Positions 1 to 64,000 of a stretch of DNA of 64,000 nucleotides are shown piece after piece. Position numbers and translations under genes: made by a program. This DNA comes from Hygrophila difformis (Eukaryota > Streptophyta > Magnoliopsida > Lamiales > Acanthaceae). Below the pieces are notes generated by a model. The model did no database searches. It was not told the DNA's origin and saw nothing but the letters and a program-made list of their open reading frames with translations. The stretch is taken from the NCBI GenBank assembly GCA_030278955.1, contig JAOANR010000002.1, forward strand, positions 14,406,238 through 14,470,237, in the 5' to 3' direction. The first letter of the stretch is position 1. Each line of letters opens with the position of its first letter.

Positions 1-3000
1 AATCCAGAACGGTTGAGGAGTACTACCGAGAGATGGAGATGCTTATGATGCGGGCTCAATTCAATGAGGATCCACTGATTACTTTAACAAGATTTGCCAA
101 AGGATTGAGGCCCGAGATCTTTGAATAAATGGACATGCGAGGATACATCAACATCACCGACTTGGTAAGAAAAGCTAGCAAGTTTGAGGCTCAGCTAAAA
201 AGGAGAAGTCATAGGGTGTCTGCATCTGGCAGCTACAATCCCAACAAGCCATGGTTGATCCGACCACCTGAAAGGGGCAAGCAGCCACCACCACAGCCAC
301 AGGGTCGTGACGACAAAGGCTACAAGCCAAAAGGGTTTGAACTGGGTCAGAATTTTAGAGCTTATAACCAGAATGACAGAAATAGACCGCCAGCTCGTGA
401 GCAGAACCAACCCAAGGACAAGAAGGAAGTCACTTGTTGGAAGTGTGGAAAGAATGGCCACTATGCCAATGAATGCCACACACATAAGAGGGTGGCCATG
501 CTCAACACTGGAGAAGAGGAAAGGCCTGTCATTGAGGTTGAACCAGGAGTCTTCAGATTATATGATCCAGAAGGGGAAATTGAGTTCGATGATGATGATC
601 CTCAAGAATATCATATTAATGAGCCAATTAATCCTGAAGTTGACAACAATGAAGAAGAAGATGTCAACCTGTTAGTGGCCATGAGAGTACTTAATGCTGA
701 CAAGGAACCTGATCAGACTCCTAATGAACAAAGGGAGAATCTATTTCATTGTCGATGCACTATCTTAGGCAATAATGCCACTGTAATTGTCGACAACGGT
801 AGCTGCACTAATGTGGTTAGCTTGTACACTGTTCGCAGGTTGCAGTTACCAGTTGAAGAGCATTCCAAGCCTTACATGTTGCACTGGATGAACAACAGTG
901 GAAAGACCAAAGTGACGCAACAAGCGTGGGTTCCCATCACCAAGGGCACATATTCCGAGAAGGTTCTATGTGATGTGGTCCCAATGAATGCTTGTCATGT
1001 ACTGCTGGGAAGGCCTTGGCTATTCGACAAGGACGCTACCTATAGAGGGAAATCAAATGTGCTATATTTCAAGCATGGGCATAAGGACTACTTGTTCAAG
1101 CCACTGCCTGTGAAAGCCGTAAGAGCAGACCAAGAGAAATTGAGAGAAAACACTGCTAAAGAGGAGGCACTTTTCAAGGCAAGATCAAAAGGAAAGGCCA
1201 AGGAAGGGCAATCAACTGAAGATTCATGCAACTTGGATCAATGTCTGATATTGACCAAGTCTGAGTTCAAGCAAGCTGCACTAGAACCCGAATTTTCAGG
1301 TCACTGTTTCATTGCTTTAATTAAGCCTTATGAACCTATTAACAGAACTTTATATGCTACACCTGATTTGCCTATGGAATTTTCTAGGATGCTCGAAAGA
1401 AACAAGAACGTGTTCCTGGAAGATATACCTGCCGGTCTACCACCGATTAGAGTAGTTGAGCATCGGATAGATTTCATGCCAGGAGCCTCCATCCCTAATA
1501 GACCCGCCTACAGAATGAACCCCGAGGAGACAAAGGAGGTTCAAAGACAAGTGCAAGCTTTGCTAGATAAAGGCTGGGTTCGAGAAAGCCTCTCACCATG
1601 TGCAGTCCCAGTCCTCTTAGTACCTAAGAAAAATGGAGAATGGCGGATGTGTGTCGACTGTCGCGCAGTCAATGCCATCACTGTGAAGTACCGCCATCCT
1701 ATACCGAGACTGGATGACATGTTAGATAAGTTGGGTGGTGCAATCATATTCACGAAGATCGACTTAAAAAGTGGCTACCACCAGATCCGGATGCAACCCG
1801 GGGACGAGTGGAAGACTGCTTTCAAGACCAAATTCGGTCTATATGAGTGGCTCGTCATGCCATTCGGGCTTACTAACGCACCTTCTACATTTATGCGCTT
1901 AATGAATGAAACACTTAGACAATTTATTGGGAAATTTGTAGTAGTTTATTTTGACGATATTCTTGTTTATAGATGTACTAATGAAGATCATGTTTCTCAT
2001 GTTCAACAGGTTTTGAGCCAACTAAGGAAAGTGCAGCTATATGCCAACTTCGAGAAGTGTGTTTTCTGTGTGCCAGAAGTCACATTCCTTGGATTTGTAG
2101 TTGGTAAAGATGGATTAAAGGTGGACGAATCGAAGATTAAAGCTATTTCAGAATGGAAGCCGCCAGTCAATGTGCATGAAGTTCGCAGTTTCCTTGGACT
2201 GAGTGGTTTCTTCAGAAGGTTTGTTCCACAGTTCAGTGTTATAGCGGCCCCGATCACTTCATTACTTAAGAAGGAGAATCCATTTAAGTGGGGGCCAGCG
2301 CAACAAAAGGCATTCGATGAGCTCAAGGACAAGCTCACTCATGCGCCCGTATTAGCATTGCCAGATTTTGAGCTACCATTTGAAATTCAGAGTGATGCAT
2401 CGGGTACTGGCATGGGAGCTGTACTGTTACAAGAAGGACACCCAATAGCATACTACAGCGAGAAATTCAGTGGAGCACAACTGAACTACTCCACTTATGA
2501 CAAGGAGCTATATGCTATTGTGCAAGCCCTAAGGACATGGCAGCATTACTTAAGAGGAAGAGAATTCATCATCCACACTGACCATGAGACCTTGAAGCAC
2601 ATTAAGGTGCAAGGACAGCTGAGTAAGAGACATGCTCGATGGAGCACTTTTATCGAGTCATTTCCATATGTGATTCGATATAAGAAAGGCAAAGACAACG
2701 TGGTTGCTGATGCGCTCTCAAGAAGGCAGACATTGGCTTCATTTGTAACCACCAAGTTGATTGGATTTGAGCATGTCAAGGACCAGTACTCTTCTGATGA
2801 TGATTTCGGAGAAGTCTACAAGAAGACTGAACAAAGGAGCTTCGAGAAGTTTTCGCAGCTGAATGGGTTCCTTTATTTCGAGAAAAGATTATGCATACCC
2901 AGGGGATCCACCAGAGAATTTCTGATTCAAGAGGCACACGCAGGTGACCTCATGGGACATTTTGGCAAGGATGCAACGTTAGGAGTACTTTCTGAGCGTT

Positions 3001-4232
3001 TCTACTGGCCGGGTATGAAGAAGCAAGTAATCGATTACATTGCTAAGTGCATCGTCTCTCTAAAGGCGAAGTCCACCGTGAAGCCACATGGATTATATCA
3101 AGCATTGCCCGTGCCCAAAGGACCTTGGATAGATATATCAATGAATTTTGTACTTGGATTGCCACGGACCCCAAGAGCCAAAGATTCTATCTTTGTGGTA
3201 GTGGACCGATTTTCCAAGATGGCACACTTCATTCCATGTGCAAAAACCAATGATGCCAGACACATTGCCAAAGTATTCTTCAAAGAAGTGGTACGTCTTC
3301 ATGGAGTGCCGAAGACCATAGTTTCTGATCGGGATGCTAAGTTCGTGAGCTATTTCTGGAAGGGCTTGTGGAGGGAAATTGGCACCCAACTACTGTTTTC
3401 AACTTCCTAGCATCCCCAAACAGATGGTCAGACGGAGGCAGTCAATCGGGTATTAGGTAATCTCTTAAGAACCATTACTGCCTCTAGTTCAAAAAGTTGG
3501 GATGAATGTTTACCGCATATTGAATTTGCCTATAACCGTCACATTCATCGTGCCACCCACATGTCTCCCTTTGAGATCGTGTATGGTTTTAACCCCCTAA
3601 CTCCCCTTGACTTATTGCCACTACCTTGTAGTGAGCATCTTAATACTAATGGCAGGGACAGGGCGGAAGCAATTAAAGCCTTACACAAGGATGTGCGAGA
3701 CAGTCTGTTGAAAGCAACCGAACACTATGCCAGATACGTCAACCGAGGGCGTAAGAAGCTGATCTTGAAGTCCGGAGATTGGGTTTGGGTACACATGCGT
3801 AAGGAAAGATTCCCGGCGCAGAGGCATGGAAAGCGGTCACCCCGCGGAACAGGACCTTATAGAGCTTTAGAGAAGATCAATGATAATGCTTATCGGATTG
3901 AACTGCCTGACACATACAATATTAATCCGACTTTTAATATTGCAGATCTTTCTCTTTATGAGCGGGACGAGGAGCTGGAATCTGATCGGTTGATGGATCA
4001 ACCTCCCCAAGGGGGTGGGGATGGCGTAGCCGGAAGAACAACTGGACTGATGATCCCAACATTCCCGGAAGGACCAGTGTCCAAGCAGCGGATCAAGAAA
4101 TTCACAAATGCAGTCTCCAAGTATTTTTATGATGAAGCTGATAAAATGGAGCCGGAGGAGAGCAAGGGGCTGAAGCTGCTATTAGAATGCCAACCGGATC
4201 AGACCGAACTAGGGCCCAGCAATTCGAAATAG
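1..4232 (+). pseudogene. Ty3/gypsy gag-pol polyprotein of element A, two in-frame stops
   Basis: A single reading frame runs from the window edge to 4232 with two stops: TAA at 126-128 in gag and TAG at 3408-3410 in integrase. Numbered from the Met at 129, a CCHC knuckle lies at C103-C106-H111-C116 and the protease DNG at 222-224. In RT the first Asp is D545 and YFDD is at 607-610. RNase H acidic residues are D756, E793, D818 and D861. The integrase zinc site has H937, H944 and C974, but the fourth ligand is Ser977 instead of Cys. Core Asp are D1002 and D1067; the catalytic Glu lies after the TAG, giving DD35E spacing. The C-terminal tail continues at 3561-4232. The protein would copy and integrate the element but is now broken. 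Frame conservation outside the stops suggests recent loss. Confidence 0.93.
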
Positions 4233-4560
4233 GAAAGCCCAATTCGGTCTGTGCTAGTTCGGTCCAAACCGAATTGAAGCACATAGACCGAATTGCCTTT
4301 CCCCCCTACTGTGCCTTGGAAGAAAAATTCAGAGTCTCCTAGTTCGGTCTATGCGAGTTCGGTCTAGACCGAATTACATCAAGCATAGACCGAATTACCT
4401 CACATGCCTCACGAGTTCGATCTGCGAGTTCGGTCTCCTAGTTCGGTCTACGTGAGTTCGGTCTAGACCGAACTGCATCAACATAGACCGAACTACCTGC
4501 TCTTTTTCGCATTTATCCACATTGCTGTTTTGTTTTTGTTCCCACATCAATTCGGTCTTT
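4233..4560. repeat. Cluster of TTCGGTC / GACCGAA inverted words in U3 of A
   Basis: About 14 occurrences of TTCGGTC or its complement GACCGAA lie within 330 bp. Two pairs meet head to head as the perfect palindrome TTCGGTCTAGACCGAA at 4358-4373 and 4457-4472; the second extends to 18 bp. The spacing is irregular, so this is not a simple tandem repeat. The cluster sits just upstream of the TATA box, where U3 enhancer elements are expected. The same words recur in LTR I. Confidence 0.9.
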
Positions 4561-4672
4561 AGCATGTAAATAGAATTGATGTTATTAGACCAAATCACTT
4601 GGTGATTTTAACTAGTTTATTTGTCTAGTTTATTTTTAATCTCTTGTATTAGGGCTAGGGTTTGGGGCCACC

Positions 4673-4680
4673 TATATATA
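4673..4680 (+). promoter_or_regulatory. TATA box of LTR A
   Basis: TATATATA preceded by CC and followed by GTGGCC. The equivalent positions of LTRs H, I and K have the same CCTATATATA or GCGTATATATA context, which fixes this as the LTR promoter. Confidence 0.75.
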
Positions 4681-5016
4681 GTGGCCTTCCCCATCTTTGT
4701 AAGCACTTTGTATTTGAATGAAAATTACTCTTCTTATTCAAAGTCATTTTGAGAGCTCTCAACTAAGTGCTCTCAACCTTATTGTGAGATCTTCCCTTGG
4801 AACCTCACACCATTGAATCATGAAGCTAGTTTCAATGGAACTAATGGATGATGCAAACAAAGGAGACCATTTGTCTTGTTAATCCAAGTCCCTTGGTAAG
4901 TTTGGTTCACCTTCATCCATAGGCTTCATTATCTTGCTTGTTCTTCATTATTGTTCATCCCTTTTATTTTTCCTTTTGAATCCGGATAGTGTCTTCAACA
5001 AGCTCGGTCTACGGCA

Positions 5017-5694
5017 CTAAGGGACTGATTCTACCCCATGAGCACCAAGGCGGCAATGTACGAAGAGTTTTTATCACTGAAGCAAGAGGGACGGACGGTG
5101 CAGGAGTATTACACCCGGTTTAAGGAATTGGTACGATTTGCTACGAGGATAGTACCAACCGACTCTGACAAGGCTCAGAAATTCGAGATGGGTCTGAACC
5201 TTAGTATCCGGGAGATACTTGCAGTAGGACAATTCACGAACCTGCAGACGGTTTATGATCGTGCGGTAGAGGTTGCACGAGTCCAAGGACTGAAACGGAA
5301 ACCGATAGATGAGGCTAACCAAGGACCACAAGGAGAATATAAGGTGGATAAGGACCATTTCGATGGAAACTCGGAAGGACAACATCAAAATGACAATGGG
5401 GAGAAAAAGGGGATAGTCTTCAACCATGGTGACAATGCGTCACCATGTCCAAAGTGTGGTAAACCGCATTATGCGAGAGGATGCCCTCAGCCTGGAGCAT
5501 GCCTTCGACGTGGTCGACATAGTCATCGGCTGCGTGATTGCCGGACACGGAAAGAGAACATCGACAAGAGAGAGGATGTGACTACTCGACCTAAGCAACC
5601 ACGAAACCCAGACGGTCAATGTGGCAACAACCAACGGCACCAGTACCCTCAGAATAACGACCAAAACCCGAAACCTCTCGAGAGTACTGAATAG
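5017..5694 (+). pseudogene. Retrotransposon gag of element B, 3' part
   Basis: This is the C-terminal half of a Ty3/gypsy Gag (capsid end plus nucleocapsid). It matches the gags at 31511-32592 and 47179-48281, with the shared core YEEFLSLKQ, VQEYYTRFKELVRFA and KAQKFEMGLNL. The N-terminal half is missing because element A inserted at 5016/5017. Two zinc knuckles follow a basic linker. The first, CPKCGKPHYARGC, is intact; in the second (CLRRGRHSHRLRDC) the second Cys is Arg. The frame is open to the TAG at 5692-5694. No protease or RT follows: the polypurine tract and LTR come within 300 bp, so the element is gag-only. Confidence 0.9.
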
Positions 5695-5966
5695 GCAGTT
5701 ATGGGGACATAACTGGAGTCCTAAGGGGGAGAGGATGTGATACCCCGTAATAAAGTAGTTGCATTTATTTTTAGTTTGGCTCGACAATATGTATCCCAAA
5801 TAAATTTTGAACTACGTTATGGCTTGATCCCTTCACAGGGTACGTAGGCAGCTTAGAAGTTCAAATTCTAAGTTTAGTCACAAAATAATAAAATAAATAA
5901 AAGGATTACACGAGAAAAGCCAAAACACAACTTCGAGGACGAAGTTGATTCTTAAGGAGGGTAGAC
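5695..5966 (+). other. 3' noncoding end of element B with two PPT-like tracts and a hairpin
   Basis: Right after gag comes a first polypurine tract (about 5723-5734, AAGGGGGAGAGGA) followed by an LTR-start-like TGTGATACCCCG. About 200 bp later is the stem-loop AACTTCG-AGGA-CGAAGTT (5931-5948). A second tract (CTTAAGGAGGGTAGAC) then directly abuts the LTR start TGTAATACCCGAG at 5967. The same order recurs in C, E, F and, inverted, in G. Confidence 0.75.
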
Positions 5967-6532
5967 TGTAATACCCGAGAATTTTACAACATAAAATAAA
6001 TAAATAAATAAATAAAAATAATAAATAAACAAACACGATAAATAGATAAAGAATCATAAGAGATGAGAAATGGAATTTAAATTAAAAAGGAATCAAGATT
6101 TCGAGAACCCGGGAAGCCGAAAACAATTTAGTCAAATAAATGGTCACACGTGAACCCAACATCGATGGACTCAATAACTCGAGTCCACATGTAAATTTAG
6201 ACCCGAATAAAATGACGATAGGAAATAGGAGCCCGAAGATATCCCGGAAATCGGAGTCCAAGAACATAGAGGGATAGAAGTCCGAAAGAGAGGAGGAAAG
6301 ACCCGACGGATCGCACAACCCGGCCCAGACCGAAGTCCAGGCCAGGATGGCGCGGTCGCCCCGCGGTTTTAGAGGGGAGAGCGCGCCAAGTGCGCGCCGG
6401 ACCCGACAGGCGAGACGTCCCGCGATTCTCTCGCCCGAACGCGGATTTTTCGACTTCGGTTGAACATCTTTCGACTCAAGACTCTTAGAGTCAGATCTTG
6501 GACACCCTAGGTCTTAGTTAGCTATAAATAAA

Positions 6533-6540
6533 CCCTCTTG
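6533..6540 (+). promoter_or_regulatory. TATA box of LTR B
   Basis: TATAAATA, about 570 bp into the LTR. It is the same box as in both C LTRs (28331-28338 and 33490-33497), each followed by CCTCTTG. Confidence 0.7.
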
Positions 6541-6671
6541 GAAGCCCCAAGCACTCTTGGAAACCCTACGAAATCTCTCTACACGTCGAAACCCTAATCC
6601 CGGAGTCGTCGGAGGCACGGAGGCATTCAAAGACTGGGTTGGACGAAAATTTGGAGACCCTTGCTTTCGTG

Positions 6672-8225
6672 GTAAGATCTTGTTTATTCCTTTCCATTCA
6701 AGATTCGAAAACGAATCCTAATTAAACCTCTTTTCTATTCTAAACCCCGATCCGGACGCGTTGAGGAAAAACGAAGGATCTCGGAGGGAGAACGAAGAAC
6801 GTGGAAGCCACGCCTCCGAATCATCGAGCCGAGACATCCATAGATCTGTAAGTTAACGCTTACACGGTTTTGGGAGAATTAAAATACATGTAATCTAAAG
6901 AATGAAATCAAGAACTTAAAATCTGTCAACATGTGATTTTTTTTACCGGCGCAGCGATTTTGTCTAATTTTTCCGAACCTTTAAACGTCATCAAAAGGAA
7001 AAACTTAAAATACGAAAAACGTTCCTAAGACAAAGATCTATCTACTGTAAAAAATTCATAATTTTTCATCGTGTTTTGTTATCCGAAAACGACCACGAAC
7101 AGACCTGCCTTTGGTTTAGATCTTGAAACGGTGGCAGATTCTTAGTCCGAACTTGAGGTTGATTTTTGACTTAGATCTAGACCGATTCAGGATTGGTGCT
7201 AAACATAAGAGTTGTAGATCTATGCATTAAGAACACCTCCGTAAAATTTCAGAATTTTTCGTGATGATTTGATATATGAAATCCAGCCGAAACCGAACTG
7301 CTAGGATGTGGATCTTGAAATTCTTGACGGAACTTAGGTCAGAAGTTGACGACGTTTTTGACTAGGGTTCTAGGCTGATTTAGATCTTTTGCCGAACATG
7401 AAAGTTGTAGATAAACGTCTTAAAATGGTCTCTGTAAAATTGCATTAAATTTGGAGTTGATTTGCTATGGTAGATCTTGAAATTTAGGAACTGCTGTCGT
7501 AAAATTCGGACAGGTTTGTGTTTCTGCGAAAATTGATGTTTTTGACATGTTTCGGTATCTCGGATCGAAAATGTTAAAACACAAAAGTTGTTCATCTCGA
7601 CGTTTCTGAGTAACTAGTGAAATTTCGGAATTTTTGGAATTAAATCTGAATTTAGACGAATTTTAGAGTAAACAGTGGTTTACCGGAAGTCAAATCTTGA
7701 AATCTTGTTGAAACATGAAATTAGCCTTTAAGGTTTAAATGATTGGGAATTCCTTTGAAATAAATTACACATGAAATACGATGCTTGCCGAAAGGCAATT
7801 GAGATATAATGCTTGCCGAAAGGCAATTGAGATATAATGCTTGCCGAAAGGCAATTGATATATAAAGCTTGCCGAGAGGCAATTGATAAATAAAGCTTGC
7901 CGAATGGCAATTGAGATATAAACTTGAAACCTGAGACATGAGATATGAAACTAGAAGACTCGAAAATTGTTCCGTTTAGATTATGCCTTAAGTATGTCTT
8001 GCAATTGTTTTACTTTGCGAATTATATTTAGGATCTTATGAAATCTCTATCTTTTAAATTATGCCATTTAATTATTGTTAGATAAATAATTTAAATGATG
8101 TGGTGTTGTGTACATGTTTTCTCAAAATCTAAATAACGGCTTTGAAACCCCTTAATCATGATTGTGTTAACTTACTCAGCAAGTTTTTGCTGACCAAACC
8201 ATATTTTTTTTCCTTTTTCTTTCAG
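6672..8225 (+). other. Candidate LTR-embedded intron, copy B
   Basis: The G/GTAAGAT donor-like site is about 130 bp past the TATA box. The acceptor-like site TTTTTCTTTCAG/AG ends at 8225, preceded by CTTACTCA and TTGCTGAC, possible branch points. The same pair occurs at the same places in LTRs C, D, E, F and G. Splicing is inferred, not shown. Confidence 0.5.
7781..7920 (+). repeat. Five-unit tandem array with GNRA-type hairpins
   Basis: Five units of about 28 bp, each with TTGCC-GAAA-GGCAA followed by TTGA.ATATA. The loops are GAAA three times, then GAGA and GAAT; the five-base-pair stem is kept in all. It lies 300-450 bp upstream of the acceptor-like site, where LTRs C, E, F and G carry unrelated arrays. 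Confidence 0.9.
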
Positions 8226-8541
8226 AGTTGAGAATTATGCATCGTCATATGCATACATGGGAATTTTGAGAAGATATATTTTTTGAAATTATTGTATTAG
8301 ACTAGATCTTGCATGAACGGGCCTGTTTAACCCGTATTATGGCCGTGTTGGCTATATTTAATTTCCGCTGCATTATACATATGTAATTATTATTTTCCGC
8401 TGCAACTTTGATGTATTATTTTTAAATTATATATGAATGAGCTGTTTGAATATTTTTAATTTCTGAAAAACCATAGCCTTGCATCTCTTTAGTGAGCTCG
8501 GAGAAACCGTGTCTTGCTAGAGAGGTGTGGCGGTGACATCC

Positions 8542-9350
8542 CATATTTTTAAATTATATGTAATGTACTTTCAAAAAGATTATAATAATATACTTGCATG
8601 GTTTTATTTTATTCACAACAATACTCAAACCACAAAGTCTTCATGTCATCATCAAATAAAAGTTATAATCTATGAATATATTTTCTTATATATAAAAGTT
8701 AATTCTCATATATTCACATAAAAACTCATATTTTTATTTTTATAAAAATTTATTCCATAATGAATATCAAAATACTTAAAATATTCACATACTATCCTTA
8801 TAATAATTTTCAAGATCAATGTGTATATATATAAAAACTTATATATATAATTTAAACAATAGATTTAAAAAATATTCCATAAACTATATAATTCTATTAA
8901 CCTTGATATTGAAATTCATATTTCTTTTGGAAAAGACAAATTTACATATATAATTTTACAAGTGTTGTTTTGTAGAAAAAATAAATATACTAATTCTTTA
9001 AACAAGTGTTTAAATATTTAATAAAAGTCTACTTAATGAATTAAAATTATTTCGGGTAATTTCTATGGTATTACACTCTCCAACAACTTTTATAGACAAA
9101 AGCTTTGATTATTGATGATAGCCAATTTTGATTGTCTATCTCATCTTTTTTTTTTTTGTCTAATTTTGGAAATAATTAATCATATTTGCATGATTTTATA
9201 AGCAATCTAAAGGAAAATGCACAAATATGATGAAGTGCTTGCTGATAATGAAAACATCTAAAAATCATGCCAAAAATGCTCAAATCATGCTATAAATATA
9301 AGAGTTGGAAAAATCTCCTCTTGTGCATTAACCAAGATAAAGGGCGCACT
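8542..9350. other. AT-rich intergenic stretch
   Basis: There is no coding potential. Sequence between the broken end of LTR B and the TRIM is AT-rich. GGTATTACA at 9067-9075 looks like an inverted LTR start (TGTAATACC), so part may be a remnant of a further inverted LTR, but no target duplication was found. Confidence 0.4.
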
Positions 9351-9964
9351 TGTAACACCCTCATTTTCGGTGCAGCGGAAAGACATGGTGCTAATTTTGA
9401 TGTTGCCGTCTCGAGAGTGAAGGCTGACCCCATAAACCAATATGAACTCTTTCCAGTGCGCTTTGGCCTCACTCACGCACACCCTTGGGAAACTTACCAG
9501 GAGGTCACCCATCCTTGAATTACCCTAAGGCAAACATGCTTAATTTTGGAGTGCTTATAGAATGGTTACCAAGAAAGAAAGGTACCTTGTTGATATGAGA
9601 AGCTTATTTCACTCCCTTTAAGCCATTCTTCGAGGTATTACATTCCTCTCCCTTAAGATCACAACGTCCCCGTTGCGCTTGTCCATCCACATTCTTGGAT
9701 GCCTCAACCATCTATATTCCGTGGATCTTTCTCCCCGCTAGGTGCCTGAATATCACAGCACGCGGTCGCGGTCTGGCTCTGATACCATCTTTAACACCCC
9801 CATTTTTGGTGCAGCGGAAAGACATGGTGCTACTCTAGATGTTGTCGGCTCGAGAGTGAATGCTGACCCCACGAACGAACATGAGCTCTTTTCAGTGCAC
9901 TTTGGCCTCACTCACACCCCGGGAGATTTCCCACGAGGTCTACGCAATTCTCCGGGGTATTACA
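9351..9964 (-). mobile_element. Cassandra-type TRIM retrotransposon
   Basis: A miniature LTR element on the minus strand. The left copy is its 3' LTR (9351-9642, TGTAACACCC...GGTATTACA). Next come a pyrimidine run TTCCTCTCCCTT (complement of the polypurine tract), about 130 bp of internal DNA, and the complement of the Met-tRNA primer site (GGCTCTGATACCA, 9775-9787). The right copy is the 5' LTR (9790-9964), which has lost its 5S-like part. Flanks GCACT and ACACT look like a 5-bp target duplication with one mismatch. The size, primer site and 5S-like LTR segment are hallmarks of Cassandra. Confidence 0.88.
9490..9573 (-). other. 5S rRNA-like segment inside the Cassandra LTR
   Basis: On the minus strand this resembles the middle of plant 5S rRNA, including GGATGGGTGACCTCCTGG and a diverged AAGC.TGCTT block. 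The internal promoter region is only partly kept and the region is mutated, so it is not annotated as a functional 5S gene. Confidence 0.7.
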
Positions 9965-11384
9965 ACACTAACTTTAGTTATTGCGCCAATATCTAGAGTT
10001 GTTGCACAAGTAAATCAAAGAAGAAAATGTGACTAACTGTTAAACTGTTTTCATTTAGGAAATGCACAAGAATTTCCAGAATTGATGCGACCAAGTCAAG
10101 AAGATGCCCATCACCTAAAGATCACGCACCACAAGAAGAAGACGCAACAACACAAGCAAGAAGCGCAACAAGCTATGTGCACAAGTCATAAATACAAGGT
10201 CACCTCAAATACCCTTCTGCGCCCACTTGCGCACCAATCCATCAAATGCTGCACCGGAAGATGTGTTGATGCGCATAAGAAGATTAGTGCGCCCAAAACA
10301 GTTCTAGGCAGTTTTTGAGCAATTATTTTCACCCATCTATAAATAAAAACCATGCTATATCATTGAAAAGAGTTGATCATTTAGTGCTTTCTTAGGTAGT
10401 TAGTTTAGTTTATTGTATTTTTCCTATAGTTGTAATTTTCAATTCCGTATTGATTTTGCTTTCTTCAAAGTTGTAACTCTAGATTGGATTCGAATCTATG
10501 CTTTAGTTTAGAATAGAAGTAAGGATGAAGATATATATTTGGTTGAAGATCATCCAAACCTAAGGACTTCCAATGTTCAATGGAATGACCAAATAAATGT
10601 TCCCATCAAAGCATTGCCTCGTCATCATTATAGTAAATAATATCTCATTCTTCTATCGAAATCGTGTTCCAGGTGTATCTAATCCCTAACTATTGATCTC
10701 ATTTGATAATTTTGCATGATTTAGGGTTCTTTATGATAGAATTGATGAATATCGAATTTAGGGTTTCGCCATTAGATCTTCAGACTCGACTTTACTTTGA
10801 CTAACAATGAAAATTTAGATTTTCACCATTATCAATGTGTTTGTTAAATGGAAGATCTAAGAATTTCGATGTAAATCTTGATAAATTAGGGTTTGATATT
10901 TGTTTCGATGATTTTGTATGTTAAATCTGTTTTTGCATGTTTGCTTGTGCGTGATTTTTGTGTTTTGCCTCTCTGAATTCCAATTTCTCTATATTCATTC
11001 ATTATAATTCATATTCTAAATTTCAAATTCTTTCAAAACCCAAATCTTCGAATAATCCATGTTCTAATTTTGTACTTCGATGCATGTTTTGGTCATTTAA
11101 ATTTACATAATTGCATGTTTAATGCTTAAACTTTGTGCTTTCGTTTGCATGGTTGATTGTGTTTGTCCTGCACTACATAGATCAAAATGCCATAACTGGC
11201 ACCGAGGGCATGTTTGATTTCGTGTATTGGGCTATATTGGGCCTCATTATATTAATCTTTATCTTTATTTTTATATAATATACTAAAACTTTATTGTCAA
11301 AATTCCCGCCTAAAATTCTATAAAATATCTTAAAAATCTGATTTTATTATGGAAACTCAAATTATAGGCAACCGTTGTAATTCA
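9965..11384 (+). other. LTR-like noncoding stretch, unassigned
   Basis: No gene is supported. A TATAAATA at 10338-10345 is followed by a long AT-rich untranslated-like stretch, and TGGCACCGAGGG near 11200 is faintly like a tRNA primer site. The TRIM and this stretch may sit in an old LTR, but I could not find two matching ends. An ORF of 78 codons at 10082-10318 has low complexity and no recognisable domain. Confidence 0.3.
11255..11384. repeat. Diverged repeat, copy 1 of 2
   Basis: A stretch with CTAAAACTTTATTGTCAAA and TATAGGCAACCGTTGTAATTCA recurs at 12755-12870. Here the MITE at 11385 interrupts it right after GTAATTCA. A third, more diverged echo is near 13365-13440. Confidence 0.7.
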
Positions 11385-11793
11385 GGGGTGTATTCAATTC
11401 AGATTTATATGGATTTTAAAGAGTTGGTGGATTTAGAAAGTCCATAGACTCCACGTAGAGTTTTCAGAGTCGATTGATTTTGTATAGACTCCATGTAGAG
11501 TTTGGCTGACTTTTAGAAATCCATGGATTTTTAGAGAGATTTTGTTTAGTTATATTTTTTAACAGAATCCATTAAAATCTATAAAGATTTAAAATCCATG
11601 GAATGTTGAATACACCTAGATTTTTAAAGACTTTTTAAAATCTGTATTGAATACACCTAGATTTTTAAAGACTTTTAAAAATCTGTATTGAATACACCTA
11701 AATTTTTAAAGACTTTTTAAAATCTAAATTGAATACACCCCAACTTTAAAAGTCCAAAAAAATCCTACAGACTCTACATTGAATACACCCCCC
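11385..11793. mobile_element. MITE with GGGGTGTATTCAAT inverted ends
   Basis: Starts GGGGTGTATTCAAT and ends with its complement ATTGAATACACCCC (plus two C). It is flanked by TCA on both sides, a possible 3-bp target duplication, and its insertion interrupts the repeat whose uninterrupted copy is at 12755-12870. There is no coding sequence. The 3-bp duplication points to a PIF/Harbinger-like element, but the class is uncertain. Confidence 0.8.
11605..11745. repeat. Three ~43-bp tandem units inside the MITE
   Basis: Three head-to-tail copies of a unit beginning TTGAATACACCTA and containing TTTTTAAAGACTTTT. The unit repeats the element's own terminal sequence, as if the end had been duplicated in place. 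Confidence 0.8.
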
Positions 11794-12044
11794 TCAATCT
11801 TTATCTTTATAATCGAGTGAGTTCCCGTACTGACTCTCCATATGCAGAGGTGATTTTTTGTACTAATAGATGTGCTGTTGACTATGATTCCACCCATATG
11901 GTAGTATATTTAATTATTCTCTTTCCTTTTGCAGTGTTCACAATTGTTGGTAATTTTTGGTTATTACATTGATTCGATCCCTGAAATCGTGGACATTGAT
12001 TGCAAAGTTTGCAATTGTCACACGTGTGATAGATGGGCAGCGAG

Positions 12045-12262
12045 TAACTGTACATGTTCTTGCAATAATTTCACAGGATATGTGTAATACCATTTAATTC
12101 CTGTGCTATTACCCTTTAACAATTGTGCTGTATTATATGTACAAACGTGTTCTAGTGAGGACTTGTACATGTTCTTGCAATCCAAAAAAGGACGTTTACA
12201 CCATTTAATTAATGTGCTATTAAATAAAGTATTACAATTTGTGCTGTATAAGTAACTCGCAT
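12045..12262. repeat. Diverged ~118-bp tandem duplication
   Basis: TGTACATGTTCTTGCAAT occurs at 12049 and 12166, and ACCATTTAATT..TGTGCTATTA at 12089 and about 12207, both about 118 bp apart. No gene is supported here. Confidence 0.7.
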
Positions 12263-12754
12263 GTCTGTGTGCTGCTGTACTTTTACAATGTGTTTTTTTC
12301 TTGACAGGAACATGTTTTTTAAATTCAATTCTACAAAAACAATTAATATTCGCTACGTCATGCCCACACAAGTGATGGATAACTGTTTTTCATTGTGCTG
12401 CCTACATTTGAATACTGTGATCTGTAACATTTAACCAGGTGCTTTACACATACTGCCTTATATTTGGTCTTAACATACTTTCCATTAATTTTTTTTTCCC
12501 GTATGTGCGTGACGGACATTGGGTTCTTTTTGCAAATGCCACACCACAATTCCATTTCTCAACCATTACTTTAATGACAGTAATTGATCAGTCCAACTTT
12601 ACTCCCACTAATTAGGGTAATCACGGATCCACCTCCCATTATTATTAATTGCCTCTAAATGGAATGAATGCAGTGTATCTTGCCACATATCACATTGTTT
12701 ACTAGTTGGGAACACGTCCGCATATGCTGACAAATGATAGTCAGCATAGTAACT

Positions 12755-12870
12755 TAATTACTTTATAATATCCTAAAACTTTATTGTCAAATTTCCCACC
12801 TAAAATTCTATAGAATATCTTAAAAATCTAATTAATGTAAACTCAACTTATAGGCAACCGTTGTAATTCA
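12755..12870. repeat. Diverged repeat, copy 2 of 2
   Basis: Matches 11255-11384 without the MITE. It shows the empty-site arrangement. Confidence 0.7.
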
Positions 12871-13625
12871 ATTAGTAAGGTGAGTATATGTGGTAATCAA
12901 ATTGGTTATACTTAATTAATTTTACTACATAACATACGGAAAATTTGACTTTCGTTTTTATAAATCATTTATCTTTCAATAAAAATAAAAAAGAATAAAA
13001 GGTACTAATCATATAAAAAGTATATAGTACTACATTTTTAATCCATTATATTTTTTCATAATTTAAATAAAAGGAAATTTTGCGTATAAATAGTAACCTT
13101 TCATGAAAATTTGATACAATAATATTAGTCTAAATCATATTTCCACTATCTGTCCACAATATTTAGAACATTTCTTTTTAGGATATTCTAAATCCTATTT
13201 CCATAATAAATTTCTTTCCGCAATAAATTATATTAGTTTATTTTCGGTTCCACACACATGTTTATATGGTATGGCGTATAAATAGTATAAAGACACACTT
13301 ACTAGTGTTAGGCATTCTGCACAATAATACTACTACTGCTAGATATAACGGAATTTTAGAATAAAGTCATATTATAGGCAATCGGATTAATGGAACCGGA
13401 TTTGGAAACATTAGTAAGGTGAATATTGTAATAAATGGAAATCCATATTGTAATCATGTCATATAGAATAAATTATAATATTGTAATCAATGGAAATATA
13501 TTAATATTCAAGTATATAGAATAAATTATAATTATATTATATCTTAGTATAGAATAGATTTGGATTATAATATATCTGATGCACAATATTTGTGCCTTTA
13601 AATTAAACACAGACTACCATATCAA
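12871..13625. other. AT-rich intergenic stretch
   Basis: Nothing supportable: AT-rich, with stops in all frames and short echoes of the 11255/12755 repeat. Confidence 0.5.
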
Positions 13626-16483
13626 TCAATACTATAATAAATCCTAGAAGAAATTTTACCTGGATTACCTGATTTACCCTTATAATTCTTTACCATTCCT
13701 CCTATAAAAAAATTTTATTTTGGGCTTAACTGTAATTTCATTTCAAAATGTCCATTTAAATATCTGAGGGGTTAAAGAGTAAAATTACTTCATTCAAAAA
13801 ATCAAGAGCCATCCGATTACAGTACTATCAATCTCTAGCCGTCCATTTCGATTCATTCCCACTATTCTATTCCCTGTGTTCACAGTCTCGCTGCCTCTCT
13901 TCTGTTGTCTGGAATTCAATCGTCTCTCTTCTCGCGATTCGTATCTGTCGATTTTCTTCTGCCTTTTTCCGCCTCCATTCCTATGGGTCGCGAGTTCCTC
14001 ACACATCTCTTGCTCGGATTGCTACATGTGTACATCTACTGTCGCGGCCGCGGCCTTCAGCTAAGGATTCTCTTAAATTTCGTATGTTTTTCTTTTTTCT
14101 TTTCTTCTCTTAGCTTGGAAAAATTTTAAATAAATTATACTTCCACCTTTTTGTTTTAATTACTATATTTGTAATTATAGCACTGTTCACACAAACACTT
14201 TAACTTAAAGTTTTATTATAGTTATACAAGTTAAAATATAGTCAAGTGGGATCTTGTTAGATTCGTCTCGTCGTGTAGGTTTTAAATATCGAACTTTTAG
14301 GATTTTTACTTATACCGAACTTATTTTTTTAAGGAAAAATCTCCATTTGGAATGTTCCAGCATACAACAACTGATTTTGTTACACTATATATTCTGTATT
14401 CATTCTGTTTAGTTGATGTGTTACTATCAATTTTTCAAATAGTTTTTGGTATGTGGAGACAATTTCCAAATGTTTGAACATGTTAATGTGTGGATGATCT
14501 ATAGGAAATTAATTAGGCAGCATACAAGGTGTTCGTAAAAATGACTATGTTTTGAGATTTTTTTCTAGCTCGATCTCTCTCTCAAGGATTCATTCAATCT
14601 TTTTATATTTGATATATTCTCGACAATCTATCAAATAGTATTTATAAAATTTGTGTTTGGCAATCTGCAAGTTGCTTAGTGAATTTGCAATTATGGGTGA
14701 TGCTTAATGAGCATTGGCAATCAACCTTTGTTTTCATTGTTGAATTCAATTAAAGTGATTTTATTATAGTTGTATCTTGAAGCAATTCCCTCAAATATTC
14801 TATATATCATTTACGTGCCCATGCAAATCGAGTGCCTGGTGGAGTATTGTATTTGTTATTTGATATGTTGTGAAGGTTAATAATTGGCTAAGATGATTTG
14901 ATGCAATATTCAGCCTTTTCTGATCCTATTGAGCTAAAAAGTTACAAGGATTAAAATTGCATATGATACAGTATTAAATAAAGTGTATCTGCTCTAGATA
15001 TACGTAAATGTCATTATTGTATTCTGCGATAAATTAGGTCAGAGAAAGTTGGAGCTTCTAGCTATGGTACATCATGTTAGATTTAAATTATACTTCAAAA
15101 CTCATATACCATTTTTTAGGTTAGTTTTTATCTGAGCCTGCTCTATGGAATCCTTATGGCTCTAAGAAATGCAAGTGTATCATCTACACAGTATGCTCTA
15201 CAGAATCCTTCCGGAACTAAAATTGCAACTGGACCTCCTCTACCTCAAAAACTTGCTCTATATCTATATTCTCAGAGTTATGGATACTTGCAGTCTGCTT
15301 TTCCATAATCACTTGCAAGTACCAGTACATATCATCAAAAAATATGACCAAGTTATAACTGCATATTTTTGAAGTATGTTCCGGAATTTCTGGCATTTGC
15401 TACCTGTCACACTAATTTTGATCTTGGATAGATGGTTTTAATATTTCAAATCGTTGTGGTGCTTTTGGATTTAAGGTTATACTGTGGATGATAACTGAAG
15501 TATGTTGCGTTTGGGCATACCTTAGCAAGTGAGAAGCGTCCCAGTTCCCAATCATGAGTAATCTGGATAAACAGTTGTAAATTACTGATTAGGAATTATG
15601 CTGCTATGATACTTTCAACTTGACCCTAAGATGATGTGCTCCATAAGTCCATACATCAATCAATAAAATATAGGTATAAATTAAGTAATGGCAGGGGTTT
15701 GTTCAAGAATTCGGTTGGTTAGGGGGGATTTGTCCAAGGATATTTTTTAAGAATTTTTTGAGATGGTACCCCGTCCAAAGAGGTATTCAAGCTGCTACTA
15801 TCTAATTCTTTCTCTGTATTTTTTAAGCTATTGTAACTATTCTATTTAGATTGAAATATTACTAATGATGAGTTTAGATTTATATTTTCTACCTTTGTGT
15901 TCACCCACAAGCTTAAGAAAAGGAGTATATAACAGTCATGCATTACTATTATAGTTTCATTTACCACATATTTAATCTTATACTATAATGCTTTACATAG
16001 GAAAGTTTTGCACTATTGCATAGAAGCAAACGATTGACAAGCATATCACCGTGTTGTAGGTTGAGTTCACTAAGAGGAATCCTGGAATAGGTCCAAGGAA
16101 ATCATGACACTACATGGAGTTTTTTTGTTTTGTTAATCTCATCATATTTGATGTCTGGCTACAACTTGATTGAAAGATTCAATGGAAAATTTGTTGATGA
16201 AAAGAATGCACATCAATTCCAAGACAATAAATTATCAGTAGAGGATACTGTATTGTAGTTACTCGACGCATAGACAAAGGAGTCACAGCTCTTGGACAAG
16301 TTTGTTCATTCTATAATTATTTATTTACGTTTTTCTTTCGATTTTCACACAATTGATTTGCAAAAGTGGATTTTAATATAGTAAATTTATTTTGTTATTA
16401 ACTTAACAAATTATTAATCTTATTTTTGAGAAAAGGAAAAAAAAGGCATCGCCCGTGCGCATCGCGCGGGCAAAAAATACTAG
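13626..16483 (+). mobile_element. Non-autonomous Helitron
   Basis: The right end has a GC-rich hairpin (GCCCGTGCGC...GCGCGGGC, 16451-16471), a short A-rich spacer and the terminal CTAG at 16480-16483, followed by T. The left end TCAATACTATAATAAATCC is preceded by A. These are the standard Helitron ends and the A/T insertion site, and the start matches that of the second Helitron at 35571-37773 (TCTATATAATAAATCC). No RepHel protein is encoded, so it depends on a helper. Interior DNA may include captured gene pieces: 13866-14070 is pyrimidine-rich and 5'UTR-like. The left end could be 4 bp earlier. Confidence 0.87.
14190..14335. repeat. Fragment of the 41352-41974 MITE family
   Basis: Shares GATCTTGTTAGATTCGTCTC, CGTCGTGTAG and ATACCGAACTT, in the same order, with the element at 41352-41974. 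It is carried within the Helitron. Confidence 0.75.
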
Positions 16484-16694
16484 TATTTTCATGAAATTTT
16501 AAGAATATATATTTTTTTTGTTGAACAGCCTATATATGCTAAAAAAATTAATGGTGGGAGCCCATGCCAAAATATTTACAAATGGATAAAGGGGAGTGAT
16601 AGGGGCCGGGTGGGGAATAAAACCCCATCCTTCAGGTTGGAAGTCAATGTACTTGACCAAATGAGCCAAGTCCACATTCCCTTATGGTGTGGTC
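16484..16694. other. Short intergenic stretch
   Basis: No feature is supported between the Helitron end and the gypsy remnant. Confidence 0.5.
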
Positions 16695-17165
16695 GCCAGA
16701 ATGGATAGACTTTCAATTCCCGCCTTTCCCGACGGCCCGGTGTCCAAGCAACGCATTAAGAAATTCACTAGTTCCGTTTATCGATATTTGTTGTAGGAAA
16801 CTGATGTACTGAACCCAAGAAGGCCAAGTAGATGCAACTTTTGATCCAGGTTGATGAATACAGACACTTTCCGGAGCCCAATCCATTGGGCCCCACTTTG
16901 CAGAATTGAATCCGGAAGGAGTCAGACCTCCAGATGCACAAACGGAGCAAACCTGCATAAGGAGAACAAAATAATGAATCCAGGAGATCTCCACCATCAC
17001 GCCGCCGCCACGGGAACCGCCATCGCCGGAACAGTGACCGAAACTTCACCGGAACTCGCCAGAAGTTGGTCGGAAAAGTCGCTGCAGGCATTGGCCAACG
17101 GAAGTCAATGCCAGAGATAGAGGGATCAACCTGAATCAAGACTTAGAATAATTTCAGCAGAAGAT
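16695..17165 (+). pseudogene. Ty3/gypsy pol C-terminal remnant next to LTR H
   Basis: Translates to ...FPDGPVSKQRIKKFTSSVYRYLL then a stop, matching the pol tail of element A (FPEGPVSKQRIKKFT). Everything upstream of the tail is gone; downstream is unalignable. Because an LTR, primer site and gag follow, this is either the end of one element sharing an LTR with the next, or the product of recombination between elements. Confidence 0.8.
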
Positions 17166-17854
17166 GAGTACGATCGGTGTGTGCATACGATCCTATTCAC
17201 CATCGCCTCCTGGCCCATCGTACTCGGCAGTCTCTGCAACCTCACTCGGAAGCTTGCGTACGATAGTCATCATACTCTGACACCCATCGCTCTCATTCCG
17301 CCTGGAGAAGAGCCGGACACTTCCGAGGTTTTGCGTACGATGGGTCATTCCCATCGTACTCAGCCACCCCATCGTACTCATTTTTCCAGATTTTGGATTT
17401 TTCATGTTTTCTTCATTTTTATGCTTTGCTTAGTTCCTTAATTACTATATTAGGATTGGATTAGGGCATTGCCTATATATATGGATCCCCTACCACTTGT
17501 TACTTACGTTGAATATTTTGAACCCCTTATCAATTCTAATCAAAATCACTTGAGAGTATTTTCTTACTCTCAAACCTTTTTTGAACAACATCCATATTAG
17601 AAACTCACACCTTGGAGGATCAAACCGACTCCATGGACACAAAGATGATGCACTTGGAAGAGGTCTTTTCGGGTTGAATCTAGTTTAATCACATAAGCTA
17701 ATCCGGGTCCCCTTCATCTTAGGTTTGGCTAATCTTTTATTTTGTGTTTTATTCATCCATTTCCCACTCCATACCTCTCGGCCATCACCATATTTTCCCT
17801 TGCTTCAATCCGGTTATTGCAATATGTCCAAGAAATCAATCTAGGGCTACGACA
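17166..17854 (+). repeat. LTR of element H (left edge approximate)
   Basis: Ends ...GGCTACGACA at 17854, 11 bp before a Met-tRNA primer site. Its 3' two-thirds (17290-17854) match fragment K (38417-38985), sharing TCCGCCTGGA.AAGAGCCGG and GAGGTCTTTTCGGGTTGAAT. It has a TATA box at 17474-17481. U3 contains several CCCATCGTACTC words and GAGTACGATCGG complements. Confidence 0.85.
17474..17481 (+). promoter_or_regulatory. TATA box of LTR H
   Basis: TATATATA after GGGCATTGCC; aligned with the K copy at 38623-38630. Confidence 0.7.
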
Positions 17855-17865
17855 TCTAAAATTTT

Positions 17866-17877
17866 TGGTATCAGAGC
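17866..17877 (+). other. Primer binding site (initiator Met tRNA) of element H
   Basis: TGGTATCAGAGC, the standard complement of the 3' end of plant initiator tRNA-Met, lies just after the LTR. It proves that the LTR at 17166-17854 is a 5' LTR for the gag that follows. Confidence 0.9.
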
Positions 17878-19422
17878 TTATCTTGATCTATTGCAATAGG
17901 ATTAGAATCATATTCTCCATCTTTATTTTGTGTTTCCGCTATTAACCTAGAAAAACCTAAAAATATTTTGTTGCTTGTTTGCCTTTATCTTGCCTCGGTT
18001 TGCTTAGTATTGTTGATGTGTTCTTGTTTCATTACCATACTTGCTGTTGAATCCGTCTCCATTTGTCCCTTGTTCAATCCATGTGCTTACTTTCTTTTTG
18101 ATTAATGTTTGCATTGTTAAACTAGCTATTAAGGGTTTGGACAAGTTAGGGTTTATCGGGGATAGGGTTTGAGTGAGTTTTGGTTGGAATTTTTTTGAAG
18201 GAAATATTTGAGTGTTCTTGAGCTTGTATGAACTGTGAATAACAAGGAAGAACATCAAAATTTTCTTGAGTGTTTATTGTTTGATCTGGTAAGTGAGGTG
18301 CATGTTTTAGGGTTTGTTTGGGACAAAATTGTGCCTGGTACAAGGTTACTTTATGGGATTTTAATTATATTTGTCCTCATCCGAGATCCTTGGAGACAAA
18401 AGGATATTTGCTGCAAAAGTTGTTGGGAACTAAAAGTAAGTCACTATCAAAGAAGAAAAGTCAAAGAAATTCAAATCTGCCAATCTTTCACATATTGCAT
18501 AAGATCGGCATTGAGTACGATCGGCCAACCCATCGTACTCAAACAAGCCCATCGCCCTCATTGAGGAAAAAGATAGCCATCCATTTGAAGTGTGAAGATT
18601 GCACACGATCGGAAGTGAGTATGATCGACCATACCCATCGTACTCCACTTCCCATCGTACTCAAGTTGAGTCTTAAGGCCAAGTTTCAAGATTGCTCGTG
18701 GGTCCACATAGTTGAGTACGATCGGTCATTCCCCATCGTACTCAACCCTCCCCATCGCATTCAACGGCCGCAATTCCAAAGAATCAGTTCGTTCCTGCTC
18801 GAGGACCTTCGCGGTTGATCATTGCTCATCGTAATCGATTTTCCATCGTACTCAAGTCCGAATTTGGGAAATTTTGCAAGTTCAACTTGTGGGTCCACAG
18901 CTTGGGTGATTTAATTATTTGGGTGCTACGGTTCACAATACTTATTCAAATTTTAAGTGTTGAGTGTGTTACAATAAAGTGAATATTTGACAGGCACAAT
19001 TGTTCCACTGAATTTAATTCATGAACGTTGAGTTGAAGTTCCACCTATCATAAAGGTATTGGAATTCCTCCTCAATAAAAATGTGAAACCTAGCCAAAGA
19101 AACCACTTGAGTAATTGGGAATTTTCCTCGAGTGATTTTTCCTTGTGAGTTTTATTTTTCACTTCCAAATTGGGTCCATATACACTGTCCATTGCCTGCG
19201 ATACTTGTATAAAACTGTGAAAATAAATCGGATTGCATTGAGCTTACACTCTAGTGCTATTAATTGATTGAGTCGAGTAGTTCATTCTGAACTGTGAATT
19301 GCGCTATTAATTGATTGAATCGAGCAGTTCATTCTGAACCGTGAATTGTGCGTTTAATATCTATACTTGTGCGTCTGATTGTTCTTTGGAGCAGGTCAAT
19401 TACAACAGGGTGTTGGAACCAA

Positions 19423-19466
<44 letters not shown>

Positions 19467-19540
19467 ACTGGGAGTTCACTCTATAAATTTCTGTTTTATT
19501 TTTCTAACCTCTTATACCTATAAATAATTTTATCTGTGAG
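17878..19540 (+). other. Long leader of element H with inverted words
   Basis: About 1.66 kb without a coding region between the primer site and gag. At 18500-18860 it repeats the U3 words GAGTACGATCGG and CCCATCGTACTC at least ten times, often as head-to-head pairs separated by 4-10 bp. A GA microsatellite precedes gag. Confidence 0.7.
19426..19465. repeat. (GA)n microsatellite
   Basis: About 20 uninterrupted AG dinucleotides in the leader of element H. Confidence 0.97.
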
Positions 19541-20926
19541 ATGGCAGGACGTACTGAGCCAACCTTGACAGATATGATGGAGATGATGAGAAAACCATGA
19601 ATGAAAATACCGCCAAGAAGGCTGACATTGACGCATTACAGAAAACTTTAAATATTAATTCTGCTAATATAGATGTTGTAAATAGGCGTGTTGATGGAAT
19701 TGTTGACGACATTGCAGGTCGGGTGCAGTTTCAAAATGACGTTATTGATAGGGAAGTCATGCGTCGAGTCAAAAGGAGACTTGAAGATGAATGAAGCAGA
19801 AGCTGCTATAGCAGCACAAGAACTGCAGTTTGGAGAGTTCGATAGACGGTTGGGTCCACGCGCTCGTCGACCGCCGCCTCCACCACCTCCTGCATCGCGT
19901 CAAACTCAGCAGACCAACCTAAGTTTCGAGCTGAGGACCCATTAGGTATGCCTCCGCTTGCAGAAGGACTTGTTCATCCTGGACTTCCACCGCCTCCACT
20001 ATATACTAGACAAAGGCTAGACTTTGAACCAGCTGTAGATGATGATGAGCCTTAGGCTGATGACAATCGAAAATGGATTAAGTTCACCATTCCTGCTTTC
20101 AAAGGAAGGGGTGATCCAAATGAATTTCTTGATTGGAAGCATTCTATGGAAATGATCTACAATTGCCATAACTATTCAGACTTCAAAAAGGTTCAGTTAG
20201 CCGTGACACAGTTTAGGGATTATGCGCAACTTTGGTGGCAAAAGTGCGCATATGATAATCAGGCCGCAGGGAGACCGGATGTCACCAATTGGGAATATTT
20301 GTTGGAAATTATGCAACACCATTTTGTACCTCATACTTATAAACCAGATATATGCATGAAAGTGATTGATCTACAACAGGGATCAAAAACTGTAGAAGAG
20401 TACTATCGTGAGATAGAAATGCTCATGATGAGGGCTCAAATTAATGAGGATCCCCTACTTACTCTCTCTCGATTCGCAATATGTCTGAGGCCAGAAATTC
20501 ATTAAGAAATGGAGATGAGAGGCTACATCAACATCACTGATCTGGTTCGTAAGGCATCTTCGTTTGAGGCACAATAGAAGAGGAAATCCCACCGGCCATC
20601 TCCCTCAGGAAATTACAATCCTAACAAGCACTGGTTGATCCGACCACCGCAGAACTACAGACCACCACCGCCACAGCAGCAGCAACAAGTTCGGGAAAGA
20701 CCAAGAGGTTACGATTTAGGAAAAGCCTTTAGAGCATATAATTAAGAAGAAAGGAATCGAGCGCCAGTTCAAGCTCGTGAACCAAGACAACTTTTTAAGG
20801 ACAAACGGGAAGTCATTTGCTTCGAGTGTGGAAAGAGAGGCCACTACGCAAATGAATGCAACAATCCTCCTGGCAAAGACCAAAGACCAGTTGTTGAGAT
20901 TGAACCGGGTGTTTTTAGGATCTATG
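19541..20926 (+). pseudogene. Ty3/gypsy gag of element H, broken and truncated
   Basis: Starts MAGRTEPTLTDMMEMMRK, then a frameshift. Pieces at 19597-19794 and 19688-19945 give a coiled-coil-like and a proline-rich N-terminus. At 20080-20505 is the capsid core (KFTIPAFKGRGDPNEFLDW, FRDYAQLWWQK, EEYYREIEMLMMRAQ). Further stops are at about 20504 and 20576, then comes an intact knuckle CFECGKRGHYANEC (20820-20861). It is close to the gag of element A ([28 protein letters not shown]). It stops at 20926, where the LTR of J begins. The protein packages element RNA; this copy is dead. Confidence 0.9.
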
Positions 20927-21605
20927 TGCCATGGATCCATTGAACACATACTTGATAAAAACAAGAAAAATGGAGGGGGAAGGTGGTGGATTAGATGGAT
21001 GAGGGATAGGGAAACCAAGTCAACAAAATGAGATAACAAGAAGGGCAAACACATCCATATGTTGCATCCTCATCTTTCCAAACATGGAATAGGTTTCAAG
21101 ATTCCAAGTTGTGGATTTTTCCCAAAACCGAGCAATGGTTTTTAATTGATCTTTTGGAAGAGTTGCTTGAGAGCAAATACAATATTCAACAAAAGATGCA
21201 TAAAAAATGAAATGGGAAGGCCTTATATAGTAACCAAACCTTAAAAACTATTACAAATGCATCAAAATGAGCAAGAGGGCAAAAATGGAAGACTGGAGTT
21301 ACTGTTGCATCGTAACGCCTCATTTGCGTCGCAATGCCATGCGTCGTAATTGGGGTGTTACGATGCATCGTTCACTTGCACGTGGCTGGATTCCTCTCTC
21401 CCATGCATCGCAATGTTGTGCGTCGTTATGGTAGTGTTACGACGCCCAAAGCGGAGGATTACGACGGTCTTTCACAAGGCTGGATTCTTATGTCGCTATC
21501 CCGTGCATCGTGATCGGGGTGTTGTGACGCCATGGTTGCGTCGCGATGCAAACATCCCCAAAAGTGTGGGATTTTGTCTCTTCCTCAAGCTTTCTCTCTC
21601 CTGCT
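20927..21605 (-). repeat. 3' LTR of element J
   Basis: In sense orientation it ends ...CATGGCA. The inner edge is set by a pyrimidine run on the plus strand (CTTTCTCTCTCC, about 21590-21603), the complement of a polypurine tract. U3 (21290-21550) is dense in CGTCGTAA, TTACGACGC and ATCGTAAC words, with a palindrome ACGATGCATCGT at about 21360-21371. TATA-like CTATATAAGG is near 21226. Confidence 0.8.
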
Positions 21606-21744
21606 TGTTTAATTCTTACACGCATTGTTTAATTGCTAAATGCTAATACTTAATAAAATACTAAAATATTTTCGATGTCCGGGGGCTGCCTCCGGTGGGT
21701 TTCTGGCCAATTTTCCAACGGCCTCTATCGGACTGCTTCCTTGA

Positions 21745-24700
21745 TCAGTTGTCACATACCGGATCCGGGGGACCGGGTCCGGGATCTTCTTCCCTCTGGA
21801 TCAACAATTTAAGGCCCATTTTTCTGACTTGGGCTTTCTGAAGCTCCTCTTCGAATCTTCTGCATATTAGCTCCGCAACTCTGGCTGTGAATTTCTTTGC
21901 CCATTCCCGTGAACAAGGTCCGATTGGAAAAGTCATTGCTACCGATCCAGCTACCACGCTATCCCCTACACCTTGAGAAGGTTGATCGATCAACCGACAA
22001 GCTTCCTCGTTGTCCTGTTCGTACAACATAAGATCTGCGACATTAAAACTTGGATTAATATTTCCATATACACTTGATAATTCAAGCTTATAAAAATTAT
22101 CATTAATCCGCTCAAGAATTTTAAATGGCCCATCCCCACAAGGGGAAAGTTTGTCACGTCTTTTCGCTAGGAATGCCTCATTCCTTAAATGCAGCCAGAC
22201 CCAATCATCGGGTTTCAGAATGAGTTGCTTTTGTCCTCTGTTGTGGTACTTGGCATATGTCTCCGTTGACTTGTCAGGCTTTCCCTCACGTTCCGATGCA
22301 GCTCTTTGATCGCGTTAGCCCTATTCCTGCTATTAAAATTAAGATGCTCATTGCTAGGCAATGGCAGGAGATCAATCGAAGTTAATGGGTTAAAACCATA
22401 TATCACTTCGAATGGAGACATGTGAGTGGCATTATGTATGTGCCGGTTATACGCGAATTCAATATATAGGAGGCACTCATCCCAACTTTTATAACTTGAA
22501 GAAGTTATAATCCTAAGCAAATTGCCCAACACATGATTGACGGCCTCAGTTTGCCTGTCAGTTTATGGATGGAACGCAGTTGAAAACAATAGCCAAGTAC
22601 AAATCTCACTCCACAACGATTTCCAAAAGTAACTCAAGAACTTGACATCCCTATCAGAAATAATGTTTTTTGGGACGTCGTGCAGTCTGACAATCTGTTT
22701 GAAAAACAGCTTTGCAATGTGCAGTGCATCACTTGTTTTAGTGCATGGAATATAATGTGCCATTTTTTAAATGCGATCTACCACTACAAAGATATAATCT
22801 TTACCTCGTGCAACCCATGGTAGTCCAAGCACAAAATCCATGGACAAATCCAACCAAGGTCCAGCCGGTACAGGTTAGGCTTGATACAATCCATGCGGCT
22901 TGACAATTGACTTTGCCTTCAGACAGGTGATACACATGGCAATGAAATCGTTAACATGTTTTCTCATACTTGGCCAATAAAATTTTTCAGAGAGGATTTC
23001 ATAAGTGGCCAATTACCCAAAGTAGCCCATCAATTGTCCATTGTGTACTTCTTGAATAAGTAGTTCTTAGACAAACCCCTTCGGTATGCACAATTTGTTC
23101 TCCTTGTACAGAAATCCCTCCAGCTGAGAAAAATCCTTCCAAGCACGCCTTTTAGTTTCCTTGTGAGCTTCCTCAAATTCCGTATCCGTGGCATACAAGG
23201 GTTTAGAATGCTCGAATCCAAGAAGATGAGTTGAGGCAAAAGTTACTAAACTGAATCTTCTCGACAACGCATCCACCACGACATTATCTTTTCCCTTTTT
23301 ATATCGGATGACATAGGGAAATCCTTCAATGAATTGGCTCCATGGCGCGTGATGCTTGTTCAATTGACCTTGATCTCGGATATGCTTAAGGGTTTCATGA
23401 TCCGTATTAATGACGAATTCTCGACCCCTAAGGTATTGTTGTCATACCCGTAGTGCCATTACCACAACGAATAGATCTTTGTCATAGGTAGAGTATTTGA
23501 TCTGAGCCCTAGAAAATTTCGTACTTTGATAAACAATAGGTCTTCCATCCTATATTAACACAGCCCCCATCCCTGTTCCGGATGCATCACATTCAATCTC
23601 AAAAGGAAGATCGAAATTTGGTAAAGCGAGAACAGGGGCATGAGTTAATTTCCCCTTCAGTATTCCAAACGCTTTCTCTTCTGCCGGCCCCCATTTAAAA
23701 GGAGTTCCCTTTTTAAGCAGTGATGTGATGGGTGCGGCTATAACACTGTACTGCGGTACGAAGCACCTGAAAAATCCACTGAAACCTTAAAACTGGCGAA
23801 CTTCATGCACATTCTTAGGAGGCGGCCAATCAGAGATGGCCTTAATCTTTCCAGCGTCAACTTTAAGACCCCCTTGTCCGACCACAAAACCCAGAAAGTT
23901 TAGTTCATTCGTGTGGAAGGTGCATTTTTCCTTGTTAGCAAATAAGCGTGCTTCCCGCAATTTATGAAGTACCTGTCGGACATGTGCAACATGATCAGAT
24001 TCGCTGGAATTGTACACCAAAATTTCATCAAAATAAACAACAACAAATTTTCCAATAAATGAACGGAGTGTCTCATTCATTAGACTCATGAAAGTGGATG
24101 GAGCATTGGAAAGTCCAAACGGCATAACGAGCCATTCATAAAGACCTAATTTATGACCGAATTTAGTCTTGAAGGCCATTTTCCATCATCTCCGGGTTTC
24201 ATCCGGATTTGATGGTAGCTGCTCATTTAATCAATTTAGAGAAGATGTTAGATTCTCCAAGCTCATCCAACATGTCATCTAACCTCGGGATGGGGTGTCG
24301 GTATTTGATTGTAATAGCATTAACTGCTCTACAATCAACACACATTCTCAGAGTCTCATCTTTCTTGGGAACAAGAAGAATAGGTACCGCACATGGGGAT
24401 AAGCTTTCGCGTACCCATCCCTTATTCAACAACTCCTGAACCTGTTTTTGAATTTCCCGTGTTTCCTCGGGACTCATTCGGTATGCTGGACGGTTCGGAT
24501 GGAGGCTCCCGATACGAAATCAATTTGATGTTCGATGCCTCGCAGTGGCGGGAGACCTACTGGGATTGTTCAGAAGCATGGCTTTCTGTAGGCATTTGAA
24601 TTTCCACAGTGGAAACTTTGGCTTTGCCCTTCTGCTTGGCCTTATGATCCTCAGCCTCTTTCCTCATATTTTTCCGCAGTTGCTCTTGGTCAACTTTAAT

Positions 24701-25160
24701 GATCCTCGGCGGGAGAGGCTTAATGGTATACAGTACATGAAGGATAGGGAATTGTCTCTGCCCTTATACAAAACATCATTATCAAATAACCATGGTCTTC
24801 ACAATAAAAGATGACACGCTGTCATGGGCACGACATCACACAGAATGGTTTCAGCATGAGATCCTATTTTGATCGGAATTTTTGCACGCTGGCTCATTTT
24901 AAGATCTCCATTGTCGTTTATCCAATGTAAATGGTGCGGCTTTGGATGCTCTTCGGTAGGAAGTCCTAACCTGCGAATCACATAACTGCTCACAACATTA
25001 GTACAACTACGTTATCTACAATAACAGAAGCCAAATTACCATTTATTTCACGACGACAATGAAAGAGATTCTCCCTTTGTTCATTGATGGCGGGATCAAA
25101 TTTATCCGCACTTAGAGTCCTCATGGCCACAAAGGTGGTAAGAACTCGTTCTTCTTCATC
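21745..25160 (-). pseudogene. Ty3/gypsy pol of element J, many lesions
   Basis: Pieces in order on the minus strand: protease around 25020 with the DNG motif broken by a 1-base deletion; post-protease 24799-24993; RT N-part 24223-24477; RT palm 23787-24179, with YFDE in place of YFDD; RNase H end 23067-23363; integrase core 22563-22763, ending at a stop where the Gln of HPQTDGQ is expected; integrase C-part 22215-22532; tail 21745-22029. Frameshifts and stops separate almost every piece. The tail matches that of A (RLMDQPPQGGGD / RLIDQPSQGVGD). It is non-functional. Confidence 0.9.
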
Positions 25161-25162
25161 GA

Positions 25163-26513
25163 TCACTTCATGATCCGCCTCATCATTTTCATGCTCATAA
25201 TCAGGGTTCGCTTATTTTTGTACTGATTTTCTTCCTCATTAGAGTTGAGGATTTTCAAGTGTCCATCATCCAGAATTGTGTCTCTTCGCACATTAGGGCA
25301 CTCATTGGCATAGTGGCCCTTTCTTTGGCACTTGAAGCACGTAACACCCTTAGCTTCTCGACCCTTAGGCTTCTCATATTGATCTCGTTGCACCGGTGGC
25401 TTATGGCTTGAATTCCTTTGCCATTTCAAACCCTTAGGCTTGTTGGGTTTTTTTCAGCTTTGGGCCATGGCTTATTGGGCCAAGTTTTTGCGGGACAAGG
25501 CTTGCTCGAACTCGTTCAAAAAGTGACCCGAGGTGCTTGCCTCTTGTGTTGAGACTCGATTTTAGCAGCTAAATGGACAAGGACCTCGATATTGTTCTAG
25601 CCTCTCAAATCGACCTTATCACAGATGCCTTTCCTCAAGCCTTCCATAAACCTAGTATTTGTGATTTCTTCATCTTCATTAACTCCGGCACGGGTCATCA
25701 GCTTTTCCATTTCCTGATAAAATTCATTCATTGTTTTGTTCCCTTGAGTTAACAATTGGACTTTACAGTAAAGATCCTTGCGGTAATATGAGGGCACAAA
25801 CCGTTGCTGCATCAGTCGCATTAAATCCTCCAAGTGTCGGTAGGCCTAAAATCGCGCTCCCGAATTTCCTTCGAAGTTTTCTACCACCAAGCTAGGGAAT
25901 AATCCTTAAATTCATAAACAACAATTTGTACCTTCCTTCTTTCTGAGTAGTCATGATACTTAAAGATCAATTCCATAGAGTCTCTCCATTCAATGAACTC
26001 ACTCGAATCGGTAGTACCTCTAAGTCTAGGGATATCGAACTTGATTCCCTTCATTTCATTTTCACGCAGTCCATCGTTCCGGTTGTTCCTATTCCTTCCA
26101 ATTCCTCGGCCTTGAGATTCCCGTGGTGGCGGATTCCGCAGCCTCATCCATCGGGCATTGGCTCTCGGACCCGTCTACAGTCAAATGGTCGCTCTCGGGC
26201 CTCTAAATCCTCTTTGTCCATTTCCAGGTCACTCTATTTCTCCCAACTTAGCTATGCACACTCCCTGCACTTTCATGAGATACTCTGGCGTCCCTCAGCC
26301 TGGATCGCCAACCAGTTGCATTTGGGCTAACCCGCGGTTTTGCCTCTCTATAGTTTGCCTCACTATAGTTTGCCCATGTTCTTTTAACTGGTCGTTAACC
26401 TCATTCTGGTCGTCAACCCGTTCATTCAGGTCATCGAACCTTCTATTCATGTTCCCAATTTGAGCGTTAAGCTCTTGTAAAGCGGTGGCCACGTCTGGAA
26501 TATTACCTTCCAT
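25163..26513 (-). pseudogene. Ty3/gypsy gag of element J, broken
   Basis: The start is at 26513 (MEGNIPDVATALQELNAQIG), a heptad-rich N-terminus at 26295-26513. The capsid core is at 25881-26147 (MKGIKFDIPRLRGTTDSSEF) and 25597-25833 (FYQEMEKLMTRAGVNEDEEI). A single knuckle CFKCQRKGHYANEC lies in 25163-25429. Several stops and shifts interrupt it. It belongs with the gags of A and H, not with B, C and E. Confidence 0.9.
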
Positions 26514-27904
26514 TATAAAACAAACTAGAGGAATATATGTATAAAAATGTTAGAGAAAAAAATATTTTTGGTGGTAAATTTTCCCACTCGGAATTGCACT
26601 CAAGTCTTCACACCCAAATTTCAAGAAATGGGTTTTTCCACAATTGGTTCCAAAATCTGTGCCCAAACAGTTCAATCACACTTAGACTGTGAAAATTGAG
26701 GACTAAATTTATGTACGCACAAGCCAAGGAATAATTTCGACTTGTTCGACTCAATCAAATAAAGGCTCAATGATGTATGCAATAATGCACTGCACTTAGT
26801 AATATTCGAAGCCTTAATCGAGCAATCTCCGCAACAACAGTTATGTCCCAATATAGACGTGGAAAATATAAATCTCATAAAATAAAATCACTCAAGAAAA
26901 ATCACTCAAGAAAAATTCCCAACTCTCAAAACACTAGTGGATTTAATAACTCGGTTTCACACCTTAGAGAGGAATTCCAATGTCAGTACATTGCCTGATG
27001 GAACTTCAACTCTGTATTCGTGAAAATTAATTCAGAGTATCATTTATCCACTTAATGTTAAAAACACTCAAAAAGGAAAATAAATATGTATGGTGGAATC
27101 ACTCAAATTTGGACAAGTGGCAGCACGTAGCTTGAGGATTGTGGCCTTGACGTCGTAACGCAGCTGCAGCGTCAAGATGCTAAGGGGGCGTCGAGATCAC
27201 GATGCAACGATGCAATGATGGATGTTGGTGAAAAAGGCGGCATGGCGTCGCAATGGTGTCTGGACATCGCAATAGGGGTACCACGATGCAAGTGTAGCGT
27301 CAGCAATGATGTTGGTAGTTGGCGTGGCGTCACGACGCTAATGGATTACGATGTTGCTGGGGTGTCGTGACGCAGCTCAAATCATTTAACTTTATTCTCC
27401 TTTTCTCTCTGTTCGGGGTTTCTGACCAATTTTGTCTCCTTTTGCAAGTCCTCAGTAAATTAATTCCCCAAAAAGAAAGTTGTACTATTTGTGTACCTCA
27501 TGCGCCAACACTCACGTAACTTGTTGCATTTTGGATCAAAATGCCCACAACTCAAGAACAAGATGAATGCCACTTGAAGATTCAAATATTGGCAAGAACA
27601 CCAAACAAATAACCTCACAAACTCACTACCCAAGCCCTAAATATCACACTGTTATGCTTCGAAAAGCAAGATTATATCATCAAACCTTCCTTAAAATGCA
27701 TGCCTAATACATACGGATTAAGAGACAAGGTATATGACTTCAAATAACAAAACAAAACATGGGCAAAATGAAGGCAAACCCGTGAGTAATATTAAGCAAA
27801 ATAAGCAAAAATCAAAATCGAAAGTAAGAGAAATTTTTGGGGTTTTCTAATATACAAATTTTTCTGGGTTTTTGATTTTGGAAAGCTCAAGATGGTTCAA
27901 TGAA
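26514..27904 (-). other. Leader of element J with CGTCGTAA-like words
   Basis: About 1.4 kb between gag and primer site with no coding region. At 27150-27370 it repeats the CGTCGTAACGC / GCGTCACGACGC type of word seen in this element's U3, paralleling the leader of H. Confidence 0.7.
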
Positions 27905-27917
27905 GGCTTTGATACCA
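27905..27917 (-). other. Primer binding site of element J
   Basis: Sense TGGTATCAAAGCC, one mismatch from the initiator-Met complement TGGTATCAGAGCC, 13 bp from the LTR edge. Confidence 0.85.
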
Positions 27918-27930
27918 AAATATAAAATAA

Positions 27931-28270
27931 TTCCATGGAGCCATTGAACACATACTTGATAAAATAAGAAAAATGGAGGGGGAAGGTGGTGGATTAGATG
28001 GATGAGAGATAGGTAAACCAAATCAACAAAATGAGATAACAAGAAGGGAAAACACACCATATGTTGCATCCTCATCTTGCCACAATATCAAAAAGTTGAT
28101 TGAACAAACATGGAATAGGTTTCAAGATTCCAAGTTGTGGATTTTGCCCAAAACCGAGCAATGGTTTTTGATTGATCTTTTGTAAGAGTTGCTTGAGAGC
28201 AACATACAATATTCAACAAAAGATGCTTACAAAATGAAATGGGAAGGCCTTATATAGTAACCAAACCCTA
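27931..28270 (-). repeat. 5' LTR of element J, truncated
   Basis: Aligns with 20927-21240. At about 28268 the match stops and LTR C sequence begins, so the U3 half of this LTR is lost. Confidence 0.85.
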
Positions 28271-28330
28271 ATTCCTTTCGGCTCAAGACTCACCAAGGCC
28301 GACCTTGGACGTCCCTAGGTCGTGCCTATC

Positions 28331-28338
28331 TATAAATA
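28331..28338 (+). promoter_or_regulatory. TATA box of 5' LTR C
   Basis: TATAAATA followed by AGACCTCTTG; identical in the 3' LTR at 33490-33497. Confidence 0.72.
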
Positions 28339-28479
28339 AGACCTCTTGTCAGCCCCGAACACTTTCCAAAAACCCTACAACTCTCTATTCGTTCGAAAAC
28401 CCTAATTCCGGAGTCGTCGGAGGCACGAAACCAAGGCGAGGACTGCTTGGACAAAAATCAGAAGATCTACAACGTTGTG

Positions 28480-30310
28480 GTAAGTTCTGATCCGAATCTT
28501 GTTCCATATACGATTCGAAAACGAATCCTAACTTCGTCTTTTCTTTTCTACACCCTGAATCGGATCTAGAACGAAGAACCCGACGAACCGAGGAGATAAA
28601 CGGTGGACTGGAAGTCATGCCTCCGAGTCGACGATCCCGGACGACCAAATATCTGTAAATTAACCTTACTATGGTTTTGGGAGAATTTAAAATACACTTG
28701 ATCTAACGATTCAAACCAAGAACGTAAAAATCTGTCAACATGAAATCTTTAACGGCGCAACGGCTGTGCACGAATTTTTAGAACCCTTAACAAGTACTCA
28801 AACGAGAAAACTTAAAACATGAAAAACGTTCCTAAGGCTTAGATCTATCTCCTATAAAATATTCGGAATTTTTCATGTTGTTTTGAGACCTAAAACTGAC
28901 CCAAAACCGAACTGCATTAAATCTGGATCTTGGAATTCTTGACAGAACTTTAGTTCGAACTTGTTGGTGATTTTTACCTTAGATTTACACCGATCTAGGA
29001 TTGGCGTTGAACATAAGAATTGTAGATCTATGAGTTTAGAACATCCCTGTAAATTTTTAGAATTTTTTGTTGAGATTTGAACCTCCAAACCAGAGCCGAT
29101 CCGATCTGCATTTGTACCAAAATCAAGAACCTTGACAGAAATTAGTTTCGAACTTGAGCTAAAGATTAACTTCTGATCCGATGAGAATTGGGCTTTGAGT
29201 TCTAAATGAAAGTTGTAGATAATTGTCTTTAAAATCACCCTGTAAAATTAAAAATTTGGAGTTAGTTTGCTATGATAGATCTTGGAATCTTGAAACTGAT
29301 GCGTAGAAACTCGGACAGATTACCACCCTGTTAAAGATTGACATTTTTCACCTACTTCCATATCTCGGATTGAAAAACTTAAAACATGAAACTTGTTCAT
29401 CTATGTGTTTTCGAGTCACTGGTGAAATTTCAAAATTTTTGGAATTAAACTCGATTTCTAATGAATTTTGGAGTGAACTGTGGTTGACCGAGTCAAATCT
29501 TGAAATCTTGTTGAAACTTGTGAAATTTGCGAAACTTGTTTTGACCTTGCGGGTTCGATTCCCCAAGGGCGTCTGTGTCCCTGCGGGTTCGATTCCCCAG
29601 GATGTCTGTGTCAAGCCTTGCGGGTTCGATTCCCCAGGGTGTATGTTTTCCTGCGGGTTCGATTCCCCAGGATGTCTGTGTCAAACCTTGCGGGTTCGAT
29701 TCCCCAGGGTGTATGTTTTCCTGCGGGTTCGATTCCCCAGGATGTCCATATCAAACCTTGCGGGTTCGATTCCCCAGGGTGTGTCTTCCTGCGGGTTCGA
29801 TTCCCCAGGATATGTGTTGATTCCTATGGGTTCAATTCCCTAGGATGTATTTGAGTTCTTGCGGGTTCGATTCCCCAAGGGCGATTGTCTGTCTTCCTGC
29901 GGGTTCGATACCCCAGGACGTGTGTTGATTCCTACGGGTTCGATTCCCTAGGATGCGTTTAAATTCTTGCGGGTTCCATTCCCCAAGAACAAATTATACT
30001 AGATCTTATTGAACAAAAGTGGAAGAATGGAATCCTGAAATACTTGAATATTTTCCTTATTTAAATTATGCCTTTAAATTATGTCTTGCGATTATTTTAT
30101 CATGTTGTTGAATTATGATCTTATGGAAATCCTTGACTTTTAAATTATGCAATTAGATTATTATTAGATGGATAAAATTAAATCATGTCTTGTATGAACA
30201 TGTTTTCTTTAAATTTAATTAAAGGCTTTGAAACCCCATAATCATGTATGTGTTAACTTACTCAGCAAGTTTTTGCTGACCAAACCATATTATTTCCCTT
30301 TTTCTTTCAG
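28480..30310 (+). other. Candidate LTR-embedded intron, copy C
   Basis: G/GTAAGTTC donor-like site at 28479-28480; acceptor-like TTTTTCTTTCAG/AG ends at 30310. Possible branch sequences CTTACTCA and TTGCTGAC lie 30-60 bp upstream. In the 3' LTR the acceptor-like site is kept (34965), but the donor region was lost in the ~500-bp deletion at about 33561. Confidence 0.5.
29546..29989 (+). repeat. 13-unit array of tRNA T-arm/B-box-like hairpins (5' LTR C)
   Basis: Units of 33-37 bp, mostly two alternating types. Ten of 13 contain an exact GGTTCGATTCC, which fits the RNA polymerase III B-box consensus. The loop TTCGATT is closed by GGG/CCC, and an outer stem varies in step: CCTG/CAGG, CTTG/CAAG, CCTA/TAGG, TTCTTG/CAAGAA. 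No tRNA acceptor, D or anticodon arm accompanies the units. Several overlapping ORFs here are products of the repeat. Confidence 0.93.
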
Positions 30311-30658
30311 AGCTGAAGAATATGCATCATCATATGCATACATGGGAATTTTGGGGAACACTTTATTCTTAAATTTTGTTTTAGACTAGATCTTGCATGA
30401 ACGGGCCTGTTTAACCCGTGATTAGGCCATGTTGGCCCTATTTTTATATTCCGCTGCATTATATATGTAAATATTATTTTCCGCTGCAACTTTGATGTAT
30501 TATTTTCAAATTATATATGAATGGGCTGTTTGAATGATTTAAATTTTGAAAAACCATAGTCTTGCATCTCTTTAGCAAGCTCGGAGAAACCGTGTCTTGC
30601 TAGGGATGTGTGGCGGTGACACCCCGACCTGGGTGACCAAAACCGGGGTGTTACAAAG

Positions 30659-30672
30659 TGGTATCAGAGCCC
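30659..30672 (+). other. Primer binding site of element C
   Basis: TGGTATCAGAGCCC, a full match to the initiator-Met site, three bases after the LTR. Confidence 0.93.
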
Positions 30673-31510
30673 GGCTCATTTTTAAATTAGTATTTTTAAA
30701 CTTATTATTATTATTTAAAATTATTATTTTTAAACCATTATTATTTTTTAATTATTATTGAAGCCCAAATTATTATTTTGGAAGTTTCCTAGCCCAAATC
30801 ATGTTTGAGCCCAAATGATAATTATTTTTGACCCAATATAGAAGTCCAAGAATTTTAACTAATATTTTAAATTTTTTTCCATGGAATAAATTTTTATTTT
30901 AAAACCCATGGAAATTAGAAAAAAAATATATATATATATAGTGCATGAATTATTTTGGGGGAAATCATCATCTGTATGTGCATACCACATTTTTTTTTCT
31001 ATACCTTAGAGAATCTAGAAGCGATATGTTCTAACTTAGACCCTTTGCTTGTACTAGATGACTTAGACGCTTGACATCAAATTAGAAACGCTCACTAGAG
31101 ACTGATCTTGCCGTAGTTCTAGATCACGTTCATCTAAGCGCACGCTTAAGCATAGCAAATCTCGGCCTTAGCCATTCCTATCCTTATATGAATTAGAAAA
31201 TTTCCTCATGTGGAAGCAAAAAAAAAAAACAAAAAAAGAAATAACCAAGTTTTATTAAAACACTCTATATTCCAAAAATCTTGTTTGATTTCCCAAACAA
31301 CGAATGCAAAATTTGAAATTCGAAAAAAAAAAAATGGACAGCACACTGTCCGAAAAAAATAAAAATAAAAAAAAATAAAAAAATAAAAAAAATCTTGCAA
31401 CACCTCTAAGCTCGATCGAGCACTACGTGCGAAATTACAAACACATTTATAAATATTGTCTAGACTATATATTACCTTCACATGTCTTAATCCACACCGT
31501 TTGTAACAGA
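30673..31510 (+). other. Leader of element C
   Basis: Noncoding; AT-rich with A-rich runs at 31218-31390. A short ORF reading into gag from 31427 has no separate support. Confidence 0.7.
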
Positions 31511-32592
31511 ATGGCACCCAGAGGTAGACCGAGAACCCAACCGGCTCCCCAAACTACTACTGAAGTCCCACCAAATGTCACGGAAGCGGTAGAAGAACAA
31601 CCGCAAGGTGCGCAGGACGCCCCCGCACTGAACAATGTGGGCGATCGTCTTCAGACGATAGAAGAGGTCTTGATTGCGCTAGGGAACGCGCAAGTCAATC
31701 AGGGTCAAGCTGCGGTGGTACCTCCGCCCCAAGCTCTTCCCAACTATCTGGCCATGGTGAATCCTTACCAGCCACCCCACTATGTTGGTGAGGAGGATCC
31801 AGCAAAACTGGAGGAATGGATCCGGACCTTTGACAAGCTGCTCGGTGCGGTGAAGTCTCCGGAAGGAGAGAGAGTGCACGTCGCTTCGTACTACTTGGGA
31901 GGCGAAGCGGACGACTGGTGGCAGGCGACTCAAGCAAAACTGGCTGAAGATGATGAGCCCTACTCGTGGGCGAAAATGGTGGAGATGCTCAGGGATAGAT
32001 TCTATCCCCTGAGTACCAAAGCAGCGATGTACGAAGAATTTCTGTCGCTGAAACAAGGGGGCAGACAGTGCAAGAGTACTACACTCGATTCATGGAGCTG
32101 GTGAGGTTCGCACCAAGATTAGTACCCACAGATGCGGAGAAGGCTCAAAAATTCGAGATGGGACTGAACCTGGCAGTACGCGAGGTGATCGCAGGGGTGC
32201 ACTACCCCGACCTACAAGCTGTTTATGATCGTGCGGTAGCAGTTGCACGAGTTCAAGGACTGAAGCGTAAGGCGATAGGTGAGACTAGACGAGGTCCCCA
32301 TGGACAAGGCAAAAGAGATAAGGACCGCAGAACTGATATTGACTTGGGTAGGAATAATTATCGTGAAGGACCAAATGCGCTAGCCCAAGGCGACGATGAA
32401 GGCAACAATAGAAGGATTTTCAACCATGAAGGCTACGTACCCCGATGCCCAAAGTGTAACCAACCTCATCTGGTGAGAGGATGCCCTCAACCTAACACAT
32501 GCTTCCGATGTGGTCGACGTGGACATCAGATGAAAGAGTGCCGAACCCATATTAAGAATATCATCAAGAGAGGACCTGGCCGCTGGACCTGA
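31511..32592 (+). pseudogene. Gag of element C, one frameshift
   Basis: The start MAPRGRPRTQPAP parallels MAPKGKSRKE in E. There is a low-complexity N-terminus, then the capsid domain (VNPYQPPHYVGEEDPAKLEEW, YYLGGEADDWW, LRDRFYPLSTKAAMYEEF). One base is missing near 32062-32068 within the LKQGG..TVQEYY stretch, so the frame continues as 32068-32592. Two intact knuckles follow: CPKCNQPHLVRGC and CFRCGRRGHQMKEC. At about 360 codons it is full length for this family. Gag forms the particle that packages element RNA. A single lesion in an otherwise conserved frame suggests a rather recent loss. Confidence 0.92.
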
Positions 32593-32961
32593 CAAGCCAC
32601 GAAACCTAGACGGTCAAAATGGCAACAACCAAGGGCACCGATACCCTCAGAATAAAGACCCAAAACCCGAAGCCTCTTGAGAATATCGTATCGGCAGTTA
32701 TGGGGACATAACTGAAGTCTTAAGGGGGAGAGGATGTGATACGCCGTAATAAAGTAGATGCATTTATTTTTGAGTTCGATTCAACAATATGTATTCCAAA
32801 TAAATACGTTATGGCTTGATCCCTTCACAGGGTACGTAGGCATCTTAGGAGTTTTAATTCTAAGTTCAATCACAAAATAATAAAACAAACAAAAGACCTT
32901 AGCACGAGAAAAGACGAAAACACAACTTCGTGGACGAAGTTGATTCTTAAGGAGGGTAGAC
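32593..32961 (+). other. 3' noncoding end of element C with double PPT and hairpin
   Basis: First tract AAGGGGGAGAGGA with TGTGATACGCCG at about 32723-32748; conserved CCCTTCACAGGGTACGTAGG near 32820; stem-loop-like AACTTCG-TGGA-CGAAGTT (32924-32941); second tract abutting the LTR start TGTAATACCCGGG at 32962. Here the loop base differs (TGGA against AGGA), with the stem kept. Confidence 0.75.
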
Positions 32962-35311
32962 TGTAATACCCGGGAATTTTGTAATATAAAATAAATAAAT
33001 AAAAACAATAAGTAAATAAATATAATAAACAGAGAAAGAATCATAAGGAAAGGAGAAATGGAATTTAAATTAAAAAGGAATCAAAATTTCGAGAACCCGG
33101 GAAGCCGAAGACAATTTAATTACATAAATGGTTACACGGGAGCCCAGCACTGATGGACTCCATAACTCGAGTCTAAATGTAAATTTAGATCCGAATAAAA
33201 TTAAGATAGGGAATTGGAGACCGAAGATACCCCGGAAATCGGAATCCGAGAGCATAGAGGGATAGAAGTCCGAAAGAGAGGAGGAAAAGCGCGACGGATT
33301 GCACGACCCGCCGGGACCGGAGTCCAGGCGTGAGTGGCGCGCTGGCCGCGCGCTGGTTGGCCTAAGGGCGCGCCAACCCCGCGCCAACTGGAAGATTCGC
33401 CCGAATCCGGATTTTCCGACTTCGGTTGTATTCCTTTCAGCTCAAGACTCACCAAGGCCGACCTTGGACGTCCCTAGGTCGTGCCTATCTATAAATAAGA
33501 CCTCTTGTCAGCCCCGAACACTTTCCAAAAACCCTACAACTCTCTATACGTTCGAAAACCCTAACTGCATTAAATCTGGATCTTGGAATTCTTGACAGAA
33601 CTTTAGTTCGAATTTGTTGGTGATTTTGACCTTAGATCTAGACCGATCTAGGATTGGCGTTGAACATAAGAATTATAGATCTATGAGTTTAGAACATCCC
33701 TGTAAAGTTTTAGAATTTTTTGTTGAGATTTGAACCTCCAAACCTGAGCTGATCCGATCTGCGTTCGTACCGAAATCAAGAACCTTGACAGAAATTAGTT
33801 TCGAAATTGAGCTAAAAATTAACCTCTGATCCGACGAGAATTGGGCTTTGAGTTCTAAATAAAAGTTGTAGATAATCATCTTAAGAATCACCCTGTAAAA
33901 TTTCATCAAATTTGGAGTTAGTTTGCTATGGTAGATCTTGGAATCTTGAAATTGATGCGTAGAAACTCGGACAGATTACCACCATGTTAAAGATTGACGT
34001 TTTTCACCTACTTCCGTATCTCGGATTGAAAAACTTTAAACATGAAACTTGTTCATTAATGTGTTTTGGAGTCACTGGCCAAATTTCAGAATTTTTGGAT
34101 TAAACTCGATTTTTAATGAATTTTGGAGTGAACTGTGGTTGACCGAGTCAAATCTTGAAATCTTGTTGAAACTTGTGAAATTTGCGAAACTTGTTTTGAC
34201 CTTGCGGGTTCGATTCCCCAAGGGCGTCTGTGTCCCTGCGGGTTCGATTCCCCAGGATGTCTGTGTCAAGCCTTGCGGGTTCGATTCCCCAGGGTGTATG
34301 TTTTCCTGCGGGTTCGATTCCCCAGGATGTCTGTGTCAAACCTTGCGGGTTCGATTCCCCAGGGTGTATGTTTTCCTGCGGGTTCGATTCCCCAGGATGT
34401 CCGTGTCAAACCTTGCGGGTTCGATTCCCCAGGGTGTGTCTTCATGCGGGTTCGATTCCCCAGGATATGTGTTGATTCCTATGGGTTCAATTCCCTAGGA
34501 TGTATTTGAGTTCTTGCGGGTTCGATTCCCCAAGGGCGATTGTCTGTCTTCCTGCGGGTTCGATTCCCCAGGACGTGTGTTGATTCCTACGGGTTCGATT
34601 CCCTAGGATGCGTTTAAATTCTTGCGGGTTCGATTCCCCAAGAACAAATTATACTAGATCTTATTGAACAAAAGTAGAAGAATGGAATCCTGAAATACTT
34701 GAATATTTTCCTTATTTAAATTATGCCTTTAAATTATGTCTTGCGATTATTTTATCATGTTGTTGAATTATGATCTTATGGAAATCCTTGTCTTTTAAAT
34801 TATGCAATTAAATTATTATTAGATGGATAAAATTAATTCATGTCTTGTATGAACATGTTTTCTTTAAATTTAATTAAAGGCTTTGAAACCCCATAATCAT
34901 GTATGTGTTAACTTACTCACCAAGTTTTTGCTGACCAAACCATATTATTTCCCTTTTTCTTTCAGAGCTGAAGAATATGCATCATCATATGCATACATGG
35001 GAATTTTGGGGAACACTTTATTCTTAAATTTTGTTTTAGACTAGATCTTGCATGAACGGGCCTGTTTAACCCGTGATTAGGCCATGTTGGCCCTATTTTT
35101 ATATTCCGCTGCATTATATATGTAAATATTATTTTCCGCTGCAACTTTGATGTATTATTTTCAATTTATATATGCATGGGCTGTTTGAATGATTTAAATT
35201 CTGAAAAACCATAGGCTTGCATCTCTTTAGCAAGCTCGGAGAAACCGTGTCTTGCTAGGGAGGTGTGGCAGTAACATCCCGACCTGGGTGACCAAAAACC
35301 GCGGTGTTACA
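32962..35311 (+). repeat. 3' LTR of element C
   Basis: TGTAATACCCGGG...GCGGTGTTACA. Compared with the 5' LTR it lacks about 500 bp after CGTTCGAAAACCCTAA (33561), which removes the donor-like site. It has TATAAATA at 33490-33497 and the acceptor-like site at 34965. Confidence 0.9.
34201..34645 (+). repeat. 13-unit T-arm/B-box-like array (3' LTR C)
   Basis: The same 13 units as in the 5' LTR. Here 12 of 13 keep GGTTCGATTCC; only the unit with GGTTCAATTCC deviates. The count has not changed since insertion. Confidence 0.93.
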
Positions 35312-35570
35312 CATTGAGACCAATTCGGTCTTGCCAATTCGAAATAGCCAATTCGGTCTAGACCGAATTGGCCTAAACCGAATTGCCCTCATGCCTTAGA
35401 AAAATTACCCACCCTCTCAATTCGGTATAACCCAATTCGGTCTAGACCGAATTGCCTATATCGCATCAGTCAGCAATTATTTTCTAAGACTCCCAATTCG
35501 GTCTATTGGCCAATTCGGTCTAAACCGAATTGCACCCCATAAACCGAATTGCCCTCTGACTGTTATTTTA
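35312..35570. repeat. AATTCGGTCT palindrome cluster in LTR I
   Basis: Contains a perfect 26-bp palindrome at 35347-35372 and a 22-bp one at 35433-35454, both centred on CGGTCTAGACCG, plus about eight single half-words. More words continue after the Helitron at 37803-37945. Confidence 0.92.
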
Positions 35571-37773
35571 CTAGATTTTTGACCTGCGCTTCGCGGGCGG
35601 TGTTTTTCCTTTATTTTTTTACAAAGAAATTCAAATATTTATGGTTTTATTATTATTTGTGCATAAAGTTTGCTTTACTTTAAATTCATAACATAGGCAT
35701 AGGAAACCATAAGAATCTGTATCAATCTGATCATAAAACATGCAACAAAATAAATAATCAGTTCATTACCTCGACATAATCAACATCAATTTCTATAGGA
35801 ATATCTTGATCCACCAATTTTAATAAACCAAGCTATTCTAACTATGAGTACGAATCTCCACAATTTCAATAAGATAGTAGGAGGGATGGATTCAATAAAT
35901 TATATTATACAAACCATTATTTAGAATACCTAGAAAATATTAGATTTTAATAGAAGTTTTTTGGATGAAAGATTTTAATAGAGTTGAGTATGAATGTTGC
36001 GTCATGAATTAAAAATTTACAATAAAGAAAACATTCATAATTAAATCTCAGCCCTATAACCAATTATTAGATTCGAAGAGAGTTGAGCATCTATGTTTCT
36101 CCATGAATTATAATAAAGCAATCATTGATATCAGATCTCAGCCATAATCTCAAAACCAAATGTAAGATTCAAAGACAGGCGTGCATACTTGTTTTATTGA
36201 GGAATCGGGATACACAACATAATAAGATGTCATGAGACATGAATGATGATCAATATTAAAACGTGGATTATAATTCACAATATCCTCTTATAAGTTATAA
36301 GATAATCAACGGAGAAGAAGATCAAAAGATAATGTGTAAGAGTAAATCCTTAAGCAGTAAGAGATAATTGTTCCCAGCAAATAGAATTATAAATCATGGC
36401 CTAAAGGACTAAAAATGCATAGTCTCAAATATTAAAAGATGATTGGAGTGTAAACTTCAGTAAGGCTATCGAAAGCATTAGCTATTACAAAGGTTTATGA
36501 GTTAATATGTTACTATAAATTACTCTTTATACCTATTGCATGCAGATATAGATTGTATGTTGCATTTGAATGAATAGCTTAAAATGATTTTTCAAGTTTT
36601 TGTTATAAAAAATTATATATACAAGATTTAATTCTTTCCTCAAAAGGCTCCAGTAATTTTTTTTAAAAAAAAAGAAAGAACAAAACTAAAAAAAATAAAA
36701 CAAAAATGGAATGGAGGGATTTTTACGAACATATTATATACTCTCTAATTTCCTATGCAAAATTCACACATTAAGCAACCATAAATAAATTATGTAGAAT
36801 TTGTTTAGAATGATATGAATTTTTTTAGGTGATAAATCAATTTATATTAATCAATTTTTTAGAATCAATGAACTAATTACACCATAAATAAAGTTTTCCA
36901 AATTTCTTTAAAAATAATGAATTGACGTTAAAAAAATAATATAGTCCGTACAAACTAAAAAATATCTAGAATTTATATATTTAGGTATTTATAGATAATC
37001 AAATATATTAAAATAATAATAACACTATATGTTTGTTATAATACTTAGTTTTTCTTTATATTATTTTGTTTATCAAACTTATATTTATGAGACTAAGTTT
37101 CAAAATTAGACCTGATATAAAAAAACTCATGAAAAAAATTTGATTAAATTTTTTATAATTGATTAAATTTTTTTAGTTTATCAAAATTGTATTTGTGAGA
37201 TTAAATTTTTAAAATTAAACCTTATACAGACATGAGAATTTAAATTTCATTAAATTTTTATAGTTCACTAATTTTTTTTAGTTTGATTATTTAATATATA
37301 TTTTAATAAAGTATTTTTTATTTAAAATATGGTTATTATATTCCTTATGTTGATATAGGATTATACTTATAGACATAAATTTAACCTAAATTAAATTTAT
37401 TTAATAATATTATAATAATATTTATTAAAATATATATACTAACAAATAATTTATATTATATAGTTTTAATCAATTTATATATTTTAAGTGTAATAAATTT
37501 TTTATATCTTATAAAAATATATACAGAGATTTTCTCAAGATTTTATTATATTAATAGTTAGATTTATTGTCTAAATATAGATATTGATGACATGGAAGGT
37601 GAGTTGGAATTAGTCAGCGATTAATCAGCGATGATGTGGATTAATTATAGCCATTGATTAAAAAATGGTGGTATAATTACTGATAAAACCCTAAAGATTA
37701 AAAAGAATAAGTTATAATTAATAAGGACAATACAGTGCACAGGCCAAAAAGTATTAAGGATTTATTATATAGA
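35571..37773 (-). mobile_element. Non-autonomous Helitron inserted in LTR I
   Basis: On the minus strand it begins TCTATATAATAAATCC (37773 leftward) and ends with a GC hairpin (CCCGCGAAGCGCAGG), a short A-rich spacer and CTAG (35574-35571). The flanking bases are A and T as Helitrons require. The host LTR continues on both sides with the AATTCGGTCT words, which confirms the limits. The 2.2-kb interior is very AT-rich and codes for nothing recognisable. Confidence 0.9.
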
Positions 37774-37999
37774 TTATTATTACTTGTAATATTTGTAAGT
37801 GTCCAATTCGGTCTTATGACCAATTCGGTCTAAACCGAATTGGCACCCCTTTCTCTTTTGTAATAGATAGGTTTGGTCCCAATTCGATCTAGGCCATACC
37901 AATTCGGTTTACACCATAGACCGAATTGATTCCCCTTTAACCGAATTAGGCCATTTTTGATATATTTTTCATTTCTCTTGTTTCCGAAGGGGCTTGGCC

Positions 38000-38007
38000 T
38001 ATATATA
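38000..38007 (+). promoter_or_regulatory. TATA box of LTR I
   Basis: TATATATA in GGCCTATATATATGACC, aligned with 4673-4680 of LTR A. Confidence 0.7.
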
Positions 38008-38416
38008 TGACCTCTCCCTTCATTTGTAAACAACTTTTCTTAATATTGAAATCAACTCTCATATTTTCAAAGTTCACAACCGAGAGCACTCTTTCAAAGG
38101 TGTTCTCCCTCATCCGTGTTTGTCTTGAACTTATGTTCATTTCCCCCACGCCATCAAATTGGAAACTTGCTCGATGGATTGTCAATGAATGATGCACTTG
38201 AAGGAAGCCATTTGTCTTGAGCTTGACTCACTTCCCTTGGCAAGTTCGGGTCCCCTTCATTCATAAGTTTCATTATCTTTTATTTTACAACTTAGTCTCA
38301 TCTTCTTTTGTGTATGTTCTTGTTCTTCATCAACCTTCATACCCCTATCCTCCTAATCATCATTTTACCTAACCCTAAAATTCAGACAACACTAATCCGG
38401 ATATTGTCACTAAACA

Positions 38417-38985
38417 AGTTTCGATCTACGACACCATTACCCTTATTCCGCCTGGAAAAGAGCCGGACACTTCCGAGGTTTTGCGTACGAGGGGTCATTC
38501 CCATCGAACGCAGCCACCCCATCGTACTCATTTTTCCATATTCAGGGTTTGCATGTTTTCTCCATTTTTATACTTTGCTTAGTTCCTTATTTACTATATT
38601 TGGATTGGATTAGGGCATTGCGTATATATACGGGTCCCCTACCACTTGTTACTTACTTTGAATATTTTGAACCCCTTATCAATTCTAATCAAAGTCACTT
38701 GAGAGTATTTTCTTACTCACACAACTTCCATATTGGAAACTCACACCTTGGAGGATCAAACCGACTCCATGGACACAAAGATGATGCACTTGGAAGAGGT
38801 CTTTTCGGGTTGAATCTAGTTCAATCACATAAGTTAATCCAGGTCCCCTTCAACTTAGGTTTGGCTGTCTTTTATTTTGTGTTTTATTCATCCATTTCAC
38901 ACTCCATAGCTCTCGGCCATCACCATATTTTCCCTTGCTTCAATCCGGTTGTTGCAATATGTTCAAGAAATCGACCTATGGCTAT
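38417..38985 (+). repeat. LTR fragment K (element H family)
   Basis: Begins abruptly at a point matching 17290 in LTR H and ends ...CTATGGCA. It retains GCGTACGAGGGG and CCCATCGTACTC words and a TATA box at 38623-38630. Host-like DNA follows. Confidence 0.85.
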
Positions 38986-39502
38986 GGCACCTTAAAAATG
39001 CATATTGATATAATATTTTGGTTTATATCAAATTTATAAAAATTTTAATATGAAATTAAATTACCTAGCTAATTATTCAATTTTCACAATTACAAATTTA
39101 GATATTTGATGGGATTAATCCATTACTGTAATTGTAGTCGTGTTTTTATAGATATGAAATGGTACTAATTAATTATGAAATTCCATAACAGAAACTCTTA
39201 CGATTTCAAAGTTATTAATGATTCAGGTTTGCCATCAAATAATAAATTGAATGTTGGCAAATAGTTGACAGCGAGGAACTTCGCAGTTGAACCATAAATA
39301 TTTACTTTAGGTTGAATATCTTCTAACAAACACGACGTCACACATTTAATTTTGCTAGTATATATATGTATGTATGTGTGAGATGATTGCAACCTGCATA
39401 ACAAAGTCCAAGATAGGCAAATTACAGACTTTCGTATTACATTTGCAGCCACCCAACATACAATACATACATACACATATATGAAAAGACCGATAGTCGG
39501 CG
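38986..39502 (+). promoter_or_regulatory. Upstream region of the ELO gene
   Basis: About 520 bp of AT-rich DNA between LTR K and the ELO start. A TATATATGTATG stretch at 39359-39373 may serve as the TATA region; a CATACATACA run lies at about 39461-39475. The LTR with its own TATA box points toward the gene from about 900 bp upstream. No experimental start is known. Confidence 0.4.
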
Positions 39503-40330
39503 ATGATGAATAATCTCTATAACTCGGTCCATTATTGGCTTGTCGACCACCCTTCCGTTAGGGAATACGAATGGAAACGTGGCCAAACCCCGGGTTCATC
39601 TCCCTTCTTCCTCGCCCTCACCGTGCTTACCTACGTCACCCTCACGGTCGCCCTCCGTCGCTACCACCTCCATCTCCCCATACTACCCTCCCCCTACCAT
39701 ACCTTCATCACCACTCTCCACAACATCTTCCTTTGTCTCCTCTCCCTCGTGATGGCAATCGGGTGCATTCTGGCCACAATCTACCAAATCCGGGAGGACA
39801 ATCTCTACCTCTCGTGGCCCCTTTGTTTTCCCGCGGGCAACACTCCTCCTCGTGGCCCGACCTTCTTCTGGGGTTATGTCTTCTACCTCTCCAAGATCTT
39901 TGAATTCCTGGACACTTTGCTTATACTCCTTAGTCGATCCCGCACCCGACGACTTTCCTTCTTACATGTCTACCACCACGCCATTGTATTGGTGATGTGC
40001 TACTTGTGGGTGGCGACGTCGCAGTCGATGTTCCCTATCGGTGTGGTCACTAATGCGTCCGTACATGTGGTCATGTACGCTTACTATCTAATGACCGCGG
40101 TGGGGCTGCGGCCGCGCTGGAAGAGGAGGTTGACGGATTGCCAGATCGCACAGTTCTTATTTGGGAAGGCGCTGTCGGTGGTGATGCTCTACTTGCACTT
40201 TACCGGATCTAAAGGCTGCTCGGGGCTTTGGACTTGGGGATTCAGTTCTGCCTTTACTGTTTCGCTTCTCGCGCTTTTTCTAGATTTTCGTTTTAGGAAT
40301 TATTCCGCCTCCAGCATCAAAACCGCTTGA
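39503..40330 (+). CDS. ELO-family fatty-acid elongase-like protein (HOS3-like)
   Basis: A 275-residue intact, intronless membrane protein of the ELO family (elongation of fatty acids protein 3-like; Arabidopsis relatives include HOS3, AT4G36830). ELO proteins sit in the ER membrane and condense malonyl-CoA with long acyl-CoA in very-long-chain fatty-acid synthesis. Key motifs are present: KIFEFLDT (131-138), the histidine box LHVYHH (154-159, H155/H158/H159), MYAYY (191-195) and TDCQIAQF (211-218). Five to seven hydrophobic segments are visible, e.g. 34-50, 68-93, 160-170, 180-201 and 245-261. The N-terminus YWLVDHPSVREYEW is typical of plant members. Met1 and Met2 are adjacent; either may start. 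The C-terminus (SIKTA) lacks a clear dilysine signal. The gene is GC-richer than its flanks. The plant role of this subfamily is less well known than in yeast. Confidence 0.93.
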   Translation: MMNNLYNSVHYWLVDHPSVREYEWKRGQTPGSSPFFLALTVLTYVTLTVALRRYHLHLPILPSPYHTFITTLHNIFLCLLSLVMAIGCILATIYQIREDNLYLSWPLCFPAGNTPPRGPTFFWGYVFYLSKIFEFLDTLLILLSRSRTRRLSFLHVYHHAIVLVMCYLWVATSQSMFPIGVVTNASVHVVMYAYYLMTAVGLRPRWKRRLTDCQIAQFLFGKALSVVMLYLHFTGSKGCSGLWTWGFSSAFTVSLLALFLDFRFRNYSASSIKTA

Positions 40331-40715
40331 CAATGATTTGTTTCTATATATTACCGAAAATGATCAACTGTCATTCTATATAAATTATTATTAGTCTAAG
40401 TCATAATTAATTCATTGATTAAGTTGGATGGCTTGTTCCAATTGGGGTCACTGTGTTGCAAAATGTCCACAATTCAATAAAAAATTTATACTCATTATTT
40501 AACTGAATTTCAATTTATTCATTTATAGCAAATTAAATAAAATTAGTGTAAATTTATTAGAAGAATAATATTTATTAAATAATAACAAAATTTTAAATTT
40601 AATAAATACTGTATATTCTATGTACTTTGTTAAGATATATTATTCATGGGCTCTCATCACTCATTTCCTAGCCTTTATAGACTGTTCAGGGAAAAAAAAA
40701 AGATACTATATAATA
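40331..40715 (+). other. 3' flank of the ELO gene
   Basis: AT-rich; AATAAA at 40476-40481 is a plausible polyadenylation signal about 150 bp after the stop. Nothing else is seen. Confidence 0.45.
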
Positions 40716-40973
40716 CTACACCCGTCCCATTAATTTGTCTTGTTTGGCTTCTACACATAATCCAATTCACATTTTCAACCGTTAATATTTCATAATGTGT
40801 ACAATGAAAAATTGGGTAATATATATATATTTTAAAATTACATGATTATACGATTTTATCAAAACCTAACTCGACTATTTTTCCGAATACATACTTGCAA
40901 TAAAATTGAATCAAATTTGAAAAATGACGGTGTCAAAAAGTCAAGTAGGATGCTTTCACTGGGACGGAGGGAG
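40716..40973. mobile_element. Stowaway-like MITE
   Basis: CTACACCCGTCCC at the left and GGGACGGAGGGAG at the right form imperfect inverted ends of the Stowaway (Tc1/mariner) type; TA flanks both sides. It is 258 bp with no ORF. Confidence 0.85.
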
Positions 40974-41085
40974 TATTTAATTAATATTTACTAAATAACA
41001 CTAAAAAATTTAATAATATAATAAATGAAATACACAAGAAATAAAATATTTTATATTTATAAAATTTAAATATTATTATTGAATA

Positions 41086-41215
41086 CTCCCTCCATCCCAC
41101 TAATTCCGTCCCATTTTCCTTTCTGGTCGGTCCCATTACAATTGTCATATTTTCCTTTAGGAAATAATTACATACTTTAATTACCAAACCCACTACCATC
41201 ACATCACATTAATAA
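41086..41215. mobile_element. Stowaway-like MITE, one end only
   Basis: Begins CTCCCTCCATCCCACTAATT after TA. No matching right end was found, so the copy is truncated or diverged; the right limit is arbitrary. Confidence 0.55.
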
Positions 41216-41351
41216 ATAAATATATTAAAATTTCAAACACAACTATCACATTATAACACCCCATAAAATTATTAAATAAAAATTTTAATTTTAATAAATT
41301 GATATTCAAAATTTTCTCATAAATTTAATTTTTAGAAGATGAAAAGAAATA

Positions 41352-41974
41352 CTACCTCCGTTCTTGAATGTTTCTTACATTCAATAAGGTGTCACTATTC
41401 ACACAGAGACTTTTACATAAAGTTTTATCATATTTATACAAGTTAAAATATAGCTAAATATGATCTTGTTAGATTCGTCTCGTCGTGTAGTTTTTAAATA
41501 TGGAACTTTTAGAATTTTTACATATACCGAACTTTAGGGGTGTCAATTTGGACACGAACACGAAAAAACGAACCCGACCGACACAAAAAATTTCAGGTTT
41601 GGGTTTAGTCATTTTGGGTTTTTTTTAAATCAGGTCGACCCGATACCCGACCTGAAATATTATACCACCTGCTCAACCTGACACGGGCACGACCCGAAAT
41701 CTAAAATTATGACAATTTTGGCCTATAACCCGAAAAAAGAACCCGAACGACACGAAAAATTTCAGGTTTGGGTTTGGTCATTTTGGATTTTTTCCGAAAT
41801 CAGGTCCCCGAAACCCGACCTGAAATATTATACAACCTGATCAACCCGATACGAACACGACCCGAAACCTGAAATTGACACCCCTACCGAACTTGAGTTA
41901 TTGATGATTTAAAATGTGCATTGAACAGCGTGACGGGTGGGCCCGTCAAAGAAAAATGAAAATAGAGGAGGTAA
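41352..41974. mobile_element. Mariner/Stowaway-like element carrying a nested hAT MITE
   Basis: CTACCTCCGTTC at the left and GAGGAGGTAA at the right are imperfect inverted ends flanked by TA. Interior blocks (GATCTTGTTAGATTCGTCTC, ATACCGAACTT) recur in the Helitron at 14190-14335. It is interrupted by the element at 41535-41886. Confidence 0.75.
41535..41886. mobile_element. hAT-type MITE with perfect 8-bp target duplication
   Basis: TAGGGGTGTC at the left and GACACCCCTA at the right are exact inverted ends. CCGAACTT at 41527-41534 and 41887-41894 is a perfect 8-bp duplication, as expected for hAT. The interior is two ~150-bp tandem copies rich in ACCCGA.C blocks. It is noncoding. Confidence 0.9.
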
Positions 41975-44405
41975 TATTTTACGAAATGTGAATTTATTTA
42001 AGTCGATCCAAGTTATGAGCTAACTCTAAGGAATTAAAATTTTTTAAGTGTAAAATCATTAAATTAACTTATAAGTATTAAATTATACTTTATTACCAAT
42101 TATTTAAATCCATATTAATTAGTTACGCCTATTTAATCAAAATTTAGTATAGTTATTTAGTCATCTTTAAATCCTTAGTCCTTGACCGATAATCGGATAT
42201 ATGTAATTTCAAAATATGCAATGAAGGATCCAGAAGGAGGTTTAGTCTCAAACAAGGTTTAATTATTAGAACCATGACAAGCTACAAGCTATCTGATTTT
42301 AAATAAAAAAGAATTATTATAAGCTTTTAATTAAAATGTATCGGACATGGATCAAATTGTATAATTGATCACTATAAATTGATTTAAAATACTTAGCAAT
42401 TCAATTATGGAACTAGTGACGGCCAAATTCTTAAGGAACCAATTGCCCAATTGTAATACCCCGGTTTTGGTAACCTAGATCGGGATGCTACCGCCACACC
42501 TTCCAAGCAAGACACGATTTCATTCGAGCTCACTTGAGAGATGCAAGGTTAAGGTATTTCAGAATATCATTTAAACACAAGCCCGCATGGTTTAATTTAA
42601 AATAATAAAATAACATTCATGCATAATAAGGGTAAGTAGCAGTGGAATTTAAAGTACGGGCCAACATGACCAAAACGCAGTGAGTAATTTTAATTTAATA
42701 AAAATGCGACATCGCGACAATGTTATATTCCCCTTCTCGATGCATGCATATGCTCATGCATATTCGCCATACTCTGAAAAAGAAAATAGCAATGTTTTTA
42801 TCAGTATATAAAATACTGAGTAAGTTAATTCCTAACATAGCAATAATGGATTTTAAAAAAATTAATTAATAAAAATTTACTTCTTATTCATGCTCATTTT
42901 TAACATAATATAAAGATAGGATTTGACTGAATAATTCATAAGAATTTAACTTACAGAGCGTATTTAATTCTTAAAAAAACGACAAGATACTAGATAAATT
43001 TAAAAATTAAATAAAACGCGTAGACATGAATTTAAAAGCATGCGAATAATTTAAATAAATAAAATGCACCATTAGGTCTTTTAATTTCCATTAACTAAGA
43101 GGATGACTCCACAATCAAGTTTCTCGAGTATCATGTTTCTCAGGTATAAAGTTTCAGAATTGCCGAAGCAATCCGGGTATCACGCCATAAACAATACCAC
43201 TCCGGAGCCTCGGGTAACCCATACGGATACACTCGAGAGTGTAGACTCGTATTTCAACTGCCGTTTTTGCACAATATCATAAAAGATCACTCTCGTCTAT
43301 ATAGGCACGATTTGATAAGCTAGAGGGGCACCCTGCAGAGCACGCACCCCCTACATCGCAAGTCGAGATCTAGCTCAACCTAGTAAAACGGGTTTTTGAA
43401 AATTGTTTTATCATTTTAATAAGGATTCCAACCATTAAGTTTAGAAAAACTCAAATTCAACAAGTATAGTAAATGTTCGTCAGAGTTCGCGCCTAAATCC
43501 GATTCTCTGGCGAACGAACAACTTTCTGTAATACCCGAGATTTTTATTGGTGTCCGAAGGAATAAAATTAGTTTCTGAATCCGATCAATGTCGAAATATC
43601 TCCGAGAAGAAGAAAATAATTTATCACAATAAAATTATTGCTCGAAAATGAAACGCCGATAGATTCAAAAATTCAAAATGGAATAGAAGAGGGAAAGGAA
43701 GCCCGAAGATATTCCATGGATTAATCCCAAAAGAATTGGAATTAAATTCAAGAAGGAAAAGAATTTTAATTCCAAGAACCCGTGAAGTCGGAAATAATTT
43801 AAATAGATAAATAATTGCACGGGAGCCAAAAGACTACGAATTAGAAGCCGACGAATCCAAACGGGACGGACTCAAGATTTCGGATACGAGATTAATTCGA
43901 GATGAGATAAATTTTAGATAAGAATTTGTAATCCGAGAATGACCCGGAAAAATCGAGCCCGAAAGAAATGGAACAGGTTTGGCGCAAAATGATCGCGTGC
44001 GCCAGATTTGGAGGAATGGCACAAAATTGCGCCAAGTCTGACAGTTACCAATTTTGCGAGTTCGCTAACCGGTCCGGATCGGAGCCATGCGGTCCCCGCG
44101 CGGGGACGCGCCAAGACCGTGCCATGACGCAGGGCCAGCTGCCTTGCACGATTATCGCGATTTTATTGCCTAAATTTCGACCCCCGATTTAGGTAAGTCA
44201 ATTCCAGCCGAGGGAAAGACATTTAGGTCGAATATGGGTGATCTCCCACCCCATATTCAGTCATCAACAGCCTTTCCTCATCCAAAATCTCTCCCAAAAC
44301 CGAAAACACAAAGCTTTACCTTCCGACGACTTTCCGACGAATTTCCGGTGACCAAAACCGACCGTAGAGGCGTGTAGATCGAAGGATACAGACTTTGGAT
44401 TGTTG

Positions 44406-46319
44406 GTAAGGGCTAGATTAGGTTCCTTTGTCGTTTACAATCACAATAATCATTCTAACTTACGGATTTTTACTTGAAAACACAAATCGGAGCCAAAGGA
44501 AGAGGAAATCGGGACCGAAGAGAAAGAGACGTGTAGATTAGACGCGTTCACGGACTCCGGAGGGAATCCCGACGAAATCTAAGACTCTAGATCTTAGATA
44601 CTGTAAGTTGATTCTTCTCATAACCGTTTTGGTGCCCTAAAATCGAATGGAATGCAAGTTTTAATCAACGTACGAAAATCTGTCCCAAAAACTCTCCCTA
44701 CGCGCGCTTTCTGAAACCCGACTTTTAAACCCCTTTCGAGCATTCAACTAGAGAAACTTAAAACTACAAACTTGTTCCTAATGAGTTAAAGTATATCGTG
44801 TTAAATTTTCAGAAATTTTTGTCGACGTTTGATCCGTCAAATCGGATCTGGTATTTTCTGAGTTATTCTTCAAACCCGAAAAAGTTGACAGAATTTCATG
44901 TCCAACTTCCTTGACCTTTTTCTAATGGATCCCATCAAAAATAAACTTTTATGTAAAAACAAAAGTTGTAGCTAACTGTCTAAATATTGTGTCCGTAAAA
45001 TTTCACGCGTTTTCGTTAACGTTTGTGTAGTCAAAAACCATTTTGAATAGACTGTGGTTTAAAGGAAAAGTTGACAGATTTGAGTGTTCAACTTCTTTGA
45101 CGTTTTTCTTAAGGATTCCTTCAAAACTAACCTTTGGAGTAAACATGAAAGTTGTAGATAATTGTTTTAAGAAGGTGTGGTTAAAAATTCGTGAATTTGG
45201 GTTAACGTTTGTGTCGTCAAATACGATCCGAACAGTCTGCATTTGAAATAAAATTCTGACAGAGTATGTAGGCGAAGTTGATGGGCGTGTTTCTACCATT
45301 TCTAGACCGAAATAATCTTTGCAATATAAACAAAAGTTGTAGATAATCATGTCTAGTATATGTCCACCAAATTTCAAAATTTTTGGAGTCCATTTGATAA
45401 GTCGAAAAATCGGATGGTTGAATTGCGTCAAACCTGAAATCCTGGCAGCATACTATTTGTGTAGAAAACTCGATTTTTGACATGTTTCCTCACCTTATTT
45501 CGAAATTGTTAAAACACGAAAGTTGTTAGTTAGGGTGTCGTTGGTGTACTGTAAACATTTCAAGTCGTTCGCCTGAGAAATGAATTTTTAGAGTAAAAAG
45601 GCGTAATCTGCGACGTGTGTGCTTATTAAACTTTGAAATTTATGGAAACCCTCCTTGCGACACTTTCAACTATTTTGAAAACTTTGTGATTTATGATCAA
45701 ATTGGAAACTATGAAATATTGACTATGTGGCTTGTGGACATAAGAGCCCAAGCGTACGACTAGCGGACATAAGAGCCCAAGCGTACGACTAGCGGACATA
45801 AGAGCCCTAGTGAAACATTGATTATGAGGCTTGTGGACATAAGAGCCCAAGCGTAAGGCTAGTGGACATAAGAGCCCTGGCGGATGGTGATTTATAAGGC
45901 TAGTGGACATAAGGGCCCTAGCGAATTGTGATTTGTGAGGCTTGTGGATATAAGTGCCCAAGCGGAATACGGTGACTTTGATCATATTGAAACCCAGTAG
46001 AATAATGAAATATTAGTTATGCGAGAACATATATTTTATCCCATGATTTTTAAAACCCTTCGTACTTAATAAATCCTTTGTTAAATTTTTGAAATTTATA
46101 TACTTAATATTCGTGTACGTCTCTTTACATTTAGAATCATGCCTTTAAATCCCTATTATCAATGTTGTCAAAATACGTTTTCATATTATAAAATGTGCAT
46201 GAGTTAAAAGGTGAATTTTTATTAAGTACTTTTTAAAACCCATTACTGTTATGTTAAGAATTAACTTACTCAGTATTTTATATACTGATAAAACCCGTTA
46301 TTTTATTTTCCTTTTTCAG
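44406..46319 (+). other. Candidate LTR-embedded intron, 5' LTR E
   Basis: GTAAGGGC at the start, TTCCTTTTTCAG at the end, with TTAACTTACTCA 50-60 bp before it. The 3' LTR has the same pair at 49498 and 51439. Confidence 0.5.
45727..45963 (+). repeat. Seven-unit hairpin array with covarying stems (5' LTR E)
   Basis: Units with the core GGACATAAGAGCC flanked by arms that pair: GCTTG/CAAGC, ACTAG/CTAGT, GCTAG/CTAGC and GCTAG/CTGGC (G-T pair). One unit of seven has a mismatched arm. The core loop hardly varies. Confidence 0.9.
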
Positions 46320-46639
46320 AGTATGAAGAATGACATGAGCATGCACGCATATTGGGGGCTCATGAATTAAATTAGTAATTATGAATGTTGTATTTTGTTA
46401 GACTTAAATTACCCACTGCGTTTTGGCCATGTCGGCCCATATTTAAATTTTCCGCTGCGACTTATTTTGAATTATACTATGTTATTTTAAAGTAAATCCT
46501 TTTGGGCTTGTTTTTAAATTATTTTTGAAATACCGTTAGCCTTGCATCTCTCAAGCGAGCTCGAATGAACTCGTGTCTTGCTTGGGAGGTGTGGCGGTGG
46601 CATCCCGGCCTGGGTTATCAAATCCGGGGTGTCACAAAG

Positions 46640-46653
46640 TGGTATCAGAGCCC
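46640..46653 (+). other. Primer binding site of element E
   Basis: TGGTATCAGAGCCC three bases after the LTR. Confidence 0.93.
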
Positions 46654-47178
46654 GGAAATATTTTTAAATTATTATTATTATTTTTGGCCAATATAGAGGC
46701 CCAATGATTTTTAAACAAATATTAATATTATTTTTAAATTTTTTTAGTACCATTATTATTATTTTTAAATTTTAAGTTTTATTTCCATGGAACAAAATTT
46801 ATTTTAAACCCATTGAAAATATTTACATATGCATAGAAATCTTTTCCAACAAGTTTTTAAGGTCACGAAAATATTTTTTTTCGGGGTTGGGGTAGGATTG
46901 TATAAAGCATACATGCATTCGCATACATACATACATGAATATTGCGCTAATTTTTTTTATGTGAATTAACAATGTCAAAACTCTTACCTTAAAATTTGTC
47001 ATGACCTTGACTCAGAAGCGGTTGCTTAAAACTAATTTTGCCTTAGTCCTAGAACTTGATCACCTAAGTTTAGCATGCTCCTATCTATTACCTCTTGCCA
47101 ATCCTATCTTATAGATTTTCTTGAACGCTAACTTGCCTTAGTTTAGAAACTCATCTTCACGTGCGTTGATAACAGAAA
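46654..47178 (+). other. Leader of element E
   Basis: AT-rich, noncoding, about 520 bp; ends at the gag ATG after GATAACAGAAA, like GTAACAGA before the C gag. Confidence 0.7.
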
Positions 47179-48281
47179 ATGGCACCTAAGGGAAAATCGA
47201 GGAAGGAAATCCCAAACAACACCAACGCTGACCTCCCCAACGCACCCAACAATACCGAGATTGCTCATAACGTAGGAGGGCAAGCGCCTCCTATTCCCAA
47301 TAATTTGGACGAACGCCTAAGAACTATGGAAGAAGTCCTCATAGCTTTGGGAAACGCCGAGGTACGAAGGACACCAGTGGTGTACCACCGCAGGCAGCCC
47401 GACTCAACTACCTAGCGTTAGTGAACCCTTACCAGCCAACCCACTATGATGGCCAAGAGGATCCGGCCAAACTGGAAGATTGGATCCGCACCTTTGATAA
47501 GCTCCTTAGCCCTATCAAATGTCCCGAGGACGAGAAGGTCCAAGTGGCGACCCACTATCTTGGCGGAGAGGCCGACGAATGGTGGCATAACCTCCAAGGA
47601 AATTTGACTAAAGCCTACCTATGGGAAGAATTTAAGGAGGTTTTGAGGGAAAGGTTTTACCCAATGAGCATTATGGCCGCAAAGTATGAAGAATTCGTCC
47701 ATTTGAAACAAGGTGGGCAAACGGTACAAGAGTACTATGCCAAGTTTAAGGAGCTGGTTAGATTTGCTCCTACAATGGTGCCAACTGACTTCGACAAGGC
47801 TCAGAAGTTCGAGATGGGTTTGAATCTTGATATTCGAGAGATATTGGTGGGAGGACAATGCACGACTTTGCAGGCGGTATATGACCGGGCAGTAGCAGTC
47901 GCGCGTGTCCAACAAATTAAGCGAAAGGACAATGGCGAATCGAGCAAAAACTCGCAAGGATTTGAGAAGAAGAATCGTAATAAGAACAACAATAATAACT
48001 TTAGGAGGGGCAATGATCAAGCTAGATTCGATGGGTCTAGAGGGAATGATAACCGTGGTGCATTCATACCAAAATGCTTGCGGTGCAATCGACCGCATCT
48101 GGTGCGCCGGTGCCCGAAGCCTGGAGCCTGCAATAAATGCGGCAAGTTTGGTCATAAGGCTATGGGATGTCGAATTCCAGAGGAGGCGATCGAAAGGAGA
48201 ATAGATCTGGTGAACCTTCAGCAAGGAGAGGCTGACAAGGTACAAAGTCAAAACCCGAACATCCTTGAGAATAATGCGTAG
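47179..48281 (+). pseudogene. Gag of element E, one frameshift
   Basis: The first frame, 47179-47415, gives the variable N-terminus (MAPKGKSRKEIPNNTN ... RTMEEVLIALGNAEV). A shift of one base near 47378-47390 moves to 47421-48281, which holds the capsid (VNPYQPTHYDGQEDPAKLEDW, HYLGGEADEWW, LRERFYPMSIMAAKYEEF, KFEMGLNLDIREILVGGQ). Two intact knuckles follow: CLRCNRPHLVRRC and CNKCGKFGHKAMGC. It is full length apart from the shift. The second frame alone would still encode the capsid and nucleocapsid, but its start is not clear. Confidence 0.92.
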
Positions 48282-48609
48282 GCAGTTATGGGGGCATAAC
48301 TGTAATCTTAAGGGGGGGAGGATGTAACGACCCCGAATATTTTGCATCCCAAATCAATAAATAAACAAATTCAAATTGTTTTGAACTACGTAATAACTTG
48401 ATCCCTTCACAGGGTACGTAGGCAACTTGGAAATTTCAATTCTGGGTTCATTCAAACAATAATCAAACAACAAACAATCAACAATCAAACAATAATTCAA
48501 TAACACAATATCACAAAATAATAAAATAAACAAAAGGACCCTAACTCTTAGCGCGAGAAAAGTCGAAACACAACTTCGAGAATGAAGTTGATTCTTAAGG
48601 GGCGTAGAC
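48282..48609 (+). other. 3' noncoding end of element E with double PPT and hairpin
   Basis: First tract AAGGGGGGGAGGA with TGTAACGACCCCG (48311-48336); CCCTTCACAGGGTACGTAGG near 48404; stem-loop AACTTCG-AGAA-TGAAGTT near 48572; second tract, then the LTR at 48610. Confidence 0.75.
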
Positions 48610-51600
48610 TGTAATACCCGAGATTTTTATTGGCGTCCGAAGGAATAAAATTAGTTTCTTAATCCGATCAATGTCGAAATATCTCCGAGAAGAAGAAAAT
48701 AATTTATCACAATAAAATTATTGCTCGAAAATGAAACGCCGATAGATTCAAAAATTCAAAATGGAATAGAAGAGGGAAAGGAAGCCCGAAGATATTCCAT
48801 GGATTAATCCCAAAAGAATTGGTATTAAATTCAAGAAGGAAAAGAATTTTAATTCCAAGAACCCGTGTAGTCGGAAATAATTTAATTAGATAAATAATTG
48901 CACGGGAGCCAAAAGACTACGAATTAGAAGCCGACGAATCCAAACGGGACGGACTCAAGATTTCGGATACGGGATTAATTCGAGATGAGATAAATTTTAG
49001 ATAAGAATTTATAATCCGAGAATGACCGAGAAAATCGAGCCCGAAAGAAATGGAACAGGTTTGGCGCAAAATGATCGCGTGCGCCAGATTTGGAGGAATG
49101 GCACAAAATTGCGCCAAGTCTGACAGTTACCAATTTTGCGATTTCGCTAACCGGTCCGGATCAGAGCCGCGCGGTCCCCGCGCAGGGACGCGCCAAGACC
49201 GCGCCATGACGCAGGGCCAGCTGCCTTGCACGATTATGGCGATTTTATTGCCTAAATTTCGACCCCCGATTTAGGTAAGTCAATTCCAGCCGAGGGAAAG
49301 ACATTTAGGTCGAATATGGGTGATCTCCCACTCCATATTCAGTCATCAACAGCCTTTCCTCATCCAAAATCTCTCCCAAAACCGAAAACACAAAGCTTTA
49401 CCTTCCGACGACTTTCCGACGAATTTCCGGCGACCAAAACCGACCGTGGAGGCGTGTAGATCGAAGGATACAGACTTTGGATTGTTGGTAAGGGCTAGAT
49501 TAGGTTCCTTTGTCGTTTACAATCACAATCATCATTCTAACTTACGGATTTTTACTTGAAAACACCAATCGGAGCCAAAGGGAGAGGAAATCGGGACCGA
49601 AGAGAAAGAGACGTGTAGATTGGACGCGTTCACGGACTCCGGAGGCCATCTCGACGAAATCTAAGACTTTAGATCTTAGATACTGTAAGTTGATTCTTCT
49701 CATAACCGTTTTGGTGCCCTAAAATCGAATGGAATGCAAGTTTTAATCAATGTACGAAAATCTGTCCCAAAAACTCTCCCTACGCGCGCTTTCTGAAATC
49801 CGACTTTTAAACCCCTTTCGAGCATTCAAACAGAGAAACTTAAAACTACAAACTTGTTCCTAATGAGTTAAAGTATATCGTGTTAAATTTTCAGAAATTT
49901 TCGTCGACGTTTGGTCCGTCAAATCGGATATGGTATTTTCTGAGTTATTCTTCAAACCCGAAAAAGCTGACAGAATTTCATGTCCAACTTCCTTGACCTT
50001 TTTCTAATGGATCCCATCAAAAATAAACTTTTATGTAAAAACAAAAGTTGTAGCTAACTGTCTATATATTGTGTCCGTAAAATTTCACGCATTTTTGTTA
50101 ACGTTTGTATAGTCAAAAACCATTTTGAATAGACTGTGGTTTAAAGGAAAAGTTGACAGATTTGAGTGTTCAACTTCTTTGACGTTTTTCTTTAGGATCC
50201 CTTCAAAACTAACCTTTGGAGTAAACATGAAAGTTGTAGATAATTGTTTTGAGAAGGTGTGGTTAAAATTTCGTGAGTTTGGGTTAATGTTTGTGTCGTC
50301 AAATTCGATCCGAACAGTCTGCGTTTGAAATAAAATTCTGACAGAGTATGTAGGCGAAGTTGATGGGCATGTTTCTACCATTTCTAGACCGAACTAATCT
50401 TTGCAATATAAACAAAAGTTGTCGATAATCATGTCTAGTATATGTCCACCAAACTTCAGAATTTTTGGAGTCCATTTGATAAGTTGAAAAATCGGATTGT
50501 TGAACTGCATCAAACCCGAAATCCTGGCAGCATACTATTTGTGTAGAAAACTCGATTTTTGACATGTTTCCTCACCTTATTTCGAAATCGTTAAAACACA
50601 AAAGTTGTTAGTTAGGGTGTCGTTGGTGTACTGTAAACATTTCAAGTCGTTCGCCTGAGAAATGAATTTTTAGAGTAAAAAGGCGTAATCTGCGACGTGT
50701 GTGCTTATTAAACTTTGAAATTTATGGAAACCCTCCTTGCGACACTTTCAACTATTTTGAAAACTTTGTGATTTATGATCAAATTGGAAACTATGAAATA
50801 TTGATTATGTGGCTTGTAGACATAAGAGCCCAAGCGTACGACTAGCGGACATAAGAGCCCTAGTGAAACATTGATTATGTGGCTTGTGGGCATAAGAGCC
50901 CAAGCGTATGACTAGCGGACATAAGAGCCCTAGTGAAATATTGATTATTAGGCTTGTGGACATAAGAGCCCAAGCGTAAGGCTAGTGGACATAAGAGCCC
51001 TGGCGAATGGTGGTTTATAAGGCTAGTGGACATAAGGGCCCTAGCGAATTGTGATTCGTGAGGCTTGTGGACATAAGTGCCCAAGCGGAATACGGCGACT
51101 TCGATCATATTGAATAAAAGTAGAATGAAACATTAGTTATGCGAGAACATATATTTTATCCCATGATTTTTAAAACCCTTCGTACTTAATAAATCCTTTG
51201 TTAAATTTTTGAAATTTATATACTTAATATTCGTGTACGTCTCTTTACATTTAGAATCATGCCTTTAAATCCCTATTATCAATGTTGTCAAAATACGTTT
51301 TCATATTATAAAATGTGCATGAGTTAAAAGGTGAATTTTTATTAAGTACTTTTTAAAACCCATTACTGTTATGTTAAGAATTAACTTACTCAGTATTTTA
51401 TATACTGATAAAACCCGTTATTTTATTTTCCTTTTTCAGAGTATGAAGAATGGCATGAGCATGCACGCATATTGGGGGCTCAGGAATTAAATTAGTAATT
51501 ATGAATGTTGTATTTTATTAGACTTAAATTACCCACTGCGTTTTGGCCATGTCGGCCCATATTTAAATTTTCCGTTGTGACTTATTTTGAATTATACTAT

Positions 51601-51755
51601 GTTATTTTAAAGTAAATCCTTTTGGGCTTGTTTTTAAATTATTTTTGAAATACCGTTAGCCTTGCATCTCTCAAGCGAGCTCGAATGAACTCGTGTCTTG
51701 CTTGGGAGGTGTGGCGGTGGCATCCCGGCCTGGGTTATCAAATCCGGGTGTTACA
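48610..51755 (+). repeat. 3' LTR of element E
   Basis: Near-identical to 43527-46636, with one more hairpin unit. It ends CGGGTGTTACA followed by the CTTTC duplication. Confidence 0.95.
50811..51086 (+). repeat. Eight-unit hairpin array (3' LTR E)
   Basis: Same unit as at 45727-45963, but eight copies, and here every unit has matching arms (GCTTG/CAAGC or ACTAG/CTAGT or GCTAG/CTAGC type). The unit number has changed since insertion while flanking DNA hardly has. Confidence 0.9.
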
Positions 51756-53144
51756 CTTTCGTTCTTTAGGTTTTTCAAGATAAGTGAGGAGTCAAGTCAA
51801 AAATTGATATTTCTACAAAATCTTCATGCTGTCAGAATTATAGATTCGGCAAACTGTTTTAAACCGATTTTTCGACATATCAAACGAGTTTCAAAAATTC
51901 TGAAAATTTACGGACACATACTAGACATGATTATCTACAACTTTTATTTGCATTGCAAGGGCTAGTTTGGATCGTACCTAATAGAAAAACACTGATTTAG
52001 TTCGATTTGAAAAGCTGTCAGATTGTTTCGGATTTCACAGAAAATGCAGACGCAACCAGATTAATTTTGGAGGTTTAATTGTCGATGAAAATTCATGAAA
52101 TTTTAACACAAGATACTCTAGGGTCTTGGGAACAAATTTGTAGTTTTAACCTTTTCCTTTTGAACAATAGAGAAGGCTCTAATAAGCGGGTTACAGAAAC
52201 TGCACACAGTGAGTTCTCTAGGGACAGATTTACATTCATTCATTAAATCCTACAATCTATTCGACCTAGGGGTGCCAAAATTGATATGGAAGGAAGCTAA
52301 CTTACTATGGATTGGTTCTTGGGCTTTCGATTTTGTCGGGTTGGCCTCCTGGATCAACGAGCAAGTCCGAATCGCTACTCTTTCTCTTCTTCGGGTCCGA
52401 TTCGTGGTCACAAGATAAGAAACTAAATGTTAGATCCTAAAATTGACCCAAAATTCATGAAATAAAAACTAGATTCATCTCTTACCAATCTACAACGGTG
52501 GTGTGTGTCGAAATCCTCCCTATGTGCCTTCTTCTTCGTCGAATTCGTCCTCAAACGCTCTCGAACTAGGTTTTTTTTGAATTTTGATGGTGGAAGAAGA
52601 TGTGGGGTGGTTAAAGGATATCTAGGAGCTAGATATGGGGTATTTATAGTCCCTAAGTAGTCTAACACATCCAAGGTCGGTTAGGCAAGTCTTGAGGCGC
52701 AAGAAGTGGAGTAAACGGCGAAAAATCCGGAGTCGGGCGAGCGAATCTCATCGGGGGCGCTACTGCCAGGTTTGGCACGCCCATGGGGCATTTTTGCCCC
52801 AAAACCGTGCGACCACCGCGCCCGCTTGGCCTGGGCTTCAGCCTAGGCCGGGCCGTGCTATCCTATTGAGTCTTTTCTCTTCTCTTTTTGGCTTCTACCT
52901 TCTACGTTCTTGGGCTTTAATATTCGGGTTACTCTCGGGCTATAAATTCCTATTTTTAAATTCATTCCGAACTCGAATGAATTTCGTATTCGAAATCTTG
53001 AATTCGTCGGTTATTAGCTTTCGTGCCACAATTTATTTAATTAAATTATTTTCGACTCCACGGGCTCGCGGAATTTAAGTTCTTTTTGATCTTCAAATTA
53101 AATTCCATTTCTTTTTAAACGTTACTAAATTCGTGGGTGTTACA

Positions 53145-53510
53145 GCAATTACGAAACCTCAAGACTTGGATTATTTAATAAAATTTACTACTAAGTGCTT
53201 TATATACTTATTAGCTTATAACTATAAAATCATATATTATTTGAAAATTATACAAGCCCAATTACACGATAAAACGTTCGAGAGTTTATATAATTTATTA
53301 CAGAAAGATTGATTGATAATGCCAGTTTATTAGAGGAATTGGAGCTTAAAACTATTAAATTAACTTATAGAAATTTGGACAAACAAGTGTTAAATTATTT
53401 TGAAGCAATAAGTCTAAGATCAACATTAAAACATAATTTAATCCGAATAAAGCGACAATAATTTCAGAACAAGTATATTTGACAGGTCCGTTAATTTATG
53501 AGTATTAGAT
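53145..53510. other. Short AT-rich stretch between LTR D and LTR G
   Basis: No feature seen; probably old host DNA. Confidence 0.5.
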
Positions 53511-53842
53511 TGTAACACCCCGGATTTAATAACCCAGGCCGGGATGTCACCGCCACACCTCCCTAGCAAGACACGGATTCTCCGAGCTTGCTAAAGAGAT
53601 GCAAGGCTATGGGTATTGCAAAGAGATTTAAAAACAAGTCTGGAATTTATTTAAAAATAATAATAAGTATCATCCACACATATAGTAGTAATAATAATAT
53701 ATCGCAGCGGAAAATGTAAAGTGGGCCGACACGGCCAAAACTCGGGATTTACATGCCCGATATGCAAGTATCATAAAAAGCGATAAAACAATGTTTAATA
53801 ATTCCATCCCCCAATGCACATGCTATGCATTATCTCCGTACT

Positions 53843-55407
53843 CTGAAAGAAAGAGAAACACAACAATTTTATCAGTATATAAAATACTGAGTAAGTCGAT
53901 CCTAACATAGCAATAAAGGGGTTTCATTAAATAATTAAGTTTTACTCCAAGGCATGCATACAAAAATATTCCATTTACCAATTTAAAAATAAATAATTTA
54001 GTCGTACACTTGAACATGCATTAAATTTATAAATAATAACTTAACATGTTATAAAATTTAAGGCATAAATTTAAATGCAAAATTTAAAGACAAGAATAAA
54101 TAAATAAATACATAAAAAGTATTAAATCTTTTAATTTTTCCCGTTACGTCTCCGTTTCTCAATATTTAGTGTAGCCGGTCATCCGGCGGCCGCAGCCGTT
54201 TCGTATTTCACGTATTTCAAGTATTTCAAAGTATTTCACGATTGCATCGCAATCTCGTCAAGTTTAGCCGGTCATCCGGCGGCCGCAGCCGTATCTGCCA
54301 TACCCAAAGCATTCCGGAGCCTCAGGGAAATCCATACGGATAATCCCGAGAGTGTAGGCCATGTATCTCCCGCCGTTTGGCGTAATATCTCATCTAATTT
54401 CTCTCGTCCATTATAGGCCCGAAGAGAAAGGCTAAAGGGGCACCCTGCAGAGCACTCACTCTCCTCCAAGTATCTCATATGTTTCAATTTAGTGTAACGG
54501 GATTTTTCAAAAGTATAGATGTATCGTATTTCAAGGTCTCGACCGTTTGTTTCGAAATTTCAAAATCTCTTCGATTTAAAATCATTTGGCGTCACAGTTT
54601 ACGCCTTTTTAATTTGAAAATTCATCTCAAGTCCAAAAATTCTGAAATTTTCACGGTTATCAAAAACACCCTAACGAACAACTTTCATGTTTTAACAATT
54701 TCGTAATAAGTTGAGGAAACATGTCAAAAATTGAGTTTATTGCACAATATATACACTGTCAGGATTCAGGTTTACCATAGTTCAGGAAATTGACGTTTTG
54801 ACCTAACAATTGGACTCCAAAAATTCTAAAATTTTATATGCACATACAAGACATAATTATGTACAACTTTCATTTAGATTGCAAAGATCAATTCGGACTA
54901 GAAAAGATAGAAACAGGCTCATCAAGTTCAGACGTCAACACTGTCAGATTTTCGAAAACGTTTTACAAGGCAGTTTATGTTCGGATTATTTTGGGGTAGC
55001 AAACGTTGATGAAAATGGCTGAAATTTTTACACAAGATAGATTAATGTGTTAGGAACAAAAGTCTAGTTTTGAGTTTCTCAGATTGGATTATCAAAATAT
55101 GAAATTTAATCGGATTTCAGAAATTGCACAAGATAGTGTTTTTAGGTTCGGTTTTTACGTTTCGTTACAACATGACTAAATCGGACGCCCCTAAGCCACC
55201 CGTATTGATATGAAAGGCATCAACTTACAGTGATGGTGTTCTTGAGTCATCCTAGGGCTGCTCGGCTCGTCCAAAGCTACTTCGAACGAATCCTTGCACA
55301 CGTCCTCTTCCTCCTTCAGTCACGAACGTGTTTAGGAGTCCAATATTCGAAAGTTAGATTAAGGATTGGAGATAAAAACAAGAAAAAGGAATCTGAGTAC
55401 TCCTTAC
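53843..55407 (-). other. Candidate LTR-embedded intron, copy G
   Basis: Sense G/GTAAGGAG at 55407 leftward, acceptor-like CTTTCTTTCAG/AG ending at 53843. Same layout as B, C, E and F. Confidence 0.48.
54171..54296 (-). repeat. Two-unit GCCGG hairpin array and CTC/GAG stem-loop region (LTR G)
   Basis: Two units GCCGG-TCAT-CCGGC-GGCCGCAGCC, 90 bp apart, inverted relatives of the units in LTR F. Next to them (54300-54350) is a stem-loop around TATCCGTATGGA whose arms are CTCGGGA/TCCC.GAG, against CTCGAGT/ACTCGAG in F. Confidence 0.82.
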
Positions 55408-58401
55408 CAATGATATAAGGGATGTAAACCTTGATCTGCACGTTCCTACGGTCGTCGTTGGTCGCCGGGAGTCGCCGGAAGTTCGTCGGAAGTTCGTCGG
55501 AAGGGTGTTTTGGCTTGGGAGAGTTTGAGAGTGAATGGGAGGCTGTGGGAGGCTGACAATGGCGTGGAGATTAACCCTAGGTCGTCCTAATACTCCTTCC
55601 CCCGTCCAAAATCTACTTTCCATTGTCGGGTGTTGTAATTTTGGCAAGAAATCGCCGAAAACGCGTGAATGGCCGGATTCTGTGGTGCCACGCGGTGGTG
55701 GCACGCTGGTAGGCCAAACACCGCGTGGCCAACGCGCGGCCTCCGCCGGGACCTCGGTCCGGGCGGGTCCGTGCGATCCGATCCGTCGGGTCTTTTCCTC
55801 CTCTCTTTCGGGTTTCTATCCTTCCGTGTTTTCGGCTCGACTTTCCGGGATCTTTTCGGATTGTGATTCTTACCCTAATTTTATTCCGACTTAAATTGAT
55901 TTCATGTTTGAAATCTTAAGTCCGTCGGTCTTGGGTTTTCTTTCGACTTCCGTACATTTTCAATTTTACGGGTTCTCGGAAACAAGTCCTCTTTTCTCAT
56001 CGGATTAAATTCTCATTTTATATCCTAAAATTAACGGGTATTACAATCTACCCCCCATAAGAATCAACTTCGTCCTCGAAGTTGTGCTTTACCATCTCGC
56101 GAGTTCGGGAATTGTTTGATTCAGCGATTGTATTATTGTGTGTTGTTGTTTGTTATTATTTGACTGAACCCAGAATTGAAATTTCCAAGTTGCCCGTGAA
56201 GGGATCAAGTCATTACGTAATCCAAAACAATTGGAATTTGTTTATTTAGGATACAAAATATTCGGACAAAAATATCCGAAAATATTCGGGCCGTTACATC
56301 CTGTAATACCCCGAATTTTTATCAACGTCCAAGGGAATAAAATTTATTCCTATCAATGTCGAAATATATCCGAGAAGAAGAAAATTATTTATCACAATAA
56401 TTTATTGCTCGGAAATGAAACGCCGATAGATTTAAATTCAAAATGGAATAAAAGAGGGAAAGGAAGCCCGAAGACATTCCATGAATTGAGTAAAAATAAT
56501 TGGAGTTAAGTTCATGAAGGAAAAGAATTTTAATTCCAAGAACCCGTGAAGTCGGAAGAAATTTAATGATACAAGTTATTGCACGGGAATCAAAAGACGA
56601 CGAATTGAAAGCCTACGAACCCGAGACCGACGGACTTAAGATTTCAAACATGAAATTCATTTGAGTCGAGATAAATTTAAGATAAGAATTTATGACTCGA
56701 GAATGACCCGAAAAATCGAGCCCGAAAACGTAGGAGGATAGAAGTCCAAAAGAGAGGAGAAAAAGCCCGACGGATCGCACGACCCCGCCCGGACCGAAGT
56801 CCAGGCGTGTTTGGCGCGCACCCCGCGCGGGGTTCTTCACATTCCCGCGCCAACCCCGCGCCAAAGTCCTGACAGCAACACCTTGTCGCGTTTTGGCGAC
56901 TTTCTCGCCAATTTTCGGGGCCCAAGGTTGGGAATCTGATCTATCACGGGAGGGAACATCTTTTGGACGTTATGTAATCAATCCCATCTCATTTGTCAGC
57001 CATTTTCATCAATCATTCACCCCAAAACTCTCCCAAACTCTCCCAAAGCCAAACACCCTTCCGGCGGACTTTCCGACGAGTTTCCGGCAACCAAATCCAA
57101 CCAAGGAAGTGTGTAGATCAAGGATTGCAGGCTTTGGATTGTTGGTAAGATGTTATTCAAGTTTCCTTATGATTTTAAGACCATAAACATCATCCTAACT
57201 TACGAATCTTCGTATTCAAACACAAATCGGAGCCAAGGGAAGAATAAATCGGGTGGAAGAGATTCGTTCGTGACATCCCGTGGATTCCGGACGACCCCGT
57301 GACTTCCTAAACATCATCCCCACTGTAAGTTAACCTTACTATGGTTTTGGGTGACTTAAAATGCAACCAAACATAGAGATTCAACTCAAGAAAATTTATA
57401 AAAATCTGTCAACAAGAGAAACCCTCAACGCAGCGTTTTCGTATGAATTTTTCAAACCTCTAAAGCTGCTCAAACAATAAAACTCAAAACATAAAAAGTG
57501 TTCCTAAGACATTAATCTAGCTACTGTAAAAATTTTAGAATTTTTCATGATGTTTTGAAACCTGAAACCAACCCAAAACCGAAGAGTTTTAAATTTGGAT
57601 CTTAGAACTTTGGCAGATTTCACTCTCAATCTTGTTGGCCATTTTGACCTTGGATCTAAGCCGATCTAGGATTGGTGTTGAACATGAAAGTTGTAGATCT
57701 ATGAGTCTTGAATACCTCTGTAAAATTTCATGCATTTTCATCAAGTTTTGATACCCCAAATCGAGTCGGACATACTCTGCGTTTTAAAGAATTTTCAAAG
57801 GTTGACAGTTTTCTTAACCGAACTTGATGAGCATATTTCTATCATATCTAGTCCGAACCAATCTATGTGATCTAAACAAAAGTTGTTGGAAATCAAGTCT
57901 AGTATGTGTCTGTAAAATTTCAGAATTTTTGAAGTCCATTTGATATGTCAAAAAGTCAAATCTTTGAGAGGTGTCAAACCTGAATCCTGACAGCTTTTTG
58001 TTTCTGTAGAAAACTTGATTTTTGACATGCTTGCTATCATTTTTCCGAAAAACTCAAAACATGAAAGTTGTTCATTGGGATGTTTTTGAGCTACTGTGAA
58101 AATTTCAGATCAATCGCCTAAGAAATGGATTTTTAAACTGAAAAGGCGTAAACTGTGACATCGATCGGTTTTAACTTGTGAAATTTTGAAATTTTTAAAC
58201 AACGATCGAAATCTTGTGATACGATAAAGCTATATTTTTGAAAATCCCGTTACACTAAAGTTGAAACAATATCGGTTACATAAAATCAGGGGGTGAGTGC
58301 TCTGCAGGGTGCCCTCCTAATTGTTCATTTTGTGCCAAAACGGCAATGATTATTACGCGCGAAAGATCGCCAAAACGGCATCTTATTATTTTGGGCCTAT
58401 C

Positions 58402-58552
58402 CTCTCGAGTGTATCCGTATGGGTTACTCGAGGCTCGACGGAGCGGTACTGGATATGGCGTATTTGGTCACAAGAGACCAACGGCCTACCCTCTCGAGTG
58501 TATCCGTATGGGTTACTCGAGGCTCGACGGAGTGGTACTGGGTATGGCGTAT
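58402..58552 (+). repeat. Two ~89-bp direct repeats with CTCGAGT/ACTCGAG stem-loop
   Basis: Each copy has CTCGAGTGTATCCGTATGGG then TTACTCGAGGCTCGACGGAG; the arms CTCGAGT and ACTCGAG pair. The counterpart in LTR D keeps five of seven pairs; in G other bases pair. Confidence 0.85.
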
Positions 58553-58810
58553 CGGCTGCGGCCGCCGGATCACCGGCTAAAATGACATGATACTTATGAA
58601 ATTGGCTGAGGCCGCCGGATCACCGGCTAACTGTTACTATTGATATTGGCTGCGGCCGCCGGATCACCGGCTAACTGTTACTATCGATATTGGCTGCGGC
58701 CGCCGGATCACCGGCTATCTGATATATTGTTGAGATGATGGCGTAACGGGAAATATATTAAAAAGCTCAGATTTTATGAAATTGACTGCGGCCGCCGGAT
58801 TGCCGGCTAA
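58553..58810 (+). repeat. Five-unit GCCGG hairpin array (LTR F)
   Basis: Units with GCGGCCGCCGGATCACCGGC (one has GAGGCC, the last has ATTG as loop). The stem GCCGG/CCGGC with a four-base loop is exact in all five; spacers of 20-80 bp vary. Confidence 0.9.
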
Positions 58811-59599
58811 ATCAAATATTGTTGAGATGGTGACGTATCGGGGAGAATTTTTAAAAGCTCAAATCTTTATTTATTTACTTACGGCATTATTCGTGTTTTT
58901 AAATCATGTCTTAAATAATTGCCCGTGCTTAAGTTTTAAATTATGAAATTAAATGTGTCTTTAAAGTATGTAATTATATTCGCAATTTTTTTTTAAAGTA
59001 AAATGTTTTTACGCATGACAAAAAGTCTTATCATAACTATGCCGTGCAAATTATTTTACGATGAAAGTTGAATCATGATCGCGTGAAAATCTTTATTTTA
59101 AATCATGCCATCTATTTATTATTGGATGTTAAACTTAAATGGCGTTTTACCTACAAACATCTTTTTATTTAATTTAATTAAAGGCTTTGAAACCCCTAAC
59201 CCATGCTATGTGTTAACTTACTCAGCGCGTTTTTGCTGACCCAAACCATATATCTCCTTTTTCTTACAGAGTACGAAGAATATGCATCGTCATATGCATA
59301 CATGGGAACATTAGGGGAAATCTTTATTTTAAATCCCTGCATTAATTACGACTTGCATGAACGGGCCTGTTTAACCCGTGTTTTGGCCATGTCGGCCCTT
59401 ATACATTATTTCCGCTGCACAAATTAAAATTTCCGCTGCAACTTTGATGTATTATTTTTAATGGGCTGTTTGAATGTTTTAAAATTCTGAAAAACCATAG
59501 CCTTGCATCTCTTTAGTGAGCTCGGAGAAACCGTGTCTTGCTAGGGAGGTGTGGCGGTGGCATCCCGGCCTGGGTTACCAAATCCGGGGTGTTACAAGT

Positions 59600-59676
59600 T
59601 GGTATCAGAGCCCAGACTATTTTAAAGCTATTTATTTTAAAGAAAATATCTGATACCAAAGTTGGTATCAGAGCCC
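59600..59676 (+). other. Duplicated primer binding site of element F with inverted copy
   Basis: TGGTATCAGAGCCC stands at 59600-59613 and again at 59663-59676, each followed by AGACTATTTTAAAGCTATT. Between them TCTGATACCAA (59649-59659) faces TTGGTATCAGA (59662-59672), a perfect 11-bp inverted repeat with a 2-bp centre. The first copy lies three bases after the LTR and is the normal site. Confidence 0.92.
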
Positions 59677-60067
59677 AGACTATTTTAAAGCTATTATTTT
59701 ACATAGCCGGAATATTTTTAAACTACTATTTTAAAGAGCCAATTATTATTTTGAAGTTAAAGCCCAAATTTTTAGCCCAAAATTTTTTTTTTTTTTTGAA
59801 GCCCAAGAAATTATTTTGGCCCAATAGCCTTGTTTTTATTTAAAGCCCAAATAATTTATTTCTTTCGGCCCAATATAGTGGCCCAAATCTTTTATCCTTA
59901 TTTTAATCTATCCATGGAATAAATTTATTTTTAAAACCCATGGATAAATAAATGTATGCAGAAAATTTTTTTTCGGGGGGATCATCACTGCATGTGCATA
60001 ATGCATTTCTATACCTTAGAGAACCTAGAAGCGTTATGTTGTAACCTAGATCTTTTCCTTGCGCTAG
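59677..60067 (+). other. Leader of element F
   Basis: Noncoding AT-rich stretch similar to leaders of C and E (ATTTCTATACCTTAGAGAA.CTAGAAGCG shared with C near 31000). It ends at an ATG in the position of the gag start. Confidence 0.7.
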
Positions 60068-60379
60068 ATGGCTAACCAAGACATGATGAACTTAATGATC
60101 AAAATGATGAACGCTCACTTTGATTCCCAACAAACCATACAACAAATGGAACATCGTATGGCCCAATTGGAGGCAAAACTGCACCATATGGGAAGCTTAA
60201 GAGAGGCGGACCACCACCGCATAAACCAGCTCGAAGACCAAATCCAAACCCTTACTACACAAAATCTATGTTTAAAGGAGCTTGTTGATGCTCATGGGGA
60301 TGACTTGAACCACATTTTCGATGACCTACTACCGTCAAGTCCAGTGGAGGATCCCACCACTGTGCTGGAGGACGCCTAG
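60068..60379 (+). CDS. 103-residue coiled-coil protein at the gag position
   Basis: Begins MANQDMMNLMIKMMNAHFDS and ends in an acidic tail (VEDPTTVLEDA). Residues 15-80 are heptad-rich with leucine, glutamine and charged residues (MEHRMAQLEAKL, INQLEDQIQTL), suggesting a coiled coil. No capsid domain or zinc knuckle is present and it does not match the gags of C or E. Its ATG follows the conserved leader, so it would be the first product of the element's RNA. It may be a shortened Gag N-terminus (those of H and J are also heptad-rich) or an acquired ORF. I do not recognise it; whether it is translated is unknown. Confidence 0.6.
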   Translation: MANQDMMNLMIKMMNAHFDSQQTIQQMEHRMAQLEAKLHHMGSLREADHHRINQLEDQIQTLTTQNLCLKELVDAHGDDLNHIFDDLLPSSPVEDPTTVLEDA

Positions 60380-60682
60380 AAACGATAGGAGGATCCTATT
60401 TTGGTATATCCTATCACTTGTACTAAAAATTCCTTTTAAGGAAATAAAATGCAAGATTTATCTATTTAGATAAATTTAAATCCGAAATTATAAAAACATA
60501 AAAACACACGATGCATCAAACTATGCAGTACAAACAGAGACATGCACGGAATCGGAGTAACGTCACAGTACTACATCTTAAGAGAAATACCAAACCAAGT
60601 CTAACTGAAAACGCAAATGAGAAATACTAAACCAACCGCTGCTAACACGAGTCTAGATAAAACATAAACGGGAAACATAAAG
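60380..60682. other. Gap between the coiled-coil ORF and the antisense ORF
   Basis: Noncoding; AAATAAAATG at about 60440 could be a polyadenylation signal for the plus strand. On the minus strand this is the 3' flank of the antisense ORF. Confidence 0.45.
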
Positions 60683-62089
60683 TCACTGATCAGGAGGAGG
60701 GAACCGGCGACGCATGTAGTCATCCATCTGACGCATGTAGGCGTACATGTCCGTCAAGGTGGCCTGCTTCTCCGCCTGTCTCACAGTGAGCGTGTCCATA
60801 CGATCCTGATAGAGATCCATCCTAGCATCCAAGGCGTCAAAGCGATCCTGATAGAGATCCATCCTAACACCCAAGGCGTCATAGCGAGCCTGCCCAGCTG
60901 CAAACCCGGCATCCATACTGATACGCATCTCCTGCATCATCTGGAGCATCTGCGTCATGTCCTGACCCCGCGGTGGGACCACACCCTGCTGTGGAACCAC
61001 AGGAGGAGGAAGTGATCGCTCAGGAGGAACAACTAAGATCAAACCACCATCCTCAGGCTGCGGGTGCAGTATAGCCCGAGGCGCTCCACGACGCAAAGTG
61101 CTGCGCCGGGCGGCATAAGACGGGACACGGTAGTGCTCACCTGGAGCTAAGGGATAGGGGTCCGTCTCGGGAGACGTGCGGATCCCCTGGGCAGCGCATA
61201 AGCCACAAATGAGGTGTGCGTGAGTGATCACCCTACTCCCTCGCCCCCGTCGTAAACCCCTCAGGTTGTCCGCAATGCAAGCGCCCACATTTACCCGGCC
61301 GCCCCGTGCGATAAAGCAGATAGTCTCAAAGACATGATCTATGACGATATGACTTCGGGTGATCGGCCGGATGCGTCCTAACCAAAGCTGAGCAAGTACA
61401 CGCCAATGAGCATCCAAAGATGTCAGTCGCAACTCGTGGGGTTCCCCAGTCCGCGGGGGTACCTCGGTACACAAGACACCCCAGGCAGGGGCATAAACCC
61501 GACCCTCTGGCTGCGGTCGGAACACGCCATCATCTGGAAGGCCGAAATAGGTGTTAATCGCCCGAGCACTGAAGTCTAAGTAGCAACCACGAACCCAGAC
61601 TCGAGAGAGGTCGTCGTCTACCCCAAGACCACTGATGTTGGCGATAACCTCCATGGCTAGATAGCCGGAGGCAACGCCCTCGGGATGACGTGCAAGACCG
61701 GTCCACTGGAGATGCCCCAACACTGCACTGATCCGGTCATCGCCCATATGATCGGGGAACAAGCCTCGCTCGGGAACGTAAGCCCTCTTCCGACGAAGCT
61801 CGTCGAAATAGAAGTCCTGGGAGGCCATCGTATGGAAACGGAACCGATCATGCCGGCGAGGACGCACCTCGTAAGGGAGACCCCTGAGCCTCGGCTCTCG
61901 CTCCTCGTCCTCCTCGGACTCACTGTCGTCATCGCCGTCGCTATCATCACTATCCGGCATCACCGGAGCGGCAGTGCTAGGGCCAGCAGTATCAAGTCGA
62001 GTAGCCCGTCTCTTGGCCCCCGGAAGGACCATAAGGAACGCCAAGATGAACCACAGAAAAAGAAACATCCTGCGAACACCCAATATCAA
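60683..62089 (-). CDS. Antisense ORF: putative plant transposon protein domain plus coiled coil
   Basis: An intact 468-codon ORF opposite to the element's direction. An acidic, serine-rich region (about residues 45-65) is followed by a domain at about 80-310 that resembles the 'putative plant transposon protein' family found in many plant retroelements (YLDFSARAINTYFGLPDDG; RITRSHIVIDHV-like HIVIDHVFETICFIARGGRVNVG; HAHLICGLCAAQGI). The tail (about 385-460) is a repetitive coiled coil with MDLYQDR repeats. The first codons span a TTCGCAG/G acceptor-like site, so the true start may be Met8 (62068) or Met20 (62032), after a 5' exon near 62700-62830. It is far GC-richer than its surroundings. 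The function is unknown; antisense genes occur in other plant gypsy elements such as Grande. Confidence 0.7.
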   Translation of the reverse strand: MILGVRRMFLFLWFILAFLMVLPGAKRRATRLDTAGPSTAAPVMPDSDDSDGDDDSESEEDEEREPRLRGLPYEVRPRRHDRFRFHTMASQDFYFDELRRKRAYVPERGLFPDHMGDDRISAVLGHLQWTGLARHPEGVASGYLAMEVIANISGLGVDDDLSRVWVRGCYLDFSARAINTYFGLPDDGVFRPQPEGRVYAPAWGVLCTEVPPRTGEPHELRLTSLDAHWRVLAQLWLGRIRPITRSHIVIDHVFETICFIARGGRVNVGACIADNLRGLRRGRGSRVITHAHLICGLCAAQGIRTSPETDPYPLAPGEHYRVPSYAARRSTLRRGAPRAILHPQPEDGGLILVVPPERSLPPPVVPQQGVVPPRGQDMTQMLQMMQEMRISMDAGFAAGQARYDALGVRMDLYQDRFDALDARMDLYQDRMDTLTVRQAEKQATLTDMYAYMRQMDDYMRRRFPPPDQ

Positions 62090-62957
62090 GGGTAAGACTA
62101 ATTTTCAACACATCAATTCACAAGCAAAAATACATAAAGACATCATAAATATAAAGTTCCAATGGGGAAAATCTAGGAGGGATTTAGACCCAATAGTTTG
62201 CCAATACATATTGGGAGAGAATCAAACCAAGGAATGTGCCCAAACAAATTCAAAAACCCATTGTGGCATTCTGTCGAACACCTTGTGCGCGCAATAAATT
62301 AAGTTCAAAAATATGTTGTAAACACATGGCAATTAACCACAAAACCAAACAATTGCTTGAACAACAAATCATAATCACAAGTGTCAACAAACAACACCAA
62401 TGAAACCACTTTTACACCAATAACACCAACAAAATCGAAAATTTCATAGTTCCCCTAAAAATCCAAGTTCTAGCAAGAAATTCCACAACTTAGGCACATA
62501 TATACATATCAATTTTTCCTAAACAATAGAAATGGCACCAAAGTACTACATACAACCATTAATTCGCGAGAATTAAGCCGAAAATTTCAAAACCCCAATT
62601 TACATGCCAAAACCCTAATTCCTCAATTCAATCAAATTCTAACAAATCAAGGCATAAAACTTGAAATTGACAAGTGAAAATAGAAGATACATACCTTACA
62701 AAGAGAAATCGAAGTCGGAACTAGGAGAATCCGAGCACGAGGGGACGAATTTGAGAGGAAGTTGGGAGGAATTTCGGAAGGGGAAAGGGGTGAATGGCTC
62801 GCGCCCCGCGCGAGCCCTATATGCTGCCCCTGGGGGCCCCGCGCGGACCCGGCGCGCTAAACCCCCTAAACCCGCGCGGACCCCGCGCGGGACACAAAAA
62901 AAAAAAAATATTTTTTTTTATTTACTCCTCCTCTGCTCTACAAAATACGTGTGCACC
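62090..62957 (-). other. Possible promoter, 5' exon and intron of the antisense gene
   Basis: On the minus strand, a pyrimidine-rich leader (62830-62700) meets AAG/GTATGTATC at about 62690, a good donor; the acceptor would be TTCGCAG at about 62070. The interval 62090-62690 is AT-rich like a plant intron. A GC-rich CGCGCGG block with a TATATGC lies at 62800-62900. This is read from sequence only. Confidence 0.45.
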
Positions 62958-63448
62958 TAAGCGTGTGAGACGGCAAGACCTAGAATTTCAAGTCATAGAT
63001 AAGGTCACGTTAAAGATATCACCGATGAAGGGGGTGATGCATTTTGGCAAACAAGGAAAGCTAAGTCCTCGGAATATGGGACCTTATGAAATTCTAGTAA
63101 AGGTCGGGAATCTAGCATATCGTCTAGTCTTACCGCCACAATTGGCTAGAGTTCACAATGTGTTCCACATATCACAATTGAAGGAGTATGTGCACGATCC
63201 GACCCATGTATTCCAACCGGAAGGAATTAAATTGGATGATGACTTGAGCTATGAGGAAATTCCGGTACAATTACTCGATGTTAAGGAGAGAGTAACAAGG
63301 AACAAAACCGTGAGAATGGTCAAGATTCTTTGGTCGAACCATGAAAGTGAAACAGCAACATGAGAACTAGGAGCCGATATGAAGGAGCGTCATCCGACCC
63401 TATTCCAAGATGGTGCAACCACAGCTATGGGGACATAACTGTAATCTT
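62958..63448 (+). pseudogene. Del/Tekay-like pol C-terminus with interrupted chromodomain
   Basis: From about 62960 the plus strand encodes RRQDLEFQVIDKVTLKISPM, FGKQGKLSPRNMGPYEILVKV and VHNVFHISQLKEYVHDPTHV, the classic end of integrase in Del/Tekay chromoviruses. The start of a chromodomain (YEEIPVQLLDVKERVTRNKT ... VKILWSNHESETAT) follows. A TGA at 63361-63363 stands where family members usually have Trp, and similar residues continue for about 16 codons. All upstream pol is missing, replaced by the antisense gene. The polypurine region follows at once. It identifies the lineage of the parent element. Confidence 0.88.
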
Positions 63449-63607
63449 AAGGGGGGGAGGATGTAATACCCCGTAAGGATGCATAAGCATTTATTTTTGA
63501 AACCCGAATAGATTGTATCCCAAGTAAACAAAAGAACCCTAACTCTTAGCGCGAGAAAAGCCGAAGCACAACTTCGAGGACGAAGTTGATTCTTAAGGGG
63601 GGGAGGA
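63449..63607 (+). other. Double PPT and hairpin at the 3' end of element F
   Basis: Two copies of CTTAAGGGGGGGAGGATGTA: the first at about 63447-63466 is followed by ATACCCCGTAAGG, the second at 63592-63611 by the true LTR start. Between them is the stem-loop AACTTCG-AGGA-CGAAGTT (63570-63587). Confidence 0.85.
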
Positions 63608-64000
63608 TGTAATACCCCGAATTTTTATCAACGTCCAAGGGAATAAAATTTATTCCTATCAATGTCGAAATATATCCGAGAAGAAGAAAATAATTTATCA
63701 CAATAATTTATTGCTCGGAAATGAAACGCCGATAGATTTAAATTCAAAATGGAATAAAAGAGGGAAAGGAAGCCCGAAGACATTCCATGAATTGAGTAAA
63801 AATAATTGGAGTTAAGTTCATGAAGGAAAAGAATTTTAATTCCAAGAACCCGTGAAGTCGGAAGAAATTTAATGATACAAGTTATTGCACGGGAATCAAA
63901 AGACGACGAATTGAAAGCCTACGAACCCGAGACCGACGGACTTAAGATTTCAAACATGAAATTCATTTGAGTCGAGATAAATTTAAGATAAGAATTTATG
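63608..64000 (+). repeat. 3' LTR of element F (first 393 bp)
   Basis: Matches 56302 onward to the window end with about one difference. Confidence 0.95.

Follow-up and report, generated by a model that had tools for sequence, protein, structure and literature searches.

How can related long terminal repeats (LTRs) carry tandem arrays of small hairpins at the same place when the sequences of these arrays are unrelated? The question was raised by an initial annotation of the DNA analysed here, a stretch of 64,000 nucleotides (the window) from a flowering plant that is filled with nested LTR retrotransposons. A fatty-acid elongase gene at 39503–40330 has its closest match in Andrographis paniculata (73% identity), followed by Buddleja, Rehmannia and Paulownia, all four of which we take to be Lamiales. 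The LTRs in question, termed group 2 in the initial annotation, belong to six related Ty3/gypsy-type families, B to G, which have flanks and splice-like signals in common.

We set the LTR limits by terminal motifs, primer-binding sites and mutual similarity. Family B is represented by the 3′ LTR of a truncated element (5967–8545, plus strand), placed by its start motif and its homology to the C and G LTRs, with the 3′ end lost. Family C has two copies, C5 (28271–30655, plus), which has lost its 5′ part, and C3 (32962–35311, plus), which is without the segment matching 28406–28902, where the donor-like sites described below are found. D is a solo LTR on the minus strand, split into a 3′ half (42452–43526) and a 5′ half (51756–53144) by the insertion of element E, which is flanked by the 5-bp target duplication CTTTC. 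Element E has two LTRs, E5 (43527–46636, plus) and E3 (48610–51755, plus). F lies at 53511–56045 on the minus strand, and G comprises one full copy, G5 (56302–59596, plus), and the start of a second, G3, which begins at 63608 and runs past the window end.

Gag-type reading frames lie between the LTRs of C and E. They encode CX2CX4HX4C knuckles, of which only that of C reaches the Pfam zf-CCHC cut-off; B has the CX2CX3HX4C form only. A Pfam search of seven of the eight open reading frames of at least 200 amino acids, all except the minus-strand frame at 47619–48347, returned no pol domain, and a complete pol was seen in no group 2 element of the window. The incomplete piece of G that runs up to its stop matches SH3_Tf2-1 and does not match the Pfam Chromo model. 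Three bases past the LTR ends of C5, E5 and G5 stands TGGTATCAGAGC, which we take to be a primer-binding site of the initiator tRNA-Met type. We presume the group 2 elements to be Tekay-like, and the primer-binding site fits this assignment: C5, E5 and G5 have in common with Tekay-like plant chromoviruses a site of the tRNA-Met type beside the LTR. For beet chromoviruses, PMC3605345 describes such a site, at a distance of no more than three nucleotides from the LTR, as the typical arrangement. One pattern scan of viral contigs for related DNA elsewhere gave 0 matches.

Arrays of at least five hairpin units are present in four of the six families (B, C, E and G). The array of B (7781–7921, plus) consists of five 28-nt units of the form TTGCC-N4-GGCAA, identified with TRF and by folding, whose arms are invariant and whose loops read GAAA (three units), GAGA and GAAT. 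C5 (29545–29985, plus) and C3 (34200–34640, plus) carry 13 hairpins each, every unit being a bulged stem with a 7-nt loop that resembles a tRNA T-arm, GGG-TTCGATT-CCC. The E unit is likewise a bulged stem, with the loop ATAAGA; it is repeated seven times in E5 (45736–45966, plus), where one unit is a hybrid with broken pairs, and eight times in E3 (50794–51087, plus). G holds five units of GCCGG-N4-CCGGC (58550–58870, plus) with invariant arms and the centres ATCA (four units) and ATTG, and F holds two copies of GCCGG-ATGA-CCGGC, 93 nt apart, at about 54165–54300 on the minus strand. A hairpin is predicted for every unit type (B, C, E, F and G), as the initial annotation had proposed. Since F and G represent one unit type, the unrelated array types number four and not five.

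Neither half of the D LTR, a family that the initial annotation had not listed, contains a hairpin array. D has a single ATTGC-TTCG-GCAAT hairpin at about 43157–43173, and its 16-nt repeat at 43114–43155 folds no better than shuffled sequence (mean z 0.24). The proposal that each group 2 LTR has an array is thus borne out in B, C, E and G and fails in D, with no array, and in F, with two units.

The position of the arrays is close to that given in the initial annotation, 250–700 bp upstream of an acceptor-like site: the arrays start 444–765 bp upstream of the acceptor-like AG and end 304 bp (B), 325 bp (C5 and C3), 353 bp (E5), 352 bp (E3), 399 bp (G) and 322 bp (F) before it. The repeats of D lie 340 bp before the corresponding AG. 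The LTRs of B and C5 align at 72.6% identity up to 7725/29530 and again, at 84.5%, from 7955/30039 onwards, with unrelated arrays in between. Because the alignment holds on both sides, different arrays occupy one homologous place, and B and C represent the clearest case of array replacement.

We compared the array-place segments of all six families, D included, in 15 pairs. A clear relationship is confined to F and G, whose score was matched by 0 of 200 shuffles; the next pairs are F–D (5 of 200), G–D (16 of 200), and B–E and E–D (22 of 200 each). In an ungapped comparison, F and G show identities of 0.69–0.97 across the hairpin block and 0.23–0.38 outside it, strong similarity being limited to the hairpin and the adjoining GC-rich bases. 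The downstream flanks beat all 60 shuffles in 14 of the 15 pairs, E–G tying with the best shuffle. The upstream flanks do so in 12 pairs; the others involve D, tested with 175 bases only, with B–D and C–D below the best shuffle and E–D tying with it.

Splice-like signals are conserved on either side of this variable segment. Donor-like site 1 (GGTAAG; 6671–6677 in B, plus) has homologues at 28479, 44405, 49487, 55408 (minus) and 57144 and also in D, and is absent from C3. Donor-like site 2 (GTAAGTT) lies at 6847–6855 in B (plus). TGGTAAG stands at one place in all six families and GTAAGTT at one place in five of six, C5 reading GTAAATT; the flanks of both differ. As the sites were picked by motif, this invariance arises partly by construction, and weight should be given to their shared position instead; E and F each have a single extra GTAAG match. 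In the B, C5 and D LTRs, a CTATAAATA box is found about 150–160 nt before donor-like site 1. C3 has this box at the corresponding position; it was not found in the E, F or G LTRs.

Downstream of the array, a conserved module (8171–8225 in B, plus) consists of a hairpin, TCAGCAA-loop-TTGCTGA, followed by a pyrimidine tract and a CAG acceptor-like site. Its homologues start at 30257, 34912, 42824 (minus), 46265, 51385, 53895 (minus) and 59217. All eight LTRs show the same order of a CTTACTCA element, the hairpin place, the pyrimidine tract and a CAGAG acceptor-like site. This constant hairpin is paired in 54 of 56 cells, with one broken pair in C3 and a shorter stem in G, and covaries between two groups of families. 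Its double-change cells number 7, compared with 3.3 in shuffles (2 of 500 as high), and its covariation score is reached by none of 500; pairs with a double change (358 of 500) and further pair types (496 of 500) are not unusual. Because conserved donor-like and acceptor-like signals flank the array, the array lies in a predicted leader intron.

To what extent is the fold kept? Among the 13 units of C5, which represent family C in this count with the 13 units of C3 set aside, base pairing is kept in 103 of the 104 cells that make up the inner eight pairs, with exchanges of G-C for A-U, C-G for U-A or U.G, and U-A for C-G or U.G. The outer two pairs are each unpaired in 8 of 13 units, and the helix as a whole is 86.9% paired, compared with 81.7% in shuffles. 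Double-change cells amount to 14 (6.6 in shuffles) and the covariation score to 0.272 (0.167 in shuffles), neither being reached by any of 500 shuffles. In the 15 units of E, 13 of them distinct, 101 of 104 cells are paired (97.1% versus 90.6% in shuffles), the three unpaired cells tracing to the hybrid unit and to one difference between E5 and E3; double-change cells number 7 (2.9 in shuffles) and the score is 0.231 (0.125 in shuffles), again with 0 of 500 as high. When the partner is shifted by 1–3 columns, the score drops and does not exceed 0.142 for C or 0.019 for E.

Covariation in C and E thus exceeds that of shuffles on three of five measures, and the other two stay at shuffle level: pairs with a double change are matched by 78 of 500 shuffles in C5 and 216 of 500 in E, and further pair types by 182 and 495 of 500. 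Two features temper these figures. The helix limits, in C and E as in the constant hairpin, were picked after the folds had been seen. Moreover, the units descend from one another by duplication, so that the double changes that arose independently amount to only about three pairs in C and two in E, and the shuffles overstate significance. The arms of B, F and G never vary and are uninformative on covariation.

A second signal comes from the spacers. Identity between units is higher in hairpins than in spacers, at 0.91 and 0.55 in C, 0.85–0.86 and 0.45–0.46 in E, and 0.94 and 0.58 in G; in C and E this contrast stems partly from spacer classes of unequal length. The contrast in B is small (0.94 and 0.87). 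The claim that fold is retained while sequence is replaced therefore draws support from the hairpins of C, E and G, which are conserved over their spacers, from the homologous flanks of B and C around unrelated arrays, and from arm covariation in C and E; the invariant arms of B, F and G and the arrayless D do not extend it.

We interpret these observations, with a probability of roughly 0.42, in terms of an LTR segment that is hypervariable, lies in the predicted leader intron and is refilled with amplified hairpins, which are kept as RNA signals on the unspliced RNA. The variable leader segment, between conserved donor-like sites and the hairpin-plus-acceptor module, would be refilled repeatedly through tandem amplification of short inverted-repeat units. 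On unspliced element RNA, the hairpins would together offer multiple docking sites, most likely to Gag or to an RNA-binding protein of the host, serving packaging, dimerisation or export, and the spliced RNA, free of hairpins, would go to translation. The transcription start, the splicing, the selection at the RNA level, the binding partner and the role are all parts of this scheme that we infer. In retroviral logic, R-U5 is copied from the 5′ end of the RNA, so that an intron spliced from the genomic RNA would vanish from new LTRs. That the array segment persists points to unspliced RNA as the form that replicates; an array confined to that RNA would naturally label it for packaging, dimerisation or export.

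Folding energy was tried as proof of structure and dropped, as the array windows are unexceptional. We scanned 120-nt windows against 60 shuffles each, setting aside the C3 and E3 LTRs and the 5′ half of D. In arrays B, C, F and G, some stretches have z values of −2 to −4.9, and the windows of array E lie between −0.8 and 0.1 (−2.4 at the edge); LTR stretches outside the arrays also reach −4. In short windows, the group 2 arrays ranked 7th to 12th by mean z among 35 tandem-array rows, from which F is absent. Folding energy thus gives weak evidence that the arrays exceed chance.

The polarity of wobble pairs was likewise set aside as proof of RNA, since it does not discriminate. The departures from pairing comprise four G.U and one A.C in C5; four G.U, one A.C and one other in C3; two G.U, one A.C and one other in E5; and one G.U and one A.C in E3, with one inherited event counted three times in C. 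As events, G.U and A.C are about equally rare and do not single out an RNA strand.

That an RNA module is selected here is plausible without being proven, and a mutational rival comes close. According to this rival, which we consider a serious though less probable candidate, the segment is a neutral hot spot in which hairpins pause reverse transcriptase or DNA polymerase, the resulting template switches amplify hairpin units, and hairpin-templated correction of imperfect palindromes mimics compensation in the arms. The initial annotation's selected structured module has the covariation of C and E on its side, and has against it the unremarkable folding energy and the prospect that templated mutation could match the arm changes. 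Array length does differ within one element (seven units in E5 and eight in E3, 41 gap columns), other arrays of the window fold too (11606–11739, lowest z −5.3), and the similar hypervariable arrays of Ogre/Tat elements have been proposed, in the relevant part of PMC7004042, to come from abnormal strand transfer.

What speaks against a purely mutational origin is that spacers drift while the hairpins of the same units stay alike, and also the record of recent changes. The two LTR copies of one element differ only since insertion, so that post-insertion changes can be read from them. Orthologous units of C and E show three differences at paired sites, none compensated: the pair is broken at C 29789/34444 and at E 45736/50818, and E 45949/51072 yields G.U. 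The hybrid unit, found in E5 only and presumably formed after insertion, has two broken pairs. A further comparison, in which array C differs less between LTR copies than the rest of the LTR pair (5 of 441 versus 51 of 1311 positions; Fisher p 0.003), was not used because E shows no such signal (8 of 231 versus 71 of 2873; p 0.38).

A bolder version of the RNA-signal interpretation, which we regard as doubtful, is a modular cis-acting RNA platform in which a fixed leader-intron slot takes any tandem hairpin cassette. Related elements might then swap the sequence of their genomic-RNA signal, and perhaps its partner, while keeping fold, multiplicity and place; the conceivable benefit would be an escape from silencing, or specificity between competing and gag-only elements.

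It is improbable that the units act instead as DNA palindromes, that is, as targets of dimeric transcription factors or of DNA-binding proteins of another kind in an enhancer-like module downstream of the promoter. All five units of B and all seven of F and G have invariant arms around a 4-nt centre that varies, the pattern expected of a palindromic DNA site. C and E are the opposite, with largely conserved loops and both arms changing, a pattern that would fit an RNA hairpin.

Array C also resembles part of a Pol III promoter. The B-box GGTTCRANNCC, formed by the loop and inner stem, is present in 25 of 26 C units (12 of 13 in C5 and all 13 in C3); these are the only matches in the window, compared with 1.17 expected, and all are in the element sense. 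No A-box was found in either C LTR when one mismatch to the consensus was allowed, and a full Pol III gene is accordingly disfavoured. Rfam detected no known RNA family in the window at gathering scores and none for array C5 at E values up to 1, and ARAGORN found no tRNA in the window. The array may derive from a piece of a tRNA or SINE, and it may have a TFIIIC role, in family C alone. As an account of the locus, a Pol III-type module, an insulator or part of an internal promoter with 13 TFIIIC-binding B-boxes, in the manner of the 5S-derived promoter of Cassandra LTRs, is very unlikely, because beyond lacking an A-box and any tRNA-like family it leaves B, E and G unexplained, and a B-box needs neither a bulge nor covarying outer arms.

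The closest known parallel to these arrays is found in the Tat lineage of plant Ty3/gypsy elements (Ogre, Retand), whose 3′ untranslated region contains hypervariable tandem repeats (Macas et al. 2009, as cited in PMC7004042 and PMC11963269). The relevant sections of these two papers describe family-specific arrays that follow pol and precede the 3′ LTR; the sequence and length of the repeats change from element to element, as here. Both kinds of array are tandem, family-specific and fixed in place, although here this applies to four of six families, F and D falling short; the arrays described here differ in being part of the LTR, where they fall within a predicted leader intron. The words ‘hairpin’ and ‘secondary structure’ have 0 occurrences in the main text of PMC7004042 and PMC11963269, and ‘palindrom’ occurs twice in the latter, both times within one reference title on insertion targets. 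For the minisatellites of soybean Ogre, the pertinent passage of PMC3305785 describes any function as unknown.

Other systems match single aspects of the arrangement. Cassandra TRIM elements carry a structured, Pol III-related sequence in their LTRs, but the part of PMC7215508 on this sequence describes one 5S-like domain conserved across plants and not interchangeable tandem hairpins. The copia element BARE has distinct RNA pools, with splicing and a split between translated and packaged RNA (abstract of PMC3735527), and so sets a precedent for such a separation in an LTR retrotransposon of plants; splicing in BARE yields a subgenomic gag RNA, and the abstract does not mention any array of hairpins in the LTR. 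Structured 5′ cis-acting elements on genomic RNA are also known from retroviruses, as packaging stem-loops, and from Ty1, as a 5′ dimerisation domain (PMC7599994, PMC5454406); retroviruses package unspliced RNA. Among the top literature matches, drawn from open-licence papers, none described hairpin arrays inside LTRs. The retroviral and Ty1 signals are not known to form tandem arrays whose sequence is replaced wholesale.

Tandem arrays in plant retrotransposons have so far mostly been treated as seeds of satellite DNA. Either outcome for the arrays described here can be tested on existing plant genomes. If they are mutational in origin, they would show hairpins driving the birth of arrays. 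If the fold is selected, the arrays would give direct access to the marking of genomic RNA by plant Ty3/gypsy elements, and the swapping of arrays would be a natural experiment in altered RNA–Gag specificity.

Group 2 LTRs, which belong to six related Ty3/gypsy-type families (B–G), share a constant TCAG...CTGA hairpin of up to 7 bp immediately 5' of the acceptor-like site, the conserved CAG downstream of the array place (8171-8225, 30257-30310, 34912-34965, 46265-46319, 51385-51439 and 59217-59269; 42774-42824 and 53843-53895 on the minus strand). This hairpin shows covariation between two family groups of LTRs. When B, C, D and G are folded, a palindromic ATGCAT hairpin appears on the 3' side of the site.

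Repeats and hairpins also lie upstream of the array. LTRs of families B, C, E and G each hold several copies of a motif around AAAGTTGTAGAT...GTAAAATTTCA, 5' of the hairpin array and with a period of 180-193 nt (7202-7454, 29010-29442, 33663-34098, 44956-45386, 50038-50283 and 57681-57932). Upstream of the array place, families D, F and G have in common a larger hairpin whose loop is TATCCGTATGG (43182-43260 and 54300-54360, minus strand, in D and F; 58395-58550 in G, with two copies). Judged by eye, both of its arms seem changed between F and G.

Palindromic or folding repeats were found elsewhere in the window. Clusters of AATTCGGTCT/AGACCGAATT, a further palindromic repeat present in both orientations, lie close to other retroelements (4240-4500, 35318-35560 and 37879-37918). 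Outside group 2, the unit of a 41-nt tandem array (11606-11739) also folds strongly, with a lowest z, relative to shuffled sequence, of -5.3.

The internal regions of elements C and E (30656-32961 and 46637-48609) contain gag-type frames; no pol was seen in either, and both elements resemble gag-only non-autonomous elements. Within element G, an antisense ORF (60683-62089, minus strand) encodes the domain that Pfam names 'putative plant transposon protein', reminiscent of the antisense ORFs reported for Retand elements (PMC11963269).

The two LTRs of one element can differ. A 497-bp stretch bearing donor-like sites (28406-28902) is present in the 5' LTR of element C and missing from its 3' LTR. 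The element E array has seven units in one LTR (45736-45966) and eight in the other (50794-51087); owing to this inequality, the array probably continued to change after insertion.
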